A stretch of 60,634 nucleotides of DNA, taken from NCBI GenBank assembly GCA_022925895.1, contig JAKSYS010000367.1, positions 1 through 60,634 of the forward strand. The letters are read 5' to 3'. Made by a program: the position numbers and the translations under genes. Below the pieces are notes generated by a model that made no database searches, was not told the DNA's origin, and was given only the letters and a program-made list of their open reading frames with translations. Numbering within the stretch: the stretch's first letter is position 1; each line of letters opens with the position of its first letter. Positions 1 through 60,634 of this stretch are shown one piece after another. Origin of the DNA: Fragilaria crotonensis. Taxonomy: Eukaryota > Bacillariophyta > Fragilariophyceae > Fragilariales > Fragilariaceae.

Positions 1-9
1 GTTGCGTGA

Positions 10-1197
10 AAAATCCACCATGACCATGCCAAACGGAGCGGCCTCTGCCCCGTTAATTATCCTGATGGTTGGGATTCTAAGCTGTCTCCATATGGTTTCC
101 ATTGTGACAAGTGGATCGATCAACCGACAAACGGACCGGATTGGTTTTCTTCGGAGGAAAGAGCTCGACGAGAGGCGAACGCATACGCTTATCGTCAGAC
201 AGGTACCAAAGAGAATTGGAGTCGTTACATCTCTCTTGGTTATTTTGTTTTTGAGGATTGTTTCGAATGCGATAAGATTTGGGCGGAAATGGAGAGGGAC
301 CCTCTCCAAGTTCATCGTTCGATCTGGTATAATTTCCGTTCTTATGTCGACCAAGAAATGGATGTTCCTTCCCAGTTGAATATGTGGGCAATGAACGTTT
401 CTCGAGCATACCTTTCGCATTATGATCCCTCCACCCTTCATAATACGGATACGTTGGCCTACTCATGGAAGACGATGCCCTTCATGGTGACACCTATGGA
501 CGTCGATGACCAAGCTGATTGGATCCCAGTGACGAATCGTCGACGCTCTAAAAGCCCCCCTAAATCTCTACCTCCAGAAGAGCTTCCAAAAGCTGATAAT
601 CCCGATCTCGAGGTCGTCCAGGTTCTTCCCGCGGAAAATAGAGGAACTCGCACGTTGTTCGACAAAACAAGTTTCCTTCCAGTAAAAACTCGTGCCCAAC
701 CCAAATCGTGGTCTCAAGGATTGCCACCAGTTACAACAGTGTTGGAAGATGACGAAGAAAGTGACGGAGAACAGCAGCCACCAATCGACGATCCAGAAGT
801 TACTGTTTTCTCTCGAGGAACTTCGAAAGAACAGTCTAAGGTTGTCCCACATAAAAATGTTGCAATGAATGATGGAACTCACAGAGTGACAGTTAAGTGG
901 AGTCCCTCGGAGAATCCTCATACCTATGAGAGCGATAAGAAGAAACTCAATGACAGCATCCATGAGCTACTTTGCACTATGATTCCACCAGAAATTGGAA
1001 TCTTTTACCGTTGGGAAAGCGAAGATCTTGTAATGTCAAACCCAGCTCAAAACATGACATCCTCTGAGCCGCGACTTCATATCTCCAGCAATCACATTTC
1101 TTCATGCGCAACACAGAATCGTCTTCGGCATGAGGATTGGTTTTGTCACCACACCAAATCAGTGGCTGCGCTCAGATGCAATGAAAACGCTTTTTAA
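10..1197 (+). pseudogene. LINE-A ORF1, N-terminal part
   Basis: The frame is open from base 10, after a stop at 7-9, to 1197, so the true start is outside the window. The first methionine-started stretch begins at 289. The protein has an aromatic, charged N-terminal part, then a low-complexity acidic and proline-rich stretch (about nt 510-800), and then a segment around nt 880-990 that recurs in the LINE-G remnant (His-Arg-Val-Thr, then an Ile-His/Gln-Glu-Leu-Leu motif). I recognise no named fold. Its place upstream of the endonuclease and that resemblance support an ORF1 RNA-binding or structural role, which is inference. Confidence 0.7.
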
Positions 1198-1860
1198 ATC
1201 AAAGCAGATCGAAGTATCAGTTTCAAACTCAAAAAGCACGAGCGGGAAGATGGTTACAGCAGGATACGTGTTGTTCAAGGCCCCGAACACTACTCAACTT
1301 TCCTGGTATACGCAATTCTTGCGCAGCGTTCTCCCAGACACAGCGCCGTATTTCGACGTAGTCCGATTTAAAAAGACCCCAATGGATCAATTGATTCCCC
1401 ACCTTCGGATTCAATGCGGAGAAAAGCACGTAACACCCCTTTGCCAAGCGTTGCTTCCTGTTCTAACTGGTCGCGGTAGTGCGTTATTCTTACCCCGTTA
1501 CGCCTTGGGCACCATGACAGACGAAAAAATCAAAAGCCACTTTCAATTTCATGAAAAATGGGCCCGATCGCTCAAGGCAATCACTATGTCTCCACAAGTT
1601 AACCATTTGGATCAACAGAGAACTGAATATAACGAAGATGGTACCACAGTTGAGCGATCTACTCGGGAATGGATGTCCACCATTCTGGCACCCGATAAGG
1701 CATCTCCCGCATTGTGCGATGTCGTGAACGGACTTCCAGATCACAAAGCATATCTTCTTGTTCCAAGTCATTATCACGCATTCGTTCAACAGGCATGGAG
1801 GAATTACAAATCTCGCTTGTATCCCCCTAACCATCGAGAAGCACGATTTCGAGACACGTT
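1130..1860 (+). pseudogene. LINE-A ORF1, middle part
   Basis: This segment continues ORF1 in another frame; the switch lies within the overlap at about 1090-1197. It is rich in basic and aromatic residues and has no recognised domain. The frame stays open to 2173, but from about 1861 a different frame reads more like protein and connects with the coiled-coil segment, so I end this part near 1860. A Cys-Gly-Glu-Lys-His motif near nt 1420 has a counterpart in the degraded LINE-G ORF1, which supports real coding origin. Confidence 0.6.
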
Positions 1861-3108
1861 GCCGGGACTAATGTTATCCACATTCAAGCGGAAATCAAGT
1901 CCCAAGTATCATTTCTTGAACAACTTTCCGGGGCGTCAGTCTGGCAACAAGATGGCTTACCAGCAGATCATCAGGAAGTTACCACGGGCAGTTTACACAA
2001 CGAGGATCAACCTCCTAATGACCACCAATCACTGGCGCGTCGTTCTGCATGGCCGACCCCAGCCGAAGGAATTCGTCAATCAACAAGTCGCAACCGAAAA
2101 GAAAGTTCCAAAAGCCGGTCTCACCAACACCATAACGACGCTTTCCAGAGCACAGGAGGCGGCACTTCCTTAGGTTCTGACGATGATCGCAGCACCGCAT
2201 CCACCCGTTCGCTTACTAATGGTTCGAGATTTTCTACACCGGATACTAGATTCCAAGATCTAGAGAGATCGATGCAACAAAAGTTACTGGAGTTAGAAAT
2301 GTCAGGGAAGAAATCTTCTGATCGTCTCCTTTCTATGGAGCATCAATTTAGTCGCATCGAAGACCTGGACAGGAAAGTAGCTGCTGTTAACGATAAATTG
2401 GACCGCGCGGCTGTACAGATGGATGAATCACATACGACGCAACAACACATCCTGAACGATATGGAAGGGATTAAGACCCAAACGGCAGCGCAATTCGAGG
2501 AAATAAATCAACGTTTATTGTCTAACATGGAGAGTCAACACAAGATGTCGACTACAATGTTAGATTTACGAGAACATTTTGAGAAGATGTCAAATTTTTT
2601 GGAGAATTTGGCTACAAAAATGGAGGTCGATCGGAAGAATGCTGTTGATACAACGATGCAGGTGAACTATGCTCGTGCAGCTTCCTCGGCTACTCGCGAT
2701 TTAAAGTTCCACGACTCACAATCAACGAGCAGTGCTAGTACAGGTTCATCCAAGTCCAAAGCTTCAGTGCAATCCAATGCATCATCATCAGTGTATTGTT
2801 CCCCAGAGAAGAAAAAACAGCGATCCCAACGTAAAGAGGATATCAAACTACAGCACACGTGTGATGACGCTGAGAATTTCTTCAAAGAGTCGAACGATCG
2901 TCATAGCCCGAGCTATATGGATGTTTGTACAAACTTAGACGACGCCTTCAGCCATCAGCAGGATTCTCAACGCTCCTCAGAAGTCGAGCAAACGCTTCCT
3001 ACGTCAAGTGTTAGGCCGACGAGTCTATCGAATACTCTACCATCTACGGCTCCTCTAGATCCACAATACAAAATTTCTACGGATCTAGATGGGGCGGAGT
3101 GTTTATGA
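1861..3108 (+). pseudogene. LINE-A ORF1, coiled-coil C-terminal part
   Basis: The frame is open from 1861 to the TGA at 3106-3108. After a Ser/Thr/Gln-rich linker comes a heptad-patterned coiled coil (about nt 2270-2640; many Leu/Met at a and d positions), then a Ser-rich tail with a basic Lys/Arg patch near nt 2805. A trimerising coiled coil is usual in LINE ORF1 proteins. The stop overlaps the ORF2 start as ATGA, which suggests coupled translation. The same kind of coiled coil is seen in LINE-G at 57470-57895. Confidence 0.72.
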
Positions 3109-3854
3109 GTATTCCAGTTGGAAGCCTAGTGTCCTTCGACGAGTCCAACACACTTGCAACTGCAGTCGATTCTATGTCCGCATTGGCTCAGGCACAAGCA
3201 CAATGGAAAAACTTGTTTAGTAGCAGTTCTACATATTCCAACGACAAGCAGTACACTATTCCGGATCGTGAACCCAGCTTACTAACGCGGAAGAATCAAA
3301 GGGAGAACGTGCCATGGGGAGACATCCTAGCGGAAAAACCGGTCAATACAACACGTGTATACGTTCAAAACGTGAATGGGCTTTCATTCGATAGCCGTGG
3401 AGGGCAACTTAACGACGTTTGCAAAGTTATACAAGAAACTCAGGCGGACATTTTCTGCGGTCAAGAACATAATCTCGACGTCACACAAATGAATGTTAGG
3501 AGTGTATTATATGACACTATTCGGCAGTACTGGGAACGGACTAAATTCATCGCAGGTACGACGCCAATCCCTTTTTCGACGTCGTATAAACCAGGAGGCA
3601 CATTCTTATTGACAACTGGATGCCTTGCTGGTCGCATCGTTAACCAAGTGCAAGATAGATGGGGAAGATGGGTCATTCAAGAATTCTCAGGCAGGTCCGG
3701 AATCAAAGTTGTTATTGTGTCAGCATATCAACCAGTCGATAAGAGAGGACATGTAGGGACGCTAACAGTGTCAAGTCAGCATCGAAGTCTCCTCTTGCAA
3801 TCTCAAGATCCTGTTACCAACCCCGATCTGCTTTCCGGCGAGATCTATTGCTAG
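3105..3854 (+). pseudogene. LINE-A ORF2 start: APE-type endonuclease, N-terminal half
   Basis: ORF2 starts at the ATG at 3105-3107, four bases overlapping the ORF1 stop. About 85 residues in, an Arg-Val-Tyr-Val-Gln-Asn-Val-Asn-Gly-Leu strand opens the endonuclease/exonuclease/phosphatase fold. The metal-binding Glu follows in a Gly-Gln-Glu-His-Asn motif near nt 3460. This enzyme nicks target DNA to prime reverse transcription. The frame ends at 3854, but the fold continues in the next segment. The slip lies in or near a run of four C at about 3822, where the alternative frame becomes protein-like. Confidence 0.85.
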
Positions 3855-6080
3855 CATTGCGGTCTTATCAACGAGCGGGTTCCGATATCTTGCTGGTCGG
3901 TGATTTTAACGAAGCATTCGGCACAGATGCTGATGGTCTGAGCTTTATCGCAGGCGAATTACAGCTGATTAATTTGAGCTCCTCTCGTCATTCATCCCAT
4001 GTTCCAGCGACATACTCCAGAGGATCGAAGTGTCTAGATTATGCCCTAGGGAGCCCTCGTCTTGGAGCAGCATTAATTGCGATGGGATACGAAGCATTTA
4101 ACGTCAGGTTATCATCCGATCACCGAGGATTTTTCATCGATTTTGATACGGATAAATTGTTCGGAAGTCCAACTCCCAATCTCGCGTCTCCTAACAGACG
4201 AATGCTCAAAGCAAACAATATACATCAGGTTACCGCATATATCGACACTATGTATGAATTTTTGTTGGCCCATAATGCATTTCAAAGAGGTAGGAGATTA
4301 ACGTATCCCGGCAATCGGCACCAATTTGCAGAGCGATTGGACCGAGATGTTTTAGCGGCCGGTTTGGCGGCAGAAGCAAAAATTCCTCAGTTCGGCGTGC
4401 CGGCATGGTCTCTGGAATTGTCACGAGCAAGGCAACGAGTGCAATATTTGAGGAAATGTTTATCAGCTTTTCGAACCCATCTGGATCACGCAGGGATTAT
4501 CCAGGAGTATATTATGATGTTTCCGGAAGACGAAGTCCCAACACATCAACGCCACTGTTCTCGGTTACTTCGGTCGGCAAATAGCAATATCCGTCTTCTG
4601 GTTAAACAAAGTTTTAATACTCGCGGAGCAGAACGTCAGCAGCGAATCCAAGAATTGGAAACATCAACACGCGCTTCCGACAGAGAAACTGCCCAACGAT
4701 TGCGTCGATTGCAAAAAGCCGAAGATATCAAAGCCGTGACAAATAAGCTGCGGAACGTCAGAGGGAAAAATCATAGTAGTGGGGTAGTTCGGTTAGAAAT
4801 TCCGTTACATTCTGGAGATGATCCGAAAGCTTGTACTCAATGGCAACAAATCGAAGTTCCCACGGAGATTGTTCGTCTTCTTCAAGAACGGAACAGACTT
4901 CATTTCGGACAAGCGCACGGGACTCCATTCACAGTCTCCCCATTGGCCGATTTGCTGGGGTATACTGGTTTCGGGGAGGCCCAGCAACAACTTTTAAGGG
5001 GCACGTTCGACACTACAGGTTACGAAGAGAACGTTCAATTGCTTCTCAATCACCTTCGGTATGCTCACAAGGCGGTTGAAGAAAACATCCGACCAACTAT
5101 CGATGACGGCGATTTCTGCGCCAAACTGCGTTTATGGTCTGAATCTACTACAACATCTCCTTCAGGCATGCATCTTGGACATTATAAAACGCTTATCGCA
5201 CGGCATTCCTATTCGTCGGATGTATCAGATGAAGAGTTGGAACCAGAGTTTATAGAGAGACGTGACGAACTGAATTTTCGACAACAGGCAATACGCCAAT
5301 TGCGGCTAGATCTCCTGAATTATGCGTTGGAGAGAGGTTATTCATTTCAGCGATGGCAAAAAGTGATCAACACCATCCTTTTCAAGGATTCAGATAACGT
5401 GCGCTTGCATCGCACCAGGGTTATCCATATCTATGAGGCGGATTTCAATTTGTTCCTCGGAATTAAGTGGAGAGCAGCTATGCACCAGGCGGAAGATTTA
5501 CGAATTCTGAATGAAGGACAATTTGGGTCTCGACCGTATCGAAATGCAACGGAGCCCGTGTTTATAGAAGAGCTACAACTTGAAATCTCAAGGGCTACTC
5601 GCAAACCTTTGGTCCTCACGAATTACGATGCAACTGCATGTTACGATCGGATCATTCCTAATCTAGGGATGACGGTTAGTCAAAAATATGGAGTTCCTGC
5701 ACCAGTCACTGTGAGTAACGCTTCGACCTTGGAAAAGACAGAATTTCATGTGAGGACCGATCTTGGAATATCCCCGACCAGCTATCATCACGAAGAGTCT
5801 TTTCCAATCTACGGTACAGGCCAGGGAAGTGCTAATTCCCCCGCAATCTGGTGTTTTCTTTCCAGTACGTTGTTCGATTGCTACGATACTCAAGCATCGG
5901 AAGCGATGTATTGGGATACATGTGGCAGTGTAACCGCGCGATTGGGTATGATTGGTTTCGTAGACGATTGTAACGGACAAACTAATGCATTTCGAAGTGA
6001 CGGATCTAGCGAGACCGTTAAACAAGTGGTCTCGCAAGCTCAAGATAACGCTCAATGTTGGACCGATTTATTGCACGCAA
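3848..6080 (+). pseudogene. LINE-A ORF2: endonuclease C-terminal half and reverse transcriptase
   Basis: The first 100 residues finish the endonuclease: Val-Gly-Asp-Phe-Asn (Asp/Asn pair, near nt 3900) and Ser-Ser-Asp-His-Arg-Gly (catalytic Asp-His, near nt 4118). The RT follows after a long linker. It has a Gly-Met-His-Leu-Gly-His-Tyr block (about 5165), motif A with Asn-Tyr-Asp-Ala (about 5625), a Gly-Thr-Gly-Gln-Gly-Ser block (about 5815), and catalytic Phe-Val-Asp-Asp at 5957-5968. The triad aspartates are present, so the domain could fold if the frame were whole. The frame stays open to 6277, but real homology leaves it near 6080. Confidence 0.9.
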
Positions 6081-6740
6081 GTGGTGGCGCTCGAATTATC
6101 CAAGTGTTCGAGTCATATTCTCCAATGGCAATTTTCCATAACTGGTGCTCCTGTCTTAGTACCATCTCATGTCTCAAACGACGTCTGTATCGAAGTTCGA
6201 GATCATTTATCGAACTCGGCGCAACATTTACAGTTGCTCTCAGCATACACAGCGCACAAGACACTGGGACATTATAAGGATCCGGCTGGAACCCAGCGAG
6301 AACAATATCGACAATTGAAAAAGAAAAGCGATTCCATCACAGCTTTCCTATGGGTTACACCGCTCAATCGATCAGAGGCATGGACGTATTATTTTGCATA
6401 CTACCTCCCAGCCGTGTGTTACCCTCTCGCAAGTTCTTCCCTCACGCCTCAATGTCTTGATCGAGTGCAAAGGAAGGCCATGTCCATCATCGTTCCCAGA
6501 TGCGGATTTAATCGTCATACCAAGCGAGCCATTCTTTATGGCCCTTTAGCTCTGGGAGGAGCGAGCTTTCGGTCATTGGTGGTCCAACAAGGCATCTCCC
6601 AGGCGATGATGTTTATTCGCCAGTGGAGGAATAATTCCATCGCAGGAAAGTTACTTCGGATCGCTGTTTCGTGGTTTCAGGCGCAAGTCGGCGTATCATT
6701 CCCTATCCTGGAGCACGTTCAAGAACCCTACCGCATTTAG
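5985..6740 (+). pseudogene. LINE-A ORF2: RT thumb/connection segment
   Basis: From about 6070 this frame carries the region after the RT catalytic core. It includes an Ala-His-Lys-Thr-Leu-Gly-His-Tyr-Lys motif near 6250 and a Cys-Gly-[YF]-Asn-Arg block near 6500. The same segment is found in LINE-B (10885-10954 plus 18391 on) and LINE-E (48317-48991), which fixes the reading. It ends in a frameshift by a run of three C at about 6727. Confidence 0.85.
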
Positions 6741-7012
6741 AATCGAAATGGATTCGGTCCCTCCGGGATTTTCTGGCGTCCATTAACGCTAAACTCCGCC
6801 TAGATACTCCGTATTTGCCGGAGCTCCAGCGTCTACACGACGTTTGCATCATGGATGTTATTCAATCTTCAGGGAAGTTTACTCCTACCGAGATCTGCAA
6901 GTTGAATTATTGCCGACTGTATTTGAATGTTGTTACAATATCGGACATAACCTGTGTGAGTGGCAAGCGGTTGGATTCTAACAAGCTATCGGGAAACCAC
7001 TCGGCTCAGTAG
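6671..7012 (+). pseudogene. LINE-A ORF2: linker between RT and RNase H
   Basis: From about 6722 this frame matches the LINE-B linker: a Leu-Glu-[SA]-Lys-Trp motif, then an Asn-Tyr-Cys-Arg-Leu-Tyr-Leu block near 6905 and a Thr-[IV]-Ser-Asp motif. No named domain is recognised here. The frame breaks near 6990 and the protein continues in the next segment. Confidence 0.75.
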
Positions 7013-7748
7013 TTATACTCATGGCACCTCAATTTATCAAGAACGACCGTCGGAGTCCACGTGGGCACTTTGGAAGAAAGCTAACAGGCTATGGAGTACA
7101 AGCACTGACGACCTTATCCAACCCTTGGGTGATTGGGTTCTACCACTTCATAAACTCCGGCAGCGGCACCCCGCATATTGGTGGTCAGGTCGATTGTGGG
7201 TCTTGATACAAGATCAGTATATCAAATGCAATTTGGTTTCGGACCGAACCTTCCAAGAAACTGCAGTTTCGTGCGATTGGGCCGAGCTCCCAACTCTCGC
7301 AGTTCCGATGTTCGCAGTGCAATCTACGCCTGGGAGCTGGACAATTACCCAACAGAGTTATGTTTTAGAAGTGAATGATCCGCCGATGTCAGGAACGTTT
7401 ACACAATATGTTGCGGCACTCCCGGAATGGGAGTCAGAATTACTGCGTCACACTGAGATGTTTGAGGACCCCTTCACAGTAGCAATGGCTCTTGAACACG
7501 GCGTTCGTGCAGTAAGTGATGGTTCAGATTGGAACCAAGAGCAAGGAGCTTTTGGTTGGACGATGAGTACCGATAGAGGCGAACGATGCGCACAAGGCAT
7601 GGGCCCTGCAAGAAGTTCTGCCCGAACGCCTATCGTTCTGAAAGTTATGGATTATTGTCCCTCTTGTGTTTCCTTCGCAGGTTGGCTGAGTTTACAGGTA
7701 AACACGATCAATGGTATGGAGTTGTGGCCACGGACAGTCAGAGTCTGA
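6960..7748 (+). pseudogene. LINE-A ORF2: linker end and RNase H, first part
   Basis: A Gln-Glu-Arg-Pro-Ser-Glu motif with a Trp-Lys-Lys-Ala-Asn block (about 7035-7090) matches the linker of LINE-B and LINE-E. RNase H begins near 7505 with Val-Ser-Asp-Gly-Ser, whose Asp is the first catalytic acid, followed by a Gly-Trp beta strand. The domain then moves to the next frame. RNase H removes the RNA strand of the RNA/DNA hybrid. Confidence 0.82.
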
Positions 7749-7915
7749 TCGACACTGTACTTCAGCGGAATATCAAACAAGAGCACTCCGGCGTTGATAG
7801 TACTTTATCGGCGGCGCACAGCGTCAGATCAAGACCCATCCGCTCGACCCAACTCTCCCAGATTGGGACGTTATTCGTGGAATTCAGGTTCTTCTTCAAC
7901 AAATGCCAGAGTTAA
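7586..7915 (+). pseudogene. LINE-A ORF2: RNase H, middle part
   Basis: This frame carries the second catalytic acid in Tyr-Arg-Ser-Glu (near 7635) and the third in Ala-Thr-Asp-Ser-Gln-Ser (near 7730). Both motifs have close counterparts in LINEs B, D, E and F. It leaves the homologous frame again near 7780. Confidence 0.8.
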
Positions 7916-8060
7916 AATTGAAGCATGTTAAAGGCCACCAAGATCGTGATATCCCATATCGGCATCTATCCTTGTTGGCCCAGTTGAACGTTGATGCTGA
8001 CGCGCAAGCATCACAATATCAAAGAGATTTGGGTTCGTACCGCCAGACGTGCTCCTTACC
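7903..8060 (+). pseudogene. LINE-A ORF2: RNase H, last part
   Basis: This short segment carries the Lys-Gly-His-Gln-Asp motif (about 7930) and the final Asn-Val-Asp-Ala-Asp (about 7987) of RNase H. The frame stays open to 8247, but homology moves to the next frame near 8050. Confidence 0.8.
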
Positions 8061-9059
8061 GAATGGGCAGGGGTTCACTTGGAGTTTCCATCGGGCACAG
8101 TCACAGCCCATTATGAAGCAGCGTTACGATATCAGGCAACTGCGCCCGCGTTACAGGCTCATATGCAGGAGCGACACTCCTGGTCACCACAAACCATGGC
8201 AGCGATTAACTGGAAAGCTCATGGCTCAGCGCTCCGACGCCATCTGAAGAAACGCACATTTCTGGTAAAACTGGTTCACGGTATTCTTCCGACGAATCTT
8301 CACCTCCATCGATCAGATCAACGACGCAATCGTTGCCCAAGTTGTCAAAGCGTAGCCGAAAGCTGGCAGCATATCCCGTGTTGTCCATCCGACGCTCACA
8401 CGTCGTGGCGAAATTCGTTCCTCAAGACAATGGAAGTGACATGCACCAGGCTCGGGACGATGCCACATTTGCAGGTACTCCTGCTTCGAGCAATTCGAGA
8501 GTGGTGCTTGCATCCACACAGTGAAACTGTGTTTACCGTTCAATTCCGCGGAGGAGATTCTCCAGCACTTCGGCGTGTCATTTTCCAACAAAACGCAATA
8601 GGCTGGGAGCACATTTTGTTGGGACGATTTAGTAGCGAATGGAGTCGTCTTCAAGATGAATATTATGCTCGACGGGCACAGTCCACGGAAACGAAGCGGC
8701 AAACAGGTCAGAGATGGCAAATTGCAATCATTAGTTCCATATGGAAACAATGGTTCCTTATCTGGGCGATTCGGAATAAAGCCCTACACGGAGCGGACTC
8801 ACGACTGCAGGCACAAGCAGAGCGAAGAGAAATTGAGCGACAGCTGTCCGACGTGTACGATCTTCGACCTCAAATGGAGCCTAGCGTTCGACAATTGTTG
8901 CACCGAGATCTCACCGAGCATTTATCTAAAACAGTGGCATACAACAAAAACTGGTTATCGGTTTATGGTCCGATAGTTAAACAGAGTATCAAACGTGCGA
9001 AGGCAAAGGCCATACAAGGAGTTAAAGCGATCACACATTATTTCGAGAAGCTCAAGTAA
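8049..9059 (+). pseudogene. LINE-A ORF2: zinc finger and C-terminal domain
   Basis: This 336-residue stretch starts after the RNase H. A Cys-Pro-Ser-Cys, then His, then Cys pattern near 8335-8385 is a zf-RVT-like CCHC finger. A conserved Trp- and Arg-rich C-terminal domain follows, with Ile-Gly-Trp, then a Trp-Ala-Ile-Arg-Asn-Lys-Ala-Leu-His-Gly block near 8765. The protein ends with Ile-Thr-His-Tyr-Phe eight residues before the stop at 9057-9059. Every LINE here has a comparable aromatic end. Confidence 0.85.
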
Positions 9060-9116
9060 GTAATTTGGAGGGACGTATACTATGCTGGCCGCTACTGGTA
9101 CACGGTAGTGTCTAGC

Positions 9117-9159
9117 CGTGTGGGTCGAGTGTTTTTAATCTGAACACAGCGGCAGCACG
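9117..9159 (+). other. LINE-A 3'-UTR hairpin module
   Basis: Box 1 (CGTGTGGGTCGA, 9117-9128) and box 2 (GCGGCAGCACG, 9149-9159) flank an inverted repeat, GTGTT with AACAC, over a loop of about nine bases. Boxes 1 and 2 recur in LINEs B, C, D, E and H with different but always pairing stems. CGTG of box 1 can also pair with CACG of box 2. A variable tract of about 17 bases and a T-run (9177-9182) end the element. Confidence 0.82.
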
Positions 9160-9612
9160 TTAAATTAGATTTGGGGTTTTTTATTCCAGTGCCAGGTTTG
9201 ACGCTACAAGTAGTAGCCGGTCCGTACAATCTAAAGGTGTCGTGGAATCTTTGTCGTTCATTTCTTGACATCTATTTGTCCATCATGGTATCATGGATCA
9301 TTCGATTTCGCTTCGAGGACCTTTTCACGTGATTGAGTGCAGGGTATAACTTGTCCGTCATGTATCACGTAGTCATACCCTGGTACTGAAAAAAAGTCAT
9401 TTTTTCATTTTTGTAGGGGGTCTTCGGCGAGTAGAAGGATGTGTTTGAAGTTTGAAGACCTTTCAGTAGTCGTACAGTAGTCGTACCTCTGGTATGCGAC
9501 AAAATGTTACAGTATCGTAGTATTGAAATCAGATGCGATTACGGGGTGTATGGAACTTCTGTGTAATTCCTACTTTTGGTTATGAGTACACGATTTAATA
9601 TTTATGAAATAA

Positions 9613-9656
9613 TTTGATCCGCTATCAAATCAGGCCTGATTTGATAGCGGATCAAA
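9613..9656. repeat. 44-bp perfect palindrome
   Basis: Two 22-base arms meet at AGGCCT with no spacer; the left arm is 9613-9634 and the right arm 9635-9656. The match stops exactly at 9612/9657. Two related half-sites (TATCAAAT and AATTTGATA) follow within 60 bases. It could be the fused ends of a small DNA transposon, but no second copy is present here to test that. Confidence 0.9.
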
Positions 9657-10658
9657 AATATCAAATGTCGGGCTGGCGCGACATGCTTGGCGCGGACTTT
9701 TTAATTTGATAAATCGGCCTTAAATCATGCATTTTACCGAAAAAGAGCTGGCCAGGCATTTGCAATTTTTGATCTCCCCCTTTAAACATGCTCGCACACT
9801 GATCAGAAAAAAAGCTCGATACTTGATTTTTTCATCCCACAATCAGTCTGACTAAAGGCATGCAATCTTGTGTAGCGTGTGGTAGATGTTCTACGTAACG
9901 TCAAAACAGTTTTTATTTCCGTACGTCCATTTTCATTCAATTCTGCAATGACAAAATGAGACTTGGAGGCAAACATTCTGAGTGACCGATGACCGACTTT
10001 GTCTTGAAGTATCTGGCATCCTCACTCCTTAAGTCAACTGTGGCAAAATCATCTCTGACCGTTCATTCCAAATCTGTTAAAGAGTCGTGAATTTTTTCAA
10101 TCGCTTGGTATAAATTCTACACGATTTCTGTGTGGAAATTGTCCGTTGGGGTTCCTCTTTCCAATCATTATGTCTTTGTGGATACTTCAAGCTGGTCAAA
10201 TATCCAGCGTGCTTCATCACCATTCAAAGTATTCTGAATTAGATGATCACCTCAGTTTTTTCAAAAGTGAGAAGGGAATGATCTGAAACGATGGGATCAG
10301 AAATCAGACAATCCTCCGTAGACTACTAGCTCCAAATCCGATTAAATGTCATTCAAGTGACGTTTTCGTGACATCATAGGAATCCTTGAAATCGGCTTTG
10401 TAATTCTTGCAAAACGAATTTCAGAACATACATGTGTGTTGCTTTGAACGTTTGCCAAAATTGACGCCAGCCCGGTTGCCACATGTAAGTTTGAAAAGTT
10501 TGAACTGCTCATTTAAATGTTCATTTTTGCCACAACTCATTACTGTTGCTGCTTTTGCTGCTGCTCATTGTACTATGACTGCCATCGCGTTGGTGTTGTT
10601 CCTTATCGTTGTTATTGCATCATTGTTGTTGCGAAGGACTAGCTGACAATCATCTTTG

Positions 10659-10856
10659 ACGAACCGCCGAACCGACACCAGTTGCGACACTGCAACAGCC
10701 ACTACCTGTCAAACATCAGGAGTGGTGGTTGCGCTTGCAATTTTGGTGCCGTGGAGTTTGCGCTGGCGACGAGGAACCGCCGAACCGACACCAGTTGCGA
10801 CGATGCAATAGCCACTACCTGTCATGCATCAGGAGTTCTTGTGGTTGCGCTTGCAC
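10659..10856 (+). repeat. 109-bp tandem repeat, two units
   Basis: The units begin at 10659 and 10768 and share GAACCGCCGAACCGACACC and TGGTTGCGCTTGCA. The second unit is cut short by the 3' tail of LINE-C at 10857. Confidence 0.8.
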
Positions 10857-10867
10857 AAAAAAAACCT

Positions 10868-10884
10868 AATATCATTTTAACGTG
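10868..10884. repeat. TSD of LINE-B, left copy
   Basis: AATATCATTTTAACGTG is repeated at 27349-27365, immediately after the LINE-B T-run. It is part of the LINE-C 3' tail, so LINE-B landed inside that tail. The match is 17 bases, or 18 if a T that merges with the tail is counted. Confidence 0.93.
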
Positions 10885-10954
10885 TTAGGTCGTGAACACA
10901 ATCTCGAATATCTACCTCCTCATACCGCCCACAAAACGTTAGGACACTACAAGG

Positions 10955-11206
10955 TGAATGAATTCTATCATGAGTTCGAGTTATTCGGACACCCGGATAA
11001 GCACGACCGTCGAAGGATTTAGCTCACCCTTACAATGACCCGCAGGATGACTCTTCAGGGCGGAGTCAGAAGTGTTCCTAGACCTAAATCTCACTCTTTT
11101 TATAATTGATCAAGTTGCAAGCTGTTGCTACTAGTGATTAGTTCTATCTGCTAGAGACAATCTCCTGCAAGGGCGGATGTACCGCACTTGCGACGGATTT
11201 AATTGA
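10955..11206 (+). repeat. Copia-1 5' LTR, 252 bp
   Basis: It begins TGAATGAATT and ends TTTAATTGA. Compared with the 3' LTR it lacks one T in the T-run that follows CTCAC (5 instead of 6). The start is set by divergence of the flanks (AAGG here, GGAC before the 3' copy). Confidence 0.95.
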
Positions 11207-11219
11207 GTTTATCAGACCC
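11207..11219 (+). other. Copia-1 primer-binding-site-like sequence
   Basis: GTTTATCAGACCC directly follows the 5' LTR. The same or nearly the same sequence follows the 5' LTRs of Copia-2 (21395) and Copia-3 (37915, with GGCCC). It lacks the TGG expected when a tRNA CCA end primes, so priming by an internal tRNA region is possible. Confidence 0.7.
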
Positions 11220-11225
11220 AGACGC

Positions 11226-11534
11226 TCAAGGGCGGCGCTGTGGTTCATTGCTTTCGTCCAAGGAGGATGATGGGGCCTGATCAGCCTGAGCAGGAGCTCG
11301 AATTCTGCGCACATAGGCCGCGGATCGTTGCGGTCGAATGACCCAGGCCTGCAGTCGATGCTCATAGACGGTAACGCTGCCGTCGGCGTGTCGGAAGACG
11401 CTTCCGGAACGCAAAGACCATTCCCCGATGGCGGGGTCCTCCCTGAAGCGCCACCCTGCGCTGTCGCTGTCGAGGAGGATAACCGACTTCAGCAAACGCT
11501 GTTTGGCGTAGAAAAGTTTCTTGCTGCACGTCAT
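11226..11534 (-). CDS. unrecognised antisense ORF in the Copia-1 leader
   Basis: A 102-codon minus-strand frame lies in the 1-kb leader between the primer site and gag. The leader here is more GC-rich than the flanks. The predicted protein is mixed-composition with conserved-looking Trp, Asp and Arg residues rather than low-complexity. I do not recognise a family. Copia-3 has only about 300 bp of leader, so the extra sequence in Copia-1 may be captured. It may also be a chance frame. Confidence 0.3.
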   Translation of the reverse strand: MTCSKKLFYAKQRLLKSVILLDSDSAGWRFREDPAIGEWSLRSGSVFRHADGSVTVYEHRLQAWVIRPQRSAAYVRRIRAPAQADQAPSSSLDESNEPQRRP

Positions 11535-12023
11535 TCCTACTGGTTGTATTTATGAGAAATACGTTACCGATAAATAGGAGTCGGTTAAAGCGATTGCTCC
11601 AGTACAATCTCTAGGAGATTGGCCTATGCTGGACAAATTAACTAGTCTTGGTTGATTAAAGCTCCTTGGTTGGCATAATTGTTTCCAGGTCCAAACAATC
11701 CGATGACCGCTTCATACATGCAATGCCTGCATAAGAATGAGCGATTACCACTGACGCACGCGGCAATGAATGCCTGCTTGAATGTGAAGACTGCATGGGC
11801 ATAACAATGAGTGTTATGGATGCCCACTGGGAAGTTTTGCTTAGGTGCTTTGGATTTATTGAAACGCACATTTTCGAGTTTCCAGGCGCGATTGACCGCA
11901 TTCGTGGTAATTCCTCGCGCGGATCAACATCTGGCACGATCGATTTGGGATCTTTTGATCCGACAGCCCTGTGTCGACGTGGCACGAGCGAAGGGCCGTC
12001 GTTTACTTAGAGGGTTTCCCCGC

Positions 12024-12178
12024 GGTTTCCACGGCATGCACGATCGAAAATTGGGAGTGATATCTGGATACCCGTTTCCACGCAGGAAACATACCGGTTT
12101 TCACGTATCTTGCCGGGATTGAAAGCGCGTTTCCACGTAGGAAATGTACTGCTTTCCACGCTTCCCGCTGGAAATGTT
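12024..12178. promoter_or_regulatory. cluster of TTTCCACG inverted repeats upstream of Copia-1 gag
   Basis: TTTCCACG occurs several times within about 160 bases. Three occurrences are followed by GGAAA, giving small inverted repeats (TTTCC-N5-GGAAA near 12076 and 12130, and a wider one near 12153-12176). They sit just before the gag start. A role in RNA folding or protein binding is inference. Confidence 0.5.
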
Positions 12179-12261
12179 TTCCAAGGATTGAACCCATAAT
12201 TTTCCGAATTTGCTGTAAACCCACCAAAACCTGGTAACTACTTTCCCACCTTCTTTCCACC

Positions 12262-13485
12262 ATGGCAGAGCACAGATCCTTCACTGCTTGTCTCACCCGC
12301 TTGGGGTTTGATGCTCCCACGCGCGAATTGCTTGACAATCAGGGCATTCACACTATTCATGACCTTACTGACCTCCCATTCCCAGAGATCGACAAGATGA
12401 TCCAGCATCTATCCAGGTGGAAACCAAGGGCGACAGACGTCGAAGAAGATGAAGATCCTGTCCCTACTCCAACGTTCCCCTACCTTGCGGTCCGGAAGTT
12501 CAAGGCTCTTCGCTCTTGGGCGGACTACTGTATCCTTCGCGGTGATGCTCCAAACCCTGCCCACTTTGACGAACGCGCCACCACGCGCTTTCTAAATCGG
12601 TTGACGGAGTTGGAGGAGATTGATCGAGCCAAGAAGGATGGGGATGACACGAAGGATCCACCGAAGCTGGCGTCGATGACAGGATGGCCAACATGGGTTG
12701 AACTGTTTACAACTTATTTATCCCAACACAGAAGCGTTGTTGCTGGAACCCCTCTGGCTTATGTCATTCGTGACAATGATGAGGTTGCCCCTGATGATCT
12801 TGCACGCAATGACTGGGACTCTGTCGATGATGACTTGGTTGCCACGTCAATCTTGGAGGGTGAAACCTTCTCGCGCGACAGCAAGAGAGTGTTTGATATT
12901 CTCAAACCCTTTGTCATGGAGGGACCTGGCTGGCCTTTTGTCCAACCCTTCAACAGGAGACGCGATGGACGTGCTGCCTTCAAGGCCTTGAAGTCGCAGG
13001 CTGAGGGCAGATCTGCAATTGCCACCAGGAAGGCCAAGGCTTATGCTATGGTTACTACTGCCATCTTCACTGGGAAAGGGAAGTTCTCCTTTGACCAGTA
13101 TGTGGGAAGGCACCAGCAGGCGCATAATGAGTTGTTGTTCTTGGAGGAACCAGTTGCAGAGACCAAGAAGGTGACCGATTTCCTTGCTGGTATTCGTGAC
13201 CCAAAGTTGGAGACTGCTATTCAAACTTGTATGGGCGATGAGCAGAAGCTTACTAACTTTGAGGTGTGCCAGCAGTACTTCAAGACAATTGTGGAGAACA
13301 CCAAGACCAGGACGAAGTCGCCCTCCGACATCCGAGAGATTGCCAAGGTTGGAATTGTTAAGGATAAGAAGAAGGCCAAGCACAAGAAGGGTAAGTCAAG
13401 TGATGACGACAAGTCGCCGAGTGGAATTGCGATTCACTCTGGGCAGTATTCTGCCAAGGATTACAACAAGCTGAAGCCTTTTTGA
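12262..13485 (+). pseudogene. gag: Copia-1 Gag, main part
   Basis: The ATG at 12262 opens a 407-codon frame. The protein has the N-terminal Gly-Phe-[DN]-Ala pattern shared with Copia-3 Gag, a central helical capsid-like region, and a Lys-rich end. Gag forms the virus-like particle that packages element RNA. The frame stops at 13483-13485 in a T-run (T5), and the Gag tail continues one base off, so the stop is probably an indel effect. Confidence 0.85.
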
Positions 13486-13684
13486 GAAGGCTAAAGTCAA
13501 GCAGCTCCGTGAGGAAGCTAAGAAGAAGGAGAAGAAGGAGAAGTCTGAAGCTCGAAGTGTTGCAGCTGTCACTACTCAGGAGGATGCTCCACCTGACGAT
13601 GAAGGGAAGGAGACCCCTGTCCCCTCCAACGCTGGAAAACAGTTTGGCCGTGCTGCCCATGTTGAGCAGCAGAAGCCTGCTTGA
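13484..13684 (+). pseudogene. gag: Copia-1 Gag C-terminal tail
   Basis: In this frame Gag continues with a Lys/Glu-rich helix and ends Gly-Lys-Gln-Phe-Gly-Arg-Ala-Ala-His shortly before a TGA at 13682-13684. Copia-3 Gag ends with the same Gly-Lys-x-Phe-Gly-Arg pattern, also followed by TGA, so this is the genuine end of Gag. I see no CCHC zinc knuckle in it. Confidence 0.78.
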
Positions 13685-13733
13685 CGATCCGAACCGGCTC
13701 TTGTTAAGACAGACCTAAAGTTAGGTGAATCTT

Positions 13734-15635
13734 ATGTTCAAGAGGCCGGGCCCTTTTTGCTCTTCCCGTTTTGTGAAACATGTCTTTCGTGTCTCTGCGT
13801 CCAAGCCATGCGGCAACGATGACGATGACATGAGGACTGAACTAGATTCTCATGCGGATACTTGTGTTGCAGGTCGCAACACTCTGCTTCTCTCTGACGA
13901 AGGTCGTCAGGTCACTGTTCACCCTTACAGTGGTGAATATAAACCCATACAGGATGTTTCCATCGCCACGGTTGCGACTATGTGGATCCATCCTCAGAAT
14001 GGACAACCATACATCCTCATTATCCATGAGGCTCTGTATTTTGGGGACCGAGTGGATGTCACTCTGCTGAACCCAAATCAATTACGCGCGAATGGTGTCA
14101 TTGTTGAGGATGTCCCACGACAGTTTGACTCCAAGTCTTCGCATTCTATTTATCTTCCAACCGCAAAGTTGCGTATTCCTTTATCCCTTGACGGTATTTC
14201 TTCTGGTTTTGTGAGTCGTAAGCCAACATGGGCGGAATACGAGCAATATCCTCACGTGGAATTGACATCCCCGATGCGATGGGATCCCTCTTCTGACCAG
14301 TTTGCCAAAAAGGAGGAGACATATGTTTCCAGCGTGTGCGTTGCTGAAAAGTTGTTGGCAACTGATCATGCGCGGAATGCTTCAAGGTTGGTTTCTGCGG
14401 TGCAATCTTTGCGTGCAATGCACATCACCATCGGTCCGGAGGATGGCTCTCTGGCGGATCGCTTGGTGGCTGCAGTCAATGTTGCAGCAGATGACACTGC
14501 TGGAGATGGCTTGTCCGGTCGCAACGACAATGACGTTTATCCGATGGACGACGAAAGCCGAAAGTTGTTTGCCCTTTCTACGAGCGACAAACGATCAGTC
14601 ATAACACCTGAGATCCTTTCTCGGAGGTGGGGAGTTGGCCTTGACACTGCTAAGAGGACATTGAAAGTGACAACGCAATCCGGAATCAGGAATGTTTTGG
14701 CAAAAGGCGAAAGGAAAGTGCGTCAGAAACTCGATCACCTTGCGTTCCCCAACTTGAGCGGTAAGTGGTACTCGGATACTATGTTCTCGAAGACGCAATC
14801 GATCAGGGGACACTTGACGGCGCAAGTGTTTACGAATGGTCGAGGGAGCGATCACTTCTATCCCATGAAGAGCAAGAGCATGGCTGGACCAAATGCTCTG
14901 ATGCCCTTTATCCAAGAGGTTGGAATACCCCAGACGATTGTGACTGACAATGCACCAGAGGAAGTCCACGGGGAGTTTGGGAAGATCTGTCGCCAATTTC
15001 GAATTCGGCAAGAGCAAACAGTTCCTTACAGCCCATGGTCGAACCTGGCGGAGTCAACGATTCGAGAGCTGAAGGTTGGGATCCGGAGAACCTTACGTCG
15101 TTCAAAGGCACCGAGACGCCTTTGGTGTTTCTGCGGTAAGTGGGTGGCGGCGATTCGACGATTGACAGCACTTGATATGCCACAACTCCAGGGAAGAGTT
15201 CCCGACGAAGACGTGTTGGGATCTACACCAGACATCTCCCAGTATGCCCAGTTTGATTGGTATGAGCCAGTCTTGTATTGGGATCCAGTTGGTACCTTCC
15301 CACATGAGCAGAAGTTGCTTGGACGGTGGCTTGGAGTTGCCGAAGTCTCAACAGACCTGATGGCATTTTACCTTCTGACCAAGACTGGGAAGATTATTGT
15401 CCGCAAGTCTGTCTGGGGACTGAGCGAAGATGACTTTGCTAATCCTGACATAAAGACTCGGCTCGTGGAGTTGGATGAGGGCATCCGCTCCAAAATTGGG
15501 GATGATCTCAAGGAGGAGGACATCGACCCAGAACTGAGAGGTTCCATGCCGGAAATCTCAGATGACGTCTTTGACGATGAAGACGAAGGTCGTAACGATC
15601 CAGGGACACGCCAAGTCCTGATGAGGGACCGATGA
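13734..15635 (+). pseudogene. pol: Copia-1 Pol: protease and integrase
   Basis: An in-frame ATG is at 13734. The protease site Leu-Asp-Ser-His-Ala-Asp-Thr lies at 13842-13862, with His where most copia proteases have Gly. A Thr-Val-Ala-Thr strand and a Pro-Asn-Gln-Leu block follow. Integrase has the catalytic acids in Tyr-Ser-Asp-Thr (about 14770), Thr-Asp-Asn-Ala (about 14944) and Ala-Glu-Ser-Thr-Ile-Arg-Glu (about 15050). The frame runs 600 residues without a stop, then shifts near 15630. Confidence 0.92.
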
Positions 15636-15645
15636 CCACACCCCT

Positions 15646-16343
15646 GAATCTTATGATGAATATTTGACTGCTCAGGTGCTCCTTCCCCAGGGCGGTGAAG
15701 CCAAGAAGGCAACCGTCGTTGGGAGGAAGCGCGACCATGATGGTCGGCCGATTGGCAAGCGTCACGCAAACCCGTTGTTGGATACTCGCTTATACGAGGT
15801 GGAATTTCTGACGGTTCGACAGAAGCAATTGCGGCTAACCTGATCGCGGAGAACATGCTGTCCCAGGTTGATGACGAGGGACGAAGCTATTCTGTGTTGA
15901 GTGAGATTGTCGACCATCGGACTAATGGCCACGCTATTTCAAAGGATGATGGCTTCGTGGAAGACCGATATGGTAAGAGGCATCCGCGAATCACTACGCG
16001 AGGCTGGGATTTGCAAGTCGAGTGGCGCGATGGTTCAACGACCTGGGTTCCATTGTCAGAATTGAAGGAGTCAAACCCGGTGGAGGTCGCGGAGTATGCT
16101 GTCGCCAACAAGATTGCTGAAGAACCGGCATTTGCTTGGTGGGTACGCAAGGCTCTGCGCAAACGGGATCGAATCATAAAGAAGGTCAAGGCCAGATACT
16201 GGGCTAAGACGCATAAGTTCGGAATTGAACTGCCGAAGACGGTGGCGGAGGCCCTTAAGATCGATGAACGAACGGGACCGACTTTTGAGAAAGGCGATCG
16301 AGCAGGAAATGAAGAATGTTATGCCGGCATTCGAGTTCATTGA
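15646..16343 (+). pseudogene. pol: Copia-1 Pol: chromodomain-like segment between integrase and RT
   Basis: Two frames are joined near 15810 (TTTC region). About nt 16010-16110 encodes Trp-Asp-Leu-Gln-Val-Glu-Trp, then Asp-Gly-Ser-Thr-Thr-Trp-Val-Pro-Leu, then Leu-Lys, with a closing Ala-Glu-Tyr. The pattern (two beta strands, Thr-x-Trp, acidic helix) resembles a chromodomain. The same segment is in Copia-2 and Copia-3. After it comes the start of the RT domain, where a further slip in AAA near 16295 moves the frame. Confidence 0.7.
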
Positions 16344-17168
16344 CGGCGACGAAGCGCCCAAGTTCTACAAAAGATTGACTGCCACATGATCTTTGATGTC
16401 AAAATGGATTTGACGAGAAAGGCGCGTTTGGTTGCCGGAGGGCATCAAACTGATCCGCCGAAAGAGTCAACATATTCAAGTGTTGTTTCACGCGACAGCA
16501 TAAGGATTGCTTTCACGTTGGCAGCGCTGAATGACTTGGATGTCCTTTCTGCCGATGTGCAAGGGGCATACCTGAATGCTCCTACGAAGGAGAAGGTCTA
16601 CACAATCGCAGGGTTGGAATTTGGAGCGGACAAAGTTGGCCGACCAGTTCTAATTGTCCGAGCGCTTTATGGTCTTAAGTCAAGTGGTGCTCGATGGCGA
16701 GACCACATGGCATCCACGTTACGCGAAGGAGGCTTTGTCAGCTGCAAAGGTGATCCTGACGTGTGGATGAGACCTAAGGTGAAGCCGAATGGGGACAAGT
16801 ACTGGGAGTATGTCCTTTGCTATGTGGATGACATTCTTTGCATCTCACATGAGCCACAAGTTGTGATGGACTATCTCGCTTCCAAGTATACCTTGAAGAA
16901 AGGGAGTGTAAAGGAACCTGACGCTTACTTGGGCGCTGAAGTCAAGAAGTGGACAATTGATGGTGCAGAGAACCCAACAAAGGTAAGGTGGGCAATGTCG
17001 TCTGATCTTTATGTGAAACGGGCTGTGACCGAAGTTGAACGCGAGCTTGAGGAGATTGGTGAACGTCTGAGCACGAAAGTGTCGACACCCATGAGTCAAG
17101 GTTACCGACCTGAAATTGACACTACCCGGAGTTGGATGCAAAGCGTGCAAACTACTTCCAGGGTTTGA
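16296..17168 (+). pseudogene. pol: Copia-1 Pol: reverse transcriptase
   Basis: The RT reads Phe-Asp-Val-Lys-Met-Asp-Leu with Thr-Arg-Lys-Ala-Arg-Leu-Val, then Asp-Val-Gln-Gly-Ala-Tyr-Leu-Asn-Ala (motif A, about 16550), Ala-Leu-Tyr-Gly-Leu-Lys-Ser-Ser-Gly (about 16660) and catalytic Tyr-Val-Asp-Asp at 16821-16832. All diagnostic copia RT blocks are present. The open part from 16386 has no internal stop. Confidence 0.93.
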
Positions 17169-17455
17169 TTGGAGTATTGCGTTGGATTTGCGAACTTGGT
17201 CGGATTGACATTCTGGTAGACGTTGCAATGTTGTCGCGTTTCCTGGCTTCTCCAAGGCGGGGACATCTTGATCAGGCTTTCCATATCTTTGCATACTTGA
17301 AACGGTACAACAGGTCAAGCATGGTCTTCGACGATACGGAACCAGTGTTTGATGAGAGTCGCTTTCAAAATGTGATTGGAGCGAGTACTATCCTGGCGCG
17401 TGTGAAGCTTTACCGCCGGATGCGCCCGAAGTCCGGGGACAATCGGTATCGATGA
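17132..17455 (+). pseudogene. pol: Copia-1 Pol: RT-RNase H connection
   Basis: It carries the Tyr-Phe-Gln-Gly-Leu-Ile-Gly and Leu-Arg-Trp-Ile-Cys-Glu-Leu-Gly-Arg-Ile-Asp blocks that join RT to RNase H in copia elements. The frame differs from the RT by an indel near 17150 and breaks again near 17360. Confidence 0.85.
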
Positions 17456-17910
17456 GTTGTTTTGTCGACGCTGACCACGCTGGTTGTCGCGTCACTCGTC
17501 GCTCTCATACTGGAGTCTTGATTTTTGTGAATCGAGCACCAATCCTTTGGTATTCGAAGCGACAGAACACTGTTGAGGCTTCTACCTTTGGATCTGAGTT
17601 TATCGCTGCAAAGATTGCAGTCGAAATGGTTGAAGGGTTGCGTTACAAGCTGCGCATGATGGGCGTCCAAGTGGATGGACCCACGAATGTCTTTTGTGAT
17701 AATGAATCGGTTGTGAAGAACTCAACCAAGCCCGAGTCGACTTTGAAGAAGAAGCATAATGCAATCGCGTATCACCGCGTGCGCGAAGCGCAAGCTGCTG
17801 GTATTGTGAGGATTGCGAAGGAAGACGGAGAAACCAACTTGGCAGATGTTCTGACTAAGTGTCTTCCGGGACCGCGACTAAGAGAGTTGTGTTCTCGCGT
17901 TCTGTGGTAA
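17452..17910 (+). pseudogene. pol: Copia-1 Pol: RNase H, C-terminal end
   Basis: The catalytic acids lie in Phe-Val-Asp-Ala-Asp-His-Ala-Gly (about 17461), Glu-Ala-Ser-Thr-Phe (about 17574), and Cys-Asp-Asn-Glu (about 17695). The closing blocks Pro-Glu-Ser-Thr-Leu-Lys-Lys-Lys and Asn-Leu-Ala-Asp-Val-Leu-Thr-Lys are typical of copia. The Pol stop is TAA at 17908-17910. Confidence 0.93.
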
Positions 17911-18128
17911 AGTGTCCAAAACGGACATGATACTGGCGTGCAAAATGTCCAGGTGTGACATGATGCGAGTGGAGTACACGACGTACGTGGAACCACTAAC
18001 CCCAGCTTTATGTAAGCGAATGGGTGGACGTACGCGTGATGACACGTGGAACCACCAAAACTAGCCAATGGTGGCCGGCCTCTGCATGATAAAATATGGG
18101 TCGGACTAGTTGTCTGTGACGCCTAGCC

Positions 18129-18137
18129 CGAGGGGAC
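18129..18137 (+). other. Copia-1 polypurine tract
   Basis: CGAGGGGAC abuts the 3' LTR. The same GGGGAC core sits at the same place in Copia-2 (27137-27145) and Copia-3 (43912-43917), which supports a plus-strand priming role. Confidence 0.8.
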
Positions 18138-18390
18138 TGAATGAATTCTATCATGAGTTCGAGTTATTCGGACACCCGGATAAGCACGACCGTCGAAGGA
18201 TTTAGCTCACCCTTACAATGACCCGCAGGATGACTCTTCAGGGCGGAGTCAGAAGTGTTCCTAGACCTAAATCTCACTCTTTTTTATAATTGATCAAGTT
18301 GCAAGCTGTTGCTACTAGTGATTAGTTCTATCTGCTAGAGACAATCTCCTGCAAGGGCGGATGTACCGCACTTGCGACGGATTTAATTGA
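18138..18390 (+). repeat. Copia-1 3' LTR, 253 bp
   Basis: It is identical to the 5' LTR except for one extra T in the T-run. It is followed by the AAGG TSD and the resumed LINE-B frame. Confidence 0.95.
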
Positions 18391-18957
18391 AAGGAACCCG
18401 CGGGCACTGCACGAGCGCAGTTTTCCCAATTGCAGAAGAAAAGTAACGCTATCACCGAGTTCCTATGGTCAACGCCATTGTCGAGGGCAGAAACTTGGTT
18501 GTATTATCATGCCTGTTACCTCCCGTCGATTTGTTATCCATTAACATGTTCTCATTTGACACACAAACAATTAACGTCAGTTCAAAAGAAAGCAATGTCC
18601 ATTATTTTCGCACGATGTGGTTATAATCGGAATACAAAGAAAGAAATTCTCTTTGGACCAGTCGAGTATGGGGGCGCAAACTTCCATCACCTCTACATAA
18701 GACAGGGAACCCAACAGGTGACTTACTTCATGCGACATTGGCGTACAATGACTTCAGTGGGGAAGATGTTCAAATGCGCACTAGCATGGATACAACTTTC
18801 GAGCGGAGTCTCATACCCGATTATGGAGCATGCTAATACAAGCTTACCACACTTGGAAGCAAAATGGTTCACGTCCCTTCGAACATTCTTATCAAGTATT
18901 AGGCAGGGCTGCAATTGGACGACCCGTGTATCCCCCTTTACAACGTCAAGGAGATAG
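18391..18957 (+). pseudogene. LINE-B ORF2: RT thumb/connection
   Basis: Joined with 10885-10954, this continues His-Lys-Thr-Leu-Gly-His-Tyr-Lys into Glu-Pro-Ala-Gly-Thr with only one AAGG copy counted. The block Phe-Leu-Trp-Ser-Thr-Pro-Leu and the Cys-Gly-Tyr-Asn-Arg motif match LINE-A and LINE-E. The frame slips near 18903 at a GGG. Confidence 0.88.
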
Positions 18958-21172
18958 CTACATCATGGATCACATCTTGGAAGCGGGAACATTCACGGCA
19001 TCAGAAATACGACGATTAAATTATTGCAGACTATATCTCCAGGCCGTCACAATTTCGGACATCACAATGATCACAGGAGATGTACTGGATCAGAGTAAAC
19101 TCGCAGGTTATCCTTCACTCCAGAGCAGCAAATCACACTGGATCCCAATAAATCAAGAGCGACCATCGGAGAAGGAATGGACACTTTGGAAGAAGGCAAA
19201 TTTACTGTGGAGCGACACTCGAGGTCATCTCAAGATCCCGCTTCGCAAGTGGCTGAAGGATGTCCATCACCAACGTAACTATCACTTCGCGTATCAATAT
19301 AGAAAGAGTGTCTGGATCCGAGAGCACGGAGGCGGATATCAAGTCCATCGATTAAGGTCCAGTGGTAGGTTGCAAGACAGACAATGGATACAAGAGCGTG
19401 CACAACTGCCACAGCAATCAGTCCCGGTCGAATTATATAATGATGCAGCGGGATCCTGGAAAATACTCAGCCCAACATTCTCCATTGTTACACCTCATAC
19501 AATATCACAGTCGGCAACAGCAACGTTTGATGCATACATCGAGACGCTCGAGTCGTGGGAAATTGATTTACTCCGTCATCTCACGTTGGACATCGATCCC
19601 TATTCTATTTGTTTGGAAGCTCATCAACACTTCAGAGCGGTGAGCGATGGATCCGTGTTGTCAAACGGAAACGCATCCTTCGGGTGGATCTTAAGTAATC
19701 GGAGAGGAGAACGAGTTGCAGAGGGTATGGGACCAGCACGAGGACGGAGAGTACATTCATACCGAGCAGAGGCATGCGGTCTGTTATCTTTTCTACGGTT
19801 CCTTATACGGATCGCCAACTTTACACAGATGCACGAGACATGGCACGGAATCCTCGCAACGGACAGCCAAAGCGTACTGGATACCTTGTTTGGACAAGAT
19901 CGCGATGATAGCAATGAAAATGAGCCTCTAGACCTAGATAACCAATGCGTGGTGTTGGACCCATTATGTCCGGAATGGGATATCTTGATCGAGATTCAGG
20001 CGGCACTACGAGTTTTACCAGGAGTCCGTCTACAATACGTGGAAGGCCATCAAGATCAGAAGAAACCATATCAGTCTCTCGAGCTTCTGGAACAATTGAA
20101 CGTGGACGCTGACAGAATCGCGGAAGAATATCACGAGCTTCTCCAACCGCAACGGCCATATGTACTATTATCTCCGCACGCACGAGCGCACTTAGTGTTT
20201 GAGGATGGGACAGTAACCGCAAGACATGCAGAGTTTATCGAGACCCAGGCAACGGCCGAACCTTTGGTGCAGCATCTCGCAAAGAAACACTCCTGGAGCG
20301 ATGGAGTTACGGAAAATATCAATTGGAAAGCTCACGGGCAGGCACTCAAGCGGAATCGACAGAGACGGTCTCATTTTGTGAAAATGGTCCACGACATTCT
20401 CCCAACAACAAGCTTGCAAAATAAATATGATGGCGGGAAAAGAACATGTCCCCTCTGCCAACACCCGTGTGAAGATAGCGATCATATTCTTCGATGTCAA
20501 CACCCTTCCCGAGTCGAGTGGCGTCGCCAGTTTCTCCACGGAATCTTGGAGTTTTGCAATAAAACACACACTTATCCCCCGATACGGATTCTTCTCATCA
20601 CGACTATGCAGAGTTGGCTAAGCGGCGAAGATAACCCACGGATCGAAAGAGATCAATATCCAGCAGATATGAGCTCAATCATTCGGCAACAAGCCAAAAT
20701 AGGATGGCGACAGATGCTTCAGGGACGATTCTCCAAGGCGTGGAGTGACATTCAGCAGCGGTACCACGAATTAACGTTCCCGACTCAACAATATACTCCC
20801 GACAAATGGCAAGTGGGTTTAATCCAGAAGATCTGGGAACATCGGCACAAAGTCTGGATTTTGCGAAATGAAGATTTACACGGCAGAGATATCAGGAGTC
20901 GACAACAGGCCGAGCGTAAGGAAATCCAACGACAACTGCATGCCATCTACTCCCAGCGACCGATGATGGACCCACGAGTGCAATCCCTGTTACTTGAAGC
21001 ACCAGAGGCACATGATCGATATCCTGTTCAGGTGACAAAGAACTGGATACGAATGCACGCTACAACATTCTCGGAAAGCGTCAAGCGGGTGAAGACCAGA
21101 GCACTACATGGGGTGAGATCTATTCGTTCGTATTTCAATCCTATCCCAGCGGTAGATGCGGAAGCGACATGA
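18830..21172 (+). CDS. LINE-B ORF2 C-terminal half: linker, RNase H, zinc finger, C-terminal domain
   Basis: This 780-codon frame is the best-kept LINE segment of the window; homologous reading starts near 18900. RNase H starts at Val-Ser-Asp-Gly-Ser (about 19640) and continues with Tyr-Arg-Ala-Glu (about 19762), Ala-Thr-Asp-Ser-Gln-Ser (about 19857), Glu-Gly-His-Gln-Asp (about 20042) and Asn-Val-Asp-Ala-Asp (about 20100). The zinc finger is Cys-Pro-Leu-Cys with His and Cys near 20450-20490. The C-terminal domain carries Trp-Ile-Leu-Arg-Asn-Glu-Asp-Leu-His-Gly. It ends Ser-Ile-Arg-Ser-Tyr-Phe plus eleven residues. All four RNase H acids are present. Confidence 0.92.
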   Translation: MLIQAYHTWKQNGSRPFEHSYQVLGRAAIGRPVYPPLQRQGDSYIMDHILEAGTFTASEIRRLNYCRLYLQAVTISDITMITGDVLDQSKLAGYPSLQSSKSHWIPINQERPSEKEWTLWKKANLLWSDTRGHLKIPLRKWLKDVHHQRNYHFAYQYRKSVWIREHGGGYQVHRLRSSGRLQDRQWIQERAQLPQQSVPVELYNDAAGSWKILSPTFSIVTPHTISQSATATFDAYIETLESWEIDLLRHLTLDIDPYSICLEAHQHFRAVSDGSVLSNGNASFGWILSNRRGERVAEGMGPARGRRVHSYRAEACGLLSFLRFLIRIANFTQMHETWHGILATDSQSVLDTLFGQDRDDSNENEPLDLDNQCVVLDPLCPEWDILIEIQAALRVLPGVRLQYVEGHQDQKKPYQSLELLEQLNVDADRIAEEYHELLQPQRPYVLLSPHARAHLVFEDGTVTARHAEFIETQATAEPLVQHLAKKHSWSDGVTENINWKAHGQALKRNRQRRSHFVKMVHDILPTTSLQNKYDGGKRTCPLCQHPCEDSDHILRCQHPSRVEWRRQFLHGILEFCNKTHTYPPIRILLITTMQSWLSGEDNPRIERDQYPADMSSIIRQQAKIGWRQMLQGRFSKAWSDIQQRYHELTFPTQQYTPDKWQVGLIQKIWEHRHKVWILRNEDLHGRDIRSRQQAERKEIQRQLHAIYSQRPMMDPRVQSLLLEAPEAHDRYPVQVTKNWIRMHATTFSESVKRVKTRALHGVRSIRSYFNPIPAVDAEAT

Positions 21173-21250
21173 TCCGACATAGCATAAGTTTATGAACGGT
21201 ACCTGCGACTCATTCAAGGGTCGTGGCTACCCGTGCAAGTCGAGTACTCG

Positions 21251-21394
21251 TGATTTATTGTATGCGTTGTACGGTACACGACTGTACAGTATGCGGTACA
21301 ATAGCTCGATCTCACAACTTGACCTATCCCATGATCTATACCCGTTACTAGCATATCGTTGCACCGTCTCCCTTAGCACGTCTACTTTTACTCA
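21251..21394 (+). repeat. Copia-2 5' LTR, 144 bp
   Basis: It begins TGATTTATTG and ends TTTTACTCA. All 144 bases match the 3' LTR. Confidence 0.95.
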
Positions 21395-22480
21395 GTTTAT
21401 CAGACCCATCGCTCTGGATGATGACGGACGAGGTCATCTGACGATTTCGATGGCAATGTACATGCTCTTAGTGAATAGGGCTGCTCCCTTCGCTCGCGTC
21501 GAGTGACTCGTCAGCTGTGCCCAGGCATGCGTTGAACTGCCATAAAAATTACCCGTTGAAACCAGTGAACCATAACATGCGAGATGGTGCATGTGGCCTG
21601 AATCGGAATGAGGTGATTCGCTGATCCCCATTCAATTTGTCGAACCGATCTCGACAACCGATTGATGGATTGATCACATCCATCCTTCGATCCGTACCAT
21701 CGCGGATGAAAGATTCATACATCGCCCGTTAGGCAAGAGTATATATTATACAGTACGAATGATTATACTCGCACTGGCGTAATACGTGATCTCCGTTGAA
21801 CGCATCCAACAGGGATTGACCCCGGAACTTCAGGGAGGGTCCTTGATCGCTCTTTCGGTTCTCTCCCGGTTTTGAGTTCTACGCCGACATGGATATCCTG
21901 CAATGCGCACAGCCTTTTGCCGTATCGGGTTCTACGAACAGGCTGCACAAGCCCTCGTCGAGGACCAGGGCACCAACTCCTATAGGAGATCAGACTTCTG
22001 TCTGATGACAAGATCGAAAGACGCCCCGGAGGAACGATTCCTCCACCCAACGGGCCGCCGTTGGACCCGCGCAGGTCCAGAACCGTTCTACCTTCTCCGT
22101 CAGGCACCAGGTGCCTCGGAGTTGTACAGTGGTCATCGCAAACGTTACGCTCGACAACATTTGCAGCATTTGCGAATATCGTGAGTACGAATCCACCACA
22201 AGTATCCTGATGACTTGCCCGTCATCAACTTGAAGGACTGGCCGAAAAGGATAGAAGCCATCGGCAAATGCCCGCCCACGCTTGGTGGTTGAAGAATATA
22301 AAATCCTGCTAGCGTACACCATTTGTGAGACCGAGGCGATTGCGCCAGATGAGGAGAACTTCCCAACAAGTGCAAGACGAAATGATAGCGACGGCAGATC
22401 CTGTCTACCTTGTCAATCGTAAGAAGGTAGGGTACAGGGTCTTGCTCGCGTATCACTCGTAAAGGCCCTGTCTGGACGAA
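21395..22480 (+). other. Copia-2 leader region
   Basis: The primer-site-like sequence GTTTATCAGACCC is at 21395-21407. The rest has no recognised coding content; short frames on both strands look accidental. Confidence 0.5.
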
Positions 22481-22499
22481 TGACAAACCAGCGCGGAAA

Positions 22500-22830
22500 C
22501 TGGAGATGGTAGGATGGCCTATTAAAGCTTCTACGGCCATTACTTGGGCCCGCCGCATGGCCACGATGGCCGAAGACAAGCTGGAGTATACAGTCTACCA
22601 CAGCGAGCAGCGTCGCTCGAATTTCGACAAATACGTGCACAAGCAGCAGCACTTGGTGTTGGAAGGCTTGATAGAGCACGGACATGTGGGTATTGATCCA
22701 CATTCGAAGGCTCGACACTTGTCTTGTTGATGGTATCAAAACCGACAAGTTTGATGCCGTCAAACTCGCATTACATCTGTGGAAATGTTGCGTTCCGACT
22801 TTGAAGAAGCGTGCGTAACTTTATCCCTGG
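22500..22830 (+). pseudogene. gag: Copia-2 Gag remnant
   Basis: Around 22560-22730 the translation reads like the Gag core of another diatom copia group, with Tyr-Val-His-Lys-Gln-Gln-His, Leu-Glu-Gly-Leu and Gly-Ile-Asp blocks. After a stop the other frames give Asp-Gly-Ile-Lys-Thr-Asp-Lys-Phe-Asp-Ala (about 22733-22765). The identification rests on my memory of these blocks and is moderate. Confidence 0.6.
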
Positions 22831-23339
22831 TCTACATTTGCCAGACTTCGAAGAAAGGATCTTGCTTCCAAGCGCCTCAAGTGTGGCATGGCGCGAGTGA
22901 TAGTGTGATAACGAAGCGCAAAGAGAGCGACGTGCCGTCAACCGCTAGATGTCCCAATCGGCGATGCAACTGAAGAAGACCTCGGTTGCAGTAATGACAG
23001 CACTCTCTTTTCACAGGACTCCGGCATGTCAGCCGATGAGCCTTGCAACGTGCAAACAATGGCACCAGCAATCGCATGAACGCGGCGCTCACGCGCCAGA
23101 AGAAAGTCTCTAACGAAGAGCCCAAGAAGTGATGCTGTGCACGCTTGGCCGCCATTCGAACGTTGGGATTGCTCGACAAGTCGGTTGCCCATGAATCTGC
23201 ATCCGACCACTGTGCCATAGTAGGCAGTAATTGTTTAGTAGTCCGTGACTACGATCGTCAGATAAAACGTGTCGGGTTACAACACATCAGGTCCTGTCGC
23301 CACGGATCTTTAAACTGTTTCGGCGGCGCTCGCGTTTGA

Positions 23340-23640
23340 TGATTTCGTAAGCGGTGAAACAGTGATTCGTCTCATGGTTCATCAGGCGATACATATCCCT
23401 GATATCGCACCGAATGATGTTATTCTTGTGAACAACATTCCTCGTTTCTTAACCGAAAATGGCAATGACCTGACACACTCGTTGCTGGTGATTCCCACCG
23501 CTGACGACACCTCCGCCCCGTACGTGTCTCCGCTCTCGGTGCGCGGCGTCACCTTGACCTTTCGGACGCGACAGTCGCCCATTGAAGCATATGGGACGCT
23601 CCTCATGTTACGCTCACGGGCGAAGATCTCCCGTGGGACC
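23340..23640 (+). pseudogene. pol: Copia-2 protease-region remnant
   Basis: The frame from 23362 reads Val-His-Gln-Ala-Ile-His-Ile-Pro and then Pro-Arg-Phe-Leu-Thr-Glu-Asn and Leu-Ser-Val-Arg-Gly-Val-Thr. These blocks follow the protease active site in some diatom copia Pol proteins. The active site itself is not visible. Confidence 0.6.
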
Positions 23641-23692
23641 CCTATGACAACGTTTTCACCGACGAGGAAGCTGCCTCACGAAATACCTGTTG

Positions 23693-23842
23693 GAAACAGG
23701 GGACCGAATCGGAGCACCGCCACCGTCCAGGCGACTACTATGCTCGGTTTCCAACATGTAATTCGCTCGAAACAGGGGACCGAATCGGGGCACCGCCACC
23801 ATCCAGGCGACTACTATTCTCGGTTTCTAACATGCATTCGCT
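23693..23842 (+). repeat. 76-bp tandem duplication inside Copia-2
   Basis: Two units start at 23693 and 23769 with GAAACAGGGGACCGAATCGG and differ at a few positions. The duplication sits between the protease and integrase remnants. Confidence 0.88.
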
Positions 23843-24114
23843 CGCAAGCGAATTACAGAATTATAACGAGGACTCGATGCGACGCGCGACTGCATCGCTT
23901 CGGTCGTTGCTCGCCGGAAAGCCATTTGGTCCTCAACGCTAGTTGGCAAGGGATTGGGGAATTAACATGCAAACTGCGAAGCGTATGCTGTACCATATAC
24001 ATGACGACTCGTCAATGTGCTGGCGTAGTACTACGCACCACCGTACTGCATCCGATGCTGTCACGTCGGCTCTGCACTAACGTCTATCAGCTACGGTACC
24101 TGGTACCGTTGTCA

Positions 24115-24390
24115 TTCACATCGCCTGATTGCTTCTTCACTGACACTCTGATATTGAATACTACTAATTCGCGAAGGAATTGTAAATATGTACAAGTATT
24201 CGCAACGTCCGATGGCTGTGTCGTGCGTACTGTGTACACCATGATGAAAACGGACCACGGAGCCACACACGCTGTGGTCAAAACCTGCGGAGGCCGCAAT
24301 CAGACAATGGAAGAAGGGTGTCGGGAGGCAAACGATTCGATCCGGTACGCCCAAGCGCCTTTGGGATGATTGCCTGGAATGAGAGGCGTA
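24115..24390 (+). pseudogene. pol: Copia-2 integrase remnant with internal deletion
   Basis: Near 24125 Phe-Phe-Thr-Asp-Thr-Leu with Gln-Val-Phe-Ala-Thr-Ser-Asp-Gly gives the first catalytic Asp region. Near 24293-24385 another frame gives Ala-Ile-Arg-x-x-Lys-Lys-Gly and Gly-Thr-Pro-Lys-Arg-Leu-Trp-Asp-Asp-Cys-Leu. Only about 60 bases lie between, too few for the second Asp region, so the core is deleted. Confidence 0.72.
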
Positions 24391-25139
24391 TGTTAGATTT
24401 CTAACCACGCACGACATCTGTAAACTTGACGGGTGAGGCCGTTTCCAGCGGCTGAACTGCTGTCGTACCACCATTTGCGCTGTTCGAGTGCATCGCTGGT
24501 GTTGGGCCACGATTTGGGCCCTGATATCCAGAAAGGTCCCGCCCGCTATGACAAGGAAAGTCCTTACTAAGCGGAATGGCCAAACGGTTTATTGTTCGAC
24601 TGTTCGCTTGTTGACGCCAGACAAATTGGCGGACGAGTCGATGAAGAAACAAAGTGCGAGGACTTTACGGAGAAGGCAAACTCGATTCTAGGGACGAATA
24701 CAAATGTGAGGATTTTGCGACAAACCCAGGATTTGTTGACCTAGAGACTCTGCCTAACATTCTCGAATTACGTCGATGATGATGACGGCGAAGTGTCTTG
24801 AGTTCCTGACGCCGATGATGAGCCTGGTGCTGACACGTTCAATCAGTCTATTAGGGCCGAGGTGACTCTGCCAAACGACGATAAGATATTGAGTGCAAAG
24901 GTTCAAAGCTGACAGGTTGCACTTGCTTGATGGAAGTCCTGTTTGAAGGGCGAACCACAATCTGATCTTGCTTGGACACTCGAACTTTTAATGTTGAGTT
25001 CGCCGACGGCCAAACGGCAGAACTATCGGCCAACGTGATGATGCAGAAGACGTATACAATGTGCAACACAGAGGGCAATCGATTTCTCCTGCAGAAGGGG
25101 ATTGTTCATCATGAAGAAGACGGTTCTGCGGTCTAACTT

Positions 25140-25350
25140 GCAGATATGCTCGTCCAGCACGGATTGAATCGCCATCATCGCGAAACGACAAAGGGTTGGC
25201 AACTCTATGTCGAATGGAACAAGGAAGCATTTGTTCATGAGAACAACTCGCGGACTTGGAAGAGTCCAATCCCGTGGAGTTTGCTGACTATGCAATCGCT
25301 CAAGGAATCAAGAGCGAACCTGCTTCGCGTGGTGGGTCCCATTCACAATT
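25140..25350 (+). pseudogene. pol: Copia-2 chromodomain-like remnant
   Basis: Thr-Thr-Lys-Gly-Trp-Gln-Leu-Tyr-Val-Glu-Trp (about 25180-25220), then in another frame Glu-Glu-Ser-Asn-Pro-Val-Glu-Phe-Ala-Asp-Tyr (about 25259-25290). This matches the Copia-1 and -3 segment between integrase and RT. Confidence 0.7.
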
Positions 25351-25853
25351 AAAGCGGCGCGATCGGATAATTGCGACTATAAATAACCGATACTACAAGC
25401 GGGTGCATAAATTTGGACTCGAAGTTCCAAAACATATGAGGATTGCACCCGCGTCGACCTCGAAAACGGTAACATTTTATGGCGGTATGCCTTTCGGACT
25501 GAGATGACTAAGGTGCGAATAGCCTTTCAGGTAATGAGAGGTGACTCGAACCTCCTCCATTTTTGGGAAGACCCACTGCCATCTTGTTTTGATATTCAGA
25601 TGGACGTCGAACGGAAAGCTTGCTTGGTGGCCGGCGGCCACGTGACGAAATCGCAGCCTACGTATGTGGCATACGCAAGCGTTCTTTCAAACTATTGGCT
25701 GATCTCAACGACTTAGAGGTGACAGTTGCCAACATTGAAAATGATTACCTGACGGCACCAGAGAGTGAGAAGATCCGGTGTCGACTCGGTCTGTTATTTG
25801 AGGCCAATGCTGAAATAGCGGCAGCAATTGTTCGGGCACTATACAGTCTTTGA
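25350..25853 (+). pseudogene. pol: Copia-2 RT remnant
   Basis: Pieces in several frames give Arg-Asp-Arg-Ile-Ile and His-Lys-Phe-Gly (about 25360-25420), Gln-Met-Asp-Val-Glu-Arg-Lys-Ala-Cys-Leu-Val-Ala-Gly-Gly-His (about 25600-25640) and Asp-Leu-Glu-Val with an Asn-Asp-Tyr-Leu-Thr-Ala-Pro block (about 25710-25760). I cannot find Tyr-Val-Asp-Asp, so the catalytic palm is missing or erased. Confidence 0.72.
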
Positions 25854-26429
25854 ACTGCTGATGCAGATTTCATGTATCGTTTGGCCGACTACATGATTGC
25901 GGCGTTTGGGCTGAGGATCATGCGTGGCAGATCCGGATGCGTGTCTAAGGTCTACCTCTATTTGCGACCCTGAGTTTTACTTGGGTACGACGTTGTGAAA
26001 TGCCACCACGTTGCCGAACGGAGTGCAACGTTGGGCGATGAGCGAGTTCGTCCAGTGAGTACATCCACGAGGCCGTGCACAAACGTTCAGAAGTTCCATG
26101 ATGTAAACTTCCCCACGCGGCATTGGATATAGCAAGCAGAGACCGTTCCTTCCAGCTATGTGCCTGGAGTCGATGTTACTAGCCCGTTGTTGGACGCGAC
26201 CTCTCTTCGTTCTCCCAGACGCAGATTGGTGTTCTGCGATGGTGCATTGACTTGGGGCGAATCGATATCACAACTGAGATGTCGGAGTTGTTGTTTTTGT
26301 CTTGCTCAAGCGACCTCGTGACGGCCATTTGACCGCTGTCTTTTATACTTCGCGACTATCTCAATACGAAGAAATACAACGCAAGGACTGCGTTCGACCC
26401 GACGTATCTCGTGATAGACATGCCCTCGT

Positions 26430-26989
26430 CTAAGTAATGCGATTGGAAGCAATGTTACGGGAACGTGAAGGAGGCGAAACCTCCGAATACGCCGGAGCCA
26501 CAAGGGAAGCAGTAGATCTTTGCCTACTTGTGGATTCCGATCATGCCGGAGCTTCACGAACAGGTGAATTAGCTTCATCATCAACATGAATCAGCAGCCG
26601 CTGATTACGTGGTTCTTCTCAAGGAAACAGTCCACGATTGAGACTAGTGTCCTCGGGGCCAAATTCGTGGCAATGAAGCAAGGCATGGGTACTTTTGCAG
26701 TCTTCGCCACAGGCTCCGAATGATGGGTGTACAGCTATCCGGTCCCTCCTTCATTTGTTTGGGGACATGTGATACACAACACGCAACGACCCGAATCGAC
26801 TTTGAAAAAGAAGTCCAATTCCGTACGTAATCATACAGTTCGCGAGGCGGTAGCTCTGGGTGAATGTCTGACTGACATGTGTCAATCCACGACAACCCCG
26901 CGGACATAAGTATGAAGTTTATCCCAGGTGGACAGAAGTATGATCACCTTGTGGGATTGATCTTCTACGACCTTGCCGATCATCGTTGA
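26430..26989 (+). pseudogene. pol: Copia-2 RNase H and Pol C-terminus remnant
   Basis: Leu-Val-Asp-Ser-Asp-His-Ala-Gly (about 26525) marks the first acid of RNase H. Later frames give Thr-Ile-Glu-Thr-Ser, then Arg-Pro-Glu-Ser-Thr-Leu-Lys-Lys-Lys-Ser-Asn (about 26788) and a C-terminal Asn-Pro-Ala-Asp-Ile and Gly-Gly-Gln-Lys block up to the TGA at about 26989. Confidence 0.75.
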
Positions 26990-27136
26990 TAACCCCTCAT
27001 TGAGGTTCGAAGGGTTCTACGGGTTACCTTGATCGTCTTTGACGACTAAATATCACTTTGATCCGATGTTTCGTTTACATCTTGCTCGCTATATTACGAC
27101 GAACTAAGCGACTCGCCCGACTTCGTCTGATTAGTT

Positions 27137-27145
27137 CGAGGGGAC
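27137..27145 (+). other. Copia-2 polypurine tract
   Basis: CGAGGGGAC directly precedes the 3' LTR and is identical to the Copia-1 tract. Confidence 0.8.
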
Positions 27146-27289
27146 TGATTTATTGTATGCGTTGTACGGTACACGACTGTACAGTATGCGGTACAATAGC
27201 TCGATCTCACAACTTGACCTATCCCATGATCTATACCCGTTACTAGCATATCGTTGCACCGTCTCCCTTAGCACGTCTACTTTTACTCA
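27146..27289 (+). repeat. Copia-2 3' LTR, 144 bp
   Basis: Identical to 21251-21394 and followed by the CTCG TSD copy and the right side of the LINE-B hairpin module. Confidence 0.95.
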
Positions 27290-27348
27290 CTCGTACAGTC
27301 GAGTACCGCGGCAGCACGTTAAGTAGATTTTCGGTTTTTTTTTTTTTT

Positions 27349-27365
27349 AATATCATTTTAACGTG
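27349..27365. repeat. TSD of LINE-B, right copy
   Basis: AATATCATTTTAACGTG matches 10868-10884. It follows the T-run of LINE-B and continues directly into box 2 of LINE-C. Confidence 0.93.
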
Positions 27366-27403
27366 CTGCCGCTTCTTCCGGACTTAGAAGGTCGACTCGC
27401 ACG
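27362..27403 (-). other. LINE-C 3'-UTR hairpin module
   Basis: On the minus strand box 1 (CGTGCGAGTCGA) is followed by a CTTC/GAAG stem and box 2 (GCGGCAGCACG). The stem sequence differs from every other copy but still pairs. It faces the LINE-B box 2 (27308-27318) tail to tail. Confidence 0.82.
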
Positions 27404-27459
27404 ACTAGACATAATCCCTGTAGGATCACGTCCAGTAAATTCCATTCCACCGCTGTAAC

Positions 27460-28326
27460 CTACCGTATGGGATCAAAATACGACCGTATAGACCGCACAC
27501 CTGTAGTAGCATTCGTTCGTGCCTGTCGCATACTTTCTCTGAACACTGGTGCATTTGTAGCTAACCAATTGCGAGTGACCCATAACGGGCGTTGCATATG
27601 CTGGTGTTCTTCTCGATAAAGTAATTCTTGTATGCGAGGCTCCATCTGATTCCGATTGTTATATACCTCCCGTAATTCCCGTTGGATCTCATGACGTTCT
27701 GCTTGCGCTCGTGTCTCTATGTCTCGCCCGTGCACTTCCTCATTTCGTAATGTCCATAGCTTCTCCCACTGCTTCCATATTTTCGCAATAAACTGTTTCT
27801 GCCATGTCTCTCCGCTCCGACGATCCGCCGTGCCCGTTTGCTGACGCAGCCATTGATAATACTCCTCTTGTATCAGGCTCCACGCTGTTCCGAAACGTCC
27901 GTTTATAAGCTGTCGCCATCCAATTCGGTTTTGTTCTATAATAACTTCGCGAACATCAGTATGATACAACACTGGGGATACCAAAATATCGGGGTCATCG
28001 GTGCGCAGCCACTCTTGGATAGCCTCGTTCCATAAGTGGCGTAGTAATGGATATGTCTCTGCCTTGTCATGAAACATATTGATTTCTTGAAGAAACTTAT
28101 CTCGCCACCGCTGTCGACTCGCAGCTCCGCATTTTATAACATGGTCTCGATCCTCTGTCAAACAAGGACAACACGGGCATGCATGATGTCCTTTATCAAA
28201 TCGATTTAACCGTCCCAATGTCGGTAAGCACTCATGAACCATTTTTGTGATATGAACTCTTTCTTGATAAACAATTGCATGGACTTCCCGTGTACCCAAT
28301 TGATCGACTGCATGACGCCATGCTAC
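27460..28326 (-). CDS. LINE-C ORF2 C-terminal part: zinc finger and C-terminal domain
   Basis: A 279-codon frame (Met at 28299) is open a little further upstream, where Ala-Trp-Arg-His-Ala-Val fits the end of the post-RNase H linker. The zinc finger is Cys-Pro-Cys-Cys, His and Cys near 28135-28185. The C-terminal domain has Ile-Gly-Trp and Trp-Thr-Leu-Arg-Asn-Glu-Glu-Val-His-Gly. The protein ends Ser-Ile-Arg-Ser-Tyr-Phe plus four residues. The frame is intact but 5'-truncated, so it has no RT. Confidence 0.88.
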   Translation of the reverse strand, partial: VAWRHAVDQLGTREVHAIVYQERVHITKMVHECLPTLGRLNRFDKGHHACPCCPCLTEDRDHVIKCGAASRQRWRDKFLQEINMFHDKAETYPLLRHLWNEAIQEWLRTDDPDILVSPVLYHTDVREVIIEQNRIGWRQLINGRFGTAWSLIQEEYYQWLRQQTGTADRRSGETWQKQFIAKIWKQWEKLWTLRNEEVHGRDIETRAQAERHEIQRELREVYNNRNQMEPRIQELLYREEHQHMQRPLWVTRNWLATNAPVFRESMRQARTNATTGVRSIRSYFDPIR

Positions 28327-28569
28327 AGGTGTACCGTTTGTTTTACACGCAATTACACACCTGTGTTATGTCAAACACTTCTAAGTGTTTGGTCTGACAC
28401 TTTCATGTTGAATCACATTTCTCATCGTTCTCATTTTGATCCACCAATAAACACTTCCATGGTTATGCTGAACAACTATATGTATCAATTGTTCCATAGC
28501 TTCTGTCCTTTTTAACATTCAAGCACTACGTACTCTACAAGTTATCTCCCATCATCCTGTCATACTTCT

Positions 28570-28707
28570 CACAAAATCCTCTACTTTCTTTGTTGTCCAT
28601 TGATACACATTCTTTTCTGTTCAACACCCCAATTGCCTCACAAAATCCTCTACTTTCTTTGTTGTCCATTGATACACATTCTTTTCTGTTCAACACCCCA
28701 ATTGCCT
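28570..28707 (+). repeat. 69-bp tandem repeat, two units
   Basis: The units start at about 28571 and 28640 (ACAAAATCCTCTACTTTCTT) and are identical by eye. A unit of 69 bp is a multiple of three, so frames pass through, but neither frame is recognised. Confidence 0.92.
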
Positions 28708-28789
28708 CATGGCAGCCACCCATCTTGATCCCTTTCTCAATTCCTTCCTTATTTTTTGTGGTTACATCCTCTCTTCACCTTGGGGCATG

Positions 28790-28965
28790 CATGTCTCTGG
28801 ATGGAGGCATGTTGCTACCTGCACATTCCCGGTATTGTGGACAGACAGCATGTCTCTGGATGGAGGCACACTGTCCACTTGCACATTACCAGTAGCTAGT
28901 GTGGACAGGCATATCTCTGGATGGAGGCACGCTGTCCATTTGCACAGTCCCTGAGTCCCAATATA
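28790..28965 (+). repeat. 60-bp tandem repeat, three units
   Basis: CATGTCTCTGGATGGAGGCA begins units at 28790 and 28849, and a variant begins at 28910. Between them TGTCCACTTGCACATT-like sequence recurs. Inverted partners occur at about 29741 and 29904. Confidence 0.85.
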
Positions 28966-29029
28966 GTAGTGCCCTACACACAGTACATGTGGCGATGTGA
29001 GGAGATTGAATTGATAGAGGTTTTTGATT

Positions 29030-29105
29030 TTTCTGCAGGATTTGAACCCATAGCCTCACTCAAGAGGTTCCTCAACATGGAGGTTGAACCAACTACACTA
29101 TATAC
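29030..29105 (-). ncRNA. tRNA-like Pol III promoter pair (possible SINE or tRNA relic)
   Basis: On the minus strand TAGTGTAGTTGG (29089-29100) fits the A-box pattern, and GGTTCAAATCC (29038-29048) fits the B-box pattern exactly. They start 52 bases apart, suiting a class II tRNA. CCTC/GAGG inverted repeats between them could be anticodon and variable arms. The D and T stems are imperfect and no T-run terminator follows closely, so a SINE head or tRNA pseudogene is likelier than a working tRNA. Confidence 0.42.
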
Positions 29106-29678
29106 CGATCCCTATATAGATTGGGTTTGAACAGACTACTATATAAACTTTACAAATGTATATTGCCGTTGTGTACAATATGGATAGAATTTGAATAGTA
29201 CCTTGTGACACATGGTATTCAAAAAGTTCAAAGGACATGAATGTACTAAAGTAGGAAACACAGGTAAAAGGAACAGCATGAACATACTGGAAACCAACCA
29301 GCAACAATGCACAGCACGAGGAGGCACAAAAAATAACAAAACACACAAAGATGCATACGACACTATGAATTGAAAGACAAAGCACATTCTGGAGAGGTAA
29401 GCAAAGAACCAGCAATGGTCGTGAAGAAAGGTGCAAAATGTTCAAATAGAGAGCTCATCCTGAGGATTGCAGATAATACAGTAGCAGGAATAAAGCAGAA
29501 GAAGGAGTGCCGCTGTGCAGTGGCAGAAATCAACAGGCACTAGTGTTGTAGTAGATTGATCTGCAAAGTCTTTTTTGGTGACAACCTCAAGGAAATTGCT
29601 AACAACAATCATGACACTCTTTATTACAGCTACAGCACTGGCTCCAGTGATGACAATTCTGATGAAACTCTTGGCTTG

Positions 29679-30000
29679 TGATATGAAAGTGGACCCGCCA
29701 TCCAGTGGACTTAACTCTTTTATGCCTCTTGCAATCACCGGCATGCCTCCATCCAGAGACAGGCCGGTGCACAGCATAGAAGTGCACCAAGAGGAGAAAA
29801 GCCACACCTGGTGACCGCTTGTTGTTGCCAATAGAAGTCAAGGTGATATGAAAGTGAACCCGCCATCCAGTGGAGTAAACTTTAGATGCCTCTTGCAGTC
29901 CCCGGCATGCCTCAATCCAGCAGAGACAGGCTGGCCGGTGCACAGCACAGCAGGGCACCATGTCGAGAACAGCCACAACGGGTGACCATTTGTTGAGTTT
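29679..30000 (+). repeat. 165-bp tandem duplication, diverged
   Basis: Units start at 29679 and 29844 (TGATATGAAAGTG, then ACCCGCCATCCAGTGGA) and run to about 30000. Both contain a GGCATGCCTC...GAGACAGG stretch, the inverse of the 28790 repeat core. Confidence 0.85.
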
Positions 30001-30331
30001 GCGTTGAATTGAATTCAACGCGTTAGTTGGTGTTGAGTTGTAGATAGCAATGGAAAAATGGAAAACAGTGGAGTACCGTACTCTGGATACTAGTTAGCCA
30101 CAAGTACATCCATAGTTATTACAATACAAAACAAAATGGTGAGCAATGGACGATGTTACACCCAACGAAAAGGGGTTTTACGGCCACAGCTAAATGTTAC
30201 TACATCAACAGCTATGGTACACAAACGATAAAATGTTGATTGTACCATGGGATGGTGTGCATCTGTACTGGATAACAAAACAAGTACAAGGGATATAAGA
30301 CAAAGTCATACATAGTACAGAGGAAAAGATA

Positions 30332-30774
30332 TTACGCACTGTATTGACTAAAAAAATGGTACACGTACCAAATTCGACACATAAAACCCGCCACCTTCTG
30401 AGGCAGTGTAGGTATTCTTGTCGCTTCGGTATGATTCAATGGATCCTGAGGGCTTTGCAATTTCGAGTTGCAAAAGCGAGGAGAAGAGAACAAACCAAAG
30501 CAACTCTGCTGTCCATACCATGTTTTTTTAAATGCCGGGAGATGCATTGCTCATCACGCTGAATAATTGAATTATTTTTACATTGCCAACAGCATAAACC
30601 AAAAGGAGAAAATGTGAAAAGATCCCTAATAGGAAGCATGGGGTCTGCATCCTCTTGTGGAATGTCTTGAAGGACCATTGCCTTTCGTTTGGTGCTTGTT
30701 GTCTGAGACACATTAAAGTCCATGGTTTGTTGTGGTGGACAATGGAGTTGAGGGATGAATGATATGGCTTTCAT
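30332..30774 (-). pseudogene. zinc-finger-like family, copy 1
   Basis: The frame from 30774 reads Phe-Thr-Phe-Ser-Pro-Phe-Gly-Leu-Cys-Cys-x-x-Cys, then Ile-x-x-Asp-Glu, then His-Leu-Lys-Lys-His-Gly. The Cys-x2-Cys and His-x4-His spacing resembles a C2H2 finger. The frame ends near 30436, but similarity to copy 2 continues in another frame for about 20 residues. Its function is unknown. Confidence 0.6.
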
Positions 30775-30835
30775 TTGAATATTGGCGCACTGATTTTCAT
30801 ACTACAAGGGAGGTAGAGAGTGTGATGAATGCCAT

Positions 30836-30940
30836 GCCTCCCGTGGTATTAGTCCTTAAGTAAAAAGTCCCTCCCATGGCAAGGAAAATCCCTCCCGTGG
30901 TACATCTTCCTAAATAGAAGTCCCTCCCGTGGTATCAAGT
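30836..30940. repeat. short tandem CCCTCCCGTGGTA repeats
   Basis: CTCCC[GA]TGG recurs four times at roughly 25-50-base steps, just upstream of zinc-finger-like copy 1 and before the shared box at 30965. Confidence 0.75.
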
Positions 30941-30964
30941 AAATAAAATCATTCACGAATAAAA

Positions 30965-30994
30965 TTTATCTAGTTTGAACCCAGCCCCCTTAGG
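30965..30994 (-). promoter_or_regulatory. shared upstream box of zinc-finger-like copy 1
   Basis: On the plus strand it reads TTTATCTAGTTTGAACCC followed by a GCCCCCTTAGG core. Near-identical boxes are at 31860-31889 and 35354-35383, each upstream of a family member. On the minus strand it contains GGGTTCAAA, near a Pol III B box, so it may be part of a mobile element rather than a promoter. Confidence 0.65.
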
Positions 30995-31155
30995 GGCACG
31001 CATTTTGAGCCTTACGGTTCAAACGAGGCGAAAACCCGTTAATTAGGTTATATTTTATTTTATTGTTGCTTGATTCGGGATGGTTCATCCTTCAAAAGAG
31101 AAGCAACCTGTAATTTAGACACATATCGACCACAACATAGCTTGATGAGATCGGC

Positions 31156-31734
31156 TTATTGAAGCATCGTTTTATAGCATCCCCACTTTTTGCAATGTTG
31201 AACCGCATTGGCCTTCCTCAAAAAGGAAGGCCCACATGCACAGGAATAGCCAGAATCCAAAGTATCATTCATGCAATATTGTTCAATGGTTCCTGATGCC
31301 TTTGCCTTATCAAAATGCTTCTTGAATGCATGCAAAAGAGATCGGACTGTGGCTATTCTGTTGTCAATGCCATGTTTTTTGAGATGATTGCAAATGGATC
31401 TCTCATCAAACTGAATTGCAACATGTTTACCACATTTGCGACAGCAAAGACCGAACGGTGAGAAGGTGAAGAGTGATTCAGGAATAAACTCGTCAACAGA
31501 ATAGTCGACCAAATCAGCTGAAAATGTGCTGATCTGTGTTTCAATGGTATGTCGTTGTCGCTGGACAAGGGATTGTTCTGACACAGGTAACAATTCTCCT
31601 TTTCGTTTTATAGAGGTGAAGCGAAGCATGGTGGTGAGGACAAGGGTACGTCTTAGATGTGTGAATACGAAAGTGGTGCCTGGGTATGTTTCAAATGCGT
31701 TCAAATTAATGAAGTCTACAGGCGGGAACTCCAT
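31156..31734 (-). CDS. zinc-finger-like family, copy 2 (longest)
   Basis: The 192-codon frame is intact. It has an aromatic N-terminal part (Asn-Ala-Phe pattern shared with copy 3), the block Phe-Thr-Phe-Ser-Pro-Phe-Gly-Leu-Cys-Cys-Arg-Lys-Cys, then His-Leu-Lys-Lys-His-Gly, and near the C-terminus a second Cys-x-Cys with His-Cys-x3-Gly-Cys. Two zinc-binding clusters are plausible. I do not recognise the family; it might be host-encoded or carried by a mobile element. Confidence 0.6.
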   Translation of the reverse strand: MEFPPVDFINLNAFETYPGTTFVFTHLRRTLVLTTMLRFTSIKRKGELLPVSEQSLVQRQRHTIETQISTFSADLVDYSVDEFIPESLFTFSPFGLCCRKCGKHVAIQFDERSICNHLKKHGIDNRIATVRSLLHAFKKHFDKAKASGTIEQYCMNDTLDSGYSCACGPSFLRKANAVQHCKKWGCYKTMLQ

Positions 31735-31859
31735 TGCTCACGATGCACACGTCATTAAGTAAAGTTGGCTCAGGATGTACAAAAAATAACTCAGGATGTG
31801 CAATCACTTAAACAAAATTACTCAGAATGCATCAAGTAAAAATATCCGTACATGAGAAA

Positions 31860-31889
31860 ATTATCTATCTTGAACCCTGCCCCTTAGGG
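31860..31889 (-). promoter_or_regulatory. shared upstream box of zinc-finger-like copy 2
   Basis: It has the pattern of the boxes at 30965 and 35354 and lies 126 bases upstream of the copy 2 methionine. Confidence 0.65.
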
Positions 31890-32442
31890 TTGGCTCTGTT
31901 TGAATGTACTGGATCTTTGGTGATTGCTGATGTATCAATTGACACAAATCAGTTGCATGTTTATTCTGCTGCACAGTATGCTGAAATCGATTCTCTGCAA
32001 TACGGAAACTCCACTCTTGAATAGGATAACTCTGCTCTCGAATACTTAAACTCTTTTCTGGATCACTTGGAATCCACTTCTCTTGGTAACTTGCTGCTTG
32101 AATGTGACTTTGATGCCTTCCTAAAGGTTGGCTCTGCTCTTGTATAGATTGATTCTGAAAGATACTTGGCTCTTGGATCAAAGAACCTGGTGTGCTCTGA
32201 TGAAGTTTGATGAAATAAGAATTGATCACCATGGATGATTGATCGACGCCGTAGAAAATATACCAGATTCTGCCGTAGAAAAATTTCGATTCTGGAAAAT
32301 ACCAGTTATCTTGCAATTCAATCTCCTCCCTCCACTTCTGTTCAATCTTCATTTTCATTGTAGAAACTTCTTCATTGGTGTGTTTGACATGTTTGTACTT
32401 GAATGACTTAACTTGAGAGGGCCTGGGGGCCCTCCCTTTCAT
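31861..32442 (-). CDS. unrecognised 193-codon ORF with Gln/Ser-rich repeats
   Basis: A methionine at 32442 opens a frame to 31861. The second half has imperfect repeats built on Ile-[QR]-Glu-Gln-Ser. It ends inside the shared upstream box of the zinc-finger-like family, so it may belong to the same unit. There is no recognised domain, and composition alone cannot show it is real. Confidence 0.35.
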   Translation of the reverse strand: MKGRAPRPSQVKSFKYKHVKHTNEEVSTMKMKIEQKWREEIELQDNWYFPESKFFYGRIWYIFYGVDQSSMVINSYFIKLHQSTPGSLIQEPSIFQNQSIQEQSQPLGRHQSHIQAASYQEKWIPSDPEKSLSIREQSYPIQEWSFRIAENRFQHTVQQNKHATDLCQLIHQQSPKIQYIQTEPTLRGRVQDR

Positions 32443-32465
32443 GGTTGATGTTGTGCTCCTATTTG

Positions 32466-32482
32466 TCGTAGATTCCGTACTA
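32466..32482. repeat. TSD of LINE-D, left copy
   Basis: TCGTAGATTCCGTACTA is repeated at 34407-34423. Confidence 0.93.
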
Positions 32483-32510
32483 AAAAAAAAAAAACCAAAC
32501 CTCTATTTTA

Positions 32511-32552
32511 CGTGCTGCCGCTTCTTTCTTGCATAAAAGTTCGACCCGCACG
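32511..32552 (-). other. LINE-D 3'-UTR hairpin module
   Basis: On the minus strand box 1 is CGTGCGGGTCGA, the stem CTTT/AAAG, and box 2 GCGGCAGCACG, followed by an 18-base tract and the T-run. Confidence 0.82.
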
Positions 32553-32614
32553 ACTGAACATACCTCGCTCGAGAAGCACGTCCAGTAGCCTTTCTCATTA
32601 CTCCACAATGATCC

Positions 32615-33160
32615 CTACCGTTGGGGCGCGAAGTATGTCCTTATCGATCGTACGCCAGCGATGGCCGTATTTTTAACACGCTTCATACTTTCTTTAAAAA
32701 CCGGTGCGTTCACCGTCAGCCAATTCTGTGTGACCCAAGTCGGCCGCTGCAGCTGATCCTGTATATCTCGGCATAATAATTCCTGCACCCTTGGCTCGTA
32801 GTGATTTCTGGTTATCATAAGCCGCGCGAAGTTCCTGTTCAACCTCTTTTCTTTTGCCAAATTTTGAGCGGCTTGATTGCATCCATGTAGCTCTTCGTTT
32901 CGTACTTTCCACAATTGCATCCATTTTTTCCATATGTGTGATATCATCTTCGTTTGCCACTTTTCGCCACTACGTTTATCGTTCTTCCTGTGCTGACTCT
33001 CTCTTGCATAGTAATCATCTTGCACTCTACTCCATTCAGTCCCGAACCTCCTGTTGAATAGCTGCCTCCAACCTATAGCATTCTGTTGTTGGATCACCGT
33101 ACGTACGTCGGGATGAAATTCGTTTTCATTGAGGACCAAATCATCGTCTTCGGTCAGCAT
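32615..33160 (-). pseudogene. LINE-D ORF2 C-terminal domain
   Basis: The 181-codon frame carries Ile-Gly-Trp, a Trp-Lys-Val-Arg-Asn-Glu-Glu-Leu-His-Gly block, and a C-terminus of Ser-Ile-Arg-Thr-Tyr-Phe plus four residues. It matches LINE-B and LINE-C closely. Confidence 0.87.
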
Positions 33161-33207
33161 CCATTCTCCGATTGCCTCTCAATAAATGTCTTAGCGGTCG
33201 ATACGTA

Positions 33208-33684
33208 TCAACTTTGTGTGAAAACCTCGATCGAGGACATAAATTTTGCTCTCCAGAGCTCTCGACTTTCTGCTGTGCATCGAATTATGTGATCTCGGTC
33301 TTCTCGTGGACCTTTGACACCCAGGACATAGTCGCCTCCCGTTGTCCTGGCGATTGAGATTCTTAAGAGTTGGCAGGCACTCGTGGACCATTTTGTGAGT
33401 TGAAGTCGATGTTTAATATGTTTGCGCATTGATTTACCGTGAGCACTCCAGTTGATCATCTGCATGGTGCTTTCGTCGAAATTGTTCTTCGTTTGGATGT
33501 ATTGTTTCAATGGTTCACTTGTTGCTCGTCGACGGATATCGGGTCCATATTTCGCCGTTCTCGTTCCTTCTGGATAAACTAGATAAGCTCCGGTGTGCTT
33601 AGTCATCAAAGCATATGGTCGAGCCTGACCGTATTTCTCCTGATACTCGTGCCATATCATCCGCGTCCACGTTGAGTTGAGCAT
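33208..33684 (-). pseudogene. LINE-D ORF2: segment from RNase H to zinc finger
   Basis: It continues after the last RNase H motif with an Ile-Asn-Trp-Ser-Ala-His-Gly block shared with LINE-A and B. A neighbouring frame (33191-33391) reads the His-Glu-Cys-Leu-Pro-Thr-Leu and Cys-Pro-Gly-Cys start of the zinc finger, so a slip lies near 33400. Confidence 0.78.
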
Positions 33685-34406
33685 ACAAATCGAGTCGGCT
33701 ATAATGGCGTTCGCGATCTTGATGGCCTTTCACGTACATTAACTTGACCATTGGTAATTGGAGAAGTGATTCTCTAATCTCTTTCAAGAGGTCCCATTCT
33801 GGAATCATCGGATTTAGCGGTGTGATATCGGTGGGGAGAGTGGTCGGAGTAGCAGCTGCTGGACCGCTGTTTTATCTCGACCAAAGAGCGTGTCGAGCAT
33901 ACTCTGACTATCTGTCGCAATCGTCCCTGTCCATGGACCGTCCATCGCTGTAAACTCTGCAAGCCTGATAAGGAACCTCAGTATCGACAACATTCCACTG
34001 CACTCAGCCCGGTACGAATCCATTACACTTCCTCGCGATGGACCCATTCCTTTGCCGCTCTTTCCCGTTAGTGTTGCTCAATGTCCATCCGAATGCTCCG
34101 TCTGTGCCGAACTTTTCTGACCCATCGCTCCCTGCAGCAAAGGATTCTTGTAGTTCGAGGCATATAGTATACGGGTCCACCAAAAGTTCTGTGTGTTCTA
34201 ACAGATCGATTTCCCACGCTTCCAGAGTGTGAATATAATCCTTGAATGTTGCAATTGGTTGCTGCTGGCGTTGTATAACGGCCGTCCGATGAACTAAACG
34301 CCAGTGCGCGTTGCCGCTCGCCTCGATTTCTACCGGAACCGCGTTGGCAGGAATGTCCTGTAACTTGATCGTTCTCCTCCCTAACTCAAAAATCTGCGAT
34401 CGACCT
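33599..34406 (-). pseudogene. LINE-D ORF2: linker end and RNase H in three frames
   Basis: Reading from 34406 down, the linker ends with a Leu-Glu-Ser-Trp-Glu-Ile-Asp-Leu-Leu block. Gly-Ser-Asp-Gly-Ser follows near 34115, Tyr-Arg-Ala-Glu near 34010, Ala-Thr-Asp-Ser-Gln-Ser near 33915, Lys-Gly-His-Gln-Asp near 33725 and Asn-Val-Asp-Ala-Asp near 33675. All RNase H acids are visible, but the frame is broken near 34048 and 33810. Confidence 0.82.
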
Positions 34407-34423
34407 TCGTAGATTCCGTACTA
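34407..34423. repeat. TSD of LINE-D, right copy
   Basis: TCGTAGATTCCGTACTA matches 32466-32482 at all 17 bases. Confidence 0.93.
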
Positions 34424-34859
34424 GATTTCACGTAGGACTTTGTATGGACTTACTACTTTCTACCCTGGGAAGATTCTGCTCTCCCAACTTCTCAAGTTTG
34501 TCCTTCAACACTATACTAAGTTAGGAATCTACAAAGATGTATTGTTGCTAGTCTACTTCTGCTAGTACTTGCTGGTGTCTAGATTGCTTGAATGTTTCCC
34601 AGGGGCGGTAGATGCAATCGGCCGACAAAACATTTGCTGAACACATCATCATCATCGTCGCTAAAACATTTGAAGGTTGCAAGGAGTCAAATGGATCCAA
34701 ACCATCGAATCGAATGGCTCAAACACTGCAATCCAGTGAGTCGAACGGGAAGGATCATGCGTACGAAATGAGCTATTTTCATTGATTTATGCGTACATGT
34801 AGAGCATCAAATTCGATTTAGCGCATCGAAATGGCAGAAAGGCCCTACCGGTGGGGATT
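34424..34859. other. non-coding stretch
   Basis: I see no gene, repeat or element signal here. Confidence 0.45.
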
Positions 34860-35255
34860 TTCGGACCTTTTTGGAGCTATTCGATGGTGGACACTCTCTT
34901 GTCCATTCCATGTTTTTTACATGCTCACGGATGCATCTCTTCAATCTGAATCAAAGGGTTGATTATACACTCGCTCCTGACAGCAAAGGCCAAATGGAGA
35001 GAATGTGAACAGCTCTGAAATTGGTAGTAATGGTTCAGGCACCTTCCTTTTTCTTGTTGTTGCAGCAGGAAGCACAAGGACAAGATGAGTGCTGTTAAGC
35101 ACAACTCTGAGAATGGTGTGTGATGGATGTTTAAATGCATTGAAGTCTACTGTGATAAACTTGGTTGCCGTGAAGTTCATTTTCACACAAGTTAACATAC
35201 CAAGGAAGTTGTAGAAAGCTCTGTAACACCCAATTTGAAAGTTGTTAAATAACAA
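34860..35255 (-). pseudogene. zinc-finger-like family, copy 3
   Basis: The frame from 35255 (34941-35255) shows Phe-Asn-Ala-Phe, a hydrophobic stretch, then Ile-Ser-Glu-Leu-Phe-Thr-Phe-Ser-Pro-Phe-Gly-Leu-Cys-Cys. After a slip the neighbouring frame gives Ala-Cys-Lys-Lys-His-Gly-Met-Asp with stops. It is a degraded copy of 31156-31734. Confidence 0.6.
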
Positions 35256-35353
35256 GGTACCACCGGACCTCTGAAATCCACACCAACCGTAAAATCCTTA
35301 AGTAAAAATCCACCCACCGTATCAAGTAAAAAAATATATATACTTGAGGACAT

Positions 35354-35383
35354 TTTATCTATTTTGAACCCCGCCCCCTTAGG
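35354..35383 (-). promoter_or_regulatory. shared upstream box of zinc-finger-like copy 3
   Basis: TTTATCTATTTTGAACCC plus a CGCCCCCTTAGG core, 99 bases upstream of the copy 3 methionine. An ATCAAGTAAAAA stretch precedes it, as in the other copies. Confidence 0.65.
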
Positions 35384-35934
35384 AATAGAGTTGCCGGTCT
35401 CCATAACCAGGATTTGTAGAGTAGAAATTGCATTTCGGAAACAACAATCATGGTATCATGGCCCATCCATCCAATGAGACCAAAATTTGTTCAATTGGAG
35501 GAGGAGGCTTGAACTGTTATGTCATACCACCGTACTATGTCATAGAGTCACAATGTATAGTCATGCATAGTCATATCATACGTGCTCCAAGCCTGTTCAC
35601 TTCCATACAAAATGATTAGGACTACTTTTAGTACTCAAATTTCTGGAGAGACAAGAACGAATCTTAACCAAAAACGGTACCAAATTCTAAACTCTTACGC
35701 CGGCATCACAAAAGTGATCATCAATGCACAAAGCTCGATAACACTGACGTTTAAGCTGACTCTGATTGGCGCAAGTGGTTTATATGCGCATTGATCGGGC
35801 AAATCTGCCAAAATCAGCTAGTCATCTTTCATTTTATCCATTCCGATCTCAAACTTGTCCTCCTGCGCTTTGCCTCGCTACCTTCCTCCGTCCCCATCCT
35901 TTCATTCATAGAAACGCACTATTGTGTCAATTTC
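35384..35934. other. non-coding stretch downstream of the LRR pseudogene
   Basis: I see no convincing gene or repeat here. Confidence 0.45.
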
Positions 35935-37357
35935 TTAGCCACAGGAAGAACGGGAATAATAATCCACGCAACAACCTGAAGTACATGTGATTTCACCACA
36001 GTCGATGTAGATAGACCTGTTGAGAGAAGGAGGAACAGAGGGATGACGGAATTGTCCCTTCAACTCATTGTCGGAGAGAATCAACACCTCAAGTTTGTTA
36101 AGAGCCCGATCTCACTTTGAATTGTGGAATTCAACGCATTGTCTTGGAAATCCAAAGCCGTCAACCTTGTCAATTGTCCGATCGCACGTGGTATTGACGT
36201 CAATCTATTGTCGAAGAACCACAGCCCTGCCAATGTGTCAAGAGTCCGATCTCACTTGGAATTATGGAATTCAAATCAAGTTGCTTCAAATGCAAATACG
36301 TCAACTGTGTCAATAGTCCGATCTCACTTGAATTGTCGAAGTCAACGATTTGCTGTAGAACGACAAATACCTCAACTGTGTCAAGAGTCCAATCTCACTT
36401 GGAATTGTGGAACCGTTCGTTGTGTCGCCTGTATTGTAAGGGTCAAACTTTACTTTCGATCGACACTCCGTCATGTCTGAAATGGAAAGAAAGTTGCATG
36501 CAATTTGTTCCGACGTCAAAGTGGAAGGTTTCAAGGTGGACGGCGCCTTAGTCATTGGAACCGAGGTGGGTGGCGCCCCTGTCATCGGAACCGAGGTAGG
36601 AGGCGTCAATGACGAACTGCTAGCTGCCGATGGTGATCGAACGAAAATCATAGCCAATATAATCACCGCAAAGACAAGACAACACACAAAGAACGCAAGG
36701 CCGACAGAAATCCATCGAAGACGGTACCACTTCATCATTCTGACGTATTGGGCTTCGGGCAACCATTACCGTTCCGTCTTCGCTTCCATCATGAACCTGT
36801 CGGGCTTCAACAGCATATGCCACTTCCAGTATCCATGCGACTGTCGATGGCACTGAATATGCTCTTGCGGGGTTTGCCACCTCTTCTTGTTTGGATTCTT
36901 CATTTACAAACTCTCTCGTGGAAGCATACAAATTACTCGGAGACCTCAATGTTCGACTTGTTGGTGTGTTGCGAGATGATCGTACGGGAAATGCTCCGGG
37001 AGGGACATTGTGATTGTGAGGAATGCGTGCAGCCACAACTGGAGGCCATTCCAACGAGTCTTCCATTCCCAACCGGGGTACATGCATTGTTTCTCCCGGT
37101 TGTGCATGCTCCAATTTTTTTTGACCACTAACACTTCCAACATAAGCAACGTCACGACCATCATCTTTGTACACCTGCTTTGACGCAGGTGGTAACTGCA
37201 TCGAAGCGTAGAGAGAGCAACCAGAAGCTCCCGACGACATGGAAATACTTGGCAAATCACACGATAATTCTTCTGCGAAGTCATCCTTGTCGATGTCATA
37301 CCCTGAAGAACCCTTGGCAACGACGTCAACATGGTCGGCAATGCCGCGATTCTCCAT
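35935..37357 (-). pseudogene. LRR receptor-like protein, broken
   Basis: From the Met at 37357 the protein has an acidic, disordered N-terminal part of about 200 residues. A different frame (36310-36762) gives a strong transmembrane segment (about nt 36640-36710), a Ser/Thr/Pro-rich stalk and leucine-rich repeats of about 23 residues built on Ile-Pro-Ser-Glu-Ile-Gly-Leu-Leu-Thr. About five repeats can be followed to 36060 through more frameshifts. The C-terminus reads Ile-Asp-Cys-Gly-Glu-Ile-Thr-Cys plus a Cys pair, ending in a TAA at 35935-35937. One break is a single missing base in a repeat near 36329. The architecture suggests a membrane receptor with an extracellular LRR domain and no kinase. 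Confidence 0.78.
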
Positions 37358-37616
37358 CAGATACGAGATTTCTTTGGTGGTGCTAGTGGAGTATTGGAGG
37401 ACTGGATTAGAACAGTGTGCACTTGTTGCGATTCCGATTAGTCTCCAATGTTTTTATCAGATCAGTTTCGAGTATGCCCAGCACTCCGAGTATGCACTCA
37501 CTTTACAACTCCTACTGTCTCGTCGCCGACAAGTAAATGGAACAACGAGGTCAATAATATCGACTCTTTCGGTCCCCAACAGCGCGCGGGTGTACTCGCA
37601 GCCTCGTATTTCTCAA

Positions 37617-37635
37617 TACATATCTTTATGCAATA
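37617..37635. repeat. TSD of LINE-E, left copy
   Basis: TACATATCTTTATGCAATA recurs at 48992-49010. Confidence 0.94.
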
Positions 37636-37661
37636 AAAAAAAAACCAGAAACCTAATTTAC

Positions 37662-37705
37662 CGTGCTGCCGCTGTACCCACATACTGGGATACTCGACTC
37701 ACACG
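37662..37705 (-). other. LINE-E 3'-UTR hairpin module
   Basis: On the minus strand box 1 is CGTGTGAGTCGA and box 2 GCGGCAGCACG. The stem GTA-CCCA/TGGG-TAC, with one bulged T, is the longest of the set after LINE-B. Confidence 0.84.
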
Positions 37706-37726
37706 GATGACCATCACCCTGGGTGG

Positions 37727-37914
37727 TGTTAATATCACATGTGGCGTATTGGTATATGGGCATCGGTACGACAATATGATTATTGGACAGTAGTACGAAC
37801 GACAGTATAAACTACGGAGGTCAGGAAAGGTGCACACATTCCAGTGATTGGTCGGTTTAACTATAGATATCTTTGACATGCTTATCAATATTTGATCATC
37901 ACGTGGAATTAACA
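37727..37914 (+). repeat. Copia-3 5' LTR, 188 bp
   Basis: TGTTAATATC to GGAATTAACA; no difference from the 3' LTR was seen. Confidence 0.95.
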
Positions 37915-37927
37915 GTTTATCAGGCCC
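37915..37927 (+). other. Copia-3 primer-binding-site-like sequence
   Basis: GTTTATCAGGCCC follows the LTR directly and differs from the Copia-1 and -2 sites at one base. Confidence 0.7.
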
Positions 37928-38217
37928 AACAGCTCAATGGATAAAGATGGCGCTATCTGGTCGTTTGTGATTGAAGAACTACGACCGATTGGTCCATCAT
38001 GGTCAATATGATGGATCCGATCTTGAGCAGGATTGTTGAGATTTGATTCAGACGAGTAAAGTAACTCGAAAGGACTCGATTGCCTATCATATGCCCCACT
38101 AATTTTTGGGCATCATATAAGGCATATATCGAATACACCAATAACAGCCAATAAGAAACCGGCTTGAGGTGACTCTTCTTCTAAGAATGCTTTTGCGCTA
38201 TTTGACCACTAACCACA

Positions 38218-39614
38218 ATGGAGAATGCCCTCGAGCTCTGTGGCTTCAATGCCCAAACCATCCGATACCTTATAAGCCAAGGATTTAACTCACCAGACGA
38301 CTTGTTGCTTGCAACAGAGTCGGAGTTGAACTCGATGGCGACTTCGGTCGCGAGGAATCCACCTAGGAACATGGCCCAAATCAACATGCCATTCATGGCG
38401 TTAAAGAATTTGAAGGGACTTCGTTTCTGGGCAGATGAAAGGAAGCGCACCGGACTTGATGCAGACGCTGATGACTTCACAGGTGAAGACGTCGCGATCT
38501 TCACGGCAAAATGTCAGGAGTACAATGAGCTTAAAGACGCCGCCAAGGATGAGGATGCATCGAAGCCGGACGCTTTGAAAAAGCTTACCGGGTGGGCTCT
38601 CTGGAACGAATCGTTCCAGAACTACCTCCGTCAGATCGTGGGTGCCGCAAAGATCCCTCTTATCTACTTGGCTAGAAATGAGAGAGATAATCCAGATGAA
38701 CCCCTGATTCCCGCAAACTTCGGTACACCAACCGAATACCTTATTGAGGCGACTATTTTCCGGGGGGAGGCATTACGACATCGATAACCCCCGATTCTAT
38801 CGCGAGTTAAAGTCGTTTACTGTTAACGGTGAGGGATGGTCGTACATTAAGAAATTCGAGAGGTCTCAAGATGGGAGGAGGGCGTACTTGGCTTTAAAGA
38901 CACAGTGCGAGGGAACGGCATCAAAGATTACGCGCAAGAACAAAGCGTATGCGTCAATCTCCAACGCCGTTTACTCGGGTTCACGTCGCCAATACAAATT
39001 CCAGGACTTCATCAATACCCATCAGACAGCTCATAACGAGATTCTTGATTGCGATCCCTCAGAGGCCGTCCCGGAATCTAAAAAGGTTGCAGATTTCTTA
39101 AAGGGTATTACCGATCCAAAATTGGAATCGGCCGTTTCGGTTGTGCTGGGCGATGTGAAGCTGTTGAATGACTTTCAGCTCTGTCAGCAGTACTTATCCA
39201 CGACAGTCGAAAATCGAGCTACCCTTGAGAAGAGTAAGGAGCGGAACATCTCTGGATTGAAGAGCGGCGGAGAAAAATCCGACCAGAAGGGAAAAGGAGG
39301 GAAACTTCCAAAGAACTTTAAGTTGGAGAACAAGTGGTATCCCCCCGAAGATCTATCGCCTCCTCACCCAAGAGCAGCAAGATCAGCTCAGAACATGGAA
39401 TAAGGATAAGGACGGCAAGAAATCGAAGGGGAAGAAGAGGTCAGTGGCAGCCCTTAAGAAGCAGATTAAAGATGTGCTAAAGGAGGTGGATAAGAAAAAG
39501 GAGAAGGACGAGAGTGACGAGGACGAAGACGATTCGAGCGCTGACGACGCTGCCGGAAAAGAATTCGGCCGCGGTGCGCACAATAAGAAGAAGGCGAAGA
39601 AGGACAGTGCCTGA
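38218..39614 (+). pseudogene. gag: Copia-3 Gag in three frames
   Basis: The ATG at 38218 opens 38218-38787. The protein shifts frame at the G6 run near 38762 to 38765-39340, and again at the C6 run near 39343 to about 39345-39614. The Glu-Leu-Cys-Gly-Phe-Asn-Ala start and the capsid-like middle match Copia-1 Gag. The tail is Lys-rich and ends Gly-Lys-Glu-Phe-Gly-Arg-Gly-Ala-His before TGA at 39612-39614. Both slips lie in homopolymers, so the real gene may be whole. Confidence 0.85.
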
Positions 39615-39632
39615 CATGAACACACTGTCGCG

Positions 39633-40560
39633 ATGGTATCAAGGGCTGTGTATGCCGTAGACTATGACGCGATCACTAAAGGCGACCATCGCGCGGGAAG
39701 GTGTGAAATGGATTCTCACGCCGACACATGCGTCGCTGGAGGCAACTGCGTCGTCTTGGAATACTCGGGGCGAAACGCGACGGTTGAAGCGTACTCGCCT
39801 GATTACCCATCAAAGACGGTACCAATCGCAACAGTGGCAACGGCATATGACTGTCCAACTTCTAACGCCACATTTGTTCTGATTATCAATGAGGCACTTT
39901 TCTTCGGTGAATCACTAAGCTTCTCCTCCTCTCCGAACCAATTACGAGACAATGATGTGCATGTCGACGAACGACATAGACAGTATGCCCCCGACTCGAT
40001 CTTCGGTCTTCATGTACCCTCTGAGCCCTTGACCATTCCTTTTGACCTCGAAGGCGTTATTGCTGGTTTTACCACGCGACTGCCGACACAAGCCGAACTC
40101 GACGATGTCGCACTCCATGTCGAACTGACGTCTGACGTCGAATGGATTCCTAGTAACTTCGCGCTCTCGCTCGTGGAGGAGGATTCCAAGACGGACGATT
40201 CTACAATTTCAACTTTACGAGCTCGGCGCTTAAAAGTCCTCAGATCCAAGTCCGATAAACATAGAATCAAAAGTTGCATAAGAACCCTCGAAGCTACACA
40301 ATCTTTGTTTGAGATCGAGACCGCGAACGAAGTCGGAACGCTCGACAACGACCCTATACTGAGACGTGTCGCCGCACTGACAACGTACGAAGCGGATACA
40401 AAGGTGTATGCAATTCGAACCGGTGATGTGACTTCGGAAGTGACACCCGAGAATGTCGCCAAGCGATGGTTGGTTGGGATCGAGACAGCGAAGAAAACCC
40501 TTAATGTGACGACACAAAAAAGGGGTTCGATCCATACCAAACCCAGCAACGCGGCGATTC
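39633..40560 (+). pseudogene. pol: Copia-3 Pol: protease
   Basis: Pol is in the same frame as the Gag end, with one TGA (39612) and 18 bases before its ATG. The active site Met-Asp-Ser-His-Ala-Asp-Thr-Cys-Val-Ala-Gly (about 39708-39740) again has His in place of Gly. A Thr-Val-Ala-Thr strand and Pro-Asn-Gln-Leu follow. The frame leaves homology at an A6/G4 run near 40515. Confidence 0.88.
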
Positions 40561-41479
40561 AAAACGCAAATGGCGCACCTACGCTATCCGCGAATGGGTG
40601 GGATGTTTTATGCGGACATAATGGAGCCCAAGGTGCTTTCTCTGGAGTCCCAAAGGTACGCCCACGTGATTGGAAACGGCCGTGGATTCGCGAAGGTATA
40701 CCCGATGGAGAGGAAGAACGAATCAATTTATGCGCTCGACGATTTCGTTAAAAAGGTTGGAATTCCTGAGACATTGCTTTGCGACAACGACACGACAATG
40801 GAGGGGGTGGCGGGAATGGAAGAAACGGATCCGGAAATACTCAATCGATCCGAAGTATACCGAACCCCATTCGCCATTCCAGAACAAGGCTGAGTTGGAC
40901 ATAAGGGAATTAAAAAGGATGGTACGGAGGTTACAGGATAAAATGAAATCGCCGAGGCGGCTTTGGAACTATTTGGTGAACTTATGCGCGAGGATCCGAT
41001 CCTTTGTTGCTGGTTCACATCCGGACCTGAATGGCAGGAGCGCCTTTGAACAGGTACACGGTTGGACGCCAGACATCTCTCTGTACATCATGCACGGCTG
41101 GTATGAAGTCGTGGCTTTTCTTGATAGCGACAACGAGAGGAAATTGGCATGCTGGCTTGGGCCAGCAGAAGACTATGGCGGAGGGGACGCCGTGTTCCTC
41201 CTTCCAAAATCTGCCAAACCTATCGTGAGAAGTACAGTTTGGTCCCTGACCCCGGAAGAGAAGGCCGACATGCGAGAGGATATCGAGGAGTTGCTGAAGT
41301 CGATTGACGAAAAGATCGGAAACGATCGGACTAACGACGAGGTGTTTGCGGAGCTAGGTAATGATGTGCTCCCACAAGTTGAGATACTCGGGGATGTGAA
41401 TGACGCTGACGAACATGAGGCTGCAAAGCTTCGGGCCGACGCTGATGAATACACACCGAGGCTTTCGATAAATACTTGA
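40520..41479 (+). pseudogene. pol: Copia-3 Pol: integrase in two frames
   Basis: The first frame (to about 40830) gives Tyr-Ala-Asp-Ile-Met and Cys-Asn/Asp-Asn-Asp-Thr with the first two catalytic Asp residues (about 40611 and 40783). The second (to 41479) gives Ala-Glu-Leu-Asp-Ile-Arg-Glu-Leu-Lys with the catalytic Glu (about 40893), then Ser-Pro-Arg-Arg-Leu-Trp and the C-terminal domain ending in acidic repeats. Confidence 0.85.
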
Positions 41480-41510
41480 GCGCTCAGATCGTCACCGATA
41501 GGGAGGTGAA

Positions 41511-42632
41511 ATGCTTCGTGGCACCGTCAAAAGTCGGAAACGTGATAGCGACGGCAAGCCAATTGGATCCTCGAATCCGAATCCCATCCTTGACACGAGA
41601 GAATACATCGTTTGTTTTGAGGACGGGACTGAAGACACTTATATGGCGAACCTAATCGCCGAGTGCATTTATTCTCAGATTGATGAGAATGGTCGACAAC
41701 TCCTGTTGATGCAGGAAATTATCGATCACAAGAAGACATCGGATGCGATATCCGAGGAAGATTCTTATTATTCGACGAAGGCGGGCCCAAAACCAAAGCG
41801 TACAACTCGCGGATGGCGCCTGTTAGTCGAATGGAAAGACGGCACAAGTACCTGGGTATCCCTTGCTGACATAAAGGACTCATACCCGGTACAAGTGGCG
41901 GACTACGCGGTAGCGAACAAGCTGACGCAGGAACCTGCATTCCGATGGTGGGTGCCCTTCGTTTTAAAGAAACGGGAAAGGCTTCTGAAGAAGGTGAAAA
42001 CCAAATACTGGTCGGTAACTCACAAATATGGACTCGAGCTTCCAAAGAGTGTAGCCCAAGCATTAGCGATTGACAAGAGAACGGGGACAGACTTCTGGGA
42101 AAAGGCGATTGAGAAGGAGATACGAAACGTCTTTCCTGCTTTCGAATTCCTCAAGACTGACGACGCGCAGGTACCACCTGGATTCCAATTCGTCGAAACA
42201 TATTTTGTCTTCGATATCAAGATGGACTTGACCAGGAAGGCAAGGTTGGTCGCGAGAGGCAGCATGACGGAAGCAACGAAAGAGGAAACATTCGCATCAG
42301 TTGTCAGTAGAGATACTGTCAGACTATTCTTTCTCTTGGCAGCGCTTAATGACTTGGACGTCCTTTCATGTGACATTCAGAACGCCTATTTAGCTGCGCC
42401 TAACAAAGAGAAGGTGTGGACAAAGTTCACAGATCAGCTTGGCCCCGAATATAATGGAAAAAAGGCTATCATTGCGAAGGCGTTGTATGGTTTGCGTTCG
42501 AGCGGACGTTCGTTCCGTGATTATCTTGCAATGAACTTGCGAGAGCTTGGGTTCATTTCGTCAAAAGCCGACCCCGATCTCTGGATGAGGAGCGCGAAAA
42601 GTCGAACGGAGACCACATTTATGAATACGTGA
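41511..42632 (+). pseudogene. pol: Copia-3 Pol: chromodomain-like segment and RT
   Basis: A 373-codon frame. The N-terminal third includes Thr-Thr-Arg-Gly-Trp-Arg-Leu-Leu-Val-Glu-Trp and Gly-Thr-Ser-Thr-Trp-Val (about 41806-41860), the chromodomain-like unit. RT follows: Phe-Asp-Ile-Lys-Met-Asp-Leu, Asp-Ile-Gln-Asn-Ala-Tyr-Leu (motif A, about 42374) and Ala-Leu-Tyr-Gly-Leu-Arg-Ser-Ser-Gly. It shifts frame near 42600 just before the catalytic motif. Confidence 0.9.
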
Positions 42633-42952
42633 TCTCGTATGTGGACGATCTTGTGTTCCAAGGAATCGACCCGAACGTCTTCATGGACGCGCTCGGGAAA
42701 CGCTTTACGCTGAAACCCGGAAGCATAAAGGAGCCGGACACCTATCTTGGGGCAAACGTGAAGAAGTTTCGCATCCCGAATAGCGATGACCCAGACAAGG
42801 TAAGGTGGGCATTTGAATCTTCGTCGTACGTGGCGAAGGCGATCAAAGATGTCGAGCGCGAGCTCTCAGAGGCCGACATGAGGCTTATGCCAAACGTAAG
42901 GACGCCACTAGCAAGTGGTTATCGGCCGGATCTTGACCTTTCCCTGAATTAG
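42629..42952 (+). pseudogene. pol: Copia-3 Pol: RT catalytic C-terminal part
   Basis: It opens with Tyr-Val-Asp-Asp at 42638-42649 and continues through Leu-Lys-Pro-Gly-Ser-Ile-Lys-Glu and Asp-Thr-Tyr-Leu-Gly-Ala. A TAG at 42950-42952 ends this frame. Confidence 0.9.
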
Positions 42953-42962
42953 GAGCAAGCAG

Positions 42963-43724
42963 TTGAACTATTTCCAAGGGTTAATCGGGATATTGCGGTG
43001 GATCTGTGAGCTCGGGAGGATTGATATCCTAATGCCTGTTTCAATATTGTCTCGGTACCTCGTATCCGCACGACAAGGGCATCTCGAGCAGGCCTTCCAT
43101 ATCTTCGCATACCTGAAGACACACTCGCGTTCAACGATGGTTTTTGATGATACGGTGCCGACTTATAGGAGTAAACGATTCGTCAAGTGCGACTGGTCCG
43201 AGTTTTACCCAGATGCCGCCGAAGCCATACCAACCAACATGCCTCAACCGAGAGGGAAAGAGGTATGTATGACCTGCTTTGTTGATGCGGATCATGCTGG
43301 ATGCAGGGAAACACGTCGGTCACATTCAGGAATCATTATCTTTGTCAATCGTGCGCCGATTTTATGGTTTTCCAAGAGGCAGAACACTGTTGAAGCCTCA
43401 ACTTATGGATCGGAACTACTGGCGATGCGGATTGCAATCGAAATGATCGAAGGGTTGAGATATAAGCTGCGAATGATGGGCGTGCCTATCCCTGACGAGT
43501 GTGCAGTCTTCTGTGACAACTCAGCGGTGGTTACGAATTCACGGCCGGAGTCGACCCTGAAGAAAAAGCACGCCGCAATCAACTTTCATAGAGTCCGTGA
43601 AGCAATAGCTGCAGGAACCATCAAGATTGCTAAGGAGGATACGCGTTCAAACCTCGCGGATATCCTGACGAAGTTGATGCCTGGTCCTAAAATGAAGGAG
43701 TTATTAGCGAACCTCCTATGGTAA
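42963..43724 (+). CDS. pol: Copia-3 Pol: connection and RNase H
   Basis: A 253-codon frame with Tyr-Phe-Gln-Gly-Leu-Ile-Gly, Leu-Arg-Trp-Ile-Cys-Glu-Leu-Gly-Arg-Ile-Asp, then RNase H with Phe-Val-Asp-Ala-Asp-His-Ala-Gly (about 43281), Glu-Ala-Ser-Thr-Tyr (about 43394) and Cys-Asp-Asn-Ser. It ends Asn-Leu-Leu-Trp. Unlike Copia-1 the whole stretch is in one frame. Confidence 0.92.
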   Translation: MNYFQGLIGILRWICELGRIDILMPVSILSRYLVSARQGHLEQAFHIFAYLKTHSRSTMVFDDTVPTYRSKRFVKCDWSEFYPDAAEAIPTNMPQPRGKEVCMTCFVDADHAGCRETRRSHSGIIIFVNRAPILWFSKRQNTVEASTYGSELLAMRIAIEMIEGLRYKLRMMGVPIPDECAVFCDNSAVVTNSRPESTLKKKHAAINFHRVREAIAAGTIKIAKEDTRSNLADILTKLMPGPKMKELLANLLW

Positions 43725-43911
43725 TCGCAGCATGGGGACGTGACCCCGGGGACGTTGCTACGGGGACGCGGATAGATACTGTCCAAACAGTAGATCACTG
43801 CCAGGTTAATGGTTAAGGCTAGAAGTGGTCGGGGCCTCTGTCACAAGGATTTATAACGCCGGTTAATATGGGATGTTACGCCTCCGAATAACGTGGTTAT
43901 ATCGAAGTCGC

Positions 43912-43917
43912 GGGGAC
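43912..43917 (+). other. Copia-3 polypurine tract
   Basis: GGGGAC core abutting the 3' LTR, as in Copia-1 and -2. Confidence 0.75.
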
Positions 43918-44105
43918 TGTTAATATCACATGTGGCGTATTGGTATATGGGCATCGGTACGACAATATGATTATTGGACAGTAGTACGAACGACAGTATA
44001 AACTACGGAGGTCAGGAAAGGTGCACACATTCCAGTGATTGGTCGGTTTAACTATAGATATCTTTGACATGCTTATCAATATTTGATCATCACGTGGAAT
44101 TAACA
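43918..44105 (+). repeat. Copia-3 3' LTR, 188 bp
   Basis: Identical to 37727-37914; followed by the GTGG TSD copy and the resumed LINE-E 3' UTR. Confidence 0.95.
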
Positions 44106-44149
44106 GTGGGGATGACAGCCACCATGAATTAAATAAACTCGAGCACCAT

Positions 44150-44743
44150 TTACGGCACGGTATTCGGATTAGGCAACGGGCTGAAATAGGTACGAATCGA
44201 TCTCATACCTTCCAATGCCATTCGACGAACCTTGCGTACATTTGCTTTAACGATGGGAACATGGATTCGCAACCAATTGGTGGTGACCTGAAGTGACTGT
44301 GCCGAATGAGCCTCCGGATTTTGAAGCAGTAAAGACCGAACTTTTGGATCCATAAAGGGCTTGTTGTTATAGATCTCCTGTAGTTGCCGATGGACATCTC
44401 GTCGCAACTGAGATTGACGTTTTTGAGCGTCGCGTCCATGTAAGTCCTGGTTTCGTTCTGCCCAGAGAATGAACCATTGCTCCCACAAAACGTTAATCAA
44501 TCCTATCAACCATTGCTCAGGTGTCTTCTTGTGAGTTGGCGATTTGGCGGAGTCAGCGACTGTGATGATGCGATCTGAATAGAGACCTTGTACTCGTCTC
44601 CAATCCGTCACAAAACGTCCAAGCATAATATGTTTCCAGCCCACCTGGTGTTGTCTGCGAATGATCGAATGTACATCTGTCGGATACTGATCCGGGATTG
44701 AGGAGTGGTTGATCATCGCCGGATAACCAACGCTCAAGGCCAT
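44150..44743 (-). pseudogene. LINE-E ORF2 C-terminal domain
   Basis: From about 44690 this 197-codon frame carries Val-Gly-Trp, a Trp-Ala-Glu-Arg-Asn-Gln-Asp-Leu-His-Gly block and ends Ser-Ile-Arg-Thr-Tyr-Phe plus ten residues. It belongs after the segment 44553-45395, from which it is separated by one slip. Confidence 0.87.
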
Positions 44744-45395
44744 CGACCAGAAGTCTCGTCAACTGTGGGTAAGTTCGTGTTTCACAACAATAGGTTTGAA
44801 TTCTCTGAATACATCCGCTCCGCCATGCTGCACGGGAAGGATGAGGACATCTCATTATATGGTCTCTGTCTTCTTCTTGACTTTCGCACAGAGGACACGT
44901 GCGATTTCCGCCATCGAATCTGTTAAAACGGCCTGTCGTTGGGAGCACATCATGAACGAACTTGATCAAGTGAGTCCGCTTATTTTTCAATCGCTTCAGA
45001 AGGGTGCCGTGAGGTGACCAGTCGATAATGTCGAAGACCGGGATGGTCCAGGATTTCCTTAACCTGAGGTGCTCTATCAAGGGTTGACCCGTCGCTTCCA
45101 TCTCTATCACTTCGGAATACTTTGACGTAACCGTTCCATCTCTTAATACCAGATGAGCCCCAACAGACGGAGACATAATTGCGAATGGTGTTCGAGACGA
45201 GAAAAGTTCCTGGTAGTCGCTTGCGATTCTGTCTGCATCCACGTTCAGTTGTGCAAGCAGGGAAAGGTTCTCGTAGGAAGACTCCTCGTCCTGGTGACCC
45301 TTGATATATTCCAGTCGCACTCCCGGCAGTCGTTTTAATGACTGTTGAATCTCGATTAAAATATCCCACTCGGGAATCAACACGTCCAACACCAC
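44553..45395 (-). pseudogene. LINE-E ORF2: end of RNase H and zinc finger
   Basis: The frame contains Lys-Gly-His-Gln-Asp (about 45300) and Asn-Val-Asp-Ala-Asp (about 45240) of RNase H. A zinc finger of Cys-Pro-Leu-Cys, His and Cys lies near 44845-44895. Homology leaves the frame near 44690. Confidence 0.87.
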
Positions 45396-46180
45396 ACGAG
45401 AAAATCTAAATCAATGGGGACATTGTGATTTTCGTCAAGGGATGTCTCTCCCGACAAGGTGTCGAGTAAACTCTGACTATCAGTTGCGACGATGCCCGTC
45501 CATCGCTCGTGCATTTGACAGAACTCTCTTATACGAATCAGGAAGCGAAGCGCCGACAACATCCCAGTTGCTTCCGCTCTATACGAATGAAGCGATCTGC
45601 CACGAACTGGACCCATACCTTGAGCCATCCGTTCCCCTTCTTTGTTACTCATCATCCATCCAAAAGATGCCATCGACGGTGGTTGTGCAGACCCATCACT
45701 CACGACCCGAAGGTTTACTTGAGCTGACCAACAAATCGTGTAAGCATCGGCGTGAAGAGTATGATGCTGAAGTAGATCCTTCTCCCAAGGTTCTAAAGTA
45801 TCAACGTACATATCAAATGTCGCTACCATAGAAGGCGGTATTGGAATGGGATATCGATATTGTCTCGATGGTCCTTGCACCAAACAAATTCCATTGGTCG
45901 TTTCCATAATTTCGGCTGGCGTGACATCTGGAGGAATACTTAGAAATCCACGTTCTCTCACGAGATCCGAATCTGAAAGTAACAAGGTAGTCCTTCGGAG
46001 ACGGTATTCCATATAGCGATCGTGATCGAAACCCCGAATCCACAGTCGTGAGCGATTTTTATAAGCCACATATCGATTCCGCAGGAGATGCGCGATGGGA
46101 AGAGCCAGTTCTGCAAAGGTACTTTGAGGCGACCTCCGGGGAAGCTCCACAACAGATTTGCTCTCTTCCAAACTTTCCAC
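45377..46180 (-). pseudogene. LINE-E ORF2: linker and RNase H
   Basis: The middle of the linker is followed by Val-Ser-Asp-Gly-Ser (about 45690), Tyr-Arg-Ala-Glu (about 45578) and Ala-Thr-Asp-Ser-Gln-Ser (about 45483). It ends in a slip near 45390; the domain finishes in the previous entry. Confidence 0.87.
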
Positions 46181-46286
46181 GCTTTAGAGGACGGGCGTTC
46201 TTGGTGGACTTTCAGCCATGTAGTTTGACTACTTAACAATGACGGGTGTCCATTAAGTTTGCAGGGATCTAAGGTGCTTCCTTCTG
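45958..46286 (-). pseudogene. LINE-E ORF2: linker segment left of LINE-F
   Basis: From the insertion point it reads Asp-Pro-Cys-Lys-Leu-Asn-Gly-His-Pro-Ser-Leu, then Gln-Glu-Arg-Pro-Ser and Trp-Lys-Arg-Ala-Asn-Leu-Leu-Trp. It directly continues 48118-48292 when LINE-F and one TSD copy are discounted. Confidence 0.82.
46272..46286. repeat. TSD of LINE-F, left copy
   Basis: AGGTGCTTCCTTCTG is repeated at 48103-48117. In LINE-E it encodes part of the linker. Confidence 0.92.
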
Positions 46287-47918
46287 GACACTCATGATAC
46301 AGCGACACGAACCATTCTTTCTGGCATAAAACAATTGACAAGGAACAAAAGGCGACTGCTCGCTCATATCAATATTGCGGCTGACGAGAATGTACTGTGG
46401 AGAGAATGTCAACGAAAGCAGACCCTAACGATTGCATCAGATGGCGGTTTGAAAGGACGTCACGGTACGTTTGGGTGGACTTTGTCGACGGCAAAAAATA
46501 AAATCCTCTGTGAAGGAGCGGGTCCTGTGGACGGACCCATTGATACTGCAAATTCCACGAGATGTGAACTCGGCGGATATACATCGGCCCTGATCTTGAT
46601 TTCTATTTTACAACAATTCTGGGGGGGGAAACGGCACAAATGCAAGTTCCGATGGCTTACGGACAGCCAGTCTGCAATCAATAACGTCCTGAAAGGAAGC
46701 TCGACTCAACTATCCAAACGCCGATAACCAGACAATCCAGACTTCATGAGTATCATCCGAGCAGAAACGTCGATTATCCGTCGGAAAATTACACCAGTTT
46801 GGATTAAAGGACACCAATCTGAGAAACACGAACGAAGTACACATAGTCGCGATGTGGAAAGGAATCGAAGGGCGGATCATCTCGCAACATGGTACAGGGA
46901 GCAGCATACTCATCGACAATCAGTGGAGCGAACAGACCATACTATGGAAGCAAGGATCACTATATCACTGAATGGAGTGCGGCTCGTTTCTCAGGTGGAA
47001 TCGTGTATTCGCTTCCATATCAATGGCTATCATTTGCGCAACTACATACAGTCGAAATATCGGTGGTCCAACAAGACGTGGGACAGTATCGACGTCGAGG
47101 CACTCGGCCGTTTTCAGCGAACGTTGTCTCCCGCGGCTCAAGTGGCACAAGTGAAGTTTATGCATGATCAGTGGCATACTGGGAGGGTAAGATATCGAAA
47201 TGCGAGAATAAAAGATCTCAAATTGCGATTATGTCCATGTTGTCAGATCGAAGATGAGACTTCCATACATGTTCTTCAATGTCGCATGAATTCAGAGCAT
47301 CACAATGCGCTAAAAAATTTCCGGAGAATTATGTCTCCATCGGAACCGCATCCGGTTTTTCATTTGATAAAGGAGGGTGTTGTTTCCTGGATAAATGGCG
47401 ATAACCAGTATACTCCTACGTTCGAGCAGCTTCCAACCAAATTTCATGACCGGATCCGGGCAGCACTTCACGATCAGAGCACCATCGGATGGGACCAGGC
47501 AATTAAAGGATACCTCAGCATGGAATGGAGAATTCTCGCAAATGAGAGTATGTATGGCGCGGGACAAGCTCAAAACGAGCAAGGGTTCAAACGGATACAT
47601 GTCATTCTCAAAGCGCTGCATAAACTTACTCAAGACAAGTGGAAGGCACGAAATAAAATGTTACATGAATCCAAGGATGAGGCGATGCAGCATATTCGAG
47701 ACATGGAGTTAGCAGAGATCAATGAACTATACAGTCACCCAGAGAGACTTCGTGCTGGAGATCGCCATTATTGTGAGCAACCACTTTCGGTGATACTAAA
47801 GAAAACACCAGCATCGCGTCGACGTTGGTTGAGGTTTATGAGACAATCGCAGGCTAGGGGCAGACATGGATGGAAAACGGCAAACGCTATTGACAGATTT
47901 TTTCAGAGCTTCTGGTAA
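46287..47918 (+). pseudogene. LINE-F ORF2: RNase H, zinc finger, C-terminal domain
   Basis: One frame covers 46287-47918 with a single TAA at 46725-46727. RNase H shows Ala-Ser-Asp-Gly-Gly (about 46437), Thr-Arg-Cys-Glu (about 46560), Leu-Thr-Asp-Ser-Gln-Ser (about 46659) and Lys-Gly-His-Gln (about 46806). The zinc finger is Cys-Pro-Cys-Cys, His, Cys near 47233-47285. The C-terminus Ala-Ile-Asp-Arg-Phe-Phe lies five residues before the stop. Apart from that one stop this copy is clean. Confidence 0.88.
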
Positions 47919-48102
47919 CGGTACAGCGACAACAGTACGAGGGACCACTGTCGAGAACACCTAAGGTGAATGGAACAGTAGGATTAGTTTTAGATGAGTC
48001 GTCGCCTCCCTGCAATACGGGAAGGCTACGACGGGGTACACACACTGGTTTTGTCCAAAGACTGGTGACGGTGAAAACCCTATAATTTGGTTTATTATTA
48101 TT
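46287..48102 (+). mobile_element. LINE-F, 5'-truncated LINE of a second family
   Basis: The insertion lies in LINE-E in the opposite orientation, with a 15-bp TSD. It starts shortly before RNase H and ends in TTTATTATTATTA. It lacks the shared hairpin boxes and the T-run, and its protein is only distantly like the other LINEs, so it is another family. Confidence 0.92.
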
Positions 48103-48292
48103 AGGTGCTTCCTTCTGTTGTCGATAGGTCTGAAACAGTGACTGCCTGCAAATATAACCGACAATAGTTGATGTGCCTGATCTCGGCACACGAAAAGGAA
48201 CGCGACTCGAGAACATGATCCATGATATACGAATCACCTTGCCTTTGTAATGCTGGGATACAAGGATCATCCAATTCGATACCCGCCTGCAA
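48101..48292 (-). pseudogene. LINE-E ORF2: linker segment right of LINE-F
   Basis: It reads Gln-Arg-Gln-Gly-Asp-Ser-Tyr-Ile-Met-Asp-His, then Asn-Tyr-Cys-Arg-Leu-Tyr-Leu, as in LINE-B, and stops at the insertion in Glu-Gly-Ser-Thr. Confidence 0.85.
48103..48117. repeat. TSD of LINE-F, right copy
   Basis: AGGTGCTTCCTTCTG follows the (TTA)n tail of LINE-F and matches 46272-46286. Confidence 0.92.
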
Positions 48293-48316
48293 GCTTGCCA
48301 GATACTCTCTAACTGA

Positions 48317-48991
48317 CTATAACCACTTGGATTCAAGATGCGGCAGCTCAGGTAACGTATTCATCAGGATAGAGTATGACACGCCTGCGTTGAGCTGTGC
48401 CCAAGCAATAGCACACTTCAACATTCTCCCAACTTCCGATTTCGATCTCCAATGTCGTACGAAATATTCAATTTGTTGACAACCTTGTTTATGATACAAA
48501 TGATGGAAATTTGCACCTCCATACTCTATCGGACCATACAAAATTTCTTTTTTCGTATTCCGATTATACCCACATCTCGCAGTGATAATCGCCATTGCTC
48601 GTCGTTGAATTTTTTCCAACTGGGCTTTGGTAAGATGAGAACATGTGAGAGGATACGAGATTGAAGGTAAGTAGCATGCATTATAGAACAGGACAGTCTC
48701 AGACCGAGAGAGGGGAGTAGACCAAAGGAACTTTGTGACATCATAGCTCTTCTGATATAACCGTCGGAACTGTTCTAACTGAGTTCCAGCAGGTTCCTTA
48801 AAATGTCCGAGTGTTTTGTGTGCCGTATGAGGAGGGAGATACTGGAGCGATTGGGAGCGCCCCGTGTATGGATCTGTTACCTTGAGTGTTTGATACTCTT
48901 TAGGACACGCGAAAAGGACTGGAGCACCATGGACAGTGAACTTCCACGACATCGCGTGGTACGAGCACTTTTGAAGCTCTAACGCACCGCC
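48317..48991 (-). pseudogene. LINE-E ORF2: RT thumb/connection, 5' end of the element
   Basis: The frame is open from the 5' truncation at 48991 with Gly-Gly-Ala-Leu-Glu-Leu. It includes Ala-His-Lys-Thr-Leu-Gly-His-Phe-Lys and Cys-Gly-Tyr-Asn-Arg. It matches LINE-A 6070-6740. The RT catalytic core is absent, so this copy could never have been autonomous. Confidence 0.88.
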
Positions 48992-49010
48992 TACATATCT
49001 TTATGCAATA
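48992..49010. repeat. TSD of LINE-E, right copy
   Basis: TACATATCTTTATGCAATA matches 37617-37635 over 19 bases. Confidence 0.94.
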
Positions 49011-49532
49011 ATAGTACTATCAGTGTAGTGAACTGTGAGCTGTCTGCTATTTAAACTCATGCAGATTTTCACAAAATGAACCTGAAAGGCGGAACATAAT
49101 TGAATCGTACGGGTACTTAAGTACTGCTGCGGTAGAGTATGAAGAAGGGATTAGAAGTCAATAACCAACGGTACCGGTAGCCAAATACCGACGGTATTAT
49201 ACTGTATCACTACTGTGATTTTCAAATGCCCAATAACTGGCTACTAGTAGTACCTGCGAGTTGCAAGTATATGGCTGGTTTCGGTACTTCAGAACGACTA
49301 CTATAAATTGTGTAGGGATGGTACAAAATTTTGCGACATCACGGAGGGAATCCAGACCCGGCATCCTCGTTCATTCAAACAAGACGATAGGAATGACGCA
49401 AAAAACCGAGCTGTTGACCATGATCTTAGATTGACTAGTTCATCATCTTCCAGTCCTCATCAGCCGTACATTTTTCAACACATCTTCAATAAATCAAGTA
49501 TAGAACTTGCCTGCCGCAAAAGGTACGGCTGA
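49011..49532. other. non-coding stretch upstream of the transposase-like gene
   Basis: AT-rich, with many TAC/GTA trinucleotides (for example 49160-49210). I found no terminal inverted repeat partner with certainty. Confidence 0.4.
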
Positions 49533-50030
49533 TTGGCCATAATGAAGACGCTACAGATGTTTTACCAGTGTTGGCTTGAAGTCACTAAGCAAACTCGATA
49601 CCGAGATAAGTGGCTATCGGATGAGACGTACTTTCGGGCCATGAAAGCGCAATTTCCGACACTGGACACGGTCAACTTTAATAGATCCATCATGAACCGA
49701 GCAATTTCCAAGTGTGGTGGGATGGTGATGGATGATTTCAGTGAATCAAATACGACAGGTATTTTTCGACGTCGAGCAAACGGCATCTGCCCCTTGACAA
49801 ATGAGAGGAGACACATTTGGGGATACTACATTACGACTCCAGGAGGAGGAGTGGAGCGCCCACCAGACGGAAAGAAGAGTTTCTTGACATTGCTGCAACA
49901 TACAGCAATCAATGATCGTTATAGCGTGGCTCGTGGCCAACCCGAAATTGTGGATTTGACAACTGAAAGCTCCCTTCAATCGTCAGCCAAACGAAAAGCT
50001 GAAGCTCAAATTGCAGCTCTTGATCGGTCC
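49533..50030 (+). pseudogene. DDE/E transposase-like gene, N-terminal segment
   Basis: A 178-codon frame (to 50069) starts the gene. It has a Trp/Tyr-rich helical N-terminus and a Cys-Gly-Gly segment with no recognised DNA-binding fold, then a Lys/Ser-rich stretch. The C-terminal Ala-Ala-Leu-Asp-Arg-Ser joins the next frame near 50030 by a single-base change. Confidence 0.55.
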
Positions 50031-51861
50031 TCTATCAGGCAGGCTTGTGATGGAGACATATTGGGATAGTCCAGAAGCCAAGAAGCTCTTTCTTGGCGAT
50101 CCAAATGATGATCGTGACGTCCAAAACGTTCTCGGGGAACGAATCGAGCAACTCCAGCAGGCTAATAGGACAGTTGACGGCTGGAAAGACATGGTAGATA
50201 AACATGACAAAGACAACCTCTGTTCTTCGTATGATATCTTCATAATTAGACAGAGGTGCTCTATCCTATGCTTAGCGTATATTCATGCGCTTGAGGAAAT
50301 GAATTCAGCGCGATGGATTGAAGATTGCTGCGCTCAGGCATTAGCCGATTGCGGTAAGATAGGAATTGAAGCTGCCATATCATGTGAGCGAACCGTTGCA
50401 AAATGGAACAAACTGCTAAGGTCGAATCGAGAACGCTTTCCGTTGCCGAATCCAAAGGTTTCATACAAGCAGAAGCACCCTCTTCCAGAATTGCTTGAGT
50501 ACATGCAGGAGGAGATAACACGTCCATGGATCAGCTACTGTATTGAGAATCTTGCCGATCTCACTGTGGAGTTGGCATGCAACGAATTAAACAACAACTT
50601 GATTCCAAGGGCAGCCGTAGCTTCGTCATCAACAATTGTTACTAATACTACTAACGAGTGCGACAAGAGTAACACTACTAACGAGGACAACAGATTACAG
50701 CAAGGAGAAGAAGATTTACCAAGAGGAGACTATTTACTTCGGTCTTACGTCGAGCGTCCCGTCTCCATTACAACAACATGGCGCTGGCTCAAACGACTTG
50801 GCTTTTCGTACAGCAACCGAAAGAAATCATTCTTCGTCGACGGACATGAGCGACCAGACGTCGTTTGCAGACGAAATGAGTTATGTACTCTCTACCTTAA
50901 AGATCTAGAGCAAAGAATGCATCGTTGGATTCAAGTCAAAGCTGAGACTGTGGAAGAATGGAATCGAGAAAAGAAAATATCAGACGACAACACCATTCGT
51001 GGACATGCATGATATGTGTCACAGGACAACGTAAGCATGGTCGAGTTTCATGTCGACGACTTTGACTTCCTTCATGAATATGCAACCACAATCGGGTTCG
51101 GTACCTTCGGAGGAAACCTGAGCGTACGAAAGCCACCAAATGTCAGGCCTCTCATGTCCTTTGGCCAAGACGAAAGTGTCTTCACCCAATATTCACTTGG
51201 GAATCGGCAGTGGGTTGCCCCAGGAGGTGAACGGGCTCTTCTTCCAAAAACAGAGGGTCTAAGTCTTATGGTATCTGGTATGCAATCAAGGGAAACTGGA
51301 TTCGGGTTGACAATTAGTGCATTGCAGATGGAAGAGATCAACGACACTCGACGCGGTCAAACTTACAAGGATGTTGATGCAGCACTTGCGATCCATGGCC
51401 AAGCTCTTAAAAAGGATTTAAAGGAATCTCCATTCGTCGTGTACTTTGAACTCGGCGTGAACAACGAAGGATACTGGACATATAATCACATGGCAATCCA
51501 GTTCGAGGATTGCGTTGATTGCTTGAAAGTTGTGTTTCCTCACTTCGACTTCGCTTTCATCTTCGATCACTCACAAGGCCATGCGAAGAGATTGGCTAAC
51601 GGATTAGATGCCCAAAGCATGAACAGAGGGTTCGGAGGAGTTCAACCAAAAATGCGTGAGTCAAAAATAGTTGCAGAGGAAGGATATTTGGGAATGCACG
51701 AACGTACCGTTGATGTTGGTGACACGCAATCGTTTGTATTCCAACCTGGTGACACAGGACCATTCTGGATGACACCGCAGGAGCGAGAGCTCAATCGGCA
51801 TGATCGAGTGCTCCCTCCACTTCCTGGCCATCCGCGAACAAGAAACAAATTTTGGAACTGA
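50011..51861 (+). pseudogene. DDE/E transposase-like gene, catalytic domain first part
   Basis: The frame runs from 50011 to 51861 with one TGA at 51010-51012. A winged-helix-like block (Thr-Trp-Arg-Trp-Leu-Lys-Arg-Leu-Gly-Phe) and Val-Asp-Gly-His-Glu-Arg-Pro-Asp-Val-Val precede Asp-Glu-Ser (Asp at 51169). Ile-Phe-Asp-His-Ser-x-Gly-His (Asp at 51565) gives the second acid. These blocks occur in IS630/Tc1-mariner-like eukaryotic transposases; the assignment to a named clade is open. Confidence 0.75.
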
Positions 51862-52656
51862 AAGCAGAGCTGGAACCCATGAACATCTTAAATGCCCGAC
51901 GCTCATACCGTCTTCTAGAGTTGCAAGAACTTGCAAGGACACATGGTATTGACGTCAAAATCATAAAGACACGAGAGAAAAAGGGCTGGCAAGGGCAAGC
52001 AAAGGGTTTATTGCAGGTTTTGTGGGAGAGGGGATGGATTGACGTTGGGAATCTTGACCGGTACACTTTGGAACCAGCAACCAATGCAAATGGTGAAGTT
52101 CTTGATGGCGCAGAAGAATGGAGTCTAAGGGTCTTGATGGCAAGCTGTCTTGATTTCGCGCAGGAATTGACAGCACTCCAACATGTTGGGAAGGAGCTGG
52201 GCGTTTCGGTCATCATTTCACCCAAATTTCATGCCGAGATGGCTGGGGAAGGGATAGAATACAGTTGGGGCATCACAAACGGGCTTTACCAACGCAAACC
52301 TTTGAAGTCTAAAAAAAGGCAGGGAAAAAAGATTCAAAGCATTAGTTCATGAGTGCACCAGCAGAGACTATCTTCGGACCGAGACGGTTCGGAAACTTTC
52401 ACGACGAGCAAGGGCTTACATTTGTGCTTATTATACTCTTTACCAACAGGGTGCCAACGGAGATGCAGCTGACGGCAATACCTTGACAGCGCTTTCGCTT
52501 TCATTGATTGAGCGTCTTGTGAAAGAATTCAAGACCCACAGGGCTGCAATCGACTTTGACTCCGGTTTCGTGAATGCTTTTGTTCCGAAGCTTGAGCATG
52601 GTACCTTCGTAATGAACAGGAATGAAGCGGCAACAACAAGAACAGGAGTGGAATGA
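51852..52656 (+). pseudogene. DDE/E transposase-like gene, catalytic domain last part
   Basis: Two frames (51852-52330 and about 52331-52656). The first carries Ser-Pro-Lys-Phe-His-Ala-Glu-Met and Gly-Ile-Glu-Tyr-Ser-Trp-Gly, where the Glu (52257-52259) stands where the third catalytic acid of this superfamily is expected. The second frame gives a helical, Arg-rich C-terminus and ends in TGA at 52654-52656. The Asp-to-Glu spacing (about 230 residues) is far longer than in Tc1/mariner. Confidence 0.68.
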
Positions 52657-53719
52657 GTTTATGAATCGATGAAATAGGTAATCGTGGAGTAGGTGATCGT
52701 AAAAAATTGAGTTCAACTAAATTTTTAGATATCGACTCTACGTGGCCCTACGATTTTCACATGCAGGAAGAAACCAGCCATACCAACCTGTAACCAGGCC
52801 CCATGTATTTTGAATTCCGGTGTTCGGGAATACCAGTCTGAATTTCTATACATGTTCTGTCCTGCATCAGTGTGAATAAGGTTCATTTATGTACTGTAGT
52901 ACTGCAGTTTACTGTTACTGTAGAAACCAATGGACCCGAGTAAGCATACTGCGCTTCGAAAAATGAAAAGTTGGGAAAAATGAAAAATTTGACGTGTTGA
53001 CATGACCCGCACATGTAGTCACCGTACGTCGCAGTTCTTGTACCGTGCCAAAAACACATAGTAGACAACCTCTACTACAGTACAGAATTATACAGTATTC
53101 CTGTACTTTGCTTCATTACAGTATTGCGAGCTTATTTGTTTGCTTACCAACAACAAACAAAAGCCATCAAACATATCAATCAATGATGAGTGCTCTCCCA
53201 GTTAGATATCAAAACAAATTTTTACTGCAAATTTCACAATCAAACTTCATCATGAAGACCTGACCCAAAATCAATTTTTCAGTATACTTTACTTCAATAG
53301 TATTAACTATGTCTCATAAAAGCATTCCTCCTGGCATCTATCAGTAGACCCCTGCTTTCCAGGGTGTTTTTCTTGCTTTCAGTCATGTCCTTGTTTGTGA
53401 TAGTTATCCAGCCATCAGCATTCAAAACATCAGCAGAACACAGACCACTGTTGTAGGTAGAGGAAGTGCAATGCATACTAGTTGGCAGCACAGTGGCATC
53501 AGCACCTCAGTAATCCTGATTCCAGAACATGGTACTACAGAAAATCTCAACAGCAGCACTGCAGCAGCTCTCAACATCCTTTACCAGATAAAAGAATTAT
53601 CATCTGCTGTCCATAACTCACCTTTTTCAATAAACTCAACATCAATAGATACAATTTTGTTAGCATCCTCAACAACTGAACTATGAGGCAGTGCAGATGA
53701 AGTAGATACTTGTCCTCAA
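52657..53719. other. non-coding stretch
   Basis: Several 60-70-codon frames occur on both strands but none is supported. A Cys/Ala/Gln-coded CAGCAG-rich patch lies at 53550-53575. Confidence 0.45.
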
Positions 53720-54896
53720 CAAGATGATGATAACAATGTCGGGCACGCCTATGTCATCAATCAACTCGGTCATGCTTTGGACTCCATTGGTAAATTCTTG
53801 TAAAGCTTCCATGCATTATCAATTGCACACATGTATACCCACCCAAGGGATTTCACTTAAGAAACAAGGTATCCATATAGAACGTGTCATTTAATCTTTT
53901 CCGATTAAGGTTCAGGTGATCCACCCGGTAGCAATGGTTGAGAGGATGTAGTGACTGTCGTACACCTCGTTGTGTCGTCGCTTTCAGCGTCTTCTGTGCG
54001 GTTTCAATGCCACAGCGGAAGCGTCTCGCGACGGTCTCAGCATTAATAGTCCGCTGACTCATGCCATCGTGCCATGTCAAGACGCATCGGTCACCGTCAG
54101 TGTGTTCGCTGCATCCACGCGATCGGACCTTGTTCCGGGTCGTCGTCTGTGTTTGTGCCCAATGTTGAGGGCTCAGCAGTCGGACCTTCCCTTCCGGCAC
54201 GTAGTACGAGTTGGGTATGCGAAACGTGGTTATGGCTCCTTGATCGTCTTCCCAACTCCACTTGAGAGTACCGACTTTTATGTTTGTCGTGCGCGATCCG
54301 CCGAATCCTTTTACGACCCTGTTGCTTTTCTCGAGTGGTCCGTCAAAGTCGCTCGGCTCGTGTGATATACATGCCGAGCAACGGTTGTCGATTCCCACGA
54401 GTCCGGAGTCGGTGTCGAAACGGCTTTCCCTCTCGGTCGATATGGTCGCGTTCGCTTGCATTGCGAGTACTGACATGGCCATGATTTTGGTCGTATATCG
54501 GTGTCGTGTTACCGTGCGAAGGATTCGTCGCCTTCTTGTTTGCAAAGGTGAGGCGACGACACGCTCGATCCAGTCGCCCACCCCATTCGCCACGCGCGTG
54601 AGTGCCTTTATGCCGTATCGCCACCATCTCGAGGACATCTGCTTTCTTGTCCAAGGTGGCTGCTTCCAGCGAAGGGCACTTGCGATCATGGTCCCGAACA
54701 CTTGTATCGTGAGTATTACGATGAGGAGCAATCGCAATTTCAAAGCCCGCAGCGATGTCCTCGCGCAGTGTTTGATTGCATCCTCAATTCGGTTGATGAC
54801 TTTTGCCTTGTCGTTGGCTTTTAATGTCGATGAGGTCAGAGAGATGGGTTGAGGCCATTGCATCATTAGAACTAGTACAGTTATCGCCAATAACAA
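53720..54896 (-). pseudogene. pol: Copia-4 Pol: membrane-like segment, protease, integrase start
   Basis: The frame 53853-54896 has two hydrophobic stretches near its N-terminus (about nt 54840-54896 and 54690-54780). Protease follows with Gly-Ile-Asp-Asn-Arg-Cys-Ser-Ala (about 54372-54396) in place of Asp-Ser/Thr-Gly. The integrase zinc-binding region is not obvious. Thr-Phe-Tyr-Met-Asp-Thr-Leu-Phe (about 53862) gives the first catalytic Asp. After the stop, homology continues in two other frames to about 53720. Confidence 0.78.
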
Positions 54897-54929
54897 CGTA
54901 GTAGTCGTGGTTGCGGCCCACCCTGCCCG

Positions 54930-55530
54930 TCAATTGCTGTTGTCGTCCGAAGAAGCCGCCTCTTGTTCGGCGACCTTCTGTTCCATCTTGGCGACATAAG
55001 CCTTTGCAATCTTCAGCTTCTTAGCGATTCCTTTTTTACCGTCCTTATTCTCGGAGCTTGCGGGCCTCTTCGCGCCTCCCTCTGACTTGTTGGGTGGTGG
55101 CGCTCCGCCTCGACAATCCTTGGGCTTGTGTGCCCTCCATTTCTCGCAGGTGCCGCCGGTGTCCTTGCCACACCAATACCAGGTGTAGTCCTTGAACTTG
55201 GCGACTTTCTTCTCTCCGGGCTTTGGTGGTGGCCAACTCTTCGGGTGGTCTCCCTTTCCTCCGTCCTTGCCTGCGTGTTTCGACTTGTCGCCGGTTTTCT
55301 TACCTGCGCTGCCGCCTTTCTTTCCCATCTCGAAGGACACCTTCTTGTTGAGGTTCTTCATGGTGGAGGTGAGTTTCGCCTCGAGTGCGACTATCTTCTC
55401 CTCCGCCGTGGGGGCATTCCAGGTACCCTTCTCCACCATGGCGTCGTACTTGTTCTTCGCCGAAATCATCAAGTCGTCCGGGGATATCTCGTTCCCCTCC
55501 TCGTGGTCGTCCTGTTTGCGGGTTAACCAA
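54930..55530 (-). pseudogene. gag: Copia-4 Gag C-terminal part with zinc knuckle
   Basis: The frame 54930-55472 contains a Lys/Gly-rich region and Trp-Cys-x7-Cys-x5-His-x4-Cys near 55120-55190, an extended CCHC knuckle typical of RNA-binding Gag. A Lys/Ala-rich helix closes the protein. The upstream 55 bases belong to the same product in another frame. Confidence 0.78.
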
Positions 55531-55559
55531 GCTCTGAACGTCTCGTCGCTGACCGCTCC

Positions 55560-56244
55560 ATATCCCTTAAAGAGGTTGATGAGCAGGTCCGAGGTAGTCT
55601 GGTTTCTCGCGGATAGGGACTGGATGAGGAGCTTTCCGTATTGGTTGAACTTTCCAATGTTGCTCGCTGTCGATGGTGATGATGTAGGTATCCAGGGTAG
55701 ACAGCTTGGTTCTGATTTGGTTCATCGTCGCGTTCGTGTCCAAGTGACTCTCGCGGATCACAATCTTCAACAAGGCCACCCCACTGTTGTACCTAGCGCC
55801 ATCGATCTCGACCTGGTACTGGTCCGCCCAGATCATGACCTTCTTCTTCGCCTCGCTTGTCAAGGAGGCCATGAGGCACTGGTATAACATGTAGGTGTCT
55901 TGAGCCTTGCGCTGTTGTTCCGCGATGTAAGTCCTTTCGGATGCGATGACTTGTTCCAAGGTGATGGTTCCGTAGTTCTCGAGCATGTTTTCCTCCTCAG
56001 GTTCGTCTTCTCCAGGATTCGTGGTGACATTCAGAATGCCGTCCATCCATCCCATTTCCATCGCACGGTCCTGCACTTCGCGAAGGAATTGCAAGAGCCT
56101 GTCGGCATCGCATGGGAATGGGTCGTCGGTGATCGAGCGAATTCCTGATCGGTAGATCTTGTGATGCTCTGCCCTGGAGTAGTCGAGAGGGCCATCAACC
56201 GCTTGCGCCGGAGCTAAAGCGAAGGCTATCGCAGCAGCCTCCAT
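55560..56244 (-). pseudogene. gag: Copia-4 Gag N-terminal part
   Basis: The Met at 56244 opens 225 codons with an Ala-rich start, an acidic helical capsid-like region and a Ser-His-Leu-Asp-Thr-Asn block near the end. It ends at 55567 and the next part of Gag lies in the other frames. No start signals upstream could be judged. Confidence 0.75.
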
Positions 56245-56544
56245 TTCTTCAATCTAGCTTGGCACAGAGGAAGCGTGAAATTAAAGTCAGTTCGCTCGCA
56301 GCAGAAAGTAAAATTATAAAGATATAACTAATTCGTCCATTCCCGAATCCAAGTGGTGGTCGCAGTCCTTTTCCTCCTATGACCATATGCGACCGGTATT
56401 GATTGCACACACTCTGCAGCATATGCGAATGCATCGGTGACCGATGACCCCTTAACTGAGGGTTAGCGCAATGACCAGCGTAGTCTTGTTTACGTCACAT
56501 CTGCCCTCATTCCAAACCTAAACATTCCATTGAACGATGGAACG

Positions 56545-57445
56545 CATAGGGTTACCTTTCGCATGAAAACAAAAATCGACGCGAATAATATGGAGAAGGA
56601 AACGTTAGAGGTCCACGATACTATTCAGGAACTGCTATCAGCTATTACGAATATATGAATCGCTGGACCAGAGGTGAACTCGCGGACCCAAAAGTGGTAT
56701 CAGATATGTCCAATGCGGAGAAAATCACGTACATCCACTTAGCAACGCGTTACTCAGGTCCTTGACATTTTCTCCACGCACGACAATAATGTCAAAACGC
56801 AGAAGATTATACCATTATTTCCTTTCATTACAAATCTGGATACTTTTTGACTTGAAAACAGTATCAACGCAATCGAGAGAACCACACGCCAATGGGCTTA
56901 TTCGTTAACGCTCGAAGACGGTAAAAAATGAAGTGCGATGTTGTCAACGGAGGTTATGATCAAAAAGCGTAGCAATATTCTGGTACCACCACAAAATGAA
57001 AAAATGCATTAAAAGCCCTGGAAGAATGAAAGAAAACATTCTTTCCAGTCTCTCAACGAGAATCCAGATTCAGGGAAAGCATCGGACCACCATCAGTCAT
57101 TCACATTTCCCCTAAGATCAAGGCAAGCCTAGAGGTATTTGATTCCTTGTTACCAGCAAAAATGTGACAAAATGCACCAAACTGCTCAGTAAGACAGGCA
57201 AGAGTGTAACGCATACATACGGAGAACAATTCAGTAAGGACCACAGTTCCGTTTCCTCAATTGAAACAAATCATAGGCCACAAGGACTGAATTCTACTAA
57301 CAACCGGGCTCAACAATCTAAAACAAAGAATGTACAATCATATCAAAAGCACGGTGGTACCAAAGAAACACAGACAGACAGTATGACAAACACAACCAAC
57401 TCCACAAAATCAGGAGTGACATCGGCAATGGAATCCAAATTTTAA
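56545..57445 (+). pseudogene. LINE-G ORF1 remnant
   Basis: His-Arg-Val-Thr-Phe and Ile-Gln-Glu-Leu-Leu (56545-56658) match LINE-A ORF1 near nt 885-985. Shorter pieces up to 57445 are Thr/Ser/Gln-rich, like the linker before the LINE-A coiled coil. Confidence 0.62.
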
Positions 57446-57469
57446 TTCAAGTTCCACGAACTAGAGAAG

Positions 57470-57895
57470 ATGGTAAAGATGCATCAGACAGAAATCGAAA
57501 AATCGTCGTTAATCACTTACAAAAACAATCGACAGCAATTGTACTCAGTTGACGACAGGTTATTAAAACAGGAGAAGCAATTTAAAGACCTCGAAGAAAA
57601 AATGGTTAGATCACTGGATAGCCAATTGGCTTTGGGAACAAATATGCTACAAATGAGGGAACAACTAGTACATCAACAATTGGATAAACTCATGAATGCT
57701 GTCACAAATATTGCAGTGCAAACCGCTGTTAACACGACCTTAAGACAACATCCAACATACGCAACCGAATTGGAGGCTATTGATCTTCAATCGAAACAGT
57801 TGACATCAACATCCTCACAAACAAGTAACAGAAGTCAGCAAGTCCCAAAACAACATTCATTCACAAAGAAAAAAGTTAAGATCAATCTCGGATGA
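57470..57895 (+). pseudogene. LINE-G ORF1 coiled coil
   Basis: The 141-codon frame contains Leu-Lys-Gln-Glu-Lys-Gln-Phe, then Met-Leu-Gln-Met-Arg-Glu-Gln-Leu in heptad spacing, then a Ser/Thr-rich tail with a Lys patch. It corresponds to LINE-A 2270-2830. Confidence 0.7.
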
Positions 57896-58285
57896 AGCGT
57901 TCTTCTCACCAAACTCCTCCGAAGTCTCCTTGATGCGATCAGACAACGGGTCAAAAGACGCTACTGGCTCACAGCCATCCTCTACCACAGAAGACTCATG
58001 TCTTTTGATTGAACATTTAGTAGAAGTAATACTCTGGAGTCGCGATACAAAGAAAAAGCTCCAGGTAGTGGGCCGGAGCCATGAGTGACGTAACGATAAA
58101 CAACGGTTGAACTTCAGCAGAAGCAACCCTCAAAAGAACTATACACGGTACTCAAAAGCATTCCCAGCAGGAGATAACGACTTGGACTACGAGACTGATA
58201 AGTCACAAAACAGCGCAAAAGATAAAACTGGAGCTAGATAGGAGGTCAAGGTCATAACTTTCAATGGGGAAACATCCGCCTCCCA

Positions 58286-59300
58286 ATGTCACATCTGCTG
58301 CTACGTCCTCAAAGGCGACCGGGACAAAAAGTCTGGGAGAAACTACTAGATCCAAATCCTACGAAGGGCTTTGGAGACAGCATTCAGGATAAACCTCCGG
58401 ACTCAATAAGGGTCTACTTTCAAAATGTAAAGGGATTGACGTATTCAACTGGTTTGGAGGATTATTATTATTATGTGCAGAGTTTGACATTGCTCCACAT
58501 TGATATTGCAGGTCTAATGGAAACCAACACAGTGTGGCAGCACACACACTTACAAGCAGACTATCGAAGACAGATTTGAAAGCGTTATCGCCAAAGCAGG
58601 GTAACATACGGCTTTCCTAAATTTGACGTTGACAAGTGCTTGGAAAATACCACTTATCAGGAAGGAGGAAATCTTACATCGAGCAGTTTGGAGGAGTGCA
58701 AGGATCCCACAGGGCTCGGCAGGTGGAGTGGTTTAATCTTCGGAGGGAAAGATGGTTTCCAAATGACAATTATTATGGCATACCAGACATGTTCCGGTAA
58801 CATTTGGACTTCTCAAATGGGCAGCACATACAGCAGAGAGTACATTTTCTTTCGGAACCAAGGCATGCAATCTCCAAACCCTCGTCGCCTACTTCTACAA
58901 CACATGGAGATACAAATCAGACAGATTCAGCAATTAGGAAGTACAATCCTTCTTATTCTTGACGCTAACGCAGATCTAAGCAACAAGCACATTGAGGACA
59001 TGATTTTTTCATGTGAATTAGATGATCTACACCAATTAATTCCACCTCAATCAACATACATTGGATCGGCAAATCAAAGAATCGATTACCTGCTGTTTGA
59101 TGCTGCAGAATCAAAGAAGCAGTTAAACAATCAGGAGCACTGGCATATTCAGACGGTCCGCAATCCGATCACCGCGGTCTTTTCGTTGATGTTAACATTC
59201 CAGAGCTTCAAAGCCTGCTTAAGGTCCCACCTCTAGCAAATACAGCCAATCGGTTCTTGTCCACTGGAAATCCAGAATTTGTTTATGCATATATCAAAAG
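58286..59300 (+). pseudogene. LINE-G ORF2: endonuclease
   Basis: Arg-Val-Tyr-Phe-Gln-Asn-Val-Lys-Gly-Leu (about 58410) and Gly-Leu-Met-Glu-Thr-Asn (about 58512; catalytic Glu) lie in frame 58286-58579. Ile-Leu-Asp-Ala-Asn-Ala-Asp (about 58958) and a Ser-Asp-His-Arg-Gly-Leu-Phe motif (about 59165, other frame) supply the later catalytic residues. A Tyr repeat (four TAT/TAC codons, 58465) is an oddity of this copy. Confidence 0.78.
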
Positions 59301-60176
59301 AATTAATCAATGTTATGCAGATCATCGGATGAAGGAAAGAATTGAGGGACCACTATACAAAAGAATCAAAATAAAATGACACATGAGCAGATTCTATCAA
59401 GTCGTCTGACAAGTTGAGACTCGGATCAAGGCCGAGCTATGGAGATGGCAGAGCACAAACAACGAGTACCACCAGCGAAAGAAATATGCATGGTCACCAG
59501 ACCTTCGAAACGCAGCGATTCTACGTCGGTATTGGAAATAACGCTTGCGCGAGGTAACAGAAAACCTTAGTTGTCAGACCACTTTCTACCGATGGCAACA
59601 GCAGATTCAAGAATGGGACCCAAACTTCATTCTACCATATCTATTGATACCTTTACACCAGGAAGAAATAAGGATACAACTTACAAAGCAGGCTTCAAAA
59701 AGCATTTTGAAAAGTTCAAACTCGAGCAACTGAAACTTGCCAACAATGATTCGAACAACTGATGACTGAATATTGTCTTAAGATGTTAATTCTCCAACAT
59801 CAAATGAGTCCCTTTGCAAGGTCAAGGTACTCCAGCGCACTACAGACAGTGAGATCAGCTAGGCTACCTTCGAACAGCTGAGAAATGAGGTGAAACCAAT
59901 GAAGCTATCAGCTCTATCTCAACAGGAAGTCCCACGTCGGCGGACAGATCCAACCAACACAGCCGGTGACAAGGTACAAGACATTCTACACAGCAATGAT
60001 CAGGAGGATCTACTTTGGGATACTGTCAAAGATCAAAACAACATTGAAAAACATCTGATAACATACAATCGAGAAGCCTTCAGAGCTGCAGCCAAATCCC
60101 CCTGCGGGCATGATGTAATCTACAACGCACTAGATAATGAAGATATCTAACTCGATGAGTTAGATTCGGAGCCTTG
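59301..60176 (+). pseudogene. LINE-G ORF2: linker and RT N-terminal remnant
   Basis: Short frames show an Arg-Arg-Tyr-Trp block (about 59525) and, at 59890-60150, Ser-Pro-Cys-Gly-His-Asp-Val-Ile, which resembles an early RT block of diatom LINEs. The RT catalytic core is absent. Confidence 0.6.
60162..60176. repeat. TSD of LINE-H, left copy
   Basis: AGATTCGGAGCCTTG is repeated with one mismatch at 60277-60291. Confidence 0.85.
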
Positions 60177-60276
60177 GACGCTGATTCAAATGCAAAGCGT
60201 CAGTATCTAGTCGTGCGAGTCGATCTCTTCGTAGTGGGAGACGCGGCAACACGTTAAATCGAATTTAGGTTTTTTT
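60177..60276 (+). mobile_element. LINE-H, 100-bp LINE 3'-end insertion
   Basis: The insertion holds only a 5' hairpin (GACGCT/AGCGTC, 60177-60201), the 3' module (60212-60253) and the T-run (60270-60276). A 15-bp TSD flanks it. It has no coding sequence, so it is either an extremely 5'-truncated LINE copy or a SINE using the LINE 3' end. Confidence 0.87.
60212..60253 (+). other. LINE-H 3' hairpin module
   Basis: Box 1 is CGTGCGAGTCGA. Box 2 is GCGGCAACACG, with A for G at one place. The stem is TCTC/GAGA, unlike the others, and it pairs. Confidence 0.8.
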
Positions 60277-60291
60277 AGATTTGGAGCCTTG
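60277..60291. repeat. TSD of LINE-H, right copy
   Basis: AGATTTGGAGCCTTG, one mismatch from 60162-60176, directly after the T-run. Confidence 0.85.
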
Positions 60292-60634
60292 AGAAGAATG
60301 TAACCAGCACCAACCACATTTTTTCCTGCAACACTTATGAGTTGGAAATCGCCACGGTAGCCTTGTGCAGATTTAGATTATTTTTTTTTGTAGTTGGATT
60401 GTTTCTCCCAAGGAGTTGGGTTCTTGGAGTTGAAACCAAATCGAGTTGAGATCTACAACGAGGACTGAGCTGGTGATACCATAACCGATGGGGGTATGTG
60501 CGGACTTCTGAAGGTGACATTTGGAGACTACTCTTGGTTTCTCTAAACCTTCGGAATGCCAGTTGTTTAGCATTCCATCGCTGTCAGTGAAGACTTGAAC
60601 GAGAAAATCGTCAATCGACTGGGTCAATGCATAG
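60292..60634 (-). other. unassigned end of window with an 84-codon minus-strand frame
   Basis: A frame at 60373-60627 starts with Met-Thr-Gln-Ser-Ile-Asp-Asp-Phe and has a mixed, protein-like composition. It may be the truncated start of a gene or element continuing past the window. I do not recognise it. The rest of the stretch shows nothing. Confidence 0.35.

Follow-up and report, generated by a model that had tools for sequence, protein, structure and literature searches.

A two-hairpin RNA module at the 3′ ends of LINEs and non-autonomous elements in the diatom Fragilaria crotonensis

The window considered here is the whole of the DNA analysed, 60,634 nucleotides of contig JAKSYS010000367.1 from Fragilaria crotonensis (assembly GCA_022925895.1). 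It contains six LINE copies that carry a folded module made of an upstream hairpin (H1) and a downstream hairpin (H2), together with two modules of a second class (Table 1). The original prediction had picked out H2 in six copies from two short boxes with a changing stem between them. Both boxes are present without mismatch at all six places, and the stems pair as proposed except that the 5′ arm in LINE-E is GTATCCCA rather than GTACCCA. The single hairpin of that proposal is real but makes up only half of the unit: a covarying H1 lies directly upstream.

Table 1. Features of the module-bearing elements in the window (strand n/a, not applicable)
Feature	Position	Strand	Remark
LINE-A ORF2 pieces	3051..8939	+	frames broken
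LINE-A H1	9084..9116	+	missed in the original prediction
LINE-A H2 (boxes 1, 2; variable stem P3)	9117..9159	+	model score 94.4 bits
LINE-A 3′ tail	9160..9182	+	TTAAATTAGATTTGGGG + T6 run
LINE-C tail, remainder	10857..10866	-	GG + T8, read by eye
LINE-B target-site duplication, left copy	10867..10884	n/a	18 bp, within LINE-C tail
LINE-B ORF2 pieces	18391..21013	+	
LINE-B H1	21198..21231	+	
LINE-B H2, left part	21232..21250	+	
LTR element interrupting LINE-B module	21251..27289	n/a	LTRs 21251-21394 / 27146-27289
LINE-B H2, right part	27290..27318	+	starts with duplicated CTCG
LINE-B 3′ tail + T-run	27319..27347	+	
LINE-B target-site duplication, right copy	27348..27365	n/a	
LINE-C H2	27362..27403	-	
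LINE-C H1	27404..27436	-	
LINE-C ORF2, C-terminal piece	27589..28263	-	
Second class-2 module	30951..31055	+	47.5 bits; boxes changed
LINE-D, 5′-truncated element	32483..34406	-	17-bp duplications 32466-32482 / 34407-34423
LINE-D H2	32511..32552	-	
LINE-D H1	32553..32586	-	
LINE-E with nested insertions	37637..48991	-	20-bp duplications 37617-37636 / 48992-49011
LINE-E H2	37662..37705	-	
LINE-E H1	37706..37739	-	5′ arm mostly broken
Class-2 LINE ORF2, C-terminal frame	46746..47915	+	
Class-2 module	47982..48098	+	83.6 bits; H2 48034-48080; different boxes, same architecture
LINE-H H1	60177..60211	+	outermost pairs gone through truncation
LINE-H H2	60212..60253	+	

The LTR element inserted in the LINE-B module has two identical LTRs of 144 bp each and a 4-bp duplication (CTCG), and the module halves on either side score 29.3 and 25.0 bits with the covariance model. 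Insertion of LINE-B has in turn parted the last nucleotides of the LINE-C tail from the LINE-C module. Because a short piece of the LINE-B ORF2 begins already at 10891, other DNA is nested inside LINE-B. LINE-H is a 98-nt insertion (60177-60274) flanked by imperfect 17-bp duplications.

The module runs from H1 (about 11-13 bp), without a spacer, into H2, followed by a tail and a T-run that ends at the target-site duplications. H2 is composed of two conserved lower helices, P1 and P2, topped by the variable P3 and a loop; in class 1 the subsequent tail is usually 15-18 nt long and TTAAATTAGATTTGGG-like, leading into a U-run. RNAalifold recovers H1 and H2 unaided in both classes. Together with the reading of the stems, it places the CGTG of box 1 opposite the CACG of box 2 in an outer helix that closes the structure, as had been proposed; the pseudoknot offered as another option is unneeded, since the two segments nest. 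The strict box pair occurs in 164 copies in the 62-Mb genome, where the reversed pattern, used as a control, is absent. Allowing a gap of 12-24, a search of 257 Gb of prokaryote contigs gave 35 matches to the box pair, which score 12.3-29.4 bits with the model against 35.6-97.3 bits for 97 aligned modules; viral contigs gave none. Identity with a known RNA was rejected: Rfam gives no match in the window at gathering cut-offs, or in the genome copies L061, L070, L092 and L183 at E 0.1.

The architecture recurs with a different pair of boxes, GGGTACAC / GGTGANAACCC, in a second group of LINEs. This class 2 was traced from a divergent LINE, and its strict pattern has 112 copies genome-wide (control, 0). 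Among 52 class-2 ORF2 ends, 21 have the strict pattern and 31 do not; the 52 include C233 and the short fragment C398, for neither of which a module is listed. The lower-scoring of the two window modules has CGC/GCG in place of CAC/GTG in P2 and is missing one P1 pair.

The elements that end in these modules are LINEs, with an APE-type endonuclease and a reverse transcriptase in one ORF2. Exo_endo_phos is above cut-off in L061, L062 and L069; RVT_1 matches the frames of the window, L061 and L062 at 8e-6 to 3e-4, below the Pfam cut-off, and exceeds the cut-off in other module-bearing genome copies such as C5. Matches of RVT_3 and zf-RVT in ORF2 are below cut-off only, a phmmer search of ORF2 against the PDB returned no hits, and AlphaFold2 on the reverse transcriptase region was unsuccessful (mean pLDDT 34.9). 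Sizes range from the full-length L061 (9.3 kb) to 5′-truncated copies, and the target-site duplications vary between 12 and 20 bp and lie at the end of the T-run. Fourteen of 16 duplications start with T, the 16 including L111, which starts with A, and excluding L095 (low-complexity), L100 and LINE-H (imperfect).

The position of the module relative to ORF2 is fixed: 28 strict modules lie 170-219 nt downstream on the same strand, and one lies on the opposite strand within 1 kb. A module is found at 50 of 54 evaluable ORF2 ends, the others being without one (L129, L141) or having a broken one (L130, L131). This distance, and the duplications just past the tail, support the predicted location at LINE 3′ ends. 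The module is not the mark of a single LINE family, as first thought, but is common to LINEs with ORF2 ends down to 23% identity. Upstream of the module in L098 is a frame that, by reading its translation, resembles an MCM helicase; capture of this gene was rejected, there being no other match beyond 55 bases, and the frame is probably a host gene adjoining an insertion.

Modules also terminate non-autonomous elements, which have a conserved frame (the FFPHYSHPPY block family). Eleven of 13 such bodies end in a module, and elements with this common coding block carry five tail types: four class-1 clades, seen in a tail tree with 13 non-autonomous rows labelled, and one of class 2. By identity, the L115 tail is closest to that of the autonomous L128 (84%, next 61%) and the L023-type tail to those of L016, L017, L020 and L036 (81-86%); autonomous tails match the alpha type at 73-79%, some of them tied, and the delta type at 68%, so that only two of the four class-1 tails have a clear autonomous partner. 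ARAGORN found no tRNA in L092, L093, L100, L105, L115 and L118, of which L115 and L118 are without a 5′ head. The smallest insertions (L033, L006, LINE-H, L183) contain little beyond H1 and H2, and four others (L184, L187, L193, L199) consist of H2 alone. Two features of stringent-type LINEs are thus present: a conserved 3′-terminal stem-loop with compensatory changes, and a non-autonomous partner with the same 3′ tail. Occurrence of the module apart from LINE 3′ ends had been named as a refutation; the non-autonomous carriers, because they are themselves insertions with duplications, rather favour template recognition.

Template recognition as in known stringent LINEs agrees with these data and is supported as a reading of the sequences. 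Most probably the module is a 3′-terminal RNA handle through which a stringent-type LINE reverse transcriptase would choose its template, by putative binding. It could instead be an element for 3′-end formation or RNA stability, with the reverse transcriptase taking any RNA that ends there. The terminal arrangement, hairpins and then a T-run, suits such a role (a run of at least 5 T lies 11-23 nt downstream in 61 of 65, against 1.4% at random window positions), and non-autonomous elements would have the same element too. However, this alternative is rather unlikely: tail divergence follows ORF2 divergence (Mantel r 0.594 across 27 elements; 0 of 5000), the L115 and L023 tail types each track one autonomous group, although alpha and delta do not, and the class-2 copies read often lack a plain U-run, ending instead in (TTA)n, (TA)n or TTTTG. 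Termination by polymerase III is disfavoured because L061 holds 12 internal runs of at least 5 T.

Selection on the RNA structure of the module, as originally proposed, is supported by several comparisons. In alignment A6 (93 distinct modules), standard pairs fill 92.8% of pair cells against 77.6% when shuffled and 24-51% when slid, and double-changed cells number 392 against 118.7. The covariation check that had been suggested, run as our own R-scape-like tree-based test, found nine significant pairs among 5,886 in the model alignment, eight of them within the structure; a structure-free alignment gave six of seven. Rows at least 93% alike were removed before this test and before a further comparison with a tree-based null; the truncated L056 was dropped from both, and L066, also truncated, from the latter. 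Five H2-only copies (L184, L187, L192, L193, L199) were left out before alignment A8. Modules anchored by ORF2 or reverse transcriptase are 91.7% paired, with double changes at 21 of 27 pairs, P1 included, although most of this set are without strict boxes and were located with the model, so that it leans to structure. P1 and P2 are almost invariant and themselves yield little covariation. Selection on the RNA is also supported by the excess of G-U over A-C cells given next.

That the hairpins work as DNA (a cruciform target, an insulator or an integration signal) is highly improbable: inverted repeats would fold as DNA too, but on the sense strand G-U cells outnumber A-C cells, by far in H1 (175 v 19) and P1/P2 (94 v 2) and mildly in P3 (26 v 15), and the modules are the ends of insertions, not targets. 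Equally hard to credit is inherited similarity alone, from a few much-copied source elements with unselected chance hairpins, since near-identical copies within subfamilies (62 distinct among the 100 listed) are set against covariation beyond the tree-based null, one fold in two box classes, and tails that fit the model even in the 21 of 351 pairs with ORF2 ends less than 30% identical.

For an RNA handle, the order of events may be as follows: (i) the folded tail would be bound by the LINE protein, (ii) the endonuclease would nick the target and leave a primer ending in A, (iii) the primer would pair with the terminal U's, where reverse transcription would begin. The conserved boxes could serve as shared contacts, with H1 and P3 merely needing their pairing kept, and non-autonomous elements would move by bearing one or another LINE-type tail. 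More tentatively, the tails may form an exchangeable template code, in which one ancestral two-hairpin architecture has at least two box sets for two LINE groups, and the protein-coding non-autonomous family repeatedly swaps tails and so changes the LINE that moves it; here H2 and the tail (about 60-70 nt) might suffice as template, with cDNA synthesis tending to stop at the 5′ edge of H2. To our knowledge, the choice of RNA by a LINE protein has been directly shown for few elements. This one genome offers 164 and 112 strict copies of two box classes, numerous tail subfamilies next to the ORF2s they belong to, five kinds of tail on one body family, and minimal templates of natural origin, so that tail swaps could test for code-like recognition. 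The short RNA module is also a candidate for trial in target-primed insertion tools.

In the ingi/RIME pair of trypanosomes, the LINE and its non-autonomous partner are alike in a short 5′ head as well as at the 3′ end, in a single partner pair; in F. crotonensis, by contrast, one body family bears several tails. In the L2-clade stringent LINEs described in PMC4176376 (eel UnaL2, zebrafish ZfL2-1 and ZfL2-2), ORF2 recognises a 3′-terminal stem-loop common to the LINE and its partner SINEs. The diatom module likewise joins LINE and non-autonomous partner through a common 3′-terminal structure, but has two adjacent hairpins with conserved boxes where the L2 clade has a stem-loop, and binding, shown for the L2 clade, is here putative. 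Class 1 ends in a T-run, whereas the end of UnaL2 is given as microsatellite-like, with TGTAA repeats (PMC3747384). The same source describes, for LINE1-1_ZM of the monocot L1 lineage with ZmSINE2 and ZmSINE3, a hairpin at the 3′ end that compensatory changes confirm: one stem of varying letters, about 50 nt, with a conserved CGAG flank and UCU loop. The LINE/non-autonomous pairing and the compensatory changes are alike, but membership of that hairpin family was rejected, as flank and loop are not conserved (TCT loop in 23/93 class-1 and 1/59 class-2 modules; CGAG 3′ of the stem in 1/93 and 0/59). Among titles and abstract openings in the open-access PMC literature, none pointed to a module of this kind in diatoms or other stramenopiles. 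The stringent 3′ stem-loop is already known from fish L2 and maize L1; the bipartite layout, the two box sets and the borrowed tails are new.

The 3′ ends of these LINEs carry a real, selected RNA structure, a module of two hairpins followed by a tail. The 3′ hairpin, H2, is a single continuous hairpin consisting of (i) an outermost helix, P1 (CGTGY/RCACG), (ii) a helix between two internal loops, P2 (GTCG/CGGC), and (iii) past the second loop, a variable stem, P3. The original prediction had proposed that CGTG of box 1 and CACG of box 2 close an outer helix or a pseudoknot, and P1 is that helix. Flank inspection places the other hairpin, H1, immediately 5′ of H2, with a spacer of 0. On the 3′ side, a tail resembling TTAAATTAGATTTGGG runs into a T-run of mean length 9: a T-run of at least 5 is present in 62 of 65 modules, 61 of these 11–23 nt past the module, compared with 1.4% of random window places on the same measure. 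LINE-C in the window is among the three modules that lack one, because the insertion of LINE-B moved the remainder of its tail, with a T8, 16.5 kb away.

All six predicted box pairs are present at their stated positions in the window, and box 1 - N5..30 - box 2 has 164 matches (90 forward, 74 reverse) in the 62.1-Mb genome, where the reversed control has none; the copies listed, 100 in number and reaching as far as contig C398, comprise 62 distinct sequences. Outside this genome, the pattern was sought with a gap of 12–24: 257 Gb of prokaryote contigs gave 35 matches, viral contigs none. The prokaryote matches score 12.3–29.4 bits, 32 of the 35 on the box hairpin only, and the 97 genome modules in the alignment score 35.6–97.3 bits with the same model.

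Pairing is kept while the letters change, as had been anticipated. In a MAFFT alignment of 51 distinct modules, standard pairs fill 91.5% of pair cells (78.8% when shuffled, 29–50% when slid), with 204 double-changed cells against 64 shuffled; for 93 distinct modules the pairing is 92.8%, with 392 against 118.7. Since shuffles ignore relatedness, a tree-based test of the R-scape type, the kind suggested with the original prediction, was built as our own code rather than R-scape itself, using a G statistic with average-product correction and a null in which the substitutions of each branch of a FastTree tree are replayed at random positions. Covariation exceeds this null: 58 sequences give 6 significant pairs out of 5,886, every one within the structure, and a structure-free alignment gives 5/5. 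With 73 sequences the figures are 8/9 and 6/7, the one non-structural pair of each alignment lying inside the H1 apical region. Most P1 and P2 pairs are beyond the reach of the test because they are nearly invariant. G-U cells outnumber A-C cells in each helix (mildly in P3, 26 v 15; in P1/P2 partly from one invariant U-G pair), and the folding strand is therefore the sense RNA.

Because the box pattern fixes the boxes, the module was also approached from the protein side, with the C-terminal 386 aa of one ORF2 as query (107 of 736 candidates scored). Among the matches listed on contigs up to C398, 56 reach residue 372 or beyond; 28 of these have a strict module 170–219 nt downstream on the same strand, and a single strict module occurs on the opposite strand within 1 kb. 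Six of the other 28 have a module by the model, as do 15 of 20 more fetched ends at 35.6 bits or above; broken modules at L130 and L131 (18.9 bits) are among these 20, and a model search of the fetched places finds none at the L129 and L141 ends. With the split copy LINE-B counted, and C249 (a contig end) and C245 (not fetched) set aside, 50 of 54 evaluable ORF2 ends carry the module. In an ORF2/RT-anchored alignment of 28 distinct rows (including a broken module and, from L120, a non-autonomous neighbour), 91.7% of cells are paired and 21 of 27 pairs show double changes, G-C to A-U in P1 among them; the strict boxes are absent from most of these modules, which were found with the model and hence are biased to structure. 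Tail distance tracks ORF2 distance in 27 elements whose ORF2 ends span 23–92% identity (Mantel r 0.594, 0/5000 permutations).

The same architecture exists with a second box set (class 2, the original being class 1). L088, a divergent LINE without a model match, has the layout with different boxes, and L070, a non-autonomous element on the plus strand, combines the boxes of L088 with another stem. The pattern derived from the two, GGGTACAC - N12..32 - GGTGANAACCC, has 112 genome matches, and its control none in the same genome. Across 59 distinct sequences from listed copies, 86% of P3 cells are paired, compared with 53.5% shuffled (maximum 63.9%). For 18 class-2 copies with H1, RNAalifold recovers H1 and the three-part H2 unaided, 91.8% of cells are paired (74.6% shuffled), and P1 and P2 are invariant. 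A strict class-2 module lies 54–147 nt downstream of 21 of 52 class-2 ORF2 ends, with none on the opposite strand of these 52 and no listed class-1 module within 400 nt. In 20 fetched class-2 places, the left duplication (15–18 bp) of insertions L184, L187, L193 and L199 stops 0–4 nt from H2, and the L183 insertion contains H1 plus H2, with a 14-bp duplication. Near-minimal class-1 insertions, with little beyond the hairpins, are L033, L006 and LINE-H.

Class-2 modules, nested elements and neighbouring frames (window positions unless a contig is named)
Feature	Position	Detail
Class-2 module	47982-48098	model search
Class-2 module	30951-31055	model search; compensatory P2 change CAC/GTG to CGC/GCG, one P1 pair lost (read by eye)
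Class-2 LINE	46282-48103	inside LINE-E, opposite orientation, between LINE-E ORF2 pieces
LINE-E	37637-48991	
Copia-type RT	41511-42632	RVT_2, 50 bits; inside LINE-E span
LTR element	21251-27289	inside LINE-B module; two identical 144-bp LTRs, 4-bp duplication CTCG
LINE-B	10867-27365	inserted into LINE-C tail, tail to tail; 18-bp duplication
Apparent non-autonomous 5′ head	34424 and below	minus strand; encloses LINE-D; 3′ end of host element not found in window
L098, MCM-helicase-like frame	G000:C78:74734-76234	stops ~80 nt before class-1 module; no genome match elsewhere beyond 55 bases

The class-2 LINE in LINE-E is one LINE group nested within the other, and the LTR-element insertion in LINE-B is probably recent. 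The LINE-B left end matches ORF2 of the L068 LINE, so that further DNA is nested between ~10.96 and 18.39 kb. Elsewhere, RVT_1 matches are numerous on an organelle-like 108-kb contig (G000:C880), and one of them reads as an intron-type reverse transcriptase. Another contig of the genome bears a red-type RuBisCO gene whose best PDB matches, 7yk5, 5n9z, 5mz2 and 5oya, are diatom enzymes, so that the host is most likely a diatom.

T-run ends show eight long duplications (14–20 bp), most loci having only ~100 nt upstream; 20 loci with 1.5 kb upstream give seven exact duplications (12–18 bp) and one with a mismatch. Between its duplications L061 is 9.3 kb long, and two frames (476 and 498 aa) precede a 1,978-aa ORF2 with APE-type endonuclease and RT; RVT_3 and zf-RVT matches in ORF2 are weak. 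T is the first base of 14 of 16 exact duplications (L111 included), in agreement with a priming step in which a primer ending in A would pair with the terminal U's of the element RNA.

The module also ends non-autonomous elements. Nine of 20 module-upstream regions (1.5 kb) lack an ORF2 match and one has a weak match; some of these regions look like truncated LINEs or insertions next to other DNA. L092, L105 and L100 are whole elements of ~0.8–1.0 kb, flanked by duplications (13 bp exact, 12 bp exact and 14 bp with one mismatch). A body search finds 13 places, 11 with a terminal module (six by the class-1 pattern, five by the model), one truncated (C408) and one interrupted by a LINE (C427). 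The ten-codon block FFPHYSHPPY or a near-variant is found in ten elements with a fetched 3′ part (L092, L093, L100, L105, L115–L118, L120, L070) and lies close to the end of frames with TVQ-type repeats (200 aa in L105, 261 aa in L092), which have no Pfam match above its cut-off. Its variable columns number 1, 1 and 10 at codon positions 1, 2 and 3 in nine elements (L117 left out); L092/L105 constraint is weak (pS 0.47, pN 0.33 over 91 chosen codons). A 5′ head, AGAATTTT...TCTACG (or CCTACG), is common to LINEs and non-autonomous elements (L066, L067, L113, L092, L093, L100, L105), and those of L066 and L113 fold as a hairpin with differing paired letters.

Non-autonomous tails form four class-1 clades in the tail tree (alpha, delta, L023 type and L115), and class 2 (L070) is a fifth type. 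The tree needs 5 changes for 13 non-autonomous and 57 autonomous rows, and 6 for all 97 rows, 4 of them forced by strongly supported branches. The L115 tail shares 84% identity with the tail of one autonomous LINE and no more than 61% with any other in the comparison, and the L023-type tail is 81–86% identical to one autonomous group, whereas alpha (73–79%, with ties) and delta (68%) are without a comparably clear autonomous partner among 56 rows. Body kinship is seen by BLAST (at least 73% identity) for three tail types and through the common FFPHYSHPPY block for the remainder, for delta also through the 5′ head.

The original prediction read a 3′ stem-loop used for template recognition by the reverse transcriptase. 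A selected structure at LINE 3′ ends stands, and the module is most likely the template handle of the enzyme; the single stem-loop gives way to two hairpins, which non-autonomous elements bear as well. In the portions of the literature consulted, a stringent LINE tail with non-autonomous partners is of a known kind (PMC4176376, PMC3747384) and an RTE-like non-LTR family is reported from T. pseudonana (PMC2806351); relative to those portions, the bipartite layout, the two box sets and the several tails on one body are new.
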